DNA from: Periplaneta americana | Lineage: Eukaryota; Arthropoda; Insecta; Blattodea; Blattidae | Assembly (NCBI RefSeq): GCF_040183065.1 | Contig: NW_027185502.1 | Location: 2,655,501-2,719,500, forward strand | Reading direction: 5' to 3' | DNA length: 64,000 nt | In this document: positions 1-64,000 of the stretch, in pieces | How positions within the stretch are numbered: the stretch's first letter is position 1 | Layout of the letters: every line of letters begins with the position of its first letter | Notes under the pieces: generated by a model | What the model saw: the letters and a program-made list of their open reading frames with translations, nothing else | What the model was told of the DNA's origin: nothing | Databases searched by the model: none | Made by a program: the position numbers and the translations under genes

Positions 1-785
1 TAAGTTTCAATAGTCTTTCACTTTATTTTTAACTCACTTACTCTAATGGCACAATGACGCATTTCACCGACACTTTAGCGCACATTTCACTGACACTCTG
101 TAACACATTTCACTGACACTATAGAACACATTTCATTGACGCTATAAATTATCACTGATCGGAACTATTCACTGCACTGTAAAACCCTAACTTCACTGAC
201 TCACCTCGCTTCACTGATACAACAGTTCAAATAAGTCAAATAATTACACCCTTATGCATACTGTACTTATAAACAGAACTACATTTAAACTAAACTTTTC
301 TAGTCTAAGACCCTCTTACACGCCATTTTTAGATAATTTAGAATTCAAACCAAGGAAGTAACTCGTCAGGCTAAATAAATACATGTCACCTTAAAATATT
401 AAATGTTAAATGTCGCCTTAATTTTAATATGCACTTTATACACAACTTTTTAAATTATTCTTGAATCTCCTTAAGCAAGGACAGCCCTCAAAGACCGCTG
501 CAGGTAGGTCATTCCAATCATTTATAGTTCTATTTAAAAATGAGAATTTACCTACATCCGTTTTCTGTTTCCTACATTTGATTTTAAAATCAGGATCGTT
601 CCTACCATAGTACGTTGGCTTTTCTAACAGAGCGGTTATGTCTACCCATGCTTTTGACCTAGATGTGCTCTATACAATGATGTTATTCTAGTTTTCCTAC
701 ATCTGTTTTCCAATGTTTCCCATTTAGGTTCTTTCATCGTATCGTTTCCATCTTCTCTTTTCCCTTTAACAAATTTAGCTGCCCT

Positions 786-1996
786 TTACTGGATTCTTTC
801 TAAGGAATTTATCTGATATATTCTATAGGAATCCCAACATGTAGTTCCGTATTCCATTAACGGTCGCACTAACGTTAGATATGCTATTTCCCTCGATTTG
901 GGGCTAGCCTTTCTCAAGATTCTCATAATAAAGTGAAGTGCCCTCCATGCTTTACCCGTAACATTATCAACATGCTCTCCCCAAGAAAGTTTGAAGTTTA
1001 AATACACTCCTAGGTATTTATAACATTGTACTTGCGGAATTACAACACCACTGAATTCGTAATTAAGACTAGTTTCCTCTCGGGTTTTACAATATGTTAT
1101 ATAGATTTACTTTTAGAACCATTTATTTTCATCCTATGCATTAACGCCCAGTTATAAATTTTATTCAAGTCTGTTTGAATAGCATCTACATCTGAATTAT
1201 TTCTAATCTTTCTATAGATAATGCAGTCATCTGCAAATAGCCTCACATTTGATGTAATATTCTGGCATAGGTCATTTACGTATATTATAAAGAGTAATGG
1301 ACCCAGAACGCTGCCCTGTGGCACCCCTGAACTTATATTTCCAATTTCCGATATTTCATGACCAACTCTAACTCTCTGGGGTCTACCTTTTAAGAATTCT
1401 TGGATCCATAGCACCATTCTTTTATCTATTCCTGGCCTACTTAAGTTATCTATTAATATGTCATGTGGCACCAAATCAAATGCTTTCGAAAAATCAATCA
1501 CAACTGCATCGATTCTTCCGCCTCTATCTACCTCTTCAGCTAGATCCTGAACCAGCGACGTAATTTGACTATCACATGAGAAGCTTTCCCTAAAACCATG
1601 CTGGCGGTTGTAAAACCAGTGTTTCGCATTAAGAACATGACGAATATAATCCGATATCAAATGCTCCATGACTTTACATACGACAGATGTAAGGCTAATC
1701 GGTCTGTAGTTTCCGACATCTAATTTATTTCCACCTTTATGTATGGGTACCACTATAGCTGATTTCCAGTCACATGGAATAGCTGCATTGTTTATGGAAA
1801 CATGAAATATACGCATTAAGTATGGAATTATGGCCTCGGAACCTAATTTAAGAATCTCTGTAGCAATATTATCTGGTCCTCTAGACTTCTGACATTTTAA
1901 TTTCGTTAGTCTCTGTCTAACCCCTTTGGAAGTTATTTTGAATGTCGAATTTGGTTCACATTTACGGTCTGTGACACAACCAATCCTATCAGCGGG
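786..1996 (-). pseudogene. LINE-A copy 1 reverse transcriptase part of ORF2
   Basis: This part copies RNA into DNA during target-primed reverse transcription. Visible RT motifs on the minus strand are FRPIS-like NYRPISLTSVV, DFSKAFDLVPH, SSGVPQGSVLGPLLF and the catalytic FADD. The frame is open from the poly-Asn tract to about 1097. There a two-base TA duplication, absent from copy 2, breaks it, and the frame resumes at 1007-786. A TAA stop at 786-788 falls where related proteins continue (LERIQ then RAAKFV), and the same stop is present in copy 2. Past the stop, frame fragments continue toward about 470, with a recognisable tail motif (INDWNDLPAAV) typical of the C-terminus of this LINE group. 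Confidence 0.85.
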
Positions 1997-2054
<58 letters not shown>

Positions 2055-2073
2055 TATTATTATTATTATTATT
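1997..2073. repeat. (ATT)n microsatellite inside LINE-A ORF2
   Basis: About 25 ATT units with one imperfect unit (ATATT) that breaks the triplet phase. On the coding (minus) strand it reads AAT, encoding asparagine, and lies between the endonuclease linker (ending ISVFNNN) and the RT N-terminus (NNNPADRIG). The same tract occurs at the equivalent place in copy 2. Confidence 0.95.
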
Positions 2074-3240
2074 GAAAACCGAAATGAAATAGGAATTTAA
2101 TAAGTCGGCCTTTTCTTTGTCATCAGTTATACTTTCTCCGTTTTGATTTCGTAAAAGCACTACTCCTTCATTTTTTCCTTTTCTCCTGCGTACATAATTA
2201 TAAAACTGTCTCCAATTGTTACTGTCATCTTCTTTTAAAATGGTTTTTAGAAAATTTTCCTGAGCTATCCTTTTTTCACACTCAAGTTTCTTAATTAATT
2301 CGACATATTTTTTCCAATGCTCATGGCTTTGTTTACGTTTACTAAATGCGCGCCTTGTCTTTTTCTTTAAGTAGCGAATGTAATTAGTGTAATATTCAGG
2401 GTCCGGATTTTTCTTAATTATATTAGAAGATACATATTTTACTAATGCCTCGAAAATTATACTCTTAAATTTATGCCATACATTTTCCATATTTCCTTCA
2501 GTCCTTAGAAAGTCATCATGCTTTTGTCGTAGAAACGTTTGTAATTCATCGACATCGGTTTTGTTGAAGGTCCAGACAGACAGTGGACTTGACCTCGGAT
2601 TTACAGTGTTTTCCCAGAAGATTTCTAATAACACGCTATTGTGGTCACTTATTTTATGAAGACTTTCAGAGTTGACAAAGAGAGAGACAGGTCTTAATAG
2701 GTAAACATCTAAGAGGGCATTGTCACGCGTCGGACCATTTACTACCTGCGTGAAATCTTTACGCCAGATCAATTCATTAATAAGGGTCTGTGCATCTGAA
2801 TTCGTACCTGAAATCACGTTCCAGTTAGTTTTCGGGAGGTTTAGATCCCCAGCAATTACTACGTTTCGGTCTTCTGATACTGTATTAAGATATTCATTTA
2901 GTTTGTGCAAAGTTAAATTGTTTAATTCACTGGGTGGTCTGTAACATGCTATTACATCTAAGGTTTCCCGCCCATTTCTTATCTGAACATTCAATATTTC
3001 AACTTCCTCATGTATCCACAGAAGATTGCTACGTATTTCTATCTTAGTACAAACGAAAACTCCCCTCCCTTTTCACTCCTACCTTTTCTGAAGACTCTAT
3101 AATCCGACCTAAAAATTTCCGAGTCATTTTTGTATTCCCTAAGCCATGATTCCGTCCCAATTATTTCATCTGGATTATAAACACCGACCAAGTTCAAAAA
3201 CGGAATAAGTTTATTTCTAATACTTCGGCAATTATCCTGC
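2074..3240 (-). pseudogene. LINE-A copy 1 endonuclease and linker of ORF2
   Basis: This is an EEP-type (APE-like) endonuclease that nicks target DNA. On the minus strand it begins near 3240 with LLQDNCRSIRNK, then PDEIIGTESWL, then after a break IACYRPPS, VIAGDLNLPKTNW and KISDHNSVLLE, which are the expected endonuclease motifs in order. It continues into a basic linker (RYLKKKTRRAFSKRKQ) that leads to the poly-Asn tract. A one-base frameshift lies around 3057-3077 (SEKGG/GVFVCTK) and an identical one is present in copy 2 around 17341-17361. Long open frame 2994-1997 otherwise. Confidence 0.85.
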
Positions 3241-3262
3241 AGAAGTCTTAGTAGGCCTGTCC

Positions 3263-3529
3263 TTACTTGAAAATTCTGAATCTCCGTTGCACCTCGCCGT
3301 CACTGCTGGTCTCCGCCGACCGCTGATGGCTCTTCGATCGCACCGCCCACTGGTAGTCCCTCGACTCCTCCCACCACTGGTAGACTTTCACCCACACTGA
3401 CCACCGGTAATCCCTCCCCCCGCCGTCAGCTGATGGTCCATCCGTCCCGCTGCCCGCTGTTGGGTCCACGATCCCGCCGCACCAAGTTGTAAATACCAGC
3501 GTGGAGAGGAAGCCCAGGACTGCAGCCAC
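3263..3529 (-). pseudogene. LINE-A copy 1 leader ORF, GC-rich, repetitive
   Basis: A GC-rich stretch, unlike its AT-rich surroundings, that starts MAAVLGFLSTLVFTT and could be the N-terminus of ORF2 or a separate small ORF. The homologous stretch in copy 2 stays in a frame with repeats of GLPVV / SLPVV / GLPVG, whereas copy 1 has slipped frame. I recognise no domain. The hydrophobic start resembles a signal peptide, but in a LINE this is probably coincidental. Confidence 0.5.
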
Positions 3530-3550
3530 CCTCCGTTTTAGGTGGATTCC

Positions 3551-6500
3551 GTAGTAATAATAATAGTAGTAGTAGTAATAGTAACAGTAGCGTGATATAC
3601 TAGTATTAGTAGTAGCTGTACTTACAATAATATTAATAGTAATACTATTAATAGTAACGGAAGTAGTATCAGTGATGTGGTAGTATTAGAATTAGCAGTA
3701 CTAGTAGTAGTAATAATAGTAATAGTAGCAGTAGCAGTGCTGTAGTAGTATTAGTAGTAGTAGTGATAATAGTAGTAGTACTAATAGTAACAGTAGCAGT
3801 AGCAGTGGTGTAGTAGCATTAGTAGTAGCAGTACTAGTAGTAGTAATAATAGTAGTAGTACTAATAGTAACAATAGCAGTAACAGTGGTGTAGTAGTATT
3901 AGTAGTAGCAGTACTAGTAGTAGTGATAATAGTAGTAGTACTAATAGTATCAGTAGCAGTAGCAGTGGTTTTGTAGTATTAGTAGTAGCATTACTAGTAG
4001 TAGTGATAATAGTAGTAGTACTAATAGTGAAAGTAGCAGTAGCAGTGGTGTAGTACTATTAGTAGTAGTAATAGTAGTAGTAGTAGTGATAATAGTAGTA
4101 GTACTAATAGTAACAGTAGCAGTAGCAGTGGTGTAGTAGTACTAATAGTAACACTAGCAGTAGCTGTGATGTAGTAGTATTAGTAGTAGCAGTACCAGTA
4201 GTAGTAATAATTGTAGTAGTACTAATAGTAACAGTAGCAGCAGCAGTGGTGTAGTAGTATTATTAGTAGCAGTAATAGTAGTAGTAACAGTAGCAGTAGC
4301 AGTGATGTAGTAGTATTAGTAGTAGCAGTATTAGTAGTAGTAATAATAGTAGTAGTACTAATAGTAACAGTAGTAGTAGCAGTGGTGTAGTAGTATTAGT
4401 GATAGCAGTACTAGTAGTAGAGTAAATAGTAGTAGTACTAATAGTAACAGTAGTAATAGCAGTACTAGTAGTAGTGATAATAGTAGCAGTACTAATAGTA
4501 ACAGTAGCAGTAGCAGTGGGGTTGTAGTATTAGAAGTAGCAGTACTAATATTAATAACATAAGTAGTAGTAATATTAGTAAAAAATAGTTGTGATAATAG
4601 TTGTAGCAGTGGTGTAATAGCATTAGTAGTAGCAGTACTAGTAGTAGTAATAATAGTAGTAGTATTAATGGGAACATTAGCAGTAGCAGTGTTGTAGTAG
4701 TATTACTAGAAGCAGTACTTGTAGTAGTAATGATATTAGTAGTACTATTTGTAACAGTAGTAGTAGTGGTGTAGTAGTATTGGTATTATCAGTAATAGTA
4801 GTTGTATTAATAGTAGTAGTAGTAATAGTATCAGTAACAGTAGCAGTGGTGTACTAGTATTAGTAGTAGCAATGGTAGTAGTAGTAATAATAGTAGTAGT
4901 ACTAATAGTAACAATAGTAGTAGCAGTAATATTAGTAGTATTAGTAGTAGCAGTAGCAGTGGTGTAGCAGTAGTAGTAGTAGTAGTAGGAGCAACAATGA
5001 CACTAGTAGTATTAATAGTAACAAGAGGAGTAGCAGTGGTGTAGTGGTAATAGTAGTAGCAGTACTAGTAGTAGTAATAATAGTAGTAGTAATAATAGTA
5101 GTAGCACTAATAGTAACAGTAATAGTAGCAGTGGTGTAGTAGCATTAGTAGTAGCAGTACTAGTAATAATAATAGTAATAGTACTATTATTAATAGCGGT
5201 AGTAGCCGTGGTGTAGTAGCATTAGTAGTAGCAGTAATAGTAATAGTAATAATAGTAGCATTACTAATAGTAACAGTAGCAGTGTTGTAGTAGTAGTGAT
5301 AATAGTATTATTACTAATAATAAGAGTAGCAGTAGCAGTGGTGTAGTAATAATTGTAGTAGCAGTACTAGTAGTAATATTAATAATAGTGGTACTAATAG
5401 TAACAGTAGCAGTGGTGTAGTAGTATTAGATGTAGTAGTTTTGTATTAAACACAATTGTAGAATTATTAATAGTAACATTAGCAGTAGCACTAGTGTAGC
5501 TTTACTAGTAGTATTGATAATTGTAGTAGTACTAAGAGTAACAGTAGTAGTATCAGTGGTTTAGTAGATTTAGTAGTAGCAATACTAGTAGTAGTAACAG
5601 TAGCAGTAGCAGTGATGTAGTAGTATTACTAATAGCTGTATTTGTAGTAGTAATAATAATAGTAGTATTAATAATAACAGTAGTAGTAGCAGTTGTGTAG
5701 TAGTATTAGTAGTAGCAGTAATAGTAGTTGTTATAATAGTACTAGTACTAATAGTAACAGTAGCAGTAGCAGTGGTGTAGTAGTATTTGTAGTAGTAGTG
5801 ATAGTAGTAGTACTGACAGTAAGAGTAGCAGTAGCAGTTTTGTACTACTATTAGTAGTAGCAGTACTAGTAGTATTAATAATAGTAGTAGTACTAATAGT
5901 AAGAGTAGCAGCAGTGGTGTAATAGTATTATTAGTAGCAGAACTAGTTGTAGTAACAGCAGCAGTAGCAGTGATTTAGTATTAGTAGTAGCATTAATAAT
6001 ATTAGTAATAATAGTAGTAGTACTAATTGTAACAGTAGCAGTGGTGTTGTAGTATTAGCAGTAGCAGTACTAGTATTAGTAATAATAATAGTAGTAATAT
6101 TAGTAAATTAGTTGTAGCGGTTGTGTAGTAGCATTAGTAGTAGCAGTAACAGTAGTATTAATAATAGTAGTACTACTAATAGTAACATTAGCAGTAGCAG
6201 TGGTGTAGTAGTATTACTAGTCGCAGTACTAGTAGTAGTAATAATATTAGTAGTAATAATTGTAACATTAGCTGTAGTAGTGGTGTAGTAGTATTAGTAG
6301 TAGCAGTACTAGTAGTTGTAATAATAGTAGTAGTAGTAATATCAGAAACTGTAGCAGTGGTGTAGTAGTATTATTAGAGAAATACCAGTAGTACTAATAA
6401 CAGTAGTAGTACTAAGAGTAACAGTAGTAGTAGCAGTAGTACTAGTAGTATTAGTAGTAGCCTTAGCAGTGGTGTAGCAGTAGTATTTGCAGCAGTACTA

Positions 6501-9500
6501 GTAGAAGCAATGATACTAGTAGCACTAATAGTAACAATAGCAGTAGCAATGGGGGTAGTAGTAATAGTAGTAGCAGTAATAGTAGTAGTAATAATAGTAC
6601 TGGTACTAATACTAACATTAGTAGTAGCAGTGCTGTAGTAGAATTAGTAGTAACTGTACTAGTATTAGGTATAATAGTAGTATTACTAATAGTACCAGCA
6701 GCAGTAGCAGTGGTGTTGTAGTATTAGTAGTAGTAGAACTAGTAGTAGTAATAATATTAATAGTACTATTATTAACAGCAGTAGTAGCAATGGTGTAGTA
6801 GCATTAGTAGTAGCAGTAATATTAGTAGTAATAATACTAGGAAGATTAATAGTTAAAGTAGCAGTGGTGTAGTAGTATTATTAGTAGCATTACTAGTAGT
6901 AGTAATAATAGTATTAGTAAATAACAGTAACAGTAGCATTAGCAGTGATATATTACTATTAGTATTAGCAGCACTAGTAGTAGTAATAATAGTAGTAGGA
7001 CTAATAGTAACATTAGTAGTAGTAGTGGTGCAGTAGTATGAATAGTATCAGTAATAGTAGTAGTACTAATAGTAACAGTAGCAGTAGCAGTAGTGTTGTA
7101 GTATTAGTAGTAGTGATAATAGTAGTAGTACTAATAATAACAGTAGTAGTAGCAGTGGAGTATTAGTATTACTAGTGGCAGTACTAGTAATAGTAATAAT
7201 AATAGTAATACTAATGGTAACATTAGCAATAGAAGTAGCAGTCGTTTAGTAGTATTAGTAGTAGCAGTACTATTTTTAATAATAGTAGTAGTAGTAATAG
7301 TAAGAGTAGTAGTAGTAGTAGCAGTGCTGTAGTAGTACTAGTAGTAGCAGTAATATTAGTAGTAATAATAGTAGTAGTAATATTAGTAACAGTAGCAGTA
7401 GCAGTGGTGTAGGAATATTAGTAGTAGCAGTACTAGTAGTACTAAAAGTAGTAGTAGTACCAATAGTAACAGTAGTAGAAGCAGTGATGAAGTAGTATTA
7501 GTAGTATTAGTGCTAGTAATAGTAATAATACTAGTGGTATTAATAGCAACAATAGCAATAGCAGTGGTGTAGTAGTATTAGTAGTAGCAGTGCTAGTATT
7601 AGTGATGATATTATTGGTATTAATAGTAACAGTAGTAGTAGGAGTTGTGAAGTATTATTATTAGTGGCATTACTAGAATAGTGATAATAGTAGTAGTACT
7701 ATTAGTAACAGTAGCAGTGGCAGTGGTGTAGCGGTATTAGTAGAAACAGTACTAGTATTAATGCTAATAGTAGTAGTACTGATAGTAACAGTAGCAGTAG
7801 CAGTGGTGTAGTGTTATTAGTAGTAGCAGTACTAATATTAGTGAAAATTGTAGTAGTATTAATCGTAACAGGAGCAGTAGCAGTGGTGTAGTTGTATTAG
7901 TAGTAGCAGTACTAGTAGTAGTAATAATAGTAGTAGTACTAATAGTAACCGTAGTAGTAGCAGTGGTGTAGTAGTATTTGCAGTAGCATTGCCAGTAGAA
8001 TTAATATTAGTAGTAGTAATAATAGTAACATTAACAGTAGCAGTGGTGTAGTAGTGTTAGTAATAGCAGTACTAGTATTTGTAATAATAGTAGATGTATT
8101 AACAATAAGAGTAGCAGTAGCAGATGTGTAGCAGTACTAGTAGTAGTGATAATATTTGTAGTACTAATAGTAACAGTAGCAGTAGCAGTGATAATAATAG
8201 TAGTACCAATAGTAACAGTAACAGTAGCATTGGTGTAGAAGTAATAGTAGTAGAAGTACTAATAGTAGTAATATTAGTAGTAGTACTTAATAGTATCAGT
8301 AGCAGTAGCAGTGGTGTAGTAGTATTAGTAGTAATATTATTAGTACTAGTAATAATTGTATTAGTACTAATAGTAACAGTAGCAATAGCAGTGGTATAGT
8401 AGTATTAGTAGTAGCAGTACTAGTACTAGTTTTAATAGTAGCGCTACTTGTAGTAACAGTAGCAGAAAGCAGTGGTGTAGTTGTATAAGTAGTAGCAGTA
8501 CTAGTAGTAGTAATAATAGTAATAGTACTAATTGTAACCGTAGTAGGAGCAGTGGTGTAGTAGTATTTGCAGTAGCATTACCAGTAGAATTAATATTAGT
8601 AGTAGTAATAATAGTAACATTAGCAGTAGCAGTCGTGTAGTAGTATTAGTAGTAGCAGTACTAGTATTAGTAATAATGTAGAAGTATTAATAGTAACAGT
8701 AGCAGTAGCAGAAGTGTAGCAGTACTAGTATTAGTGTTAATAGTAGTAGTACTATTAGTAACAGTAGCAGTAGCTGTGGTGTAGTAATGTTAGTAGTTGG
8801 AGTACTAGTAGTAGTAATAATTCTAGTAGTGCTAATAGTAACAATAGTAGTAGCAGTGGTGTAGTAGCTTTAATTGTAGCATTACTATTAATAATGATAA
8901 TAGTAGTAGTACTAATAGTAACAGTAGCAGTAGCAGTGGTGTAGTAGTATTAGTAGTAGCGGAACTACTAGTAGTGATAATAGGAGTAGTACTGATAGTA
9001 ACAGTAGCAATAGCAGTGGTGTAGTAGTAGTGATCGTAGTAGTAGTAGTAGTAATAGTAACATCATCAGTAGCAGTACTAGTAGTAGTGATAATAGTAGT
9101 AGTATTAATCGTAACAGTAGCAGTAGCGGTGGTTTTGTTGTATAATTAGTAGCAGTACTAGTAGTAGTAATAATAGTATTAGTAGTAATTGTAACAGTAG
9201 TAGTAGCAGTGTTGTAGTAGTATTAGTAGTAGCAGTACTGGTAGTAGTAATATTAGTTGTAGTACTATTAGGAACAGTACCAGTAGTTGTGTTGTAGTAG
9301 TATTAGTAGTAGCAGTACTGGTAGTAGTAATAATAGAAGAAGTATTAATAGTAACAATAGCAGTATCAGATGTGTATCAGTACTAGTGATAGTGATAATA
9401 GCAGTAGTACTAAAAGTAACAGTAGCATTAGCAGTGGTTCAGTATTATTAGAAGTAGCAGTACTAGTAGTTGTAATAATTGCAAGTAGTATTAATAGTAA

Positions 9501-10068
9501 CAGTAGTAGTAGTAGGAGTAGTAGTAGTAGCAGTAGCAGTGGTGTAGCAGTAGTAGTAGTAGTAGCAGTACTAGTAGTAGTTATAATAGTAGTAGTACTT
9601 CTAGTGACATTAGCAGTAGCGGTTTTGTAGTAGTATTAGTACTGGCATTGCTAGTAGTAGTAATAAGAGTAGTATTACTAATAGTAACAGTAGTAGTAGC
9701 AGTAGTAGTAGTAGTAGTAGTAGTAGCTGTAGCACTTTTGTAGCAGTAGTAGCAGTAGCAGTACTAGTAGTTGTATTAATTGCAGTGGTACTAATAGGAA
9801 CAGTAGCAGTAGCAGTGGTTAGTAGTATTAGGAGTAGCAGTACTAGTAGTAGTCATAATAGTAGTTGTACTAGTAGTAACAGTAACAGAAGCACTGGTGA
9901 AGTAGTATTAGTAGTAGCAGTGTTATTAGTAATAACATGGTAAGAGTAACAATAGCAGTGGTGTAGTAATATTAGTAGTAGCAGTACTAGTAGTAGTAAA
10001 AATAGTAGTAGTACTAATAGTAACAGTAACAGTTGCAGTGTTGTAGTATTATTAGTGGTAGCAGTACT
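3551..10068. repeat. 80-bp minisatellite array 1 (triplet-like TAG/TAA/CAG units)
   Basis: About 6.5 kb of diverged tandem units of 80 bp. A typical unit runs from TGTAGTAGTATTAGTAGTAG through CAGTACTAGTAGTAG, TAATAATAGTAGTAGTACT, AATAGTAACAGTAGCAGT to AGCAGTGG. The unit is almost entirely made of GTA/TAG-type triplets, but 80 is not divisible by 3, so triplet phase slips every unit. The first 200 bp next to LINE-A are nearly identical to the start of array 2. No genuine gene is seen inside; open frames here are low-complexity Ser/Val or Leu runs. Confidence 0.95.
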
Positions 10069-10140
10069 GTGTATGTATGTATGTATGTATGTATGTGTGT
10101 ATGTATGTATGTATGTATATATGTATGGATGTATGTATTT
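10069..10140. repeat. (TATG)n tract, likely 3' tail of LINE-A copy 2
   Basis: About 70 bp of TATG units with TGTG and TATA variants, between the end of array 1 and the 3' non-coding part of LINE-A copy 2. On the LINE's strand it reads (CATA)n, a plausible 3' tail repeat. Confidence 0.8.
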
Positions 10141-11158
10141 ATTTACACTGCAAGTGGGCATGCACCCGGTGACAGTGTTAAACGCAATATAAATAATACA
10201 CAATAAAGAAATATTAAGCAACACAGAATAAATTTACAATACAGAATACAAATATACTGTACACAATAGGCCTACAATTTTATACACAATACAATAAGAA
10301 TACACAATATAATTTCACAAAATAATAATAAAACATAAATAATATTCCGAATTTTACAATACAAGCTACATCATTATGAATAGGCCCTACATAAGTTTCA
10401 ATAATCTTTCACTTTATTCTCAACTCACTCACTGTGATGGCACTATGACGCATTTCACTGACACTCTGTAACACATTTCATTGACACTATAGAACACATT
10501 TCATTGACGCTATAAATTATCACTGATCGGAACTATTCACTGCACTGTAAAACCCTAACTTCACTGACTCACCTCGCTTCACTGATACAACAGTTCAAGT
10601 AAGTCAATTAATAACACCCTTAGGCTATGCATACTGTACTTATAAACAGAACTACATTTAAACTAAACTTTTCTAGTCTAAGACCCTCTTACACGCCATT
10701 TTTAAATAATTTAGAATTCAAACCAAGGAATTAACTCGTCAGGCTAAATAAATACATGTCACCTTAAAAATTTAAATGTTAAATGTCGCCTTAATTTTAA
10801 TTTGCACTTTACACACAACTTTTTAAATTATTCTTGAATCTCCTTAAGGAAGGACAGCCCTGAAAGACCGCTGCAGGTAGGTCATTCCAATCATTTATAG
10901 TTCTATTTATAAATGAGAATTTACCTACATCCGTTTTCTGCTTCCTACATTTGATTTTAAAATCATGATCGTTCCTACCATAGTACGTTGGCTTTTCTAA
11001 CCGAGCGGTTATGTCTACCCATGCTTTTGACCTAGATGTGCTCTATACAATGATGTTATTCTAATTTTCCTACGTCTGTTTTCCAAAGTTTCCCATTTAG
11101 GTTCTTTTATCGTATCGTTTCCATCTTCTCTTTTCCCTTTAACAAATTTAGCTGCCCT

Positions 11159-12367
11159 TTACTGGATTCTTTCTAAGGAATTTATCTGATATATTCTATA
11201 GGGATCCCAACATGTAGTTCCGTATTCCATTAACGGTCGCACTAACGTTAGATATGCTATTTCCCTTGATTTGGGGCTAGCCTTTCTCAAGATTCTCATA
11301 ATAAAGTGAAGTGCCCTCCATGCTTTACCCGTAACATTATCAACATGCTCTCCCCAAGAAAGTTTGGAGTTTAAATACACTCCTAGGTATTTATAACATT
11401 GTACTTGCGGAATTACAACACCACTGAATTCGTAATTAAGACTAGTTTCCTCTCGGGTTTTACAATATGTTATAGATTTACTTTTAGAACCATTTATTTT
11501 CATCCTATGCATTAACGCCCAGTTATAAATTTTATTCAAGTCTGTTTGAATAGCATCTACATCTGAATTATTTCTAATTTTTCTATAGATAATGCAGTCA
11601 TCTGCAAATAGCCTCATATTTGATGTAATATTCTGGCATAGGTCATTTACGTATATTATAAAGAGTAATGGACCCAGAACGCTGCCCTGTGGCACCCCTG
11701 AACTTATATTTCCAATTTCCGATATTTCATGACCTACTCTAACTCTCTGGGTTGTACCTTTTAAGAATTCTTGGATCCATAGCACCACTCTTTTATCTAT
11801 TCCTAGCCTACTTAAGTTATCTATTAATATCTCATGTGGCACCAAATCAAATGCTTTCGAAAAATCAATCACAACTGCATCGATTCTTCCGCCTCTATCT
11901 ACCTCTTCAGCTAGATCCTGAACCAGCGACGTAATTTGACTATCACATGAGAAGCCTTCCCTAAAATCATGCTGGCGGTTGTAAAACCAGTGTTTCGCAT
12001 TAAGAACATGACGAATATAATCCGATATCAAATGCTCCATGACTTTACATACGACAGATGTAAGGCTAATCGGTCTGTAGTTTCCGACATCTAATTTATT
12101 TCCGCCTTTATGTATGGGTACCACTATAGCTGATTTCCAGTCACATGGAATAGCTGCATTGTTTATGGAAACATGAAATATACGCATTAAGTATGGAATT
12201 ATGGCCTCGGAACCTAATTTAAGAATCTCTGTAGCAATACTATCTGGTCCTCTAGACTTCCGACTTTTTAATTTCGTTAGTCTCTGTCTAACCCCTTTGG
12301 AAGTTATTTTGAATGTCGAATTTGGTTCATATTCACGGTCTGTGACACAACCAATCCTATCAGCGGG
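11159..12367 (-). pseudogene. LINE-A copy 2 reverse transcriptase part of ORF2
   Basis: Open minus-strand frame from the (AAT)n tract at 12433 to the TAA at 11159-11161, without the TA duplication that breaks copy 1. Motifs seen: NYRPISLTSVVCKVMEHLI, DAVVIDFSKAFDLVPHE, SSGVPQGSVLGPLLF, FADD, MKINGSKSKS, CYKYLGVYLNSKLSW and LTLVRPLMEYGTTCWDP. The catalytic aspartates are present. The region beyond the stop (to about 10850) still matches the expected C-terminus, so the stop removes roughly the last 110 residues. Confidence 0.85.

Positions 12368-12433
<66 letters not shown>
12368..12433. repeat. (ATT)22 microsatellite, left half of the LINE-B target
   Basis: Twenty-two perfect ATT units forming the RT-proximal half of the poly-Asn tract of LINE-A copy 2. 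LINE-B starts at the next base. Confidence 0.95.
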
Positions 12434-12434
<1 letters not shown>

Positions 12435-13160
12435 GGTATTAAGGGCCCTAGGAAGTCTTACGCTGAACTTGCAAAGGAAAATTCTATCCTAAATGTTCAA
12501 ATGGCTGAAATGTTATCAAAGGGGTGCTGCCCCCATAAATCATCTCATAGTATTTCTTCTGTGGGTCAGTCTAATGACCCCATTAAGAAATCATATAGCA
12601 AGGTAGTGTCTGTGAACAAAGCTGCTGACAACTTGCATTCTTGTAATTCTGATGCGTCAGCAACAAGGAAGTCTGTGTCAACAACTCCTCCTGCTAATGA
12701 TAGACATAACAATATTGAACTAAATCAGGCCAATGCTTCAACTTCTGCCAACGTATCTGATGGTTTTCAATTAGTTACTCGCAAAAAATATAAAAAAAGA
12801 GAACCTAAAGTTGGAACATTGGCCATGAGTAGCATTGAAATGGCCCCTGAGAGAATTAAAACTAAATCTCTATTTGTTTCGAGATTTAGTTCCAAAGTCA
12901 ACACAAACAGTATAGAGGACTCCCTGAAGAATCAACTTCAGCTAAGATCTCTTGCTGTAACTAAACTAAAAACCAAATATCTATCATATTCTTCCTTTCA
13001 CATCACTGTTGATGTGAGGGATTTCGATTCCATTAACAAACCTGAAGTTTGGCCTGCTGGTTGCCTAATTGCACCATTTTATGGTAAATTAAAGCCTGAG
13101 CAGCACTTTGCGCATTCTGCTAATTCGAACTCTGTTGATTCTCAGGGAAATGCCTCTTAG
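12434..13160 (+). CDS. LINE-B ORF1 protein (5'-truncated)
   Basis: About 240 codons open to a TAG at 13158-13160. The N-terminal part has a heptad-like stretch (SYAELAKENSILNVQMAEML) suggesting a short coiled coil, then a Ser/Asn-rich linker, then a conserved block with KTKSLFVSRFSSKVN, VTKLKTKYLSYSSFHI and PEVWPAGCLIAPFYGKL. That block matches the C-terminal RNA-binding-like region of ORF1 proteins in CR1/Jockey-type LINEs, a role in RNA packaging inferred from the family. No start codon lies inside the element; the frame runs back into the flanking (ATT)n as poly-Leu, which is not part of the protein. Confidence 0.75.
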
Positions 13161-13187
13161 TCTTAGTCTTGCTCGCTCTCATTTTCA

Positions 13188-15969
13188 ATGTTCAGTTCTA
13201 TTAATCATCTCGAGATTTTCTACCAAAATGTTCGTGGACTTAACACTAAAGTTGATGAAATTTTTCAGAATATAGTGAGTAATAATGATCTCATTATCTG
13301 TCTCACTGAAACATGGTTATCTGAGTCAGTTATTAATTCTGATTTATTTCCAAATAACTATACTGTGTTTCGTGCAGATAGACTGTTTGCAGACACTAAC
13401 AAAAAAAGAGGTGGTGGTGTCCTAACAGCGATTAGCAACCAGTTACCTTTTACTAAAAGACGTTTTGACTTAGAAATTATTAGTGAATGCGTTTGGGTTG
13501 AACTTAGAATGACTGATGGTTTTAATCTGTTATTAGGTAACCATTATTTCTCTCCTGATACAGATCATATTCACTTAAAATCTTATCTTAATTTTCTTGA
13601 AAAAAATCTCGACACTCATAATTTTAGAATAGTAATCCTTGGTAATTTTAATACTCCTGGTATGGACTGGACAACTGGTTCTAATCTTAATGATACTCAT
13701 TATTACTCTAAAATTAAGGCTAAGGATTTATATTCCTCGTCCCGCCTTCTTGGATTAATTCAAATTAACTCTACCGTTGCGAGTAAAAAGCTTCTTGATT
13801 TGGTTTTTACTAATGATAAAAACAGTACAGTTAAACTTGCCGATCACTCTCTAGTTTTAGAGGATACTTATCATCCATCTATCTCTATTTATATTGAAGT
13901 AAAATTATCGTTACCGGAACACTCTCTAATCAGTTCTTATTTAAATTATTCTCAAGGTGATTATCTGAATCTTTATTCTATTCTATACAATTATTATTGG
14001 ACTAGCATATATCAGACTACTGATGTAAACACTGCTGTAAATTTCTTGTCTCAAATTATAAACAATGCTATATCCCTTTGTGTCCCTGTCACCTTTGTTA
14101 AAAAATCGCACTATCCTAAATGGTTTTCAAACGATTTACGTCAGCTTATTAAGAAAAAAAAATAAAGCTCATAAAAATTACAAAAAATATAAAACTGATC
14201 ATCAGTATCAAATTTTTTCTAATTTTAGAAAACAAGTCAAAGCCATGATTAAATCTGATAAATTCAAATGGTTACAATCAATTGATGATAACCTAAAGCA
14301 CGAACCAAATAAATTTTGGAAATATGTAGAAACTTTTCGAAAAACAAATAGTAATCCCACAGAACTAATAATAAATGGCGTTCACATCACAGATGAAAAA
14401 GAAATTGCAAATGCATTTGCTTGTCAATTTAAATCTGTTCAACAAAATTGTAACTCTAATTTCATTACTTATGATTCTAATATCACTGACTGTTTGTCCC
14501 TGCCTAATATTACATTCGATGATGTAAATAAAGCTATTAAAAAACTAAAGCCTAATAAATGTAAAGGTACTGATAGCATTCCTAATTTTATAATTAAGGG
14601 TTGTTCTAATATTCTCTTGCCTGTTTTAACTTTTTTATTCAATCTTAGCTTAAAAACAGGAATTTACCCGTCACTTTGGAAGGAAGCATCCATTATTCCA
14701 GTTTTCAAAAATGGTAATAAAAATAGTGTTACTAATTATAGACCCATTTCTATCCTAAACAATTTTTCTAAAATTTTTGAAAAAATTACTCACAAACACA
14801 TTTCATTTTATGTCAAAAATAAGATCAATTCGGCCCAACATGGATTTACAAGAGGGAAATCTACAACTACTAATTTAGTTTCCTATCTTAATCTCATAAT
14901 GCCTATAGTTGAAAATCAAGGTCAAATTGACTCAATTTATTTTGATTTTAGCAAAGCATTTGATGTTGTTCCTCACAAAATTTTATTAAATAAATTAAGT
15001 AATTTTGGTCTCTCCACTAACTACGTTAATTGGTTTGAAAATTATTTAACAGATAGACAGTCTTGTGTTCGACTAGGTAATTCTCTCTCGGTTCCATTTA
15101 ATAGTTTATGCGGTGTTCCTCAAGGGTCTACATTGGGACCTCTCTTATTTTTATTATTTATAAATTATATAAGAAAAAGAATAAGTTCTAGCTGCCTTTT
15201 ATTTGCGGATGATCTCAAAATCTTTCGCAAAATTAATAGTTTGGTTGATTGTCAAATTCTTCAAAATGACATTAATTCAATTTCACAATGGTCTGTTGAA
15301 AATGGAATGAAAATTAATCAATCCAAAACTTCTGTTATTTCCTTTTCACGGAAAACTATCTCCCTAAAATTTAACTATTCTCTCAGTAATATCGTAATTA
15401 CTAGGACAGATTGTATTAGAGATCTTGGTGTCCTACTTGATTCAAAATTATATTTCCATGATCATGTGCAATATATTTATACCCATTCGTTAAGAATGCT
15501 TGGTCTAATTAGGTCTATAACTTATTCTTTTTCCACTCCTATGTGTTTATTAATTTTATACTATACGTTGGTTAGATCCAAGCTTGAATATGCATCTGTT
15601 GTATGGAACTCCATTACTTCCACTGACTCGGCTAAATTGGAGAATATTCAAAGAAAATTTATTTCCTTGTATTCTTATAGATTTTTACCAAATTCCGATT
15701 ATAACTATGAGATTAAATGCAATTATTTCAATTGCGGTTGTCTGTTCACCAGACGTCAGGATCTTGATTATTTATTTTTTTGCAAAGTCATTAAGGGTGA
15801 TATTGATTGTGAATCTTTCATAAGCAATATCAGTCTTCGTATTCCTGCTAATGGTTTAAGATTTCATAAATTGTTTTATAATAAGAATTCTAAATCTCTC
15901 TCTCCGGTCTGCAGATGCATTAAATATGCTAATTTGCATGGATTCAACTTGGATCCATTTAATGTGTAG
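13188..15969 (+). pseudogene. LINE-B ORF2 (endonuclease + reverse transcriptase), one frameshift
   Basis: Starts ATG 13188, 27 bp after ORF1 ends. Endonuclease motifs: FYQNVRGLNTK, LTETWL, GGGVLTAI, then VILGNFNTPGMDW, where the usual GDFN aspartate is Asn, then EDTYHPSI. RT motifs: NYRPISILNNFSKIFEKI, IYFDFSKAFDVVPHK, CGVPQGSTLGPLLF, LLFADDLKIFRKI, and a C-terminal Cys-rich stretch near CNYFNCGCLFTRRQD. A run of nine A at 14153-14161 causes a single frameshift; one A fewer would keep the frame, so a sequencing slip is possible. Stop TAG at 15967-15969. Total length, about 930 codons, is normal for the group. Confidence 0.85.
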
Positions 15970-16290
15970 TATATCTTTGAGTTTTTAACTCACTGATCTT
16001 ATTTTAATAATTATTTGTCCATTTTATTTCTTGCATTTGGTCAATTGATTAATGTAGACTATTCCATTATTTCAATTATCTCATTGTACTAATTTTGTAA
16101 TTTTATAATTATTATTTGATCATTGATTATTTAGACCATTATATTGTTTGTATTTCATCTCATTGCCATTTTCTATCATTCATTCTCATCATCATTTGTT
16201 GTTTTGTTCTGTTTTGTATCGTGCAAAACTGTAATTGGCCTTGTGCTGTTGTTTTTGCACGTTAATATTCTAAATAAATAAATAAATAAA
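15970..16290 (+). other. LINE-B 3' UTR and (TAAA)n tail
   Basis: AT-rich 3' untranslated region after the ORF2 stop, ending in CTAAATAAATAAATAAATAA and then directly in the (ATT)n of LINE-A. Confidence 0.75.

Positions 16291-16363
<73 letters not shown>
16291..16363. repeat. (ATT)24 microsatellite, right half of the LINE-B target
   Basis: About 24 ATT units joining LINE-B's tail to the endonuclease-linker part of LINE-A copy 2. On the minus strand it encodes Asn in frame with the upstream linker (ISVFNNN). Confidence 0.95.
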
Positions 16364-16364
<1 letters not shown>

Positions 16365-17560
16365 AAACCGAAATGAAATAGGAATTTAATAAGTCGGCCT
16401 TTTCTTTGTCATCAGTTATACTTTCTCCGTTTTGATTTCGTAAAAGCACTACTCCTTCATTTTTTCCTTTTCTCCTGCGTACATAATTATAAAACTGTCT
16501 CCAATTGTTACTGTCATCTTTTAAAATGGTTTTTAGAAAATTTTCCTGAGCTATCCTTTTTTCACACTCAAGTTGCTTAATTAATTCGACATATTTTTCC
16601 CAATGCTCATGGCTTCGTTTACGTTTGCTAAATGCGCGCCTTGTCTTTTTCTTTAAGTAGCGAATGTAATTAGTGTAATATTCAGGGTCCGGATTTTTCT
16701 TAATTATATTAGAAGATACATATTTTACTAATGCCTCGAAAATTATACTCTTAAATTTATGCCATACATTTTCCATATTTCCTTCAGTCCTTAGAAAGTC
16801 ATCATGCTTTTGTCGTAGAAACGTTTGTAATTCATCGACATCGGTTTTGTTGAAGGTCCAGACAGACAGTGGACTTGACCTCGGATTTACAGTGTTTTCC
16901 CAGAAGATTTCTAATAAGACGCTATTGTGGTCACTTATTTTATGAAGACTTTCAGAGTTGACAAAGAGAGAGACAGGTCTTAATAGGTAAACATCTAAGA
17001 GGGCATTGTCACGCGTCGGACCATTTACTACCTGCGTGAAATCTTTACGCCAGATCAATTCATTAACAAGGGTCTGTGCATCTGAATTCGTACCTGAAAT
17101 CACGTTCCAGTTAATTTTCGGGAGTTTTAGATCCCCAGCAATTACTACGTTTCGGTCTTCTGATACTGTATTAAGATATTCATTTAGTTTGTGCAAAGTT
17201 AAATTGTTTAATTCACTGGGTGGTCTGTAACATGCTATTACATCTAAGGTTTCCCGCCCATTTCTTATCTGAACATTCAATATTTCAACTTCCTCATGTA
17301 TCCACAGAAGGTTGCTACTTATTTCTATCTTAGTACAAACGAAAACTCCCCTCCCTTTTCACTCCTACCTTTTCTGAAGACTCTATAATCCGACCTAAAA
17401 ATTTCCCAGTCATTTTTGTATTCCCTAAGCCATGATTCCGTCCCAATTATTACATCTGGATTATAAACACCGACCAAGTTCAAAAACGGAATAAGTTTAT
17501 TTCTAATACTTCGGCAATTATCCTGCAGAAGTCTTAGTAGGCCTGTCCTTACTTGAAAAT
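16364..17560 (-). pseudogene. LINE-A copy 2 endonuclease and linker of ORF2
   Basis: Minus-strand frame open from 17280 to the poly-Asn tract, with IACYRPPS, VIAGDLKLPKINW, KISDHNSVLLE and the basic RYLKKKTRRAFSKRKRS linker. The N-terminal endonuclease block (LLQDNCRSIRNK, GTESWL) lies upstream in another frame because of the same one-base slip seen in copy 1. Compared with copy 1 the linker has one codon less (ILKDDSNN versus ILKEDDSNN). Confidence 0.85.
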
Positions 17561-17585
17561 TCTGAATCTCCGTTGCACCTCGCCG

Positions 17586-17819
17586 TCACTGCTGGTCTCC
17601 GCCGACCGCTGATGGATCTTCGATCGCACCGCCCACTGGTAGTCCCTCGACCCCTCCGACCACTGGTAGACTTTCACCCACGCTGACCACCGGTAATCCC
17701 TCGCCCCCGCCGTCAGCTGATGGTCCATCGGTCCCGCTGCCCGCTGTTGGGTCCACGATCCCGCCGCCCCAAGTTGTAGTAAATACCAGCGTGAAGAGGA
17801 AGCCCAGGACTGCAGCCAC
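17586..17819 (-). pseudogene. LINE-A copy 2 leader ORF, GC-rich, with LPVV repeats
   Basis: Homologue of the leader at 3263-3529. Here the frame MAAVLGFLFTLVFTT continues into a Gly/Val-rich repeat (EGLPVVSVGESLPVVGGVEG then LPVGGAIEDPS) and stops before the endonuclease block. It is unrecognised; its GC content contrasts with the rest of the LINE. Confidence 0.45.
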
Positions 17820-17840
17820 CCTCCGATTTAGGTGGATTCC

Positions 17841-20800
17841 GTAGTAATAATAATATTAATAGTAGTAATAGTAACAGTAGCGTGGTGTACTAGTATTAGT
17901 AGTAGCTATACTCGCAATAATATTAATAGTAATACTATTAATAGTAACAGAAGTAGTATCAGTGATGTGGTAGTATTAGAATTAGCAGTACTAGTAGTAG
18001 TAATAATAGTAATAGTAGCAGTAGCAGTGCTGTAGTAGTATTAGTAGTAGTAGTGATAATAGTAGTAGTACTAATAGTAAGAGTAGCAGTAGCAGTGGTG
18101 TAGTAGTATTAGTAGTAGCAGTACTAGTAGTAGTGATAATAGTAGTAATACTAATAGTAACAATAGCAGTAACAGTGGTGTAGTAGTATTAGTAGTAGCA
18201 GTACTAGTAGTAATGATAATAGTAGTAGTACTAATAGTAACAACAGCAGTAACCGTGGTGTAGTAGTATTATTAGTAGCAGTACTAGTAGCAGTGATAAT
18301 AGTAGTAGTACTAATAGTAAGAGTAGTAATAGCAGTGGTGTTGTAGAATAAGTACTAGCATTACTAGTAGTAGTGATAATAGTAGTAGAACTAATAGTAA
18401 AAGTAGCAGTAGCAGTGGTGTTGTAGTATTAGTAGTAGCAGTACTAGTAGTAGTAATAATAGTAGTAGTACTATTAGTGACAGTAGTAGTAGCAGTGGTG
18501 TTGTAATATTAGTAGTAGCAGTACTAGTAGTAGTGATAATAGTAGTAGTACTTGAAGCAAGTAAAGCGGTCGGTTTGGAAGTAAATCCCGAAAAGACAAA
18601 GTATATGATTATGTCTCGTGACCAGAATATTGTACGAAATGGAAATATAAAAATTGGAGATTTATCCTTCTAAGAGGTGGAAAAATTCAAATATCTTGGA
18701 GCAAGAGTAACAAATATAAATAGCACTCGGGAGGAAATTAAACGCAGAATAAAAATGGGAATTGCGTGTTATTATTCGGTTGAGAAGTTTTATCATCTAG
18801 TCTCCTGTCAAAAAATCTGAAAGTCAGAATTTATAAAACAGTTATATTACCGGTTGTTTTGTATGGTTGTGAAACTTGGACTCTCACTCTGAGAGGGGAA
18901 CATAGGTTAAGGGTGTTTGAGAATAAGGTGCTTAGGAAAATATTTGGGGCTAGACGGGATGAAGTTACAGGAGAATGGAGAAAGTTACACAACACAGAAC
19001 TACACTCATTGTATTCTTCACCTAACATAATTAGGAACTTAAAATCCAGACGTTTGAGATGGGCAGGGAATGTAGCACGTATGGGCGAATCCAGAAGTGC
19101 ATATAGAATGTTACTTGGGAGACCGGAGGGAAAAAGACCATTAGGAAGGCCGAGACGTAGATGGGAGGATAATATTAAAATTGATTTGCGGTGGTGGGGT
19201 GTGATGATAGAGACTGGATTAATCTTGCACAGAATAGGGACCGATGGCTGGCTTATGTGAGGGCGGCAATTAACCATCGGGTTCCTTAAAAGCCATTTGT
19301 AAGTAAGTTGTAAGTAAGTAATATTAGTAACTGTAGTAGTAGCAGTGGTATAATAGCATTAGTAGTAGCAGTACTAATAGTAGTAATAATAGTAGGAGTA
19401 CTAATAGTAACACTAGCAGTAGCAGTGGTGCAGTAATATTAGTAGTAGCAGTACTAGTAGCAGTTATAATAGGAGTAGTACTTAATAGTAACAGTAGCAG
19501 TAGCAGTGATTTAGTAGTATTAGTAGTAGCAGTACTAGTAGTAGTAATAATAGTAGTAGTAATAATAGTAACAGTAGTAGTGGCAGTTGCCTAGTAGCAG
19601 TAATAGTTGCAGTACTAGTAGTAGTGATAATAGTAGTAGTACTAATAGTAACAAAATAGCAGTAGGAGTGGTGTAGTAGTATTAGTAGTAGTAGTGATAA
19701 TAGTAGTACTACTAATAGTAACAGTAGCAGTAGCAGTAATGTAGTAGTATTAGTAGTAATAGTACTAGTAATAATAATAATAGTAGTAGTACTAATAATA
19801 ACAGTAGTAGTAGCAGTGGTGTATTAGTACTAGTAGCAGCAGTACTAGTAGTAGTAATAATAGTAGAAGTACTAATAGTAACAGTAGCAGTAGCAGTGGT
19901 GTAGCAGTCTTAGTAGTATCAGTACTAGTAGTAGCAATAATAGTAGTAGGAATACTAATAGTAACAGTAGCAGTAGCAGTGGTGTAGTAGTATTAGTAGT
20001 AAAAGTGCTAGTAGTGGTAATAATAGTAGCAGTATTAAGAGCAAAAGTAGCAGTAGCAGTGCTGTAGTAGTATTAGCAGTAGCAGTGCTAGTAGTAGTGA
20101 TAATATTATTAGTATTAATATTAACATTAGTAGTAGCAGTGGTGTAGTAATATTCGTAGTAGCATTATTAGTAGTAGTAGTAATAGTAGTAGTACTAATA
20201 GTAACCGTAATAGTAGCAGAGGTATAGTAGTATTAATTGTAGCAGAACTAGTAATAGTGGTAATACTAGTAGTACTAATAGTAACATTAGCAGTAGCAGT
20301 GGTGTAGTAGTATTAACAGTAGTACTGATAATAGTAGTAATGCAAATAGTAACAGTAGCAGTAGCAGTTTTGTAGTTGTATTAGTAGTAGCAGTATGAGT
20401 AGTAGTAATTATAGTAGCATTAATAGCAGTAACAGTAGCAGTAGCAGTGGTGTAGTAGTATTAGTAGTAGTAGTGCTAGTAGTAGTGATATTATTAGTAG
20501 TATTAATAGTAAAAGTAGTAGTAGCAGCGGTGTAGTAGTATTAGTAGAAGCAGTACTAGTATTAGTAATAATAGTAGTAGTACTAATAGAAACAGTAGCA
20601 GTAGCAGTGGCGTAGTAGTATTAGTAGTAGTAGTAATAATAGGACCAGTATTAGTAGCAGTAATAATAATAGTAGTAGCAGCAGTAGAAGAGGTGTGTAA
20701 GTAGTAGTAGCAGCAGTAATAGTAGTAATAATAGTAGTAGTAATAATATTAACAGTACCAGTAGCAGTGTGGTAGTATTATTAGTAGTAGCAGTACTGTT

Positions 20801-22208
20801 AGTAGTAATAATAGTAGTACTACTAATAGTAACAGTAGTAATAGCAGTAATAATAGTAGCAGTGGCACTGGTGTAGCAGCAGTAGCAGCAGTACTAGTAG
20901 TAGTAATAATAGTAATAGTACTAATAGTATCAGTAGGTGTAGCAGTGGTGTAGTGGTATTAGAAGTGGCAGTATTGTAATAGCAATAATGGTAGTAGTAC
21001 TAACAGTTACAGTATCAGTGGTGTAATATTATTTGTAGTAGCAGTACTAGTAGTAGTACTAATAGTAACAGTAGCAGTGGCAGTGGTGTAATAGTATTAG
21101 CAGTACTAGTAGTGGTAATAATAGTAGCAGTAGTGGTAGTAGCAGTAGGAGTAGTAATAGCATTAACAGTGGCGTAGCAGTATTAGTAGCAGTAGTAGTA
21201 GTATTAGTAATTGCATTAGCATTGGTGTAGCAGTAGTAGTAGTAATAATAGCAGTGGTACTAATATGAACAGTAGCAGTGGCGGTGATATAGTAGGATTA
21301 GTAGTAGCAATACTAGTAGTAGTAATAATAGTATAATTACTAATAGTAACAGTAACAGTAGCGTGGTAATATTAGTAGTAGCAGTACTATTAGTAGTAAT
21401 ATTATTGTCATTAATAATGGAAACAGTAGTAATAGCAGTAGTAGTAGTATTAGTATTAGTAGGAATGGTGTTGCGGTAGTAGTAGTAGCAGTACTAGTAT
21501 TATTAATAGTAGTAGTAGTACTTATAGTGACAGTAGCAGTAGCAGTGGTGTAGTAGTATTTGTAGTAGGATTACTAGTATTAGTAATAATAGTAGTAGTA
21601 CTAATAGTAGCAGTAGCAGTAGCATTGGTAGTAGTATTAGTAGTAGCAGTACTAGTAGTAGTGATAATAGTATTTGTACTAATAGTAACAGTAGCTGTAG
21701 CAGTGGTGTAGTAGTATTAGTTGAAGCGGTATTATTAGTAATACTATTTGTTACAATAGCAGTAGCAGTGGTGTAGTAGTATTAGTAGTAGTTATAATAG
21801 TAGTAGTGCTAATAGTAACAGTAGCAGTGGTGTAGTAGTTTTAGTAGTAGCGTTACTAGTAGTAGTGATAATAGTAATAGTACTAATAGTAACAGTAGCA
21901 GTAGCAGTGGTGTAGTAGTATTAGTTGTAGCGGTAATATTAGTAGTACTAATAGTTACAATAACAGTAGCAGTGGTGTAGTAGTATTAGTTGTAGTGATA
22001 ATAGTAGTAGTACTAACAGTAGCATTAGCAGTGGTGTAGTAGTGTTATTAGTAGCAGTACTAGTAGTAGAGAGAATAGTAATAGAACTAATAGTAACAGT
22101 AGTGTTAGTAGCAGTAGCAGTGTTGTAGCAGTAGTAGTTGCATTACCAGTAGTAGTAATAATAGTGATTGTAGCAGTTATAGTAGTAGTAGTAGCAGTAG
22201 CAGTGGCG
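17841..22208. repeat. 80-bp minisatellite array 2
   Basis: About 3.6 kb of the same 80-bp unit plus a LINE-C insertion (18552-19320). Exact 80-bp spacing can be read from consecutive TAGTAGTATTAGTAGTAGCA starts at 18101 and 18181. It ends at 22208, where unique sequence begins. Coding-looking frames inside are triplet-repeat artefacts. Confidence 0.95.
18552..19320 (+). mobile_element. LINE family C, copy 1 (5'-truncated RT C-terminus), in array 2
   Basis: A plus-strand LINE tail inserted in the minisatellite. It starts in the RT palm-to-thumb region (EASKAVGLEVNPEKTKYMI), passes the IKIGDLSF block and ends with the C-terminal YGCETWTLTLRGEHRLRVFE, RRLRWAGNVARM and GRPRRRWEDNIKID. It has at least one in-frame stop (after GDLSF) and frame slips. 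The 3' end AAAAGCCATTTG followed by (TAAG)n is shared by four copies in this window. The short-repeat tail and the domain pattern suggest an RTE-like or related clade; this is not certain. Confidence 0.85.
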
Positions 22209-23061
22209 GCTTTTGCCAGTTAAATTAGGTGAAAACCAATAGAATTGTAGGTAATGTCCTGGAATCGATGGATGGCTGTAACGTCATTGATGATGTTGCG
22301 AACGTCTTTGTAAGCTATACATTGGCCATATTGGAATAATGAAAGATATTCGTAATTTTCTTAAATTTATTGAAATTCACAACATAGGCTATTATATATA
22401 CAAATTTGCAACATTTTCGGAGGTTACTCCCCCTTAACACTGCTACACAATGCATGCCACAAGTCTACATGATATAAAAATGTAATTCAGCATTTTATAT
22501 AGCACATCAAATTAAACGTGCATACAAGAAATGGAGAAATATTACTTTCCCATAACAAAATTCTAAATCAGAATCAATTTCATGAACTGTATTTGTATTT
22601 TAAATCAACGTCAGAACATCTGCTTGCAATATATAGTGAAATCCCGCAGCTGTACATAAGTCAAAGCAATTTTATGTTGTATAGGAAACTTAAGGCAATA
22701 CATCAGTCAACTTTTGGCCGAAAATGAAAAATTATGTTTTTTTAGTTTTTTAGTATTTTATTATGAATAAATTTTCTATTTTAATATTGTGTCATCCACT
22801 GGAAAATTTTAGGACAATAGGATGATGGTGGTTGTTGTTTAGTCAACTGTCCAGATAGGACTGAACAACAAATCAGTTTGTTTATATTGGTCTTGTGAGA
22901 CATATATTAAATTTATTTTATTAAATCTAATATTAAGAGAAATTTGAAACCATTCATCGCGTCGTGCATATTGACGAAGTATAAATTTAGCGATTAAAAA
23001 TTTATTCAAAACTAATATCTAAGGAATGGTACATTATACAGCAATGAGGATAATAATTAAA

Positions 23062-23127
<66 letters not shown>

Positions 23128-23800
23128 GTCTTCTGCATCTTCCTATCAAACCAACCTCAGCTCCACAGTTTTAAAGTACTCCCGCTGAGAGACAGAGACG
23201 GAGAGATTAGTTGTGACAACGTCGCGCTCGCATGTTACTGGCTTTCGCGAAACGTCAGGAGGTTTGAGAGTGCGACTTGTAGATCGTAGATATATTTTAT
23301 TAACTGGAAGTTGAGCCTGGTTACGATGTATTTCATTCTGTAATACATTAGCCTATATATTATAAGTACTAGTATAAAAAGTGAATGTTATTAAATAATT
23401 TATTGTGAAATATACTTACGTTTACATACAAGCTATAAAAGTTGTCCGCGCAATATGGGTTAAACAGGCCTTGTGTTCAAAAGTGGACTCGTGTATATAT
23501 CCAGTAATCAATTTTAGATTTTTTGTAATATGTCTTTTTGTAATGAAGCATGTTGCGTATTATATATAAGTGGGAACAGTATTTTAGTAACCTATGAAGG
23601 ATATGTAGCTATACTTATGGGAATGCTGCTGGTGATGCATTGACTTCTAAGTACCCTGACAACTGTTTCAGTGGGAGTGACCAGGAGTCTGTATGTTACG
23701 CGCATGAATATTATGTGGTTTGTAAAGCTGGACTATTTCCTTAGAGGCTGTATGGGGGGTTTCGGACATGGATCAGATTTTCATTAAGTATGCAATTATC
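22209..23800. other. No gene recognised; contains one (ATT)n tract
   Basis: AT-rich sequence between the array and the Penelope-like element. A perfect (ATT)n microsatellite of about 65 bp lies at 23062-23126. A short open frame at 22518-22727 (+) shows no recognisable motif. Nothing else can be supported. Confidence 0.6.
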
Positions 23801-24455
23801 CTTTTAAAATTGTTTTGTGATATAATATTCTTCAGCTAAATTTATCAATCCATTATCTAAACATCGTTTCAAAATTGTGAATGTTTCAAACATGTGACTT
23901 AATTCGTGTCCTGTGTCTATTAAATGTGCAGGACATGTAGATTTTCTTCTATTGTGTTTCAAATCAGCTAAGTGTTCACCATATCTGATTTCAAAATTTC
24001 TTTTAGTTTGGCCAATAATATTTCTGTTTGCAAGTGTGACATTCTAAGCTGTAAATACATTATTATGTAATTTATTAGGTGTACGAAGCCCATTATTTGA
24101 AATATTGTTCAGTTTCTTTTCGGGTTTGTGTGCTATTGATATATATTCTTTCTTGAAAAATTAGCTAATTTATTTTATATATATTCTTTGTAGATAATGC
24201 AAAATGTTTTCTTTTAGCATTGTTATTAATATCATTAACATTTTTAATGTACTTACGTTTTTTTGTTTTACACTTCTCTCTCTTTTATGTATTAATTCCT
24301 TAATTAGGCTTCTATTGTAACCATTTTCGTTAAGTATTTGAATTATTTTATTGTATTCTTTGTTGTAGTTGTTCTTGCTTAAGGGCGTTTGTATTAATCT
24401 ATTAATAAAAAATTTGAAATTATTTACTTTTTGTGTGAATTTTTGTGTTCTGAAG

Positions 24456-24767
24456 TTATTGGAATGCTGTGGTTAGTGCTTCCGGATTTTCTATAAATAT
24501 TAAAGCCAGATTGTTTTTCTGTTTTATTGTAGTAATGTCTAAAAAGTGAATAGTGTTGTTGACTTCTATTTCTTGCAAGAATTTTAAGCTATTATGTAGC
24601 TTATTGAATGACTGTAGTATTTGTTCATTTGTTTTTTCATTCTCATAAATTATGAATGTATAGTCTACATATCTGCTATAGCATTTGATGTTATGTGATT
24701 GCAAAATATTGCTTATGTGGTTGTCTTGTATGTATTGAATAAATATCTCATCTAATAGGCCTGACAA
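24456..24767 (-). pseudogene. Penelope-like RT, C-terminal part
   Basis: An open stretch of about 100 residues beginning at SGLLDEIFIQYIQDN and including the palm motif region RYVDYTFIIY, where the second catalytic Asp of YVDD is replaced, followed by FLQEIEVNNTIHFLDI. This order matches Penelope-like RTs rather than LINE RTs, which carry FADD and GVPQG. Confidence 0.75.
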
Positions 24768-24879
24768 TGGATTCCCATCGCGAGTCGCCTGTGTTGCTTA
24801 TATATTCTGTTATTGAACTGAAAATAATTTTGTTTAGTTACAGTGTGTTATTATCTGTTCAATTTTGGATCTGTGTAGC

Positions 24880-26050
24880 TTGGGGGCGGTATGGTTATTG
24901 ATGTGGGTCCTCCATCAACCAATCGATGCGATGGATGATGCCCCCGCTCGCATCAGCCTGCTGGTCCGCGGCTGTCAGCACTCGTCCTTCGAGTATCGCG
25001 AATAGGGTAGGCAGATTTATTATGGTTTTAAGTAGTGGGCGCCAGCCCACCCTATCTCGACGGTCGGTGTTGCGTGAGACCCACTCAGGGTAGCCGAGGT
25101 ACAATTGTGGTGTAGGATGATGTCGGGAATAATACCAAGCCAGCTACTTATATAAAAGGCAGTGTAAACTCCAAAACTATAAGTTTATTGTCGTATTCAC
25201 TTGGTAAACCCTAGAGTATGTATTCCCGGCTGACTTGTAATTCAATCGTTGGTCGCACTTCTGTATCGACTCTATGGCAGCTATGAATAAGCTCTATCCG
25301 ATACTATAAATTCAATACTCTGTCCAGTACACTATGATCGAAGCTCCTACACGTTGACGAGTAGTCTCGCCGATGACAAAGTTCTATCAATCGTGTCTTC
25401 GCCGGAAGAAAGACTATTCAGTTGGGTCGCCGACACCAAAAAGCTCAGTGTGTGGGGCCGTCGACACGAAAAAAGATGTCGTGCCGTCGACACGAAAAGA
25501 AGTCTCCGTATGTAGGGCCGTCGACACGAAACGAAGTAGTGCTCTCCGCGCCCCGTCACCCTTATTTATAAAAACCTATCCTACGCTAAAACTAACTATC
25601 CTATTGGCTAACGACTACGTCACTTAACCGGCCTAAAATCTATTCTCTATTGGTCCAAAGTGACCTCATAAGCTGAACCAAGATCTCTTCTCATTGGGCG
25701 CGAAATGCGTCATCTCTAAATTTAGACTTCGGACTTCCCACAACATCAAATTAGTTAGTAAATCTTTCGAGAAACCCCGTTCTTTTGGAAAATCCCGAGC
25801 TTTGCACTAGCTTTCCCACGGGTCCAGTCCAAGTCTCGGATTCTACGCTTGAAAGAGTATCTATGCAAAACCCCGCACAAGGTAGCCATAAATCTGTCCG
25901 ATTCTGACAAGTGACGAAAGGAAGCGAAACACCTGCGTGGGAAGCTAATTCTAACCAAGTCGCCAGAACATCCCCACGAATACATGTAACAAAAACATGG
26001 AGATATCACTTCGCTATTAAATCGGTCTCTCCCTCTCCTAATTACTGCTT
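24880..26050 (-). mobile_element. Foreign block in the Penelope-like element; possible solo-LTR-type fossil
   Basis: This block splits the Penelope-like RT. Read on the minus strand it has LTR-like features: a TGTTGTGGGAAG start near 25745, a TATA-like TTTTTATAAATAAGG near 25570, an AATAAA-type signal near 25185, and a CCACAATTG end near 25110. Its base composition is clearly more GC-rich than the host element. A degenerate GTCGACACGAAA motif is repeated three to four times at 25430-25545. No protein-coding domain of an LTR element is seen, and target duplication and exact borders are unclear. It is treated as a broken fossil; alternatives are another non-autonomous transposon. Confidence 0.35.
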
Positions 26051-26640
26051 CAAGCTCTAATTAATTTGTGGACCTAAGTAATTTATTTTCAATTATATTA
26101 ATGGTTACATTTATTAAAATATTAGTACATAAATTTTCAATGTCAAGTGATAACATTTTAGTGTTCTTAGTCACTTTTAAATTGTTGAGTTTATTAACTA
26201 ATTGATTAGTATTTGTTGTTGTGTATAGGTGTTGTAATTTCAATGTGAATCTTACGTACTGTTGTAAAAATTTACATATTTTGTAACTTAGAGAGTTGAT
26301 TCTATTTACTATTGGTCTCATTGTAGTAGATTTTTATGAGTTCTCGGCAGTGTTTTCAAGGAAGAATTTTGGGAGTTTGATTTATATATTTAAAAATAGA
26401 ATTAGGTGCGATAATTTCAGGAATGGATTTTAAAGTGTTATTGATTTCTTTTGGTTTGGTAATAATAACAGCAATAGTAATAATAATTCAATATGAAAAC
26501 CTAACTTAGAAAAATAATATTGTAGGTGGAGGGAGCATCTTAAATAAAATAATATTTATATTTAAAAACCGAATAAAAAAGTGAAGTAAATATATCTTGC
26601 CAACCTAATTAAGTATATGTAAACTTAATTATTTACATGT

Positions 26641-26642
<2 letters not shown>

Positions 26643-26692
<50 letters not shown>
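26643..26692. repeat. (ATT)n microsatellite
   Basis: About 16 uninterrupted ATT units between AT-rich unique sequence. Confidence 0.95.
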
Positions 26693-26696
<4 letters not shown>

Positions 26697-26945
26697 TGCA
26701 ATAATTGTATTGTAAGAGTAATGTGTTACCATTTCCACCGGGCGTTTACCCATCTGCAGTGTGAATAAATACCATCTACCTACATGCAAATCAGCGTGAT
26801 ATGTGTGATAACGATGCTAAGTAACCTGTTTCAAAACGGAGTATTCAATCCTCATGGCGATTAACCAGCGTGTTGACCAGGGTAACGATGTTGAGAATCC
26901 AGCTTTAAGACAGGGCAACGAACTCTCGTGGCATATATGAGATCT

Positions 26946-27283
26946 GAGAGCGACTTTGAGTTCTTTTAAAGTCCGAAGCTCCAGGATGTATTCAAATACG
27001 GACAGAACATGGCAATATCACCAAAGCAAGTTTCCACTGGAGTCCCCAGGGAACAAAAGTACAAGAAGAGGAAGACCTAGAGTGCCAATACACTCAGAAA
27101 TGAAGCCGAAGAGTAAGGAAGGAGATGGAGGCACAGGCAAGAAACAGAATTCACTGCCGATCTTTCAGCAAGGCAAGCTGCTTCCAGAGGAGTGACAGCA
27201 CTGATGCTGCTAGTTTCGCTGGTCATTATCGGAACTTACAAGCAACTTTGACTGCTTCTGAAGTCCGAAGCTTCAGGGTCTAT
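26946..27283. repeat. Pair of imperfect 43-bp direct repeats
   Basis: GCGACTTTGAGTTC...AAGTCCGAAGCTCCAGG near 26948 and GCAACTTTGACTGC...AAGTCCGAAGCTTCAGG near 27241 are about 80% alike and 293 bp apart. The segment between them is unusually purine-rich and contains an unrecognised open frame (26956-27195, Lys/Arg/Gly-rich). It could be the ends of a small repeat element; no family was recognised. Confidence 0.45.
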
Positions 27284-27289
27284 TACTTA

Positions 27290-28060
27290 CTTTACAAATT
27301 AATTAATCTATTTTTCAATTATTTTTTCTACTGTTTTATTTATTTTGTTCCATAAGTTTTAAATAGTCATTTGGGCTGTATTAACCGGCCACAAAGAATC
27401 AGCAGCAGCTGATGACACCCGTTCCATGACAGCTCACTTCATACGTAAGCTGCTATGGACTTAATGCAGCTTCTCGCTATACCCTCTCCTTGTTAGGAAT
27501 AGGCGTTTGGTTTTCATTGAGGCTTTTGTTTTCTTATAATAACCCGAAGCCAATATAATATGCCACTTTTAATAAGTGAATTGAATTAACGATATTTAAC
27601 ATTCTAACAGGGGAAATTAAAATATTACCACAGGTTATAAAATACAGTATCCATAAGCCGATTAAAATATGTATATAATTATGTAATCGAATATATTAAA
27701 TGCATAATGTGTCATGCATCTAAGTGATATTATATTGTACAGGAAATCAGCATTATAATGCTCGCCCAAGTGCTGCATGTATTGCATGTACTTGGAGTAA
27801 CGTGTTTTATGTTGTGACTGTGGAGGTGGTTGGTAATCAAGAAAAGTAGCAATGCTTCGTTTTCTGTAGTTCGTAATGGCCATACATCGGATTGGCCCTA
27901 AATTTTTAAGTTTTAGTGCCTATATAGCTTGCAAACGTATGTAAAATAAGTTCTTATTGTTTTAAAATAGGTACAATAACATTTATGAAAATACATAGTA
28001 AGGGATATAAGTAAAACAATTTCACCTGTTTAAAAATAGAGAGATGGCAGTATTGGTGAT
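27290..28060. other. No gene recognised
   Basis: AT-rich sequence with scattered short frames. The minus-strand frame 27883-27662 is unrecognised and has no supporting motif. Confidence 0.5.
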
Positions 28061-28064
28061 GCTT

Positions 28065-28470
28065 GAGAAATATTGGCTTTAAGCATAGCCTGACCCACAC
28101 TACGTGGCAACGTCGCACAGCACGTTAGTTTCCGTTCTATCCTACAAAATAGGTGTTAAATGCGAGAAATATAGGCTTTAAGCATAACCTGGCCCAAACT
28201 ACGTGGCAACGTCGCACAGCACGTCAGTTGCCGTCCTATCCTGCTGCATGGCTGTTAAATGCGAGAAATATAGGCTTTAATCATAACCTGGCCCACAATA
28301 CTTGGCAACGTCGCACAGCACGTTAGTTGCCGTCCTATCCTGCTACTTAGCTGTTAAATGCGAGAAATATAGGCTTTAATCATAACCTGGCCCACACTAC
28401 GTGGCAACGTCGCACAGCACGTTAGTTGCCGTCCTATCCTGCTGCATAGCTGTTAATTGCGAGAAATATA
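28065..28470. repeat. 99-bp tandem repeat, four copies
   Basis: Unit starts GAGAAATATAGGCTTTAA at 28065, 28164, 28263 and 28362, with a 10-bp fifth start at 28461. Each unit contains ACGTGGCAACGTCGCACAGC and GTCCTATCCTGCT. The first unit is the most diverged. The array leads directly into the SINE fragment at 28471. Confidence 0.95.
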
Positions 28471-28655
28471 TGGCGCTGGCCTTTCTGTCCGAGATCGATG
28501 CCAGCCCATGTCGATGGTATTTAATTGTGCTTAAATGCGACAGGCTGAAGTCACTAGACTTACTGACATGTTAAAGAACTCGTGTGGAACACAATTCTGT
28601 CACATCGGCGACGCTGATATAACCTCAGCAGTTGCGAGCGTCGTTAAATAAAACA
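28471..28655 (+). mobile_element. SINE-like 3' segment
   Basis: A segment beginning GGCGCTGGCCTTTCTGTC, passing GCCAGCCCATGTCGATGG and ending GCGACGCTGATATAACCTC then TTGCGAGCGTCGTTAAATAA. I recall this ending from insect SINEs; the GAGCGTCG / CGACGCT complementarity could form a stem near the 3' end. No tRNA-like promoter is visible on its 5' side, which instead abuts the 99-bp repeat. Family naming is from memory. Confidence 0.55.
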
Positions 28656-30560
28656 TACAGTAATCTACACAAATCATAATTGATTTTTAGAGTGTAATAA
28701 TTGAAGTAAATCCGATTTGAAATATCAGTGTTTTTCTATTCCACATCTGAACTTCACCCAGGCCTTTCATATATGAACAATTGTTGGGTCTGCATTAACG
28801 TGTCAGTACGAGTTCCAACTTTAATGTTATAGATGGAAGCTGAAGAATAATTTGCATGCATATTCAATTACTTAATTTTCTCCAGATTACATATCATACT
28901 TGAAAGCACGAAATATCACGGAAATAATATACAAAGTATTCCAGGGAAGAGGAAAGTACCCCACTGAAATGTCAACACACAGCACTAGATCAGTAGTTAA
29001 TATTTGGTCACATTGACGTTTGAACCGAGCCTCTAGAGTGGAAATTCAAATAAAAATAATTTCCTAACTAAATCTGAATGCTGCTCGTATATATCAATAC
29101 TATCCTTGTATTTATATTAGGTTTACTATAAATTCACGATAATATTGAACGTGGCTGAGATAGGGCGTGCAGGATGACATGCTAGGCGAAGTAGAAATAC
29201 TCGGCAAAGTTGATCCAGAATACGCTGATCACCTCAAACATCATTCTTGTAACGTTAAAATAATAATTGATTTATTTTAAAATAAGCATTAATTATGAGA
29301 CACTGTGTGGGTATTCAGTTACAACTATTATTTTATTATAAATAACACACAACAATTATGCGGCACACGAAGAGAGGTATAGCTTGACGCTGGGGGACCG
29401 GGTGCTGTATAACCCAAGTGACATTTTTATATTTTGTCATTCTGAAGATGATCGGAGAGAGTAACGAAAATCAGTAAATATATTTAAAGGATAATTACAT
29501 AATTATTTTTTGGTACAATGTCTATGCTCCTCCCTGACTGCATTATGAACGGCAGCAGTTGTAGTACTGCTACTGACGATATACAGGGATATCACTTTAT
29601 TTTTAACATTAACCTGGCTATACTCGGAAACACTGTTGCCCCCTTCCATTACAGGAGTTTGATGTTACTAGTGCAATATGTAAACAAACCATTTTACTAG
29701 GTATAGGAGGAGAGAAAAGCAGTGTATCCATTTATGTTGTAGGGAAATACGATATTACGATTTTCAGTTTGATCATCACTTTTACGGAATTTATCAAAAT
29801 ACAGTAGAGTAGTAACATTTTTTTTTTCAAAAACTCAACTTTTTAGGCGGCTATGTTCGTTATGTAATGTCTACTTTATTTAGCATATTAATTATTGATG
29901 TTAACATACAATATAGAGAATGCATTTAAATTGAGGGGCTCATAAGTAAAGGGCTGTAAGTGCACTTGTTACTTTTGAGAAAATGGGGTTTACATATTTA
30001 AGCTTTCGTAAAACCGGTGAAATTTTTATTTAAATTTCAATGTGTGATGCGATTAAAATATCCCTTTGACACTAAAATTTTAGATACTTTAGCTTACACT
30101 GGATGCACTTAACTCATGTTATTACAAATGTCACTAGCATTCCTTTGCTTCTAGCCACCTCAATTCAAAATAAGCTAATCTGAATTTTTAAACAAGTTGC
30201 TGAAAATGGTTGCCGTTCATTACAATGCAGGCTTCAATTCTTTACGCATATTATTAAAAACATTTTGAAGCATATTCTCTGAAATTTAATTTATCGTTTC
30301 TTCAATATAATTTTTTAGTACGATATTATTAATATAGGTTCTTTTTTTCTATAGAAAACGCAACCATATTTCTGAAACACACTATACACTGCAGTGTTTA
30401 CTTCACTGCTTGAAGACTTCGAATGCAACAGCGGCCGTAAGTTTGTGTGTCTGACGGGAGCAAGGACATTAGTGAAGGGGTGAGAGTGAAGTACATTCAG
30501 AAATGCAGGTACAATAAACATGCAAGTAAAAATAAAATGTCCCTGTAGCAGTAATATTAG
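28656..30560. other. No gene recognised
   Basis: AT-rich DNA without a convincing open frame, tandem repeat or transposon domain. A short frame at 29518-29700 (+) is unsupported. Confidence 0.5.
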
Positions 30561-30569
30561 TGAAGCAGT

Positions 30570-30722
30570 GGGGCGCGCGGTACCATTGCAATTAATAACT
30601 AACACTGCAAGCCATAAGGTCAAGGACTCGATTCCCGACGGGATCATAGACTTTTTCCATTGGTCTAACCCTTCCAGCTGCACTATGGCCCTGGGGTCTA
30701 CTCACGTCTCACAGGAATGAGT
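30570..30722 (+). mobile_element. tRNA-derived SINE, partial
   Basis: Contains a B-box-like GGTCAAGGACTCGATTCCC near 30619, followed by the body GGGATCATAGACTTTTTCCA, TTGGTCTAACCCTTCCAG and CACTATGGCCCTGGGGTC. I recall this body from insect SINEs. An A-box is not convincing, so the 5' end is degraded or absent. Confidence 0.5.
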
Positions 30723-31184
30723 GCCAAGGCTGTTTCTAACTTCTCTCATTGCAATGTTGTTAACTCTCTGCTTTTCTGATTTCTTGGCTGATCCATGGGT
30801 TACATCTTGGAGGAAAGTGGATCGACAGTATAGAAAAAGCCTCCATGAAGAACTGCAGACAACATTGTTGCTCCGCCCTATGAGCTACATACTCGCAGAT
30901 GAGGAGTGTGTACGTATGAATGGTAGTCTCTTAAGGGACGTCCTTTTCAGAAATAAATGGCAGACTATGAATTTTATGATCTCATGTATGTCACTCTGAA
31001 CAATAAATTCCTAGTTAATGAACAGCTACTTATAGCCGTCCGTTCCTCAGCCGGGCTAGTCCAGTACAAGACGGGAAACTGCGAGCATCCGGAAATAGAA
31101 CTTACACGTGCAAATATAAACTTCATCAAGAGATGTCGGGAATGCATGAACGCAGATGGGAGCCACTTTGAACAGCTCCTGTGA
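30721..31184 (+). other. Two adjoining unrecognised open frames
   Basis: Frames at 30721-30999 (92 codons, hydrophobic start) and 30957-31184 (75 codons, ending RCRECMNADGSHFEQLL) overlap in different frames. The ending resembles the C-terminal tail of some insect Tc1/mariner-like transposases (C-x-x-A-x-G-x-HFE-x-LL), but no catalytic region is present. Not assigned; a transposon remnant is the best guess. Confidence 0.3.
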
Positions 31185-31611
31185 CGCAGTTTAGTACTCA
31201 TATTATTAAATAAAAAATAATTATGATCATATATTATTAACCAAAGTTATATGAGTAAAAATGCGCGGAAGTTACGGATAGATAATGACGCCATCAACGC
31301 CAACCATGCGCATGATGACTGTGGGCACAGCAGAACGTTTTTTATTATTTTAAGGATATGCTGTAGGAACCAAAATGAAATCACTTCTTCTTTCTTGTAA
31401 GGAGGAGGGACTCGAAGGCTTACACTGCAGCCTGAGGTTTATTGTGCTCATCTCTGAACGACTGGGCAGCGCTCTTCTACAGAAATGTTGAGCGGCTCGA
31501 GTATTTTTCCAAGTCAAAGAATGCCACACTCTGCATGCTCTGGTTCATACCATGAACAGATATTCGTCTCTCCTTTCTGCTTATGTATTACATATCTATG
31601 GTGAGGAGAAA

Positions 31612-31631
31612 TTAAAACATGGGGGGGGGGG
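31612..31631. repeat. Poly-G run
   Basis: A run of about ten G at 31621-31631 in otherwise AT-rich DNA. Confidence 0.7.
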
Positions 31632-32003
31632 TTACTAAATTTTTAATACGTATACAAATATATTGACGTAAAATTCTGTAGATTTTAGAAAAAAAAAAAC
31701 AAACCTGAAATATGCAGAAGAGCCGGAAGCATTTCACCACGTTATGAAAACAACTAATGCTACCAGGCGAGTGAAGTGGTCTAAAGCGTAGCGTCTGCAG
31801 TGCTGATAAACGGTTCCAATCCCAACACGATCCATTATGTGTTATATTTATAAAAATATAGGGCTTCATATTAACCCATTATATAAGAGAGATTTTTTTC
31901 GATTTTTTTTTTGTGAAAACTCTCAGAGATTATCACTATATACCAAATAACAATATAAAATATAAAAGAATTCGAAATAGTGTTATTTAGGTCCTTTTAT
32001 TCT

Positions 32004-34475
32004 ATGTTTGATATATCAAACGCTGGGCATTGGTGTATAGCAATGTTATTTGGAAGGTTCTGTACAGAATTATGCGGGATGTGACAGGGTAAATAACTGT
32101 TTTGGGTTATGGGGATGTTTGGAAAGGTTTCAAGCATATGTAAAGTGCTCTGGGATAAGTGGAACCCATAGTTTTCTATGGTGAAAGTGGAACCTAACGT
32201 ATGACAGTGCCAGAGAATCAAATATGAAAATGAAATTTAGTGCATATAAATTCCAATTTCCTTTTTGAGTTCATTATTACCTAATAGTTTCACCAGCCTT
32301 TAATAGTTTTAACGTAACAGTTATAGGTTCCACTTTTCCCAAGTTTCCACTTACCCCATTGTACCTTATGTAAAATAATTTACACTGAATTTTGCAAGAA
32401 ACTAAATTATTATTATCATAAATCATAATGGAATAAATTGTAATATAAATAGTCAGAAATTGTGAACACTTATTTCAAATTATCCATAAATACAAAAGTA
32501 ATCCACATGATACACTGTTAGCCTACTTGGTGTGGAATTTTAGAAAGCAGTCTTTTGGGTGCTAGACAACTTTAAAATTGATGCAGTTGTATTTTGCATT
32601 TTTCTTGCATACTCCACAGCGCCTTTGAGTGTCCTGACATTGCACCAAATGATTTTTTCCATCATACCGCAATTCAGTTGGTATCAGTGATGGTTTCTTT
32701 GGCAAAACAGACGTCCTTGGGGAGCTCAAATTTGGAGTTGGAAGTGTTACCAATGTTATCCTCCTTATGAATTCCAACAAAGGATACCCTGGAACATTTT
32801 TCCTGTACTGTATAGTAACCACATGTTTACTACCGCCCCATTCAAACAGAACCTGAAAAATGGCCACCACCATTTTTTGACCTGATTCGAATTCGATACA
32901 ATCCTCGGTATTGATCGACCAAATCAACACCTCCCCCATATACTTGTTGTAGTTGTTGTTGATTGTCGGTTGAGTAACAGCAACACGTTTCTTTTCACTT
33001 GCATTCCATCGTTGACAAGTTCCGTAAGCAAGTGTCACATTTTCATCTTGAACATTAGTGCCCATAGTCACTTCATTGTTATCTTGCCATTTGATGAGCA
33101 TTACTTTCTTGTCTTTTGATTGAAGGGTGTGAGTTGCACCTCTTGACTGTTTCCCTAGGTCTTTCAACGGTGCATTTCCAGTCCTACCAGCTCGAATTGT
33201 TCCTATTACATTTAAGTTATTTTGTAACATTGTGTTGAGGAGTTCTAAAGAATTGAAATAATTGTCAATGAAGACAACTGTTAACATGAATAAATCCAAT
33301 ACAAATACTTTGAACAACTGACGACCCCAATGATTTACCTTGAATCCTACCTTTTTTCCCTGTATAAGGACAAAATTTAAGAAGATACCCTTCAGGTGTG
33401 GCTAAACACCAGAACTTGAAGCTGAAACCGTATTGGTTTGCCGCGAATGAATTGCTTCATTGAGTGACGGCCATAATACAGCTTCATCCAGTGAATACTT
33501 CGAGCCAAGAGGTTGAGCAGATTCTTGAAATTTGTTGTTGACATAGTCAATGAGGGGCCTTACTTTGAATACCCTTCTGTTTGATCTATTTCAGAATTGT
33601 CACTGCAGTGAAGAAATCTATGAATTATGTCAAATCGATTTCTTGTCATTGCATTTGAAATCAATAAGTTGTGTGTATCATCTCATGTTTCCCAGAATAC
33701 CCGCCGGTGTGGCACCTTCACATAACCGGAAACTAAAAGAATTGCAAAATATGTGTATAGTTCTTCAATGGACAGATGTATAATGCATCCTTTCTGGGCT
33801 GCATATAATACAGTCTGCCGACATATCATTTCCATCATTTCTAAGTCGAATACCATTTTGAACAACTCATCGGGAGACTTATCAAAATTCAAATAAAAAA
33901 TATGATCATTAGGGGAGGGTGGTAGAGAAATTAAATTAGTTTTATGAAGATTTCTTTCAATCCATTCAGTTGTATATTTAGCTTTCTTGGGTACAGATTT
34001 GTTTACTTTCTTCGGTATAGACTTGTTTACATTTTCAGAATTTGAAGAAGGATAAACATTCAGATGAGTTGAAGCAGTAGAGTTCGATGGTAATTCTCTA
34101 TGAGACGCGACTGTTGTTACATTTTCTGATCGTTTCTCAACCCTAGGTTCATTCACGTTTGATTCAAAATTTATATCCTCTCTCTGTTTGAAATGGTCCC
34201 TCTGTCTAACTATCCTCATCTCACCTTCTTGACGTAAAATTCCTCTGCCTAGTTTTTCCATCGTCGTCGCTGCCACCATCATCCCGATCACTGTCGACGC
34301 CATCAGCAGGAGGGTTAAGTACCACCTCTATTTCGTTAGCAGCATGTATACTTGCACATGTTTCAGGTTCATCTGCATCTAACACCTCATTTAGCTATTT
34401 TATCAATTGTTCTGTATCTTTCCTGTAGGATGGATAAAAGTTCACATAAACGGCCAGCGTTTGATATATCAAACA
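32004..34475 (-). mobile_element. piggyBac-type DNA transposon, broken
   Basis: Bounded by inverted repeats ATGTTTGATATATCAAACGC-TGG at 32004-32026 and its reverse complement at 34453-34475. Each end contains the palindrome GTTTGATATATCAAAC. The element encodes a degraded piggyBac-family transposase on the minus strand. The expected TTAA target duplication is not found at these ends, so either the true termini lie outside (a TTAACCC occurs at 31871) or the family uses another target. Confidence 0.8.
32562..34430 (-). pseudogene. piggyBac-type transposase
   Basis: Cut-and-paste transposase of the DDE_Tnp_1_7 family. In order on the minus strand: an acidic N-terminus (LNEVLDADEPE, then LNPPADGVDSD near 34320), a basic stretch, the start of the core (HIFYLNFDKSPDELFKMVFD), RNRFDIIHRFLHCSDN near 33600, a KYSLDEAV block holding the first catalytic Asp, FIDNYFNSLELL with the second, and NNNYNKYMGEV where the third Asp site (normally MGGVD) is lost. 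A C-terminal Cys-rich finger follows (RRCGVCKKNAKYNC). There is an in-frame TAG in the N-terminus (IK*LNE), a TGA after FTSRR and several frame shifts between 33320 and 33700. No in-frame start codon was found. Confidence 0.85.
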
Positions 34476-34479
34476 TCAA

Positions 34480-35220
34480 AGTTTACGTAGCCCTCCAGTC
34501 CATATCATTCAAATTATTATGAAAAACTATAATAGAACTGAAAGGATACACATTTGCCAATATGTTAAAATAATTAATTAAAATCGAGCTTTCAAAACCA
34601 ACTATTCATAAAATAAAAATCCAACTTATGTGTTATTCATCTTCCAAGGAGACTGGTACTGGAATTTCAACACTCGCAACAACTACCAAATTAAAACATT
34701 TAAGTTTTCCATTGTTTCCAATATAGAGGTTGATGATTTATAAGGCAACTGGTGTACCAACAATCACTATAAAAACAGAACTTCAAATATACTACAATCA
34801 AACCGACGGTACCATCGAATAACATTGTAACTGACATTTTGAAGAATTTGGGTTTTAAGCGTAGACTTGAACTTCTTATAACAGACTATCTGTGGTAAAA
34901 TTATGATTAAAATCGGTTGGATTGTTGGGCAGTAATCGCGCAATATTAAAATACTGTAACCAACAATTATATATTTTATACGTAGAATAATATTGTATGT
35001 CACTTACGAATTTTCCAAGTGTGTATTTTCGCAATAATGTTCCGTTAAAGCTATTGTAAGTCCCATACCATAGTCTTCATTGTAGGAAATGAATGAACAG
35101 TTAAAGCAGGCTATACAGTTTTAAAGCATTGTATCTGCATTCTACAACAACATGTAGTTGTGTTATTTTATTCTAAGTTGTCAGCCTTGTTTAAACGAGA
35201 AATAACGAGGGATGAAACTG
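34480..35220. other. No gene recognised; 5' flank of the DUF7869-like gene
   Basis: AT-rich sequence between the piggyBac element and the first exon. No TATA box or CpG-rich promoter stands out. Confidence 0.45.
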
Positions 35221-36159
35221 CAATGGAGCGAAGTAAGCGGATGTCAAGGCTTTTAAAAAGCCTTGAGCGGATGTTACTTCTTGCGAAGGAGATGTATAAA
35301 GATGCAGATGAAAATTTTCCTGGTGAGTTTCATTTCGCTATATTTTATTGTAACTTATTATATAATGTGTTCTTGAAAACTTTAGCTTAAGAATGGAATA
35401 TCCATAATAACTATCATGTGGCCAGTGTAAGTTAGTGAGGTTATGTACTTGTGCGTTCTGAACGTTGCTTACGGTTCTGAAGTGGGGTGCCGCTATTTTC
35501 CCGTCAAGCATTATTACAGGCTTACCAACATACAAACCTTTAAATCTTCATAATCATATTCATGGCTATACTCAAGACACTGTATCATGTCTTAGGGTAC
35601 GGCCACACGAGCTACATTTGTAGCAAGTTTTCTGCTACAAATGAAGCTGCCGTAATTGTCGCAAAATGGGTGGCCACACGGGCGCTACAATTACTGCCAG
35701 TTTCTGCGTTAAATGTCGCTACGTGTGGCCACATGACATGCCACACGTAGCGACATTTGTAGCAAGTTCTTTTGCGTTTTGCAGCACTCAACCGTAGTGT
35801 AGTGGAAGCTTTCTTCCGAGATGGATTATGAAGCCAAACTCGCTTTTTGTGTGTTGTTAGTGTACATTATTACAGTCACACACAATTACAATGCGCATGA
35901 GAAGAAAATTTATAGCAGTGCCATAAAGTTAACTTTTATTCCTGTGTAGATTTTACAACAGGCAATATTGTTCGTCAGTAACAATCGGAAGTACAGTGTG
36001 GGTGAAGGGTTTGTTGAAAGGCTGTATGAAGACCTAATTTCTCGTGGTTCTGTAGAAGGGTCATTGGGATTGTACGACAGATTAGACATGCTCTTCTCTT
36101 TTCAATACATGAATTTCTGAAACATTTCCAAGTAAAAAGGAGTTTTAAACATGACCCAA

Positions 36160-36680
36160 AACACAACTCAAAGAGACAATCTGTTTGTAACATATTTGAG
36201 ATATCTGTCTTGTAAAAGAATTGTGTTTTTTCTTTTTTACCAAATGAAGTCGCTGTGAAGGGTTTACTGGAACGCTCTTGTATAGATTTTATTATTGAAG
36301 GAAACCTTTGGTCGAAAATGAAAGAAAAAAATGTGTATTCTCGAAGAACGGTATTTTGAAAAGAGTATAAGTAAACACAGCTATCATAAAAGTTCTCTTT
36401 TTCTTGGTTTCGCAGAATGCTTATTGGACGTTGCGGCAATTTAAACTTGACCCTTATATCCCAAAATACAACTCAAAGAGGAAATGTCTTTATAAACAAT
36501 ACTGATTTGTGAGGTCAGTCCTGCAAAAGAATTGTACGTTTTTTTACCAAACAAAATTGCTGTGAAGGGTTTGCTAGAATGCTTTTGTATACATTTTATT
36601 ATTGAAGAATTCTTAGGTCGAAATTGAAAGAAGAAAAAGTATGTACTTTTTAAAGAAAGATATTTTGAAGAGAGTTAAAA
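36160..36680. repeat. Two-copy direct repeat, about 303-bp spacing
   Basis: A block near 36161-36375 (AACACAACTCAAAGAG ... GAAGGGTTTACTGGAACG ... TTTTATTATTGAAGG) recurs at 36463-36680 with moderate divergence. A weaker related GGTGAAGGGTTTGTTGAAAG occurs near 36001. Internal duplication within the Harbinger-like element. Confidence 0.75.
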
Positions 36681-37246
36681 AATAGGGCAACTCAGCTGGA
36701 CTATACATAAGCGAAGAAATATTTATTGGCACTGTAGTCTATTGTTAGTAACAAAATATGTTATATATATTGGCATCGTATTGTTATAAATCTGTCATGA
36801 TAATAATTTCCCATCTAAAAGTCAATCTCCCTCTCTACTTCACTCCCTGATAAACACAAGTTAATTCTGTTATGATTTCATATACATACTGAGAATTTCA
36901 ACCATTAAAAAAACGGGTTTTCCTTCAAATTTGAGAATGCCTTTCTCCCATTGTAGGCCTACATCTAATCCAATAGAAAACAGAGTTTACATTCTCTTAA
37001 ACATGATAGATCACGTTTCTCAGATTATTATTAAATTTCGGGGGAGGGGGAAACTGAAAAGTGAATCTTAGGATATGTTACAATTTCATGTCTCATAAAT
37101 TTTTTTACCAACAAAAGAAAATTTAACGCTAAAAGATAAGCGGGGTGGTACAAATTGCGATATCTTATAGCTAATTCGAGAGACAAATTTCACTGCACTC
37201 ATCAATGTCACTTGTTTTATTTTTAAATACATTAGGCGTGAATAAA

Positions 37247-37345
37247 ATGCCAAGGTGTTGTATGCCCGGCTGCAAATTCAATTACTAGAAAGGAACTTAG
37301 TGGCGATATTTACTTTTCCTTCTGGTGAAGTAACAAAAAACAGGA
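37247..37345 (+). pseudogene. THAP zinc-finger remnant
   Basis: Starts MPRCCMPGCKFNY, the C-x4-C start of a THAP DNA-binding domain, then a stop and frame slip, then VAIFTFPSGEVTKNRSKIKK, which matches the conserved FxFP block. THAP domains occur in several DNA-transposon proteins and their host derivatives. Only the N-terminal half is visible. Confidence 0.6.
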
Positions 37346-37827
37346 GTAAGATTAAGAAAATAGTATTTAAAATTAGCTTACGCGTGTATCCATACGCTTT
37401 TGTAAATTTACATTGCGCTAAATTATTGTAATTCTCTACTGTAAAATGAATAACTTTGATTTGTTATTTCACTCTTTTTAAAGTCTTAATATGTGTCCTT
37501 TACATGACTTTTGATTTTCGCTTTCTATCTCATTCCTAAAAAAATTAAAGCATAAACATTCATTTTACACGGTTGTTTGTACTTTTATTACAATTTTTTG
37601 TTTTCTTTTGCATGATATTTATTCTTTATTTATTGTCAGTTAGTAGATAAAAGTCTTTTGACTCACTGAGTCTCCTCTGGGAATTAGTAAAGCGGAAATA
37701 AATATTAATATAAATTTAAAGTTTAAAAAATATGGATATCATAATAAGAAATTCCCAGTAACTAACAACAATATTAATTCGTTTAAGCTGGAAAATTATT
37801 GGTCACGAATAGACCTAACATGTCAGA

Positions 37828-38163
37828 ATGCGCCAAACTTGCTACACTTACTGCTCCGTGTGGCCGCTTCCATTTAACTCAATGCGGTCTATAATTCCAG
37901 CTACATTTGTTGCAGAAAGTTGCTACAAATGTAGCTGCACGTGTAGCCACCCATGTCGCTACGTGTGGCCACCCAACAGCAGTAAATGTCGCAGAAAAAA
38001 TGGACCCGGACCCATTCGAGTTGCGACACGACCTTGGGATGCGCCAAACTTGCTACATTTACTGCTCCGTGTGGCCGCTTCCATTTAACTCAATGCTGCC
38101 TATAATTCCAGCTACATTTGTCGCAGAAAACTTGCTACAAATGTAGCTCATGTGGCCGTACCC
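37828..38163. repeat. Duplicated right terminus of the Harbinger-like element
   Basis: About 125 bp (ATGCGCCAAACTTGCTACA ... CTGCTCCGTGTGGCCGCTTC ... TATAATTCCAGCTACATTTG) occur at 37827-37955 and again at 38039-38163. Terminal duplication of this sort is typical of subterminal transposase-binding regions. Confidence 0.8.
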
Positions 38164-40294
38164 TTAGCTTTCAAGTTGCATTGTAAAATATGATTTAACT
38201 TAAGCCAGCATAGTAATGGGTAAGGAATTGAAGGTCGCAAATAGTTGGGACTCATATTATGATATGACTAGGAACACCCGTTTTCGCGAGTGATTCTTTT
38301 CACGAATTTCTTCTAATTGATTCAAGAGAGTTAAAATTGTTATAGGTATGAAATGTCTTTGAATGAGCAGAAATTCGTGGAAAAAAATCATTCACAAAAC
38401 TGAGGTTTCCATTAAATTTCATAAATAGCTCCATTCATAAATAAAAATTGAGACATTTCTCTTGCACCAATAATACAGGGGGATTAATTTATGTGAAAAT
38501 ATTCTATATTTCAGTATATGGTTCGTGTGGCCTCGGTATTTTTGTAATATTACGGCACAGTTAATATACACCTACCTACCTGTATTCTATAGTAGTTGTT
38601 TCTAATTCCAAGCTTGCACCTCAGTCTTGACATTTACGTTGAAGCTCAGTTAGTTCAGTAATAGTTTTAAATTTTAATTAAATAAACTTTTAGAAATGTG
38701 TTATATATTTTAAATTTTTTTAGATGAAAAAAATGAGTCTTTAACATCCTCTCCAGCGGCTGAAATTTCCAGAGAATTACTAAACATTTGGCGAGACTTG
38801 GATCTAAGTGAGGGCGAAGATTTTGATTCAGATGATTCATTGAGAGATCCAACATTTACTCTCTCAAAATAAACCGACAAAAGCTCATCTGATACAAATA
38901 GCGACACTATGGTAATTTAATTTAACTATCCCTATAACCTACATACTTCAGTTATAAAATTTAACATATTATGTTGACTTATAATTCAGAAAAAACAACT
39001 TGATTTTATATTATATTTCATATTTAGAAACCATGTAGCTTATGAGGAAGAGATAATGTTGTAACTCATATCCTTTCTATTACAGGTTGGACCTAAAAAA
39101 TTAAAAAAAAGAGAAAAAGTATACCGTACACAAATCACGTACAATCAGATGTTGTTGATGTAGAAGATCGTCGTACTACCACATATGAAAGTCCAATTAA
39201 GGAAATTATTTTGCCAAAAATCACTAACCAAAGCATCCCAAGAGACAATATTGCGGTATGTTATAATTATAATGCAAAGAATCCTACTAATAGACAAGCC
39301 TTAACTATATATGTCTATCTATTTCAATATTACTTCTACTGACATATTCATGATTCCCTTTTTCGATGTTACTAATTTCTTAAGAAAAGAATTATATACA
39401 ATAATGGAATACAATATTTTATTTTGGATCCCAGGTTGATCTCCAACAAATGGAAATGGTACAAGAGCAAGATGCTTCTGATGATGACAGTAAACTACGT
39501 GTACAACACATTGTATTTCACAATTCTACTTATAATATGCCCATTCAGGATGTGAGTGAAGTTGACACAAGCGCAGAACAGACATCGTTTGAAGACTCTG
39601 TGAATGCTGAAATTTCTAAGCAAAATAAAAATAAACATGCAGGAAAGAAAACTAGTCCTGGTAGAAAGTGGAAAAAAAAAAAAAAAATGAAAGTAATTGG
39701 ACGATCAATATTAAAAAAAGGAAAAGGAATGAAGGATCAGAATACAGTTCATCTACAGGAAAAATAATACAAGCAAGACAAATGGGACCAGGTTGCGCCT
39801 TAACATGTAGATATGGTTGCAAAAACAAGGTCACTCATGAAGGCAGAGGAAAAGTTTTCAGTAGATTTTGGAGTCTTTCAGAACACACTAGAAAATGGGA
39901 TTACATTACAAACAACGTAAGAAGAATTGAAAGGAAAAGAACAACAACTGCTTCGCCTAAAGTCTCTAGAAGACAGTTCACTTTTATTTACACTACTTTA
40001 CCTGTTGGCAATGAAGAAAATAGTGTGCAGGTCTGCAAAACGATGTTCCTGCATTCCCTTGGCATAAATGACATGTGGGTGATGACAGCTATGCAGGAAC
40101 TTGATAAAGGAACAGGAATAGTTTCCCCAGATAAACGAGGAAAACACAGAAACCGTGGAAATGCTGTGTCGGAGAGTGTGAAGGATTCCATACGACAACA
40201 TATTTGTTCTTTTCCAGCTGTAGACTCCCACTATATCAGAAAAGATTCTACACGAAAATTTTTGGATGGTGATTTATCCATAGCAAAAATGTAA

Positions 40295-41243
40295 GGAATT
40301 CAACATAGCCTTCTTTTTACCAAAGAAAGACCAATGTGAAGAGTGTAATACTTACAGTATTGCAAGTACAGATGTGAAGCTCAGTTTAGAAGATTCTCAT
40401 GTTGGACATATAAAAAAGAAAGATGTTATACGTGAAATGAAAGAACGTGATAAATTGAAAGCTCAGAATGACAAAAGCGTATGTGCGGCAGTTTTTGATT
40501 TGCAAAAAGTTCTTCAAACCCCTTATTCCGATTACTTCTATTACTTAAGAAAATACTCTACCTACAATTTTACAATCTATGATTTGGGAGAAAATAAAGG
40601 GTACTGTTTCATGTGGCATGAGTCCGTTGCAAAAAGGGGCTGCAATGAAATTGGTAGTTGCCTACTGAAGTGGATAGAAAGAAAGAAGAAAGAAAATGAA
40701 AATATAAAGGAATTCATATTTTTCTCAGATAACTGTTCAGGACAGAACAGAAACAGGTATATTTTTGCTCTTTATTTATTTATAAGCGAGAAGTTCAATG
40801 TTAAAATTACACATAAATTTCTGGAAAAAGGACACACACAAAATGAAGCAGATTCAATACATGCTTTTATTGAACGAAAGAAAAAGGGACGAACAATATT
40901 TACACCTGAACAATGGATAATGCTAGTGAAAATGGCTAAAACAAGTGGAAACCCATACGACGTAACGGAAATGGCACAAAGTGATTTTAAAAACTTGAAG
41001 TCTTTAATCACTGACGAAAAGGGCAACTGGAATTTGACAGAAGAAAAAGAAAAAGTAGTCTGGTTGAAAGTTAAGCAAGTTAGAATTGTTGCAGAATTAG
41101 GAAAGAAGATTTTCATAAAATACAATCATTTTGATGAGCATGAACATAGTATTGACATACAGCACAAAATCAGAGGAAGACGCAAATCTTGGAAGGATAT
41201 CAATCTCAAATGTGCTTACACTCAGTGGCGACTGATTGACTGA
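40295..41243 (+). pseudogene. DUF7869-like catalytic region, open stretch
   Basis: The longest intact part of the gene above: about 310 codons from KEFNIAFFLPKKDQCEECNT to the end. CEEC may bind metal. SDNCSGQNRNRY and HTQNEADSIHAFIE supply the acidic residues expected of an RNase H-like fold. The last residues QWRLID come from the adjoining hAT-like sequence, so the natural C-terminus is lost. Its openness over nearly 1 kb contrasts with the damaged upstream exons. Confidence 0.65.
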
Positions 41244-41640
41244 GGCAAGTGAGGCCGTGCCTCAGTCACTTGGCTTAACTGAAATCAAATTTTGTGTTTT
41301 TATGTAATGTATTAGTTATTTGAATGAAGCATATATCGCTGTAGAAGCATTTGAAAACGTTGATGTATATAGAACTGTTTTGCAGTAAAATTTGTTCCTG
41401 AGGCCGGGATCGCTCGTGCCGGGTCTGGCTTGTGATGTATATAGACCTGTTTTGCAGTAAAATATGTTCCTGAGGCCAGAATCATTTGTGCCGGGTCTGG
41501 CATAATGCATTTCATGTCCTTTCGCGGGCTTTGAGTTTATGCTTAAAACGTTGTAGCTGAGGCACAATTCGTCTGGCCTGGTCAGGTTTCACTCGTCCCA
41601 TCCATGGGCCAGCCTCAAGGGTAGAGTGGGGTGGGAATAG
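41221..41640 (+). mobile_element. hAT-like element end with 72-bp tandem duplication
   Basis: Begins CAGTGGCGACTGATTGACTG followed by AGGCAAGTGAGGCCGTGCCT, matching the CAGTGGCG start of many hAT elements with a GTGAGGC/GCCTCA motif. Inside, a 72-bp unit starting GATGTATATAGA is present twice (41362-41433 and 41434-41505). No matching right terminus or 8-bp target duplication was found. The insertion overwrites the 3' end of the DUF7869-like gene. Confidence 0.5.
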
Positions 41641-42014
41641 CCATTTACAGTTATTACAAACGATAACGAACTTTTCACAAAAATGCGAAGTACGGCACAG
41701 TCAATGCTTTTTCGATCTAGACCAGGCCGTAATGTTTGTTCGGGTTTTCTATTTCAGTGCATGGAGCTCAGTGAAATATTATATTATAACTTTATTGCTT
41801 ATCATTGCTAAGCTTTATTTAGTGTGTGGGAGACCGGCCTTGGTTGTCACACATTTTACAAAAATATTATTTAAAAATATTCTAATAGGATATATATTAA
41901 TCATTTTTACAGAACAGTTAATTCTATCCTTTGGCACCTTAAAATAAAATTATCAAAACACGAGATGAAACAGAAAGTATTAATATTTTATTTTATTTGT
42001 TAAGTGCGAAATGA

Positions 42015-42071
42015 GACAACCAACCCCAGCTCAGGGTTGGTTGTCACATTCACTGGGGTTGGTTGTCACAT
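42015..42071. repeat. Hairpin-forming inverted repeat GACAACCAACCC / GGGTTGGTTGTC
   Basis: Twelve-base arms at 42015-42026 and 42034-42045 around a 7-base loop, with a third copy GGGGTTGGTTGTCACA at 42055-42070 and a weaker CTTGGTTGTCACA near 41839. It probably marks the subterminal or terminal repeats of the adjoining pogo/Tigger-type element. Confidence 0.7.
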
Positions 42072-42440
42072 TGAAAATAAAACCTGAAATAAGATGTTGG
42101 AAGTTTTATACTCAACTATTTAAGAATTATATGGAAGAATTGCATGACTTAGTGTCAATAAATTTTAATACAGAGAACAATAATGTTATAATAATGAAAC
42201 ATTTAACTTATAAATATATGAATATTGATCAAATAAACTACATTTAACGAAATTTCACTGAAATTTGAACAATTTGAATTATAAATTAACAAAAACGTAA
42301 TTGCAGCACAAAAATGACATCTTCTTCATAAGTATACAGGATTATTACTAAGTGAAAATGAAAAAAATGGTATTAATTTTCAGTCTGTTATTTCAAACAA
42401 TGCACAACACGCACAGAATTATTATATTATCCGAAACATA

Positions 42441-44269
42441 CTAATCTGAGTCACAATTGTGGCACACATATATATCACGAAGTCCGGGGTACAGGCTTCA
42501 TGACCCAACCTTTGCAGTCCTGACATTGTATCCACACCTCCTTAGAACGACTCTTTGAATATGGTTCAAGACAAACAAGACAAAAGCATTCATCTTCTTC
42601 ACTTTCTGAATGTAGTTCCACTCTGACTTTCTTGACTTGGCTCTTCTTTGTGAACAAAGTTCTCTTGTTGTTAGCTAATTTATTTTTCTTCCTTTGACTA
42701 ACCTTTTTCCTTTCCTCCAATTTTCTTTTCATGGGAGTGTCAGTTAATATCGCTGTTTCACCTTCCGTATGACACGCCGTTTGTCAGGTTTAGGGCCTGC
42801 TTTAGGGAATGGTCTTAAATCTTTTGACGAAACCACTTTTGTATCACTTTTCCCAGTGGTATTATTTAACGTCTTTGTGACATCAACTGGAAAAGAATCA
42901 GTAAGAACTTCAGAAAGTCTTGCAAGAGCATCAATATCGACTTGAGGTGAGATTGCTTTACCTGGAGCTGTAGGTTCATTTTCTTTTTCTGAGTTTCCTG
43001 TCATTGGCTCATCAATTGGATATTCGCGATCTGTTACCAAACTTGGTGCAAAGTCAGTGTCACTGAAAATATCCCTATTGAATGGCCATATGCCTGTTGT
43101 TCGACACCCTGATTGTATATTTTGGATCGTCATAGCCTGAGGATATGCAGTGGTCAGTATTCCTGGAATATCGTATATTGTCATGCTTTTTCCAGGATTA
43201 CTGACCATCCAAGAATCACACGCTCTGTTAACCACTTTCTTGAGAGGACCGAAAACTGTCCTGTCTAAGGGCTGCAATTTATGTGAATAATGGGTTGGAA
43301 ATGATAACATAACCACTCCATTTTCTTTGGCAAAATCAAGACCAGCTATGCTCAAATATAAGCTGTGGTTATCTAGCAACAGCAAAGAAGGCTTTTGCTT
43401 AGAACATTTACATTAGTCGTAAAATGCTTCAAGAATTGCAGGAAGTCATCCTCATGCATCCAGCCTGATGAATTCGCGGTACCTTTGCTCCCAATTGGTC
43501 CTCCATTCAAGAAGAAATCGCGAAAGTTTACTCTAGGAAAAATAAAAAATGGGGGTATTGAATTTCCTGTTGCAGAGATGACTCCTGCTAAGGTGACCAG
43601 GGTTCCTCTGTCATGGGACACAATAGCCCCAACTTGCTTCCAACCTTCTTGCAACAATCCTGTCTGGAATTTGGAATGTTGTAATTCCCGTCTCATCCAT
43701 ATTCCAGATGTCGTGAGCTTCAAAATGATGGCGTTTCATGACTATGTCTAGGTTGTCAAAGAATTTGTTCACCTGCACTTTATTGAAACCAGTAGCCCTA
43801 GCTACACTTGTCGGCTCCGGGGTTCTCAGTGAAAGTTCCCTGTGCCGTTTCATAAAGGCAGTGAACCAATTTGGGCCAGCAGTTTTATTTTCCTCCAGTT
43901 TTTAGGGACAGATAAATTATTGGCTACTGCAATCTGATATGCCAACGAACCAACTTCCGATACATTTAAACCGAAATAAATATCAGCAGTCTCTAAAAGA
44001 TATTTACACAGATCATTCTCCAGATCATCCGATAGCACCTGTCTGTTTCGGATATATCCGACTAGTTGAAAGAGCACAACAACGTCGTCCTGCAATTCAG
44101 CATCTGAAATTTTTTTGCAATACCTTCCCAGTGTTTTGTAATTTATATTGAAGTCTAGTACAGTCTGTCTGATTGACCTATTCAACAATTTAACTTGCTT
44201 CACCGCTCACAACATTACGTCTGGTGGAGTTTCCCCACAGTTCGTCTTCTTCTTAAAGTCTCTACCCAT
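42441..44269 (-). pseudogene. pogo/Tigger-type transposase with C-terminal PHD-like finger
   Basis: Starts MGRDFKKKTNCGETPPDVM at 44269. A CENP-B-like HTH region follows (RQTVLDFNINYKTLGRYCKK), then FMKRHRELSLRTPEPTS, the DDE_1 core (IWNMDETG, LLLDNHSLYLSIAG, KLQPLDRTVFGPLK) with three Asp, and TTGIWPFNRDIF. A C-terminal finger reads CLVCLEPYSKS, IQCQDCKGW, HEACTPDF, CHNC, with all zinc ligands visible across frames. One TGA near 44210 and about four frame slips break it. The CENP-B HTH plus DDE_1 plus PHD-like layout is common in insect jerky/Tigger-like transposons. Only the 3'-side terminal repeats are recognisable. Confidence 0.85.
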
Positions 44270-45117
44270 GACTTTATGTCTGAAAATACAGACAGACACT
44301 TTATTAAAAATAGGTATGCTGTGAGCTAGTGTGTGATTACAAAATAATTAATTATGTATCTCTTAAAATAGATTCAACATCTTATTTACAAGTAACTATT
44401 CTAGTGTGTTATGCATTACTGACTGAATTAGTAGTACGTTATTTGCTTAGTGATTAAATACATTATATTCTAAGTAACTAGTATTCTATTAAATAAGCAT
44501 GTGACATGTTACCATAGATTAAGATGACTGTAATATTATTGTATCATTGTTAGATTAATGTACACTGACGATGCCATGAATAATTGTATTCCAATGGTTA
44601 ATAAAATATCTATCTGTCTATCTATCTATGTGATAAAGTAGCTAAAATACAAGTTAGACCATTTTAATAGGGAAGCATGGAAAGTAAACAAATGTGATGT
44701 TGTGAAGGAATAAAGTATTAAATATTCTTAAGTCCTTTATTCTGTGTGTGCTCGATTCAAAAAGTACTTAAGACATTTGTTAACACTCTATAAATCCAGT
44801 CAGAAGTCTTAATTGACTTTAACTGTTTTACCAAATTGTAGAGAATTGTTTCCGCTTCCAGAATATATAAAAACCTCATTTTCACAAAAAATTGACTTAA
44901 GACCTTTTTCTCCCGGCCACAGAAATATAAAAAAAGTCGGCACAGCATATCTTGAGGTACTAAGATGCACCTTCAACATTTTTCCCCCGTTACGTGATCA
45001 CCAGCTGAAATCTAGTGCTTTTCCAGCCCCCAGGTTCACTTCACTACTGGCAACACTTTCTTCAACACCCACATGTTCTAGGTATCATGATAGTCATTTT
45101 ATAGTTCCTACGTTGGT
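44270..45117. other. No gene recognised; short (TATC)n at 44606-44629
   Basis: AT-rich. The CTATCTGTCTATCTATCTAT microsatellite follows a poly(A)-signal-like AATAAAATATC and could be the tail of an old retrocopy. No domain seen. Confidence 0.5.
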
Positions 45118-45449
45118 ACTTACTTACTTACTTACAAATGGCTTTTAAGGAACCTGAAGGTTCATTGCCGCCCTCACATGAGCCTGCCATCGGTCCCTAT
45201 CCTGTGCAAGATTAATCCAGTCTCTATCATTATATCCCACCTCCCTCAAATCCATTTTAATATTATCCTCCCATCTACGTCTTGGCCTCCCTAAAGGTCT
45301 TTTTCCCTCAGGCCTCCCAACTAACACTCTATATGCATTTCTGGATTCGCCCATACGTGCTACATGCCCTGCCCATCTCAAACGTCTGGATTTAATGTTT
45401 CTAATTATGTCAGGTGAAGAATACAATGCGTGCAGTTCTGCGTTGTGTA
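45118..45449 (-). mobile_element. LINE family C, copy 2 (3' end only)
   Basis: Minus-strand tail of the same family as 18552-19320: (CTTA)n then CAAATGGCTTTTAAGGAACC, i.e. the shared 3' end. The encoded C-terminus is YSSPDIIRNIKSRRLRWAGH, GRPEGKRPLGRPRRRWEDNI and INLAQDRDRWQAHVRAAMN, open over 93 codons. Homology to copy 3 stops at about 45449, the 5' truncation point. Confidence 0.85.
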
Positions 45450-45489
45450 TCAGTCCTATTCTGAGGCTTATTGTAGGGATTCATAACAA

Positions 45490-45690
45490 GCTGTTTTTTA
45501 TGGTGATGGGTTGTTAGCCCTTTGCCCAACCCCCAAGCTGGAGGACCACCCCTTATCGGCTGTCCACGACTGCTTATTCAATATATTCGCAGCTACCCTC
45601 CATATCTGGAGGCTGTCTCCTCTATCCGCAACCTGAGGACTCGCCATGCCATGGTGATAGGGACTCTTACGTTGGTACACTTGGAATTAT
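45490..45690 (-). repeat. Unclassified interspersed-repeat segment
   Basis: A GC-richer stretch whose minus strand reads MASPQVADRGDSLQIWRVAA and DKGWSSSLGVGQRANNPSP. I recall near-identical peptides in many cockroach gene models, which suggests a high-copy repeat. No domain is assigned. Confidence 0.4.
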
Positions 45691-45964
45691 TAATCAATCT
45701 GGCCCGCTGCTCGATTAAAAATTTCGTTCAAACATAATACTGTATTGTATGTATTTTATATCGCGATTATAATATATTCCGCGAATTGCGAGTTGTACGC
45801 GAAGTTACTATTTCCATCACATCACATACCGTAATACAACTCTGTGGTGTAATTATTATCAGAACTACCGGTATTGTATGTTTCTAGGTAAGTAGAAATT
45901 TTGGAGCTTTACATTGGAGTATTACAATGAAATTAACATTTATTAGAATGTTGACGCTCCAGCT

Positions 45965-46294
45965 CCATCTCACTTGCCGAATACCTCCAGATGCGCAGCA
46001 TCTGCTGTTGAATTAGCCGTGAAAAACAAAGTCAATAAATATGCTCATCTTTTAGACAATTATATCTTTGTCCCCTTTGCTGTAGAGACCTTCGGTCCTT
46101 GGAGTCATGACACTAAAGTTTCGGTATCTCAAATCGGCCAAATTTTGATCTCCATTACTGGTGATCTTTGTTGCACTACTTATTTGCGTCAACACTTCAG
46201 TACTGAAATTCAACGCGGAAATGCAATGAGCGTTTTGGGTACTCTTCCCGAGTTTAGCCCTTTGGACGAATTTTTCTCCTGTAAAATGTATTAA
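45965..46294 (+). mobile_element. LINE ORF2 C-terminal remnant (another family)
   Basis: Open frame of about 106 codons with KYAHLLDNYIFVPFAVETFG, then PWSHDTK, IGQILISITGD, YLRQHFSTEIQRGNAMSVLG. This block (FxPxAxETxG ... TGD ... QRGNA) is the conserved extreme C-terminus of a widespread group of animal non-LTR retrotransposons. It ends TAA at 46292-46294. The upstream RT is absent, consistent with 5' truncation. Confidence 0.65.
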
Positions 46295-47708
46295 GTATTC
46301 CGTATGTAAATATTTGTATTTAGGGTAAAGTTTTATATACCGTATTGTTAAAATTGTTTCAAATTTTCAGGAAATCTGTAGCCATCGAAACTGTAGAGAA
46401 TTTCGAATGTTGTGTTGTATTATGACTCACTATAATTTAATATGTATTAAGATATTATATTACATAGGCATACTTATATTCTAGAATAGTGAAATTTATA
46501 ATTAGGGCCTAGACCTACAGATGATTCTGGTGAGGTAAGAGCATTATTTGAATTTTTAAGCATTAGGCCCTATACATACAGTATTAAAAAATAAATTATA
46601 TGATATAATAATCACATTTTTTTTATCATAATATAAGATATTCTCCAGAGAATCTACATCAAAGAAGGCATGTTTCACTGGCTTATGAGACATGTATACA
46701 GTGATAAACATGTGGTTTTAGTTTGCTTTAATAAATACTTCCAACAATCCATAATAATATACAGGTATTAAATGACTTTTATGTTGAAAGTATTTATAGC
46801 TGGAAACTAAAACCATGTGTTTATCACTAAGTTATCATCTCACAGAAGTCAATGGAACAAAAGAAAATTGTGTCTCCTATGGTGCAGTTATTTTGGAGAA
46901 TTACGTAATATAATTTTACATAACCCTACAAATATTAAGTCTAATGAAGGTGAATTAAATCAAGGTTGAAGTTAGGTTAATGTGTAATTCATATTTTAAA
47001 ATGCAATAACCATTTTATCTTAAGGTTATAACATGTCCAGAAAGAAAGAGTCTGAAGAACTTATAGGCCTACATCAAGAAAGAAAATAACTTACTTTCGT
47101 TACAGAGCAGCTTACAATAAGCAGTGGTTATTCATTCATTCATTCATTCATTCCCATAGATCTTACATGAGCAATGAAGCTTTAATATGTGAAACAAGTC
47201 AAAATTTTACAATATTACAATTACAATTTTTATCAATTTTTATGGTCTTACAATTTAGTAATTTTTTACAAATTTTTATAATTTTGTGCAATTTTTTACA
47301 ATATTTTGGCGAGATGTAGTGAGATGAGGTGAGGTCTGAGGATTCGCCAAAATATTACCTGGCATATGTACAGACAATTGAAGGCTGAAGCAGAATAGGA
47401 AGATATCTGTCAAACCAAAGCGGCTCTAATGACAAGAATTGCAAATCTCTTGTAAGTAGGCCTACCTGTTTTTATAGATAATAGTTGACAGGATCAGTAC
47501 AGATCTTATTCCATAAGGGTGCATCCATGATAGTGTGTTAAAGAATATTTACACATAATTTAACATATGAAGACTTTTCTGCAACCTAATCTAATGCAAC
47601 TTCATTATAAACATGCAACTGAATTTTGAAAAATTTTAAGTTTACTTAGAAATACAAGTCCCAAATAAAATAAAATCTCATCACCGACAAACTTTGGTTT
47701 GTATAAAA
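46295..47708. other. No gene recognised; simple-sequence stretches
   Basis: AT-rich. (ATTC)n at 47128-47153. A stretch at 47205-47310 is built of ACAATTTTT-like variants. GTGAGGTCTGAGGATTCGCC near 47329 resembles part of an insect repeat but is too short to classify. Confidence 0.5.
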
Positions 47709-47727
47709 ATATTCTTGTTAGAAATTA

Positions 47728-48389
47728 CTTACTTACAAATGGCTTTTAAGGAACCCGAAGGTTCATTGCCACCCTCACATAAGCCTGCCATCGGTCCCTA
47801 TCCTGTGCAAGATTAATCCAGTCTCTATCATCATACCCCACCTCCCTCAAATCCATTTTAATATTATCCTCCCATCTACGTCTCGGCCTCCCTAAAGATC
47901 TTTTTCCCTCCGGTCTCCCAACTAACACTCTATATGCATTTCTGGATTCGCCCATACGTGCTACATGCCCTGCCCATCTCAAACGTCTGGATTTTAAGTT
48001 CCTAATTATGTCAGGTGAAGAATACAATGCGTGCAGTTCTGTGTTGTGTAACTTTCTCCATTCTCCTGTAACTTCATCCCGCTTAGCCCCAAATATTTTC
48101 CTAAGCACCTTATTCTCAAACACCCTTAACCTATGTTCCTCTCTCAGAATGAGAGTCCAAGTTTCACAACCATACAGAAGAACCAGTAATATAACTGTTT
48201 TATAAATTCTAGCTTTCAGATTTTTTGGACAGCAAACTGGATGATAAGAGCTTCTCAACCGAATAATAACGCGCATTTCCCATATTTATTCTGCGTTTAA
48301 TTTCCTCCCGAGTGTCATTTATATTTGTTACTGTTGCTCCAAGATAGTTGAATTTTTCCACCTCTTCGAAGGATAAATCTCCAATTTTT
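47728..48389 (-). mobile_element. LINE family C, copy 3, with target-site duplication
   Basis: Minus-strand 5'-truncated LINE: starts at NIKIGDLSFEEVEKFNYLGA (48389) and ends with the shared 3' terminus. One frame slip near 48235; otherwise YGCETWTLILREEHRLRVFE, KSRRLRWAGHVARMGESRNA and GRPRRRWEDNIKMDLREVG are open to 47746. The flanks carry ATATTCTTGTTAGAAATTA (47709-47727) and ATATTCTTGTTTGAAATTA (48390-48408), a 19-bp target duplication with one mismatch, part of which may be microhomology. Confidence 0.9.
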
Positions 48390-48589
48390 ATATTCTTGTT
48401 TGAAATTAAGTAAAAAAAATACGTATTCAGTAATGCAGAAGAATATATTTATTACTGTCCCAAGTACTTCACTGTAAGCTTATTACCATAATCTTTAAGG
48501 CTATAGGAATAATTAAAAAGGAGCATATTATATGTTTACTTGTTCCAGATATAGTTACACCACAGGCATGTATGTATAAGAAGCATTAA

Positions 48590-48988
48590 ATTGGACTCTC
48601 ACTTTGAGAGGGGAACAGAGGTTAAGGGTGTTAGAGTGTAAGGTTCTTAGGAAAATATTTGGGACTAAGAGGGATGAAGTTACAAGAAAATGGAGAAAGT
48701 TACACAACGCACAACTGCAAGCATTATATTCTTCACCTGACATAATTAAATCCGGACGTTTGATGTGGACAGAGTATGTAGCACGAATGAGTGAGTCCAT
48801 AATAGCATATGGAGTTAGTCGGAAGACCTTTGGAGAGGCCGAGATTTAGATGGGAGGATAATATTTTGAGGGAGATGGAATATGATGCTAGGGACTGGAT
48901 TAATATTGCTCAGGATAGGGAAGAATGGCGGGCTTATGTGAGGACAGCAATGAACCTCTGGGTTCCTTAAAAGCCATTTGTAAGTAAT
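48590..48988 (+). mobile_element. LINE family C, copy 4 (older, shorter)
   Basis: Plus-strand tail beginning TTGGACTCTCACTTTGAGAG, with LRVLECKVLRKIFGTKRDEV and KLHNAQLQALYSSPDIIKSG, then a frame loss, ending GGTTCCTTAAAAGCCATTTG TAAGTAA. It is more diverged than copies 2 and 3 and lies in opposite orientation about 200 bp from copy 3. Confidence 0.85.
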
Positions 48989-49299
48989 AAATATAATCTC
49001 CATACTTTTATTACAGCATTCATAGAATGCAGTAGAAATAATTATTATCAAATCTGAAAAGAGGCATGCACTGTCTACACCAGGGAGAAACAAGAAATAT
49101 CCACAACCTGTAACCAGCATCAGATGATTTTTCCAAGGAAGTCATTGCAAGATTTGTATATGATAGACTGAATTGAGATGAAGAAAATTATGGCAGTGAC
49201 ATTTTTTTTATTAATTTTTATAAGTCAAAAGACTGTGGACTTTACATTTATAATTACTTCTTATTTATTGCTACTGGTACTATTTTCATTTCTGTTCAG

Positions 49300-50325
49300 G
49301 AAAAAGAGTAACAGCCATGCTGGTGCTGGGCCGTGTAACAGGAAACTACGATAGATACTCATTTGGAGGATCACGTTCGTTATTAAGGACAATTTTGAAG
49401 GAAATGTGGTTTAAATTAAAAACGAGGGCAATCTCAGAGAAAGTAAGAATATTAATTTTAAGAGAATATGTCCAAAGTCTATTGTTTTTCTGGGTGAAGT
49501 CTGGATTTTTATGAATGGCAGGCTTTATTACAATATTTTAAGATAATTTTTTTTTTATTGGGTTATTTTACGACGCTGTATCAACATCTAGGTTATTTAG
49601 CGTCTGAATGAAATGAAGGTGATAATGCCGGTGAAATGAGTCCGGGGTCCAGCACCGAAAGTTACCCAGCATTTGCTCGTATTGGGTTGAGGGAAAACCC
49701 CGGAAAAAACCTCAACCAGGTAACTTGTCCCGACCGGGATTCGAACCCGGACCACCTGGTTTCGCGGCCAGACGCGCTGACCGTTACTCCACAGGTGTGG
49801 ACTTTTAAGATAATAAAGGGAACGAATGTTATAACATTATTAATTCTATGTATATTTCATAGACTCTGCAACACATTCATGGAGCAAACCAGTATCGTTG
49901 GTGGTAAGATTCAAGGAGTCATGCATGCATCGACCTGCTGTGGGTGGAAGACTGGTCATTGTGCAAGCTGGAACCTGGTATGTAACTACAATACTATACC
50001 TATATAGTGTAGTAACTTTTATTATGTGTTCTCTCTAGAAACTAAATATCTTGCCTCTCTTATAGACGCAGATTTAACTTTTTGCATCCAATCTGAAGAC
50101 TGGCCAAGATTACTATGGTGCCATGAAGACATTCCAGAAGTGGGTAGAAAGGAGACGAGATCATTTAATGGTAAATATAATTTCTATAGAATCCGAGTAT
50201 GAACTGTGATGTTAAGTTGCATTATTTATGTTAAAATGTGAACTTTGTAGACATGGCTGAGACAGAATGGAGTACCACTGCCAGACAATGCAAACAGGAA
50301 TAAACGACACTTGAAAAGATAATTC
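49300..50325 (+). pseudogene. DDE_3-type (IS630/Tc1-mariner-like) transposase remnant
   Basis: Pieces in family order: SRSLLRTILKEMWFKLKTR (HTH end, 49370-49425), a SINE insertion, MHRPAVGGRLVIVQAGTW (49924-49977; cf. the GxRLIIVHAG block), FASNLKTGQDYYGAMKTFQK then WVERRRDHLM (50080-50170), and TWLRQNGVPLPDNANRNKRH to a TAA (50252-50325). A one-base slip lies in the T-run near 50080. GT...AG boundaries at 49978/50066 and 50171/50251 look like introns, and the last joins in phase. The central catalytic part with the second Asp is missing. Assignment is by motif memory. Confidence 0.5.
49548..49802 (-). mobile_element. tRNA-derived SINE, copy 1, inserted in the DDE_3 remnant
   Basis: On the minus strand: CACACCTGTGGAGTAACGGT (A-box region), GGTTCGAATCCCGGTCGGGA (B-box), a body with TTTTTTCCGGGGTTTTCCCT, and the tail GCGTCGTAAAATAACCCAAT plus A-rich end. 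Perfect 12-bp target duplication TTTTAAGATAAT at 49536-49547 and 49803-49814. The antisense reading gives the MSPGSSTES-type peptide that is not a real gene. Confidence 0.95.
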
Positions 50326-50437
50326 TCTAAATGTAAGTAATCCATAAGTAATTTTTCTTTGTCTAATGGTGGTTAATTGACTGTTTGTCATTCAGCCATA
50401 TGAAGTGAGTTGTGTAGACCAATTTATCAACATAATC

Positions 50438-50545
50438 ATTGCCCAAGGTGTGTCATAGGAGGGTGGTCTTCGAATACACCAACCTCCCCACATCCAAGCC
50501 ATGAGGGTTACCATTGTGCACGACAGAGCCCACCGCTAATTTAGG
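50438..50545 (+). pseudogene. Histone H3 fragment A
   Basis: Contains ATTGCCCAAG (H3 IAQ), then an internal gap, then GGTCTTCGAATACACCAACCTC (cf. H3 LFEDTNL with Asp to Tyr) and CACATCCAAGCCATGAGGGT TACCATTGTGCAC (cf. IHAKRVTIMP with His to Gln and Lys to Met). It lacks the segment coding DIQLARRI that fragment B keeps. Clearly non-functional. Confidence 0.7.
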
Positions 50546-50702
50546 AAAAGTGAAAATATCTCTGATGATCACACACCTCATATCAAAACCCACTATTTTT
50601 TTAACAAAATATGATATGCCTACAGATAGATTGCTACACATTCAAATACAAGGATGCTAGACGATCTCATCATTGATAATTTCCAAGTTGTGTTTTTTCT
50701 GT

Positions 50703-50895
50703 TGCATAGGACTTAACGGCAGAGTTTCACTTCCAGGGATTAGCTATCATGGTGTTCCAAGAAGCCAGTGAGGCTTATTTCGTTGGTCTCTCAGATACAC
50801 CAACCTCTGTGACATCCAAGCCATGAGGGTTAACATTTTGCACAATGACTTGCAGCTGGACGGCACATCAGAGGCCACCATTAATTCAGAGGAAA
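50703..50895 (+). pseudogene. Histone H3 fragment B (C-terminal third)
   Basis: Reads FHFQGLAIMVFQEASEAYFV-GL, then after a one-base slip YTNLCDIQAMRVNILHNDLQ-LDGTSE. This aligns over its length with the H3 C-terminal sequence around LRFQSAAIxALQEASEAYLV, EDTNLCAIHAKRVTIMPKD and QLARRIRGE. It shares with fragment A the Tyr, Gln and Met replacements, so the two are duplicates or derive from one variant. A TTTTTTCTGTTGCATAG stretch precedes the match and resembles a splice acceptor. It could be a canonical H3, H3.3 or CenH3 derivative; the distinction is not possible here. Confidence 0.75.
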
Positions 50896-50934
50896 GTGAA
50901 AGTCTCTGATAATGAGATTTCTTGTATCAGTACC

Positions 50935-50935
<1 letters not shown>

Positions 50936-50966
<31 letters not shown>

Positions 50967-50978
50967 TTCATTCATTAA
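50936..50978. repeat. (TTTA)n / (TTCA)n microsatellite in H3 fragment B flank
   Basis: About ten TTTA units then TTCATTCATTAATTCA, located in sequence otherwise alignable between the two H3 fragment flanks; expansion after duplication. Confidence 0.85.
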
Positions 50979-50989
50979 TTCACAAAAAA

Positions 50990-51705
50990 TGATATAGTTA
51001 GATTTCTGTACCTTCAAAAGCAAAGAATTCTGTGAGTGTAGTATTTTTCTTCAAAATTTGCCAGATCCTTGAGACAGATTGCACTGAGAGTTTGGCTTAT
51101 TTTCCACATTTCTGTTTCAAAGCCTGATGTCATATTTTTAGGTACCGGTACAATGTTATTTATGCAGTATTAATTTTCACTCTGTGTACAATGTAATATA
51201 TTTTTGATTCTAATTTTAATTCCCCCCCCCCCCCCCTTTTCTACTGATATTTACAAGATTAATTGTCCAGTCCAGTGTTGTCACCATAATGTTCACTATA
51301 ATTCCATAAAAAGTAATTCAGTTATTGTTAAATGGGGCTATGTGTAATTACTTTCTTATATAAAACATGCACAGATCCCCTTTTAACATTGATAATTTCT
51401 GTGTTAAACCAAATTCTGTCTTTCTTTTAGTCTCGAAGGATCCTATGATGCCACGAACATTATCAAGAGGTTGGTTAAGGAAGAGGACGTCTGGAAATTT
51501 GGTAATGAAATGACTAATTTCAGAATTATTGGCTGATGCAAATGCTGGAGCAAACATGATATGTCTGTCCAAAACAATAGTTATTTTCTTTTTATATCAC
51601 TTTGTGTTTTTCAGAAAAATAAAATAAATGTGCTGTTACACAGAAAATAATACAGTTGATTGTTCATTGTGTATTTTTGTCGTTGCCTAACTGTGATTTA
51701 TGTTA
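50990..51705. other. No gene recognised; poly-C run at 51222-51236
   Basis: Poly-C of about 15 bases. Two frames around 51425-51570 (both strands) are open for 70 codons, with TTTCTTTTAG just before the plus-strand one, but neither shows a known motif. A segment at 51714-51738 (AGCACCCGGCATTTCCCGGG) contains a short GC-rich palindrome. Confidence 0.45.
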
Positions 51706-52014
51706 AACTAGCTAAAAGCACCCGGCATTTCCCGGGTTTTCCTTTCTGCTTCTATTTTTAATTAAACTGGTTTTTAAATTTTCAGAAATCTCGGAAACCT
51801 AACTATAGAAACCAAAACGAATTATCTTCACTAAGCCATAAAGATGAATCTTTACTTAATATCACTTACATGAATTAATAAACTTCTTAGCCAAATGCCT
51901 GCCAGGGTTAACTCAATTTAAAACAGTTGTAAATCAGGCACCGAAAAGAAAACATTTCATCATGTGCCTGACGTTAAATTGTTGTTTTAAATTTATATAT
52001 TTATTTTGTTTTTT

Positions 52015-52038
52015 TTTTTTATTTATTCATTCATCCAT

Positions 52039-52085
<47 letters not shown>

Positions 52086-52260
52086 TTCTGGTGTAGTTAA
52101 GGCCATTAGGCCTTCTTTTCCGCACCTCCAGAAATACAAATAAAGTAATAGAAAAATCAAACTATAAACAAAGTAAAACCCAACGAAAATAGAATTCCTT
52201 CTCCTCTTCCTGATCAGTTTCAGCATAAAATCAATATATATATCTCATTGAATTTATATT
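52015..52260 (-). mobile_element. LINE 3' end with hairpin and (TAAA)n tail
   Basis: On the minus strand: AAGGCCTAATGGCCTT (a self-complementary hairpin) followed by AACTACACCAGAATAAATAA and a (TAAA)n tail of about 70 bp (plus-strand 52019-52087). This hairpin-plus-tail ending is typical of insect CR1/Jockey-group LINEs. Coding sequence is absent or beyond recognition. Confidence 0.6.
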
Positions 52261-52261
52261 G

Positions 52262-52490
52262 GAAGATTCTTTACCTCTTGACTGCTGTACAGTTGTCAAA
52301 AAAAAAAGTGGCCGCACTCGTGAACAGCGAATATTTTCAAAGTCCACTTCGGGTCGCGGCAATGTTACACGATGCATGTGCTTGTACAAGCAGTTCCGGA
52401 ACTGTGAAAGTGTTCCATATCTGCGCCTCGTACACCAGCGGTAGAGTGCTTGTTTAATGATTCAAAGGTTGTGGGTTCGGGCCTTCTTCA
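52262..52490 (+). mobile_element. Repeat with internal tRNA-like module, copy 1
   Basis: Head GCTGTACAGTTGTCAAAAAA then AAGTGGCCGCACTCGTGAAC and CACTTCGGGTCGCGGC, followed about 150 bp later by a tRNA-like module: ACACCAGCGGTAGAGTGCTT (A-box-like) and GTTGTGGGTTCGGGCC (B-box-like). A TTTTCATTTTATTTT stretch then leads into the 51-bp repeat array. The same head plus module occurs reversed at 54917-55135. Confidence 0.6.
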
Positions 52491-52499
52491 AGTTTTCAT

Positions 52500-53580
52500 T
52501 TTATTTTTTAATCGTTCTTTAGCGATGTAAATGATATTCAAATTATCATTTATATCCAGTTATCGTTCTTTATGGATATCACGTTATTTATATTTTGTTA
52601 TCGTTCTTTAGAGATATGAATAAAATTCAAGTCATCATTTGTATTCTGTTATCGTTTTATAACGATATGAATAATAATTATTATTATTGTATCTCCAATG
52701 GGGGTTAGCCCTATTTTACATATGTATGTTAGGGCTATAGTTTTATACACAAAAAACATAAGCATAAAGAGAAATGGAAAAGAACATTAAATTAGCTTAC
52801 GCGATGTAAACAAAACATAAACAATCCGTAAATTAGGCATTGCGATTGCAAAACAAATATCAATTATCAATTTGAAACATACAAAAACATTAACAACACA
52901 CATACGTAACACTTCTATAACACAAATATGCAGCTTTCCATACCATACATCATAAATTAATACACAATAGTCACACAAACACAAACTATAATTACGACAT
53001 TGCGACGACATCAAGCATCCCTTAACTGACTCACATACATAACAAATCAAGCATCCGTTGCAACACATACACTTCAACATAGTAACCACACTTTTAAAAG
53101 TTACAAATTTGGCTCCAAGAAGAATAAATAGAACACAGTTACTAATTACTATTCTTCTACAATTTCTTAAATACATCTGTAATAAATCTGTGAAATTCCG
53201 ATATGAATAATATTCACGTTTTTATATTGTTACCGTTCTTTAGCGATATAAATAATATTCAAGTTATCATTTATATTCTGTTTTCCTTCATTAGCATTAT
53301 AAAACAATATTCAAGTTATTTATATTGTTATTGTTCTTTCGCAATATAAATAATCTGTATTTTATGTAAGTAATTATTATAACACAACCATCTTTCTTTG
53401 TAAAATAGGTTATTTTATTTAGATAATTAAATACGTATTATATAATATCTTATATTAATTAAATAAAACGATATTTATTATTTATATTCTGTTATCGTTC
53501 TTTAGTGATACTGTATAAATAATATTCAAGTTATTTATATTGTAATCGTTCTTTAGCGATATAAATAACATAAATTTAAT
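52500..53580. repeat. 51-bp tandem repeat with TATCG-N8-CGATA core
   Basis: Units such as GTTATCGTTCTTTAGCGATA then TAAATAATATTCAAGTTATC and ATTTATATTCT. Around eight degenerate units are spread over 52500-52680 and 53200-53580, split by a retro-insertion at 52676-53199 and by unrelated AT-rich DNA around 53360-53460. TATCG and CGATA can pair as a small hairpin. Confidence 0.85.
52676..53199 (-). mobile_element. 5'-truncated retroelement insertion with 12-bp target duplication
   Basis: Perfect duplication GATATGAATAAT at 52664-52675 and 53200-53211. On the minus strand the insert ends AGCCCTAACATACATATGTA AAATAGGGCT, a stem-loop, then AACCCCCATTGGAGATACAA TAATAATAAT, an (AAT)n tail. This is a LINE-like 3' end. 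A 129-codon Cys-rich open frame (53176-52787, minus) shows no known domain and may be chance. Confidence 0.85.
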
Positions 53581-53584
53581 ATTA

Positions 53585-53760
53585 GGTTTGGAAAAATCCA
53601 GTTGCATAATAATGGTATTAGTTTTTCTTTTTGTATTATTACATTATACTGTACTATCTTGAACCACAATAAAATGAAAAGGAGTAACGAGGAATTGAAC
53701 CTGAGACGTTGACATCTAAATTCCGACGTTCGTCCGCTGAGCTACGAGGGCAAAAGTGTG
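53585..53760 (-). mobile_element. tRNA-derived SINE-like element bordering the 51-bp array
   Basis: Minus-strand tRNA-like head at 53756-53690: GCCCTCGTAGCTCAGCGGAC (A-box TAGCTCAGCGG) and GTCTCAGGTTCAATTCCTCG (B-box). It continues CTTTTCATTTTATTGTGG and runs into the 51-bp repeat, so it faces the module at 52262-52490. Confidence 0.7.
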
Positions 53761-54057
53761 GAAACATTTTCGGAAAAATTGGCCCAATCACACTCTAAGA
53801 TTTTCTGATGATTCGTAGAAGCTAGTCCAGGATGCGGGAGGCAAAGGCTAATTGGGATTTCCCGGTCTCTGATCGGGTCAAACATCCTGATAGAACTAAT
53901 ATTTAACCCTTGCCGTGACTTTCGGTGAAGTCCGGAGGGCCCAATTAGTCAAATCCACTCTCCTCATCTCCACGCTTGGGCCCCCTGGAATCTAATAAGA
54001 TGCGAAAGAGATAGTGGTGTGCGGAAAGCAACGGGATGTTACCGCATTTAGGCCTAT
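53761..54057. other. No gene recognised
   Basis: Moderately GC-rich (CCCGGTCTCTGATCGGGT, GTGACTTTCGGTGAAGTCCG), unlike neighbouring AT-rich DNA. Likely part of a repeat, family not recognised. Confidence 0.4.
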
Positions 54058-54524
54058 CCTACCCAAGAAAAACTGCAAACATGAACAAAGGAAGCTTTTA
54101 ATAGAAGAAGAAGGATCTTCTGCGGACCTCTGGAAAAAGAACTAAGGAAGAGACTAGTGAAGTGCGTTGTGTGGAGTGTGGCATTGTATGGGGAAGGAAC
54201 ATGGACATTACGACGAAATGAAGAGAAACGAATTGAAGCATTTGAAATGTGGATGTGGAGAAGAACGGTGCGTGTGAAGTGGACAGACAGAATAAGAAAT
54301 AAAATTGTGTTTGAAAAAGTGAGTGAAGAAAGAATGATGATGAAACTGATTAGAAAGAGAAAAAGAAATTGGTTGGGTCTGTGGTTGAAAAGAATAATAG
54401 ACGACATTAGGATATGTGGATCATATGCGGAGACTAAGAGGAAGGCACAAAATAGGAAAGATGGGAGATTGCTGGGTTTGCAATGAAAGACCTGCCCATG
54501 GACAGAACACTTATGTATGTATGT
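54058..54524 (+). mobile_element. LINE family E, copy 1 (RT C-terminus, internally deleted)
   Basis: Plus-strand tail: KEAFNRRRRIFCGPLEKELR, CVVWSVALYGEGTWTLRRNE, EEKRIEAFEMWMWRRTVRVK, RIRNKIVFEKVSEERMMMKL and IRKRKRNWLGLWLKR. It then jumps in frame to IIDDIRICGSYAETKRKAQN, lacking about 26 residues that copy 2 retains, and ends LLGLQ*. The 3' side ends GACCTGCCCATGGACAGAAC, ACTTATGTATGTATGT, a short TATG tail. Confidence 0.8.
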
Positions 54525-54910
54525 TCAGAATGCCTGGAATATCGTGTCTAAGAACAGTTGCCATTTGCAAAGACTAGTCGATTCCATGCCCACTCGACTG
54601 CAAGATGATCGAAATAAGAGGAAGATAGACTAAATATTGAATTGTTTTTTTTTTTTTGAACGCTTAATTGTTTGAATGTTTTAAGGCCGACGCCAGTAAA
54701 TTTGTTTTGTCTATGCCACGAAAAATATTTTATTGAGAATAAAATCTTTTTTCTTTCCATTTGCAGCCACAATATCATAATGATAAAGTCATGGCATAAT
54801 ATATTAATGAACCTGATGTTAATTACTAAAATAATCGTAAAAGAGAAAGGAGCCATCATGTATAGTTTGTCTCTCTCAAAAACAGAACAAAAAAAGAACA
54901 TAAAAAGCAT
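54525..54910. other. No gene recognised
   Basis: AT-rich with a T10 run near 54648. Overlapping short frames on both strands have no motif support. Confidence 0.45.
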
Positions 54911-54916
54911 GAGGTT

Positions 54917-55135
54917 GTAGTCGAACGCAGGACCTCATGAATAAGAGGCCTGAACGCTACCATTACGCTATCGAATAACACACAGAATACTTTAATTATA
55001 ACTGTAGATATCAGGCAACGTGGTCCAACAACATGTAACATCGCGTGTCTCCGAATTGTAGCGAAGATACCCGAAGGGAACTTTGTTTCAGGAGAGCGGC
55101 CACTTTTTCTTTTGACAGCTGTACACCCACTTATA
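54917..55135 (-). mobile_element. Repeat with internal tRNA-like module, copy 2
   Basis: On the minus strand: GTGTACAGCTGTCAAAAGAA then AAAGTGGCCGCTCTCCTGAA and CCTTCGGGTATCTTCGC, the same head as 52262. About 150 bp later comes a tRNA-like module: ATAGCGTAATGGTAGCGTTC (A-box) and GAGGTCCTGCGTTCGACTAC (B-box). The 5' head is therefore outside the tRNA-like box, unlike a standard tRNA SINE. Confidence 0.65.
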
Positions 55136-55139
55136 TCAT

Positions 55140-56092
55140 ATCCAGTTTTTTTAAATATAATTTGAAATTATATCTCATAAATTCAGAAAATATTATATTA
55201 TTGTAATTTTATATACAGAATACAGATACAATATAAACTCGTAATAAGTCATTTTTCCACATAAAGACTAATATTCTGAGAAACGTATAGGCCTACCGGT
55301 ATTTTAGAAATTAAGAGATTTTTATTTCCACAACACTTAACATACTAAATTTGTAATGTGATTATACAGATATAATTTCGCAGCAACACATTTTCGGACG
55401 TGAACAACAATATTTTGAGAATTAATACAGTGTCATTTTCAGTGGGCTTATGTACATTCACATACTGCATTAGCAACATGACAAAAGTATCATTGAATTG
55501 CTTGTTGTATAAAATATAGTTGAGGATGTGAAAAACACGCAGTTTTTAAGTTAATGTGTGCAACTTTGAGCGACTGTCCTTGAGCTTCATTTTAATATGG
55601 CCATTACAAATGCTAGTGGCATTGAAATTGCAGTTACTTAAAACTGAATGAGTATCCTAGCAATACATGGAATAAAAACATCTCCTTTTATTTTTGCAGT
55701 TAATATTGCCAATTCTATTACGTTTCGTATGAGTTTTTCACACCAATTCTTATTCGTTCATAATTTTGGTGGATCAATATTTCGCAATAGTACTATTGGT
55801 TATTCAATATTAAGTAAATTATGTGGTAGCAATCCTTGTAGTTTCAAAGAATTCTAGGATTCAGTTGTATAAAACAGTCTGCTCACTATCTATAAAACTG
55901 CATCGAGGAATTCATAATACGGTCCTGGACTGCGTAAAGATACTTACTGCATGAATTATCTAGTTTTAGCCTTCATGATGTGTAACAACATGTAATTTAA
56001 TTTCGTGTTAAAATTTCCATGACCTCGTGAAAGTCGATGTTGAATACAACAGACAATTATAAAAAACAATTGACTGTAGAAGATTTTGCATT
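55140..56092. other. No gene recognised
   Basis: AT-rich, with no convincing frame or repeat. The open frame 55648-55857 (+) lacks any recognisable motif. Confidence 0.5.
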
Positions 56093-56096
56093 TTAA

Positions 56097-56180
56097 CCCT
56101 CAACTGGTATCGCTTTTTAAGTGTACATTATGATATCAAGCAATATGAGTCTATTTTGACCCACAGATACCAGTTGAGGG
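56097..56180. mobile_element. 84-bp MITE with perfect 15-bp ends and TTAA duplication
   Basis: CCCTCAACTGGTATC at 56097-56111 and its exact reverse complement at 56166-56180, flanked by TTAA at 56093-56096 and 56181-56184. TTAA targets and CCC-starting ends are typical of piggyBac-derived MITEs. Too short to encode anything. Confidence 0.95.
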
Positions 56181-56184
56181 TTAA

Positions 56185-57125
56185 TTAAACATGAATATTT
56201 GATCTATTTATTTTTATTTTTATAATTTTAATTAATTTAACATCCATTTGCACAATTTTAATGTAACCTATGCTTTTCTCCTGGTTAAATGTGCAAACTT
56301 TGGCACATATTGTTCAAAGCGTGTAGATTTGTATAAAGAACATACACATACATATATACATACATACCCACATTCACTTTTATATACTAAGATTTGTATC
56401 ATAAAAAAATAAAATAAAGTTATATGCAACCTGTCCTTTGTTGAAGTATTCCCTTAGTCCTGAGGCAAAAGTCGGAATATTAAAATTGTGTAATTCTGAT
56501 TCAATACATCACCTTGTCAGCATTCCATAATGTTATACAACAACGTAATAAATAAATAAATAAATATATATATAATTACATACTTCAGTTTTCTTTTATT
56601 TGGTCGAAATGAATCCTTATGATACAAAATTATAGTTTAATTCTTTTTGTATAGAGATTGGTCGTGAAAAGTATGATTTTTAAATTTTCATTACCTGGTT
56701 ACTTAAAACTAAAATTTTACAATTCTCATTGTACTATTTAATTATATTTATTCATACATATCTGTATCTATCAAAGAGGAATATGTGCAGCAAAAGAAAT
56801 GGAAAATAATAATAGCGATGAATGTAATGCAGTTTTAAGAAGAATAAATTTCTTTTAAGACATGATTGTTATATTGCTCCTCAAAATTGATTTAAGGCAC
56901 ATAATACCATCTTTCGTGGCATAAATTGTTTTCATTTTTCTCAGAGTTTGTTTTATTCTGGTCATCGACAATTTTTAAATGCTCTCCACTGACAATTTAT
57001 TCAGTTTATTGAAAAGAATTAATATTAGTGTTTTATGTTCAAAGTTGGTAACACTGAAGTACAGCCATCTTGAATTATTTAGTACTTCACCATATGTTGT
57101 GCCGACTACCACTGTATCGAACATG
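56185..57125. other. No gene recognised; (AATA)n at 56548-56572
   Basis: AT-rich DNA with a short (AATA)n/(TA)n tract and an A-rich AAAAAAATAAAATAAAG near 56403 that may be the tail of an old retro-insertion. Confidence 0.5.
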
Positions 57126-57129
57126 TAAA

Positions 57130-57700
57130 TTAAATAATACCTCAATTACTTATAGCAAAACAGTGACAAATTTAGGAGTGTATTTAGACACAAATTTAAC
57201 TTTTCAAAGTTAAATGACCTACTATGTAAGAAAACATTTTCTATAATTCATTCCCTCAAACACTTTTCCAATGTTCTCCTCTCGGCCTCAAAAAGAATCT
57301 CGTTCAAAAGTTAGTAGTGTTCCATTTTGACTATTGTGATTCTCTATTCACGAACCTGAATACTAATCTTTTCTACAGACTACAGCGTGTTCACAATATC
57401 TGCGTTAGTTTCGTTTGTAACATTAGGAAATTCGATTATGTAATGCTGTCATTAAAATTGTTGTCTTGGGATCCTCTTAAAGAAAAAGATTTTTCAGTTC
57501 ACTCTTATTGCTATTTAAAATATCCACACTCACTTATCAAGCATCTCATTTTGTTCACATTTCGTTATCTCGAACTCAGAACCTTCTCTCTATTTCTTTG
57601 CATAGAACATTCTTCTGCTTGTCATCTTTCAGTATATCACTTCCAGGGCCCTGGAATCCTGTCACTGACTTTGTATAATATCACAATTAAACTGTAAACA
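57130..57700 (+). mobile_element. LINE RT C-terminal remnant (family F)
   Basis: Pieces in the normal order for CR1/I-type LINE C-termini: TVTNLGVYLDTNLTFQ, then HFDYCDSLFTNLNTN, LFYRLQRVHNICVSFVCNIR, LSWDPLKEKDF, SRTQNLLSISLHRT and SISLPGPWNPVTDFV. At least three frame changes and internal stops. It ends TAA near 57698. An old 5'-truncated copy. Confidence 0.65.
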
Positions 57701-57884
57701 CTGATTAACTTTACATTTTCTTCACTGTGTTAATACGAGGAAACTACCTGGCTGGTAGTTTCCAAGTGATATTCTTCATTGTCTGCAGCTAGTGAAGGTC
57801 CGCACACACCCCACCACAACAGGAAACCAGAAGGCAGCACCGGACCTTACTGGGCTTAGACAATGAAGAATATGTGCATAAGCG

Positions 57885-58370
57885 TTCTGCTTATGGGCAG
57901 GTCTTCCACTGCAAACCCAGCATTCTCCAATCTTTTCTATTTTCTGCCTTCCTCTTTGTCTTCGCATATGATCCACATATCTTAATGTTGCCTATCATCT
58001 GATACTTTCTTCTCCTGTTCACCATTCCTTCCAGTGCATCCTTCAGTAGTCAGTTCCTTCTTAGCCAGTGACCCAACCAGTTCCTTTTCCTCTTCCTGAT
58101 CAGTTTCAGTATCATCCTTTCTTCACCCACTCTTTCCAACACAGTTTCATTTCTTATTCTGTCAGTCCACTTCACAAGCTCCATTCTTCTCCATATCCAC
58201 ATTTCAAATGCTTCTCCTCATTTCGTCGTAATGTTCATGTTTCTGCCCCATGCAATGCCACACTCCACACAAAGCGCTTCACTAGTTCCTTCCCTAGTTC
58301 TTTTTCCAGAGGTCCGCAGAAGATGATCCTTTTCCTATTAAAAGCTTCCGTTGCCATTGCTGTTGCTGTT
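57885..58370 (-). mobile_element. LINE family E, copy 2
   Basis: Minus-strand counterpart of 54058-54524: FCGPLEKELGKELVKRFVWS, VALHGAET*TLRRNEE, RRMELVKWTDRIRNETVLER, MILKLIRKRKRNWLGHWLRR, a stop, KDALEGMVNRRRKYQMIG, then GSYAKTKRKAENRKDWRMLG-LQ. It keeps the block deleted in copy 1. The 3' end GACCTGCCCATAAGCAGAAC is shared. Confidence 0.8.
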
Positions 58371-58653
58371 GAATACCACTTCGAAACCAGGCAGCCAAGT
58401 AATTTCCTATGTTAACACAGTAAAGAAGATACAAAGTCAATCAGTGATTATATGTGTTAAAAGTGTATATAGAACAATGGAGAATGAAATGTAAATTAAA
58501 GAACCATATCCTTCTCCATGGAATTGCTTGCTAAGCACTTGGTGCGATGCTTAACTTAGGATTAAGCAATAATAGTAAATATAAAAACGGACTGTCACAT
58601 TATAAATTTTACTCTTAACGTGTAATGTATTATTATCATCACTGTTATTTTTA

Positions 58654-58855
58654 GTCCCCTGCTGTGCAGTAATGGTTAGCCTGCCTGACTGTCAAATGAG
58701 CAGGCCAGGTTTCAAATCCTTATTGGGACAAGTTACCTAGTTGGAATTTATTCGGAGGTTTTCCCTCAACCACTTGAAGCAAAATTGCTGGGTAACTTTC
58801 GACGTTGGGCCTCGGACTCATTTCGCCTTCATTAGTAGCATTTCATTTACAGGTT
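58654..58855 (+). mobile_element. tRNA-derived SINE, copy 3 (diverged)
   Basis: Related to the SINE copies at 49548 and 61158: CTGTGCAGTAATGGTTAGCC, CAGGTTTCAAATCCTTATTG (decayed B-box), GGACAAGTTACCTAGTTGG, GGAGGTTTTCCCTCAACC, TGGGTAACTTTCGACG, CTCGGACTCATTTCGCC. It loses homology before the usual CAGCGTCGTAAAATAACC tail. Confidence 0.75.
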
Positions 58856-59915
58856 GACCAAGAGGACATGACGGACGTGGTTCCAGGTGGCATCTGTCTG
58901 CAAGAAATGCATATCCCAGAGAAGCCACAGGGGCTTCAATAAGCGAACTGCGGGTGAGTGGGGGAATGTTGCTTCCTAAGATGGCCCCTTGGTGAGTCGT
59001 GGAATGGTCGGTGGTATGGCCTTCTGGTTAAGGATGCAACAGATTCAAACACCAGCTGCCATCGATCTGAGGAGGCCGCAGAGAGGGGGGTATGGTCTGC
59101 ATGCTGTGGCTGAATCGCGCCTTATAGTGCTAGAGGAGTGATCAGAAGTCATCCCACAATAAGCCTACTGGCCCTCCTCCAGAAAAGGAAAAGCACTATT
59201 ATTTCCTCCTTATTCTTATTTGTATTTGAGCTGTGCTCTTTAGTCTTCCCTTGTGATCCTCTTGGAATTGAATTATTTACTACCACTGCTTGTGTGTGAT
59301 GTTTGCTGTGATCTTAACCATGCCAGATTAAATAAATAAATAATAAATACATAACAAATGAAGAAATAAATAGCTAATAAGTAAAAAAATAAAGAAGTAA
59401 ATAAGTACCGGTAAATAAATAACACATCTTATTTTTTCATTATTCCTCATTTCATTTCTGACCAGTCACGTGAGTTCATGATATATTAAAAAAGAATAAA
59501 GTATGGAAAAGAAGTGAATGTAATAATGTATTGGGTGAAGAGATTGTAGTGAAACTGCAATGCGGCAATCCAGGTCTAAGACGAAATGTTAAGCAGGGAG
59601 TGTGCTACTGGTGAAATGCAGTGCTATACCTACCACAAATTATTAATCTAAAATATTATTAAATATAAACAGTTAAAACATCATTTACTGACTGAAGTTA
59701 AGAAAGGAAATCCTGAAACTGCCTGCAATCTTGTTCCAAATATTTGTCGAACCTGTTTAAAAAGTGACGGATGTCTTATTGTAGTTATTGTTGAGAACTG
59801 GAAGCAGTATTATCCCAAATCAGTGTTGAGTTCAGACCTTGCCCTTCTACTATAATGGGGGGAGATGAGTCTGACACCAAAAGAAACAATAATTCAGATC
59901 TTACGTAACAGCAGA
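58856..59915. other. No gene recognised; short tail-like repeats
   Basis: GC-richer at 58860-59170, with a possible tRNA-like TGGCCTTCTGGTTAAGGATG near 59019, then AT-rich with ATGCCAGATTAAATAAATAA near 59321, which resembles a LINE 3' tail. Neither is secure. Confidence 0.4.
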
Positions 59916-60319
59916 GGTACCTTCAACTGGGGTGACTTTGTCTCATTTTCAGCACCTTTTTCCCTTTAAAACATTTTTATTGTGTGAAAAGTATTTTTGT
60001 AAATTTCTCGAATATTATTCTCAAACTGTTTAGTGACTAATGAATAATTTAAAGCCACTTTGCAAAGATATTGAAATTTCCAAGTCCACATATTTTTTCC
60101 AAAGAAATGGGACAATCTCACCTCGGCCTGGGGTGACTGTCTAGAATCTCGAAAACCATTCAATAAGCCTTTACAGGAAATAGACAATGTCATCCCTACA
60201 TTATCATACAACAATGAATCTCAATAAACAATAATAACTTCAGTAGGTGAAGGATATAAATCAATTCCATGAAAATTTCCATCTGTTTTCATATTTTTAA
60301 AGTAATTTGAGGAGTACAA

Positions 60320-60860
60320 AAGCAGACACAAAAAACTGGAAAATAAACAATAATAGAGGAATTATTTGCAGTAGTAATCATTCAACTCTAGGACTGAAAA
60401 ATAGCCTAGTTGTTCCTCTTCACCAATGCAGGTCTCAGAGGGTCAACTTTCCTCAAAATGCTCTCCCATTCATATTGCTGAGATGCCAGCTCTTACTTTG
60501 TTAATATTTTGCGCAAATCTCGCCATTAATTCAGGGTGATCACAGAGAAAACTTTTGATCCAATCAGAGGCTGGTGTATTATCCTTGAATTTAGGCACAC
60601 TTACACCTTTGCCTGGCAGATATTATCGCACAGATATTTTAAAATCAGTTTCATCCACAAGAAACCCAAACTCTGATAACTTGATAAGATGGTCAACAAA
60701 TGATTGTTCCTGCCTATTGTTGAAAATCTTTTGCCCCAGTGTTTTTGTGTGCCTGTTTTTTTTTTTTTTTTCAGTATGTTCTCCAGAGTGGTAATAGGAA
60801 TTCCATACTTTATGGCTGCTTTTCTTTGCCTTAATCGCTTCATTAAGACACATCTACAGC
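60320..60860 (-). pseudogene. pogo-like transposase N-terminal remnant
   Basis: Minus-strand pieces: LNEAIKAKKSS / KAAIKYGIPITTLENILKKK (psq-type HTH), NNRQEQSFVDHLIKLSEFGF (CENP-B-like part), then KFKDNTPASDWIKSFL and HPELMARFAQNINKVRAGIS. Frames change in the A-rich KKKKK run. The DDE catalytic core is missing, so the copy is non-autonomous. Confidence 0.65.
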
Positions 60861-61157
60861 TTTCTTCAGAGTTCCTTCATTGTAGGGCAGGCTACCTGCT
60901 GAGGACACAAACACGTGTGTGGTCTGATGGATCAATACGTACCTATATGAAAAAAAAGCAAGTACCAGTATTTGTTAGTATTCATGTATAGCTATAAATG
61001 CAAATCAAAAATACATAAATTCATTTTCAATGCAAAACATGAGCAAACTTTGATGAGACAAAGTCACTCCAAATCGCTGTTAGAAATGTCACATTTCCCT
61101 ATACTCAACACAGTAACCTAAAGTGTTGGCTCAATAATTGTAATTTTCAAGTAGACA

Positions 61158-61391
61158 GTCCACACCTGTGGAGTAACGGTCAGCGTGTCTGACCCCGAAA
61201 CCAGGTGGCCCGGGTTCGAATCCCAGTTGGGGCAAGTTACCTGGCTGAGGTTTTTTCCGGAGTTTTCCCTCAATCCAATACAAGCAAATGCTAGATAACT
61301 TTCGGTGCTGGACCCCGGACTCATTTCACCGGCATTATCACCATTTCATTCAGATGTTGCTACAGCGTCGTAAAATAACCCAATAAAATAA
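61158..61391 (+). mobile_element. tRNA-derived SINE, copy 2, inserted in the pogo-like element
   Basis: GTCCACACCTGTGGAGTAAC, GCCCGGGTTCGAATCCCAG (B-box), body GGTTTTTTCCGGAGTTTTCC and tail GCGTCGTAAAATAACCCAAT followed by AAAATAAAAAA. Target duplication TCAAGTAGA at 61147-61155 and 61396-61404. Same family as 49548-49802. Confidence 0.95.
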
Positions 61392-61689
61392 AAAATCAAG
61401 TAGATATAGTAAAGAATAAAAACAAATACTTACCAGCTTACTGAAGTAAGTTGAGACACCTGTTGCAATAGAAAGTTTGCTGCACAAGAAAAATGTAAAC
61501 AACACAATAGCTCCAGTACAACCAACTGTGGAACTACAAAGTCCAGTCTGAAATTTCCATACTGAAACTGTTCTGTCATATATCAGAATCAGACATTAGT
61601 AACCTGTTTCATTGGAACAAATGTGAGATTGCGCCACTTATATTTTTCCGTGACATGAGACAAAGTCACCCCAACTGACGGTAGGTAGT

Positions 61690-63190
61690 CTATGTGAAAG
61701 GGAACAGAGAAAAATGTGGTCAATTAAAGAAATAGAGCTTTCATTTGTTTTAAATACTACTAAATGTTGACATTGGTACCCATTAACTTAAAAATGTGAA
61801 TATTGTTACGTATAACATGGTGAATATGAACTATCCTTCTGTGTAAAATTATCCCATAAAGCCGGTGTTAAGTATCCTTTTACATAAACAGCCAAAATTT
61901 AGTAGTCCTACAATAGTAATAACTGGCCAATTAAATTAGACGAATGCATCTTACAGTAAAGTTTTGAAGAGCTTTGATACAAGAACTTCAAAGTCAGTTT
62001 TAAATGCATTTCACACAGTTTGCAAAATGTACCATCCCGAGCAGAATCGAAATACAACAAATGATATTTATTTTTCCCATCATTCTTTATACTTTGATTT
62101 CACTCCAACCGTTTTATTCATTGACTTGCCCAACAGCACTAGATGAATTTTACCAGTTCACAGATTTCGCTTTCACTTACAGTCAATTGAGAATTAACTT
62201 CATTAAATGCAACAGGTCCTCTTTCCATTGACTTCTCAATTTGGTACATCTTTTCATTTTAAGAAAAGTAAAGAATGTCTCTTATTTTGCCATCATACAC
62301 TGAAATATTTATATTTACTTTATGTACTACAACTATTTCAGTAAACAAAATTATTATATTTGCTAAACAAAACTAAGACTGGAAATCGCGCTAATAAAAA
62401 CACAGCACTGACTTCTTAACTGTAATAAACAAGACTGGAGATTGAGATGGTTTAAATGTCCACCAGTCAAGATCGGGTGGCACACCAACCTTTAAGGAAA
62501 CAACTATCTGACAATCTACATAACACAATAATTTGTTTCAGTTACTGTAAAGTCATATCAAATTGAAATATAATACTCTATAAATTATTTTTTTCTACTT
62601 TTAATATTTCTGAAATCTCGAGTGGGAACATCGTGGAATCCAGGGGAGGATGTCCTTCCCCAGCCACCTCTTGAAATCATCACTGATTCCGAATACAATT
62701 ATTTTTTAGTTTTTGCAGGGTTTGTGGATTATTTTTTGGTCGATACTAAACTGAGCCCTTATGAATGTGATCTCTAGAGAAGTCTAAATGTGGAAAAATA
62801 ATCTGAAAGAGCTGAAAAACTGCATCTTGAAAAACACTGTCTCCATGAGAAGTGCAGCAAATGATGCGTCACTTTTAAAGCAGATTCGACAAATATTTGG
62901 AACAAGAAAGCAGACAGTTTCAGCATATTCATTCTTAACTTGAGTGAGTGAACGGTGGGTTAAATGCTTATATTTAGTAATATTTTATATCACTGCTTTA
63001 TGGCATCGGATTACCAATACTGGGCTGCGACTGCAGGGTTGCCACATGCCACGGATTTCGCGGACAGTCCGTGATTTTATAGTGAAGAAGAAGGTCCGGG
63101 CCGAAAAGACTGAATTCCGCGATTTTGAATGCAGTCGGACAGAAATCTGGAAAATTACAAATTGCAGCAACAAATCTTAGGAAAGAAATA
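61690..63190. other. No gene recognised
   Basis: AT-rich. CACGGATTTCGCGGACAGTCCGTG near 63050 can form a short hairpin (CACGGA/TCCGTG). Short frames at 61964-62231 and 62944-63180 show no known motif. Confidence 0.5.
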
Positions 63191-63199
63191 ATGTATGCA

Positions 63200-64000
63200 G
63201 AAAAAAAAAACAGTGTTTTGAAACATTTTTGTATAGCATTCATTACAGATAGTGGAAAAGTACACAATTTCATTGCTTCATTAAATAATAAAAAGAAAAA
63301 CATAAAAAACAACCTATTATACACAAAGAGAAAACTTTAATAGATGATAAAGACATAGCAGACGCTTTTAATAAACTTTTTGCTTCCTCCTCCAAGTCAA
63401 GATCAAATAACAAGAAGTTCCTTAAGAGGAATGTTAGGGATGAATTCAAAAGTAAAACAAATGATACATTAGACACCATATTTAATATGAATGAGCTTCA
63501 AAAAGCCATTGCTCAATTACAGTCCGAGAAGAGTCCAGGTCCAGATAAAATATCTGTAGAAATGATTAAACATTTTCGCACAGTCACTCTTAGGAAATGC
63601 TTAGACATCTTCAACTTAATATAGAATACATCCCTAATACCAATAATGTGGAAAAAAGCTATTATTGTCCCTATTCTTAAAACAAATCACCAAAATCAAA
63701 TTGAAAGCTTCCGACCTATATCACTTACCAGTACACTAGCTAAAGTAATGGAAAGAATGATTTGCAATCGTCTCATCTGATATTTGGAAACTGAAAACAT
63801 AATAGCCAAAGAACAGGCAGTATTTAGGAAATATCAGTCAACTTCACAACAAATGAGTAGGATTAGCCAAGAAATTAAAGACTGTTTGGACAAGCAACAA
63901 ACAATATTGACTGTTTATGTCGATTTCAAAAGTGCTTATGATTCTGTACCTCGACTCAAACTATTGGAATACATAATAAAATGCTACACTGGCTCTACAA
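63200..64000 (+). pseudogene. LINE reverse transcriptase (family G), continues past the window
   Basis: From about 63331 one plus-strand frame reads LIDDKDIADAFNKLFASSSK, LQKAIAQLQSEKSPGPDKIS, MWKKAIIVPILKTN, SFRPISLTSTLAKVMERMI, FRKYQSTSQQMSRISQEI and LTVYVDFKSAYDSVPRLKLL, i.e. RT motifs 0 to 3 of a Jockey-like LINE. Two in-frame stops (FNLI*NTS near 63622; NRLI*YLE near 63778) show it is dead. The catalytic FADD region would lie beyond 64000. Confidence 0.8.

Follow-up and report, generated by a model that had tools for sequence, protein, structure and literature searches.

Probable tandem duplication of a dead LINE together with its host minisatellite in Periplaneta americana

In rye, the pSc200 and pSc250 arrays contain transposable elements that are joined directly to array monomers and have been expanded together with them, recombination being the process proposed in the part of the study that deals with them (PMC4857426). 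Microsatellites serve as targets of LINEs in the case of Dong, for which (TAA)n is given in the section concerned (PMC2887409), and of Togen, for which the corresponding section gives (TG)n (PMC4640811). A foldback element whose terminal inverted repeats consist of 220-bp tandem units has also been described (Dias et al. 2014; PMC5857280, in the relevant passage).

The locus considered here lies in a 64,000-nt stretch of Periplaneta americana DNA (the window; negative positions lie to its left). It resembles the rye arrays in that a transposable element, LINE-A, is joined directly to array monomers and multiplied with them, but it is a single duplication, at one locus, of a LINE within an insect minisatellite. 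That LINE-A, already dead, lay inside the minisatellite and was then duplicated in tandem with the neighbouring array repeats is, in our judgement with high confidence, the best explanation of the locus. The contig of the window is called C21, while C15 and C29 are the other contigs with the LINE-A pair. The features are:

1 to 3550, minus strand: LINE-A copy 1 (LINE-A1), 5'-truncated, its 3' end some 275 bp beyond the left edge
786 to 788, minus strand: premature stop in LINE-A1 ORF2, counterpart of 11159-11161
3551 to 10068, no strand: array 1, the 80-bp GTA-derived minisatellite separating the LINE-A copies
10069 to 12367, minus strand: LINE-A copy 2 (LINE-A2), 3' part, carrying the 3' UTR and the larger part of the RT; TACA-repeat tail at about 10069-10142
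11159 to 11161, minus strand: premature stop in LINE-A2 ORF2, counterpart of 786-788
12368 to 12433, no strand: (ATT)22, left part of the LINE-A2 microsatellite that codes for polyasparagine and is interrupted by LINE-B
12434 to 16290, plus strand: LINE-B, with APE endonuclease and RT, without the 5' part found in most other copies
16291 to 16363, no strand: (ATT)24, right part of the interrupted microsatellite
16364 to 17840, minus strand: LINE-A2, 5' part, with the endonuclease; breaks off inside ORF1
17841 to 18552, no strand: array 2, first part; 386/400 identity to array 1 over the initial 400 bp
18553 to 19306, plus strand: fragment inserted in array 2, presumably of an RTE-like LINE, common to C15 and C29 (99.1% each)
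19317 to 22206, no strand: array 2, second part

Including the array that lies off the window to the left of LINE-A1 (array 0), the order is array, LINE-A1, array, LINE-A2, array, with the two LINE-A copies head to tail on the minus strand. Self-comparison matched 83-2061 with 10451-12433 (97.6%) and 2003-4275 with 16291-18564 (95.2%), and TRF returned period-80 tracts at 3662-9921, 17992-18552, 19317-21067 and 19673-21459, enclosed by GTA-rich stretches at 3551-10066, 17841-18550 and 19333-22204. The 5' junction is identical in the two copies, GGATTCC followed by GTAGTAATAAT, and lies at 3550/3551 in one and at 17840/17841 in the other. Their 3' junction, GTAGCAGTACT followed by (TGTA)n, is likewise shared and lies at −275, just beyond the left edge, and at 10068; a tail of TACA repeats is found at the end of three of four dispersed LINE-A copies as well. 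Self-comparison, TRF and the junctions thus bear out the preliminary description, in which LINE-A plus an 80-bp array occurred twice, head to tail, with the same junction. The twofold occurrence holds, but the units are not two intact ones, LINE-A1 starting about 275 bases off the window and LINE-A2 and array 2 being split. Likewise, of the proposed segmental duplication of roughly 10.4 kb, the duplication stands but the size is that of the spacing in C21 only: the 3' junctions are 10,343 bp apart in C21, 8,726 in C15 and 11,329 in C29 (a range of 8.7 to 11.3 kb), and the duplicated unit still recognisable measures about 4.5-5.6 kb.

The minisatellite is also present in inverted form, with an orientation switch near −7370. 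The occurrence of inverted orientation is a likeness to the foldback element and provides no more than a lead. That foldback element is reportedly Tetris. A search of 22150-64000 for inverted repeats framing a larger element gave 16 pairs with arms of at most 186 nt, none of which bounds the region, and an Rfam search of the window gave no match at gathering scores.

LINE-A is putatively a CR1-type LINE. Its ORF2 contains an APE-type endonuclease (Exo_endo_phos_2) and an RVT_1 domain, and its RT is 37% identical to that of LINE-B over 400 positions. ORF1 of a dispersed copy, L032, contains a PHD finger (E 1e-6, above the Pfam cut-off) and a match to a GDSL-like esterase (E 2.9e-7, 31.6 bits, just under the Pfam cut-off of 32.9), a part of ORF1 that the window copies have lost. 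These domains are like those of CR1 elements with a PHD and esterase ORF1, but the host of LINE-A is an insect: within the Jockey superfamily esterase-type ORF1s were found in two vertebrate groups only (PMC4120745), and that on esterases in several LINE clades names chordates, cnidarians and sponges (PMC3905857). As a PHD/esterase ORF1 is common to L2 as well, according to the same passage of PMC4120745, it is by itself no proof of CR1.

The premature stop and the endonuclease frameshift, both listed in the preliminary description, are present in both window copies, and these lesions were found only in array copies. The stop is seen in all five array copies covered and in none of four dispersed ones, and the frameshift, a G run one base shorter, in 6/6 array copies and 0/20 dispersed copies that could be anchored (four more could not). 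The lesions' presence in the array copies and absence from the dispersed copies examined agree with the suggestion that the element was already dead when duplicated.

An assembly artefact, with one locus present twice, had been named beforehand as what would overturn the duplication, and it is very improbable. C21 and C29 are small and outside the chromosome-sized contigs, the flank at 22240-26856 is 99.6% identical to C15, and 60000-61000, a dispersed repeat, has 97% copies on C15, C29 and C28; from the flank identity and the contig sizes, C21 and C29 may represent alternative haplotypes of the C15 region, or else extra copies of it. However, LINE-A copies within one contig differ by about 2%, at sites mostly common to the same copy elsewhere: in a count that left out copy 1 of C29, 28 two-state sites separate copy 1 from copy 2 across contigs and four group by contig (two uniting the C21 pair and two the C15 pair), the latter being explicable by small gene conversions or repeated mutation. 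Since copy type prevails over contig, the reading of the pair as one locus assembled twice is rejected. It is also opposed by the presence of LINE-B only in copy 2 of C21, by that of the RTE-like fragment only in array 2, where C21, C15 and C29 all have it at this position, and by the HiFi reads from which the assembly was built. The duplication predates the split into C15, C21 and C29.

The array could instead belong to LINE-A itself as its 5' region (promoter or 5' UTR), carried along by retrotransposition, as both copies meet it at the same base and no ORF1 is visible within the window. Against this, a genome-wide pattern search (3.23 Gb, up to three mismatches) returned the 5' junction at just six places, all exact, two each on C15, C21 and C29. 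The exact 3' junction was found at the same six loci, each pair having A in copy 1 and G in copy 2; up to three mismatches gave 22 places (reversed-pattern control, one forward and one reverse), the 16 inexact ones consisting of 13 occurrences of one identical TAG/TATG compound repeat and three variants. Moreover, 24 of the 30 LINE-A 5' regions fetched are without array, the six array-joined ones being the pairs on C15, C21 and C29, and 22 of these 24 dispersed loci continue beyond the break, 20 of them for long enough to give a BLAST match to ORF1. Eight copies besides the reference L032 share an end point 954-971 bp past the break, with ORF1 between, and their flanks, judged by eye, are unlike the GTA array, which lies on the 3' side of both window copies as well. 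With the array-free 5' regions and the junction count, this reading, for which we see next to no probability, is refuted for this genome. The genome search for LINE-A 5' ends proposed in the preliminary description thus found array-free copies, and similar minisatellite arrays occur at other loci, which decides in favour of local duplication.

Its other suggestion, that LINE-A targets the array, would require two separate insertions at the same monomer position; it would account for one array holding two copies, but is extremely unlikely given that both share the 5' truncation point, the 3' junction, the stop and the frameshift, that the array beside both ends is near-identical and that the dispersed copies have other sequence as flanks (seen on the 3' side at four loci and on the 5' side at 24). 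The dispersed flanks and the junction search, the latter blind to other break points, rule it out. Remobilisation of array and LINE-A as one RNA (5' transduction of the array), reinserted beside the first copy, would fit the array common to the 5' sides, but deserves hardly any credence and is ruled out by the array shared behind the 3' tail, where reinsertion would bring new sequence.

Tandem duplication of LINE-A with its host array is the reading for which both outer LINE junctions are expected to be identical and host array to be shared on both sides, as observed. Array likeness near the LINE-A junctions is above the array background: the 400 bp adjoining the junction on the 5' side matched between copies at 386/400, ungapped, versus mostly 157-181/200 with many gaps for 200-base tiles farther away (the background), and on the 3' side the two tiles nearest LINE-A matched at 184/200 and 116/122, with a further colinear block formed by array-1 tiles 8991, 9151 and 9311. 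The shared array amounts to 0.4-0.7 kb on the 5' side, and to 0.3 kb plus the block reaching about 1.1 kb on the 3' side. Tiles 9471 and 9631, between the matching stretches, match array 0 no better than the array matches itself, and homology is not continuous across the whole repeat unit: nothing in array 0 or array 2 is colinear with the central stretch of array 1, from about 4 to 9 kb. Because simple unequal exchange predicts unbroken likeness, later array turnover must be assumed. Joining the flanks in silico leaves the array near or in phase, shift 0 ranking first (C21_2), eighth (C21_1), first (C15_1) and third (C15_2) of 82; the lower ranks of C21_1 and C15_2, and adjacent shifts that score almost as high, count against the model. 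No target-site duplication of LINE-A is readable in so repetitive a target.

The course of events would begin with an 80-bp minisatellite array older than the LINE-A insertion, which one CR1-type LINE-A would have entered through the usual target-primed reverse transcription, truncated from the 5' end to a point inside ORF1 and leaving array on both sides. The insert would have decayed, by the premature stop and the one-base endonuclease frameshift, before it was duplicated in tandem with the nearest array repeats, most likely by unequal exchange between the repeats flanking it, a mechanism that is likely but unproven. The array between the copies may later have turned over, the RTE-like fragment would have landed in array 2 after the duplication, and the region would then have diverged into three sequences, C15, C21 and C29. 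Last, and in C21 only, LINE-B would have landed in the ATT repeat inside LINE-A2.

LINE-B, nested in the polyasparagine-coding (AAT)n tract of LINE-A2 within ORF2, looks like an APE-type LINE that targets (ATT)n. Among its 20 best-matching copies, truncated ones included, all have an ATT repeat, perfect or imperfect, directly at the 5' end; the 60-bp 5' flank is at least half ATT repeat in 19 and the twentieth has (ATT)7, versus 0/24 for LINE-A (highest 0.48, L028) and 11/5000 for random 60-mers. On the 3' side (ATT)4 or longer begins within 90 bases in 14/20, and the other six have, by eye, shorter or imperfect ATT-rich sequence, weakest in L081. LINE-B is absent from the matching place in C15 and C29, and the anchors around the empty site of this one insertion are 44 bp apart in C15 and 83 bp apart in C29, versus 3997 bp in C21. 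An exact pattern search of the genome, which misses 5'-truncated or diverged cases, found no full-length LINE-B in a LINE-A ATT tract elsewhere, and regular use of LINE-A as a landing pad is therefore not demonstrated.

Dong belongs to the R4 clade and has a restriction-like endonuclease, the latter being the defining feature of the Dong type. Since (TAA)n is (ATT)n on the other strand, the repeat used by LINE-B is the same as Dong's, and LINE-B is like Dong and Togen in that a single type of simple repeat hosts the copies examined. It differs from Dong in its endonuclease, ORF2 giving an APE-type match (Exo_endo_phos, E 1.3e-8 in the window and 1.8e-10 in L048) instead of a restriction-like one, and in its weakly PHD-like ORF1. 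On balance it seems somewhat probable that LINE-B is a young CR1-group APE-type LINE inserting almost only into (ATT)n, a specificity that would thus have arisen twice, there being the unrelated Dong, with different endonucleases. The CR1 group is not named among target-specific LINEs in the literature passages on target specificity, and neither this locus nor a CR1 element targeting ATT is described in those dealing with the assembly, the target specificity of LINEs, the ORF1 of CR1 or the co-amplification of transposable elements with arrays.

The macro-repeat is a clean example of a tandem array multiplying a dead transposon without transposition, from which it follows that copy number alone is not evidence of activity. 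The duplication of array and LINE is ordinary genome turnover. Of more interest at this locus is LINE-B, with its examined copies in ATT repeats: because one assembly offers an empty site as well as numerous similar copies, its (ATT)n preference is directly testable.

From the left of the window, the plus-strand order is array, LINE-A1, array 1, LINE-A2 and array 2, the arrays being formed by an 80-bp GTA-derived minisatellite and LINE-A1 and LINE-A2 being head-to-tail copies of a CR1-type LINE (LINE-A). ORF2 pieces of both copies match endonuclease and reverse transcriptase in Pfam. LINE-A2 is interrupted by a second LINE, LINE-B, and array 2 by a fragment presumed to be RTE-like, for which Pfam gave no match.

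Features of the macro-repeat (window positions) and of the reference dispersed LINE-A copy, L032 (own positions)
3' junction at -275, 5' break at 3550, minus strand: LINE-A1
3551-10068: array 1
10069-17840, minus strand: LINE-A2, split by LINE-B
12434-16290, plus strand: LINE-B, inside LINE-A2
17841-22206: array 2, split by the presumed RTE-like fragment
18553-19306: presumed RTE-like fragment, inside array 2
L032:1728-2888, minus strand: full-length LINE-A ORF1, PHD finger and GDSL-like esterase, apparently in an insect

The 5' break is identical in both LINE-A copies (GGATTCC immediately followed by GTAGTAATAAT), and both end at the 3' side in TACA repeats that adjoin the same array sequence. 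The genome searched comprises 3,231,669,367 bases in 91 contigs, figures that match the Periplaneta americana assembly PAMFEO1_priV1 (described in PMC12774602 as 3.23 Gb in 91 scaffolds, from HiFi and Hi-C data of one adult female). A whole-genome search allowing up to three mismatches found the 5' junction at six places, all six exact, two each on contigs C15 (187 Mb), C21 (4.1 Mb, carrying the window at 2655501-2719500) and C29 (0.59 Mb), and the reversed control pattern at 0 places. The 3' junction was found at 22 places, six exact ones at the 5'-junction loci and 16 with three mismatches (13 being one identical TAG/TATG compound repeat and three variants), its reversed control giving one forward and one reverse match. 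From these counts, the arrangement of array and LINE-A is that of one locus plus its relatives, not a feature of the LINE-A family.

Among 30 LINE-A 5' regions, fetched from 40 scored of 321 candidates, the array is joined in six and not in 24. These dispersed copies extend beyond the break in 22 cases (20 of them long enough for a BLAST match) and end short of it in two. Eight, not counting L032, have a common 5' end 954-971 bp past the break, and in L032 the stretch from the break to this end holds a 386-aa ORF1 that carries a PHD finger together with a GDSL-like esterase (a match slightly below the Pfam cut-off). Since dispersed copies continue past the break into ORF1, the window LINE-A copies are 5'-truncated. 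The L032 ORF1 also contains a GIELNPG stretch, which we take to resemble a 2A-type motif. Of four dispersed loci, L005, L006 and L008 have a TACA-repeat tail, and L007 has TA repeats in its place. LINE-A ORF2 also contains an (ATT)n tract that encodes polyasparagine; its neighbourhood was located in two of the four loci, L005 and L008, and both have the tract, while L032 has an asparagine run in one frame. Within the Jockey superfamily, esterase ORF1s are found only in vertebrate groups according to one paper (PMC4120745). Over window positions 3073-3550, the array-joined copies are just 88-91% identical to dispersed LINE-A; the 3' part is about 97% identical.

LINE-A1 and LINE-A2 of C21 differ by about 1.8% overall, with 20 differences falling in the 5' part and 38 in the 3' part. 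The stop at 786-788 / 11159-11161 is shared by all five array copies compared (C29 copy 1 lies outside the comparison) and by none of four dispersed copies, which read tyrosine; the endonuclease frameshift, a G run one G shorter, occurs in 6/6 array copies and in 0/20 dispersed copies that were anchored (four more could not be). Two-state, gap-free sites were compared over the LINE-A parts of five array copies, C29 copy 1 being excluded. Twenty-eight separate copy 1 (C21, C15) from copy 2 (C21, C15, C29); 11 unite copy 2 of C15 and C29 and one unites copy 2 of C21 and C29, all 12 compatible with the copy-1/copy-2 split. Four sites group by contig (two for the C21 pair, two for the C15 pair), and each remaining two-state site is private to a single copy. 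This pattern, 28 sites by copy versus four by contig, means that the duplication predates the split of C15, C21 and C29 and that the LINE-A pair is not the assembly echo that the preliminary description had named as a refuting outcome. The case is that of one LINE-A, truncated and dead, which lies in a minisatellite and was duplicated together with part of the array; it is ordinary in mechanism and well resolved.

The arrays beside the 5' break match at 386/400 positions, ungapped, and the two tiles nearest the 3' end at 184/200 and 116/122, the latter taking in the start of the LINE; more distant tiles match at 157-181/200 with many gaps. When the comparison is made in 160-bp tiles, the 3551-3870 part of array 1 clearly has its nearest match in array 2, and array-1 tiles 8991, 9151, 9311 and also 9791 match array 0 (left of LINE-A1) colinearly; for tiles 9471 and 9631, lying between, no colinear match to array 0 was found, nor any colinear partner for the middle of array 1. 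Array 1 is of unequal length in C21 and C15. With the flanks joined computationally, the array stays in phase or close to it, shift 0 ranking 1, 8, 1 and 3 of 82 for C21_2, C21_1, C15_1 and C15_2. The flank pattern fits a probable unequal exchange inside the array and a later, presumed array turnover.

Flank 22240-26856 is 99.6% identical to C15:170401094-170405700 (4580/4598, three gaps), and 22300-23050 has 99% matches on C15 and C29; 60000-61000, which is dispersed repeat sequence and has numerous weaker matches as well, matches C15, C29 and a further contig, C28, at 97%. C15 and C29 have in common the LINE-A pair and the RTE-like fragment; LINE-B is absent from the stretches fetched from both. 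An interruption divides LINE-A copy 1 of C29, whose 3' junction is at 310725 and whose 5' part starts at 316377; RTE-like pieces lie in between, at C29:313244-315747. C21 and C29 may be haplotypes or extra copies; three versions are one more than a single diploid animal has haplotypes.

A 552-bp array probe gave at least 243 matches (26 of 3847 candidates scored), those listed including blocks on contigs C6, C12, C14, C17 and C20, where none of the six genome-wide 5' junctions lies. Flank 22300-23050 recurs on several chromosomes at 82-95%. At C6, C17 and C20 it lies about 0.4 to 3.5 kb from a listed array match, with order and orientation conserved, and the two may thus be parts of one repeated unit of greater age. 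Beyond the left edge of the window the array is reversed in orientation, with a switch near -7370, the inverted arrays running from about -20000 to -7350 and from -7399 onward. Inspection by eye shows, left of LINE-A1, an insert in the array that resembles a DNA transposon and has terminal inverted repeats (about -2150 to -1275; L010), and next to it a stretch that is tRNA-like (SINE-like; about -2480 to -2176). Mobile-element gene pieces occur at 32562-34327, 40284-41243 and 42744-43412 (DDE_Tnp_1_7 in two pieces, DUF7869, DDE_1).

The LINE-B of the window lies inside the polyasparagine-coding repeat of LINE-A2, which it split; the empty site is an uninterrupted repeat, with 44 bp between anchors in C15 and 83 bp in C29, versus 3997 bp in C21. 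A 5' set of 20 loci including the window (fetched from 40 scored of 287 candidates, best-matching copies only) showed ATT repeat making up half or more of the 60 bp upstream in 19, the 20th (L054) having (ATT)7. Half ATT repeat was reached by 0/24 LINE-A control flanks (mean 0.07, maximum 0.48 in L028) and by 11/5000 random 60-mers from window 22208-64000. Five of the 20 copies (L046, L047, L058, L060, L061) are scored as shorter at the 5' end, with break points set by hand and L047 lacking a few bases only, and all still adjoin the repeat, which argues that the repeat is the target of LINE-B and not part of the element. AAAT-type repeats resembling LINE-B's own tail lie just upstream in L048, L063 and L065, so that the repeat around some copies may have been left by an earlier insertion. 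In a 3' set (rows 2-21 of 40 listed, 2237 candidates; mostly other copies), (ATT)4 or longer begins within 90 bases in 14/20, the other six (L069, L071, L074, L077, L081, L083) having, by eye, shorter or imperfect ATT-rich sequence. The window copy (12434-12445) opens with the four bases that begin the full-length 5' end, CGGT, before skipping about 640-660 bp inward, through either internal deletion or chance.

LINE-B ORF2 encodes an APE endonuclease (E 1.8e-10, L048), and its ORF1 gives weak PHD (E 0.0012) and coiled-coil (Shugoshin_N, E 0.00034) matches, both under the cut-off; its RT is 37% identical to that of LINE-A. Target-specific families are placed mostly in early-branched, Tx1 and R1 groups in PMC4640811, and PHD-type ORF1s are linked to the CR1 and L2 lineages in PMC4120745. 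On this footing LINE-B, as seen in its best-matching copies, would be an unusual targeter for its putative clade, but its ATT repeat is the one reported, as (TAA)n, for Dong in PMC2887409. It is LINE-B, ahead of the LINE-A duplication, that is the part worth following.
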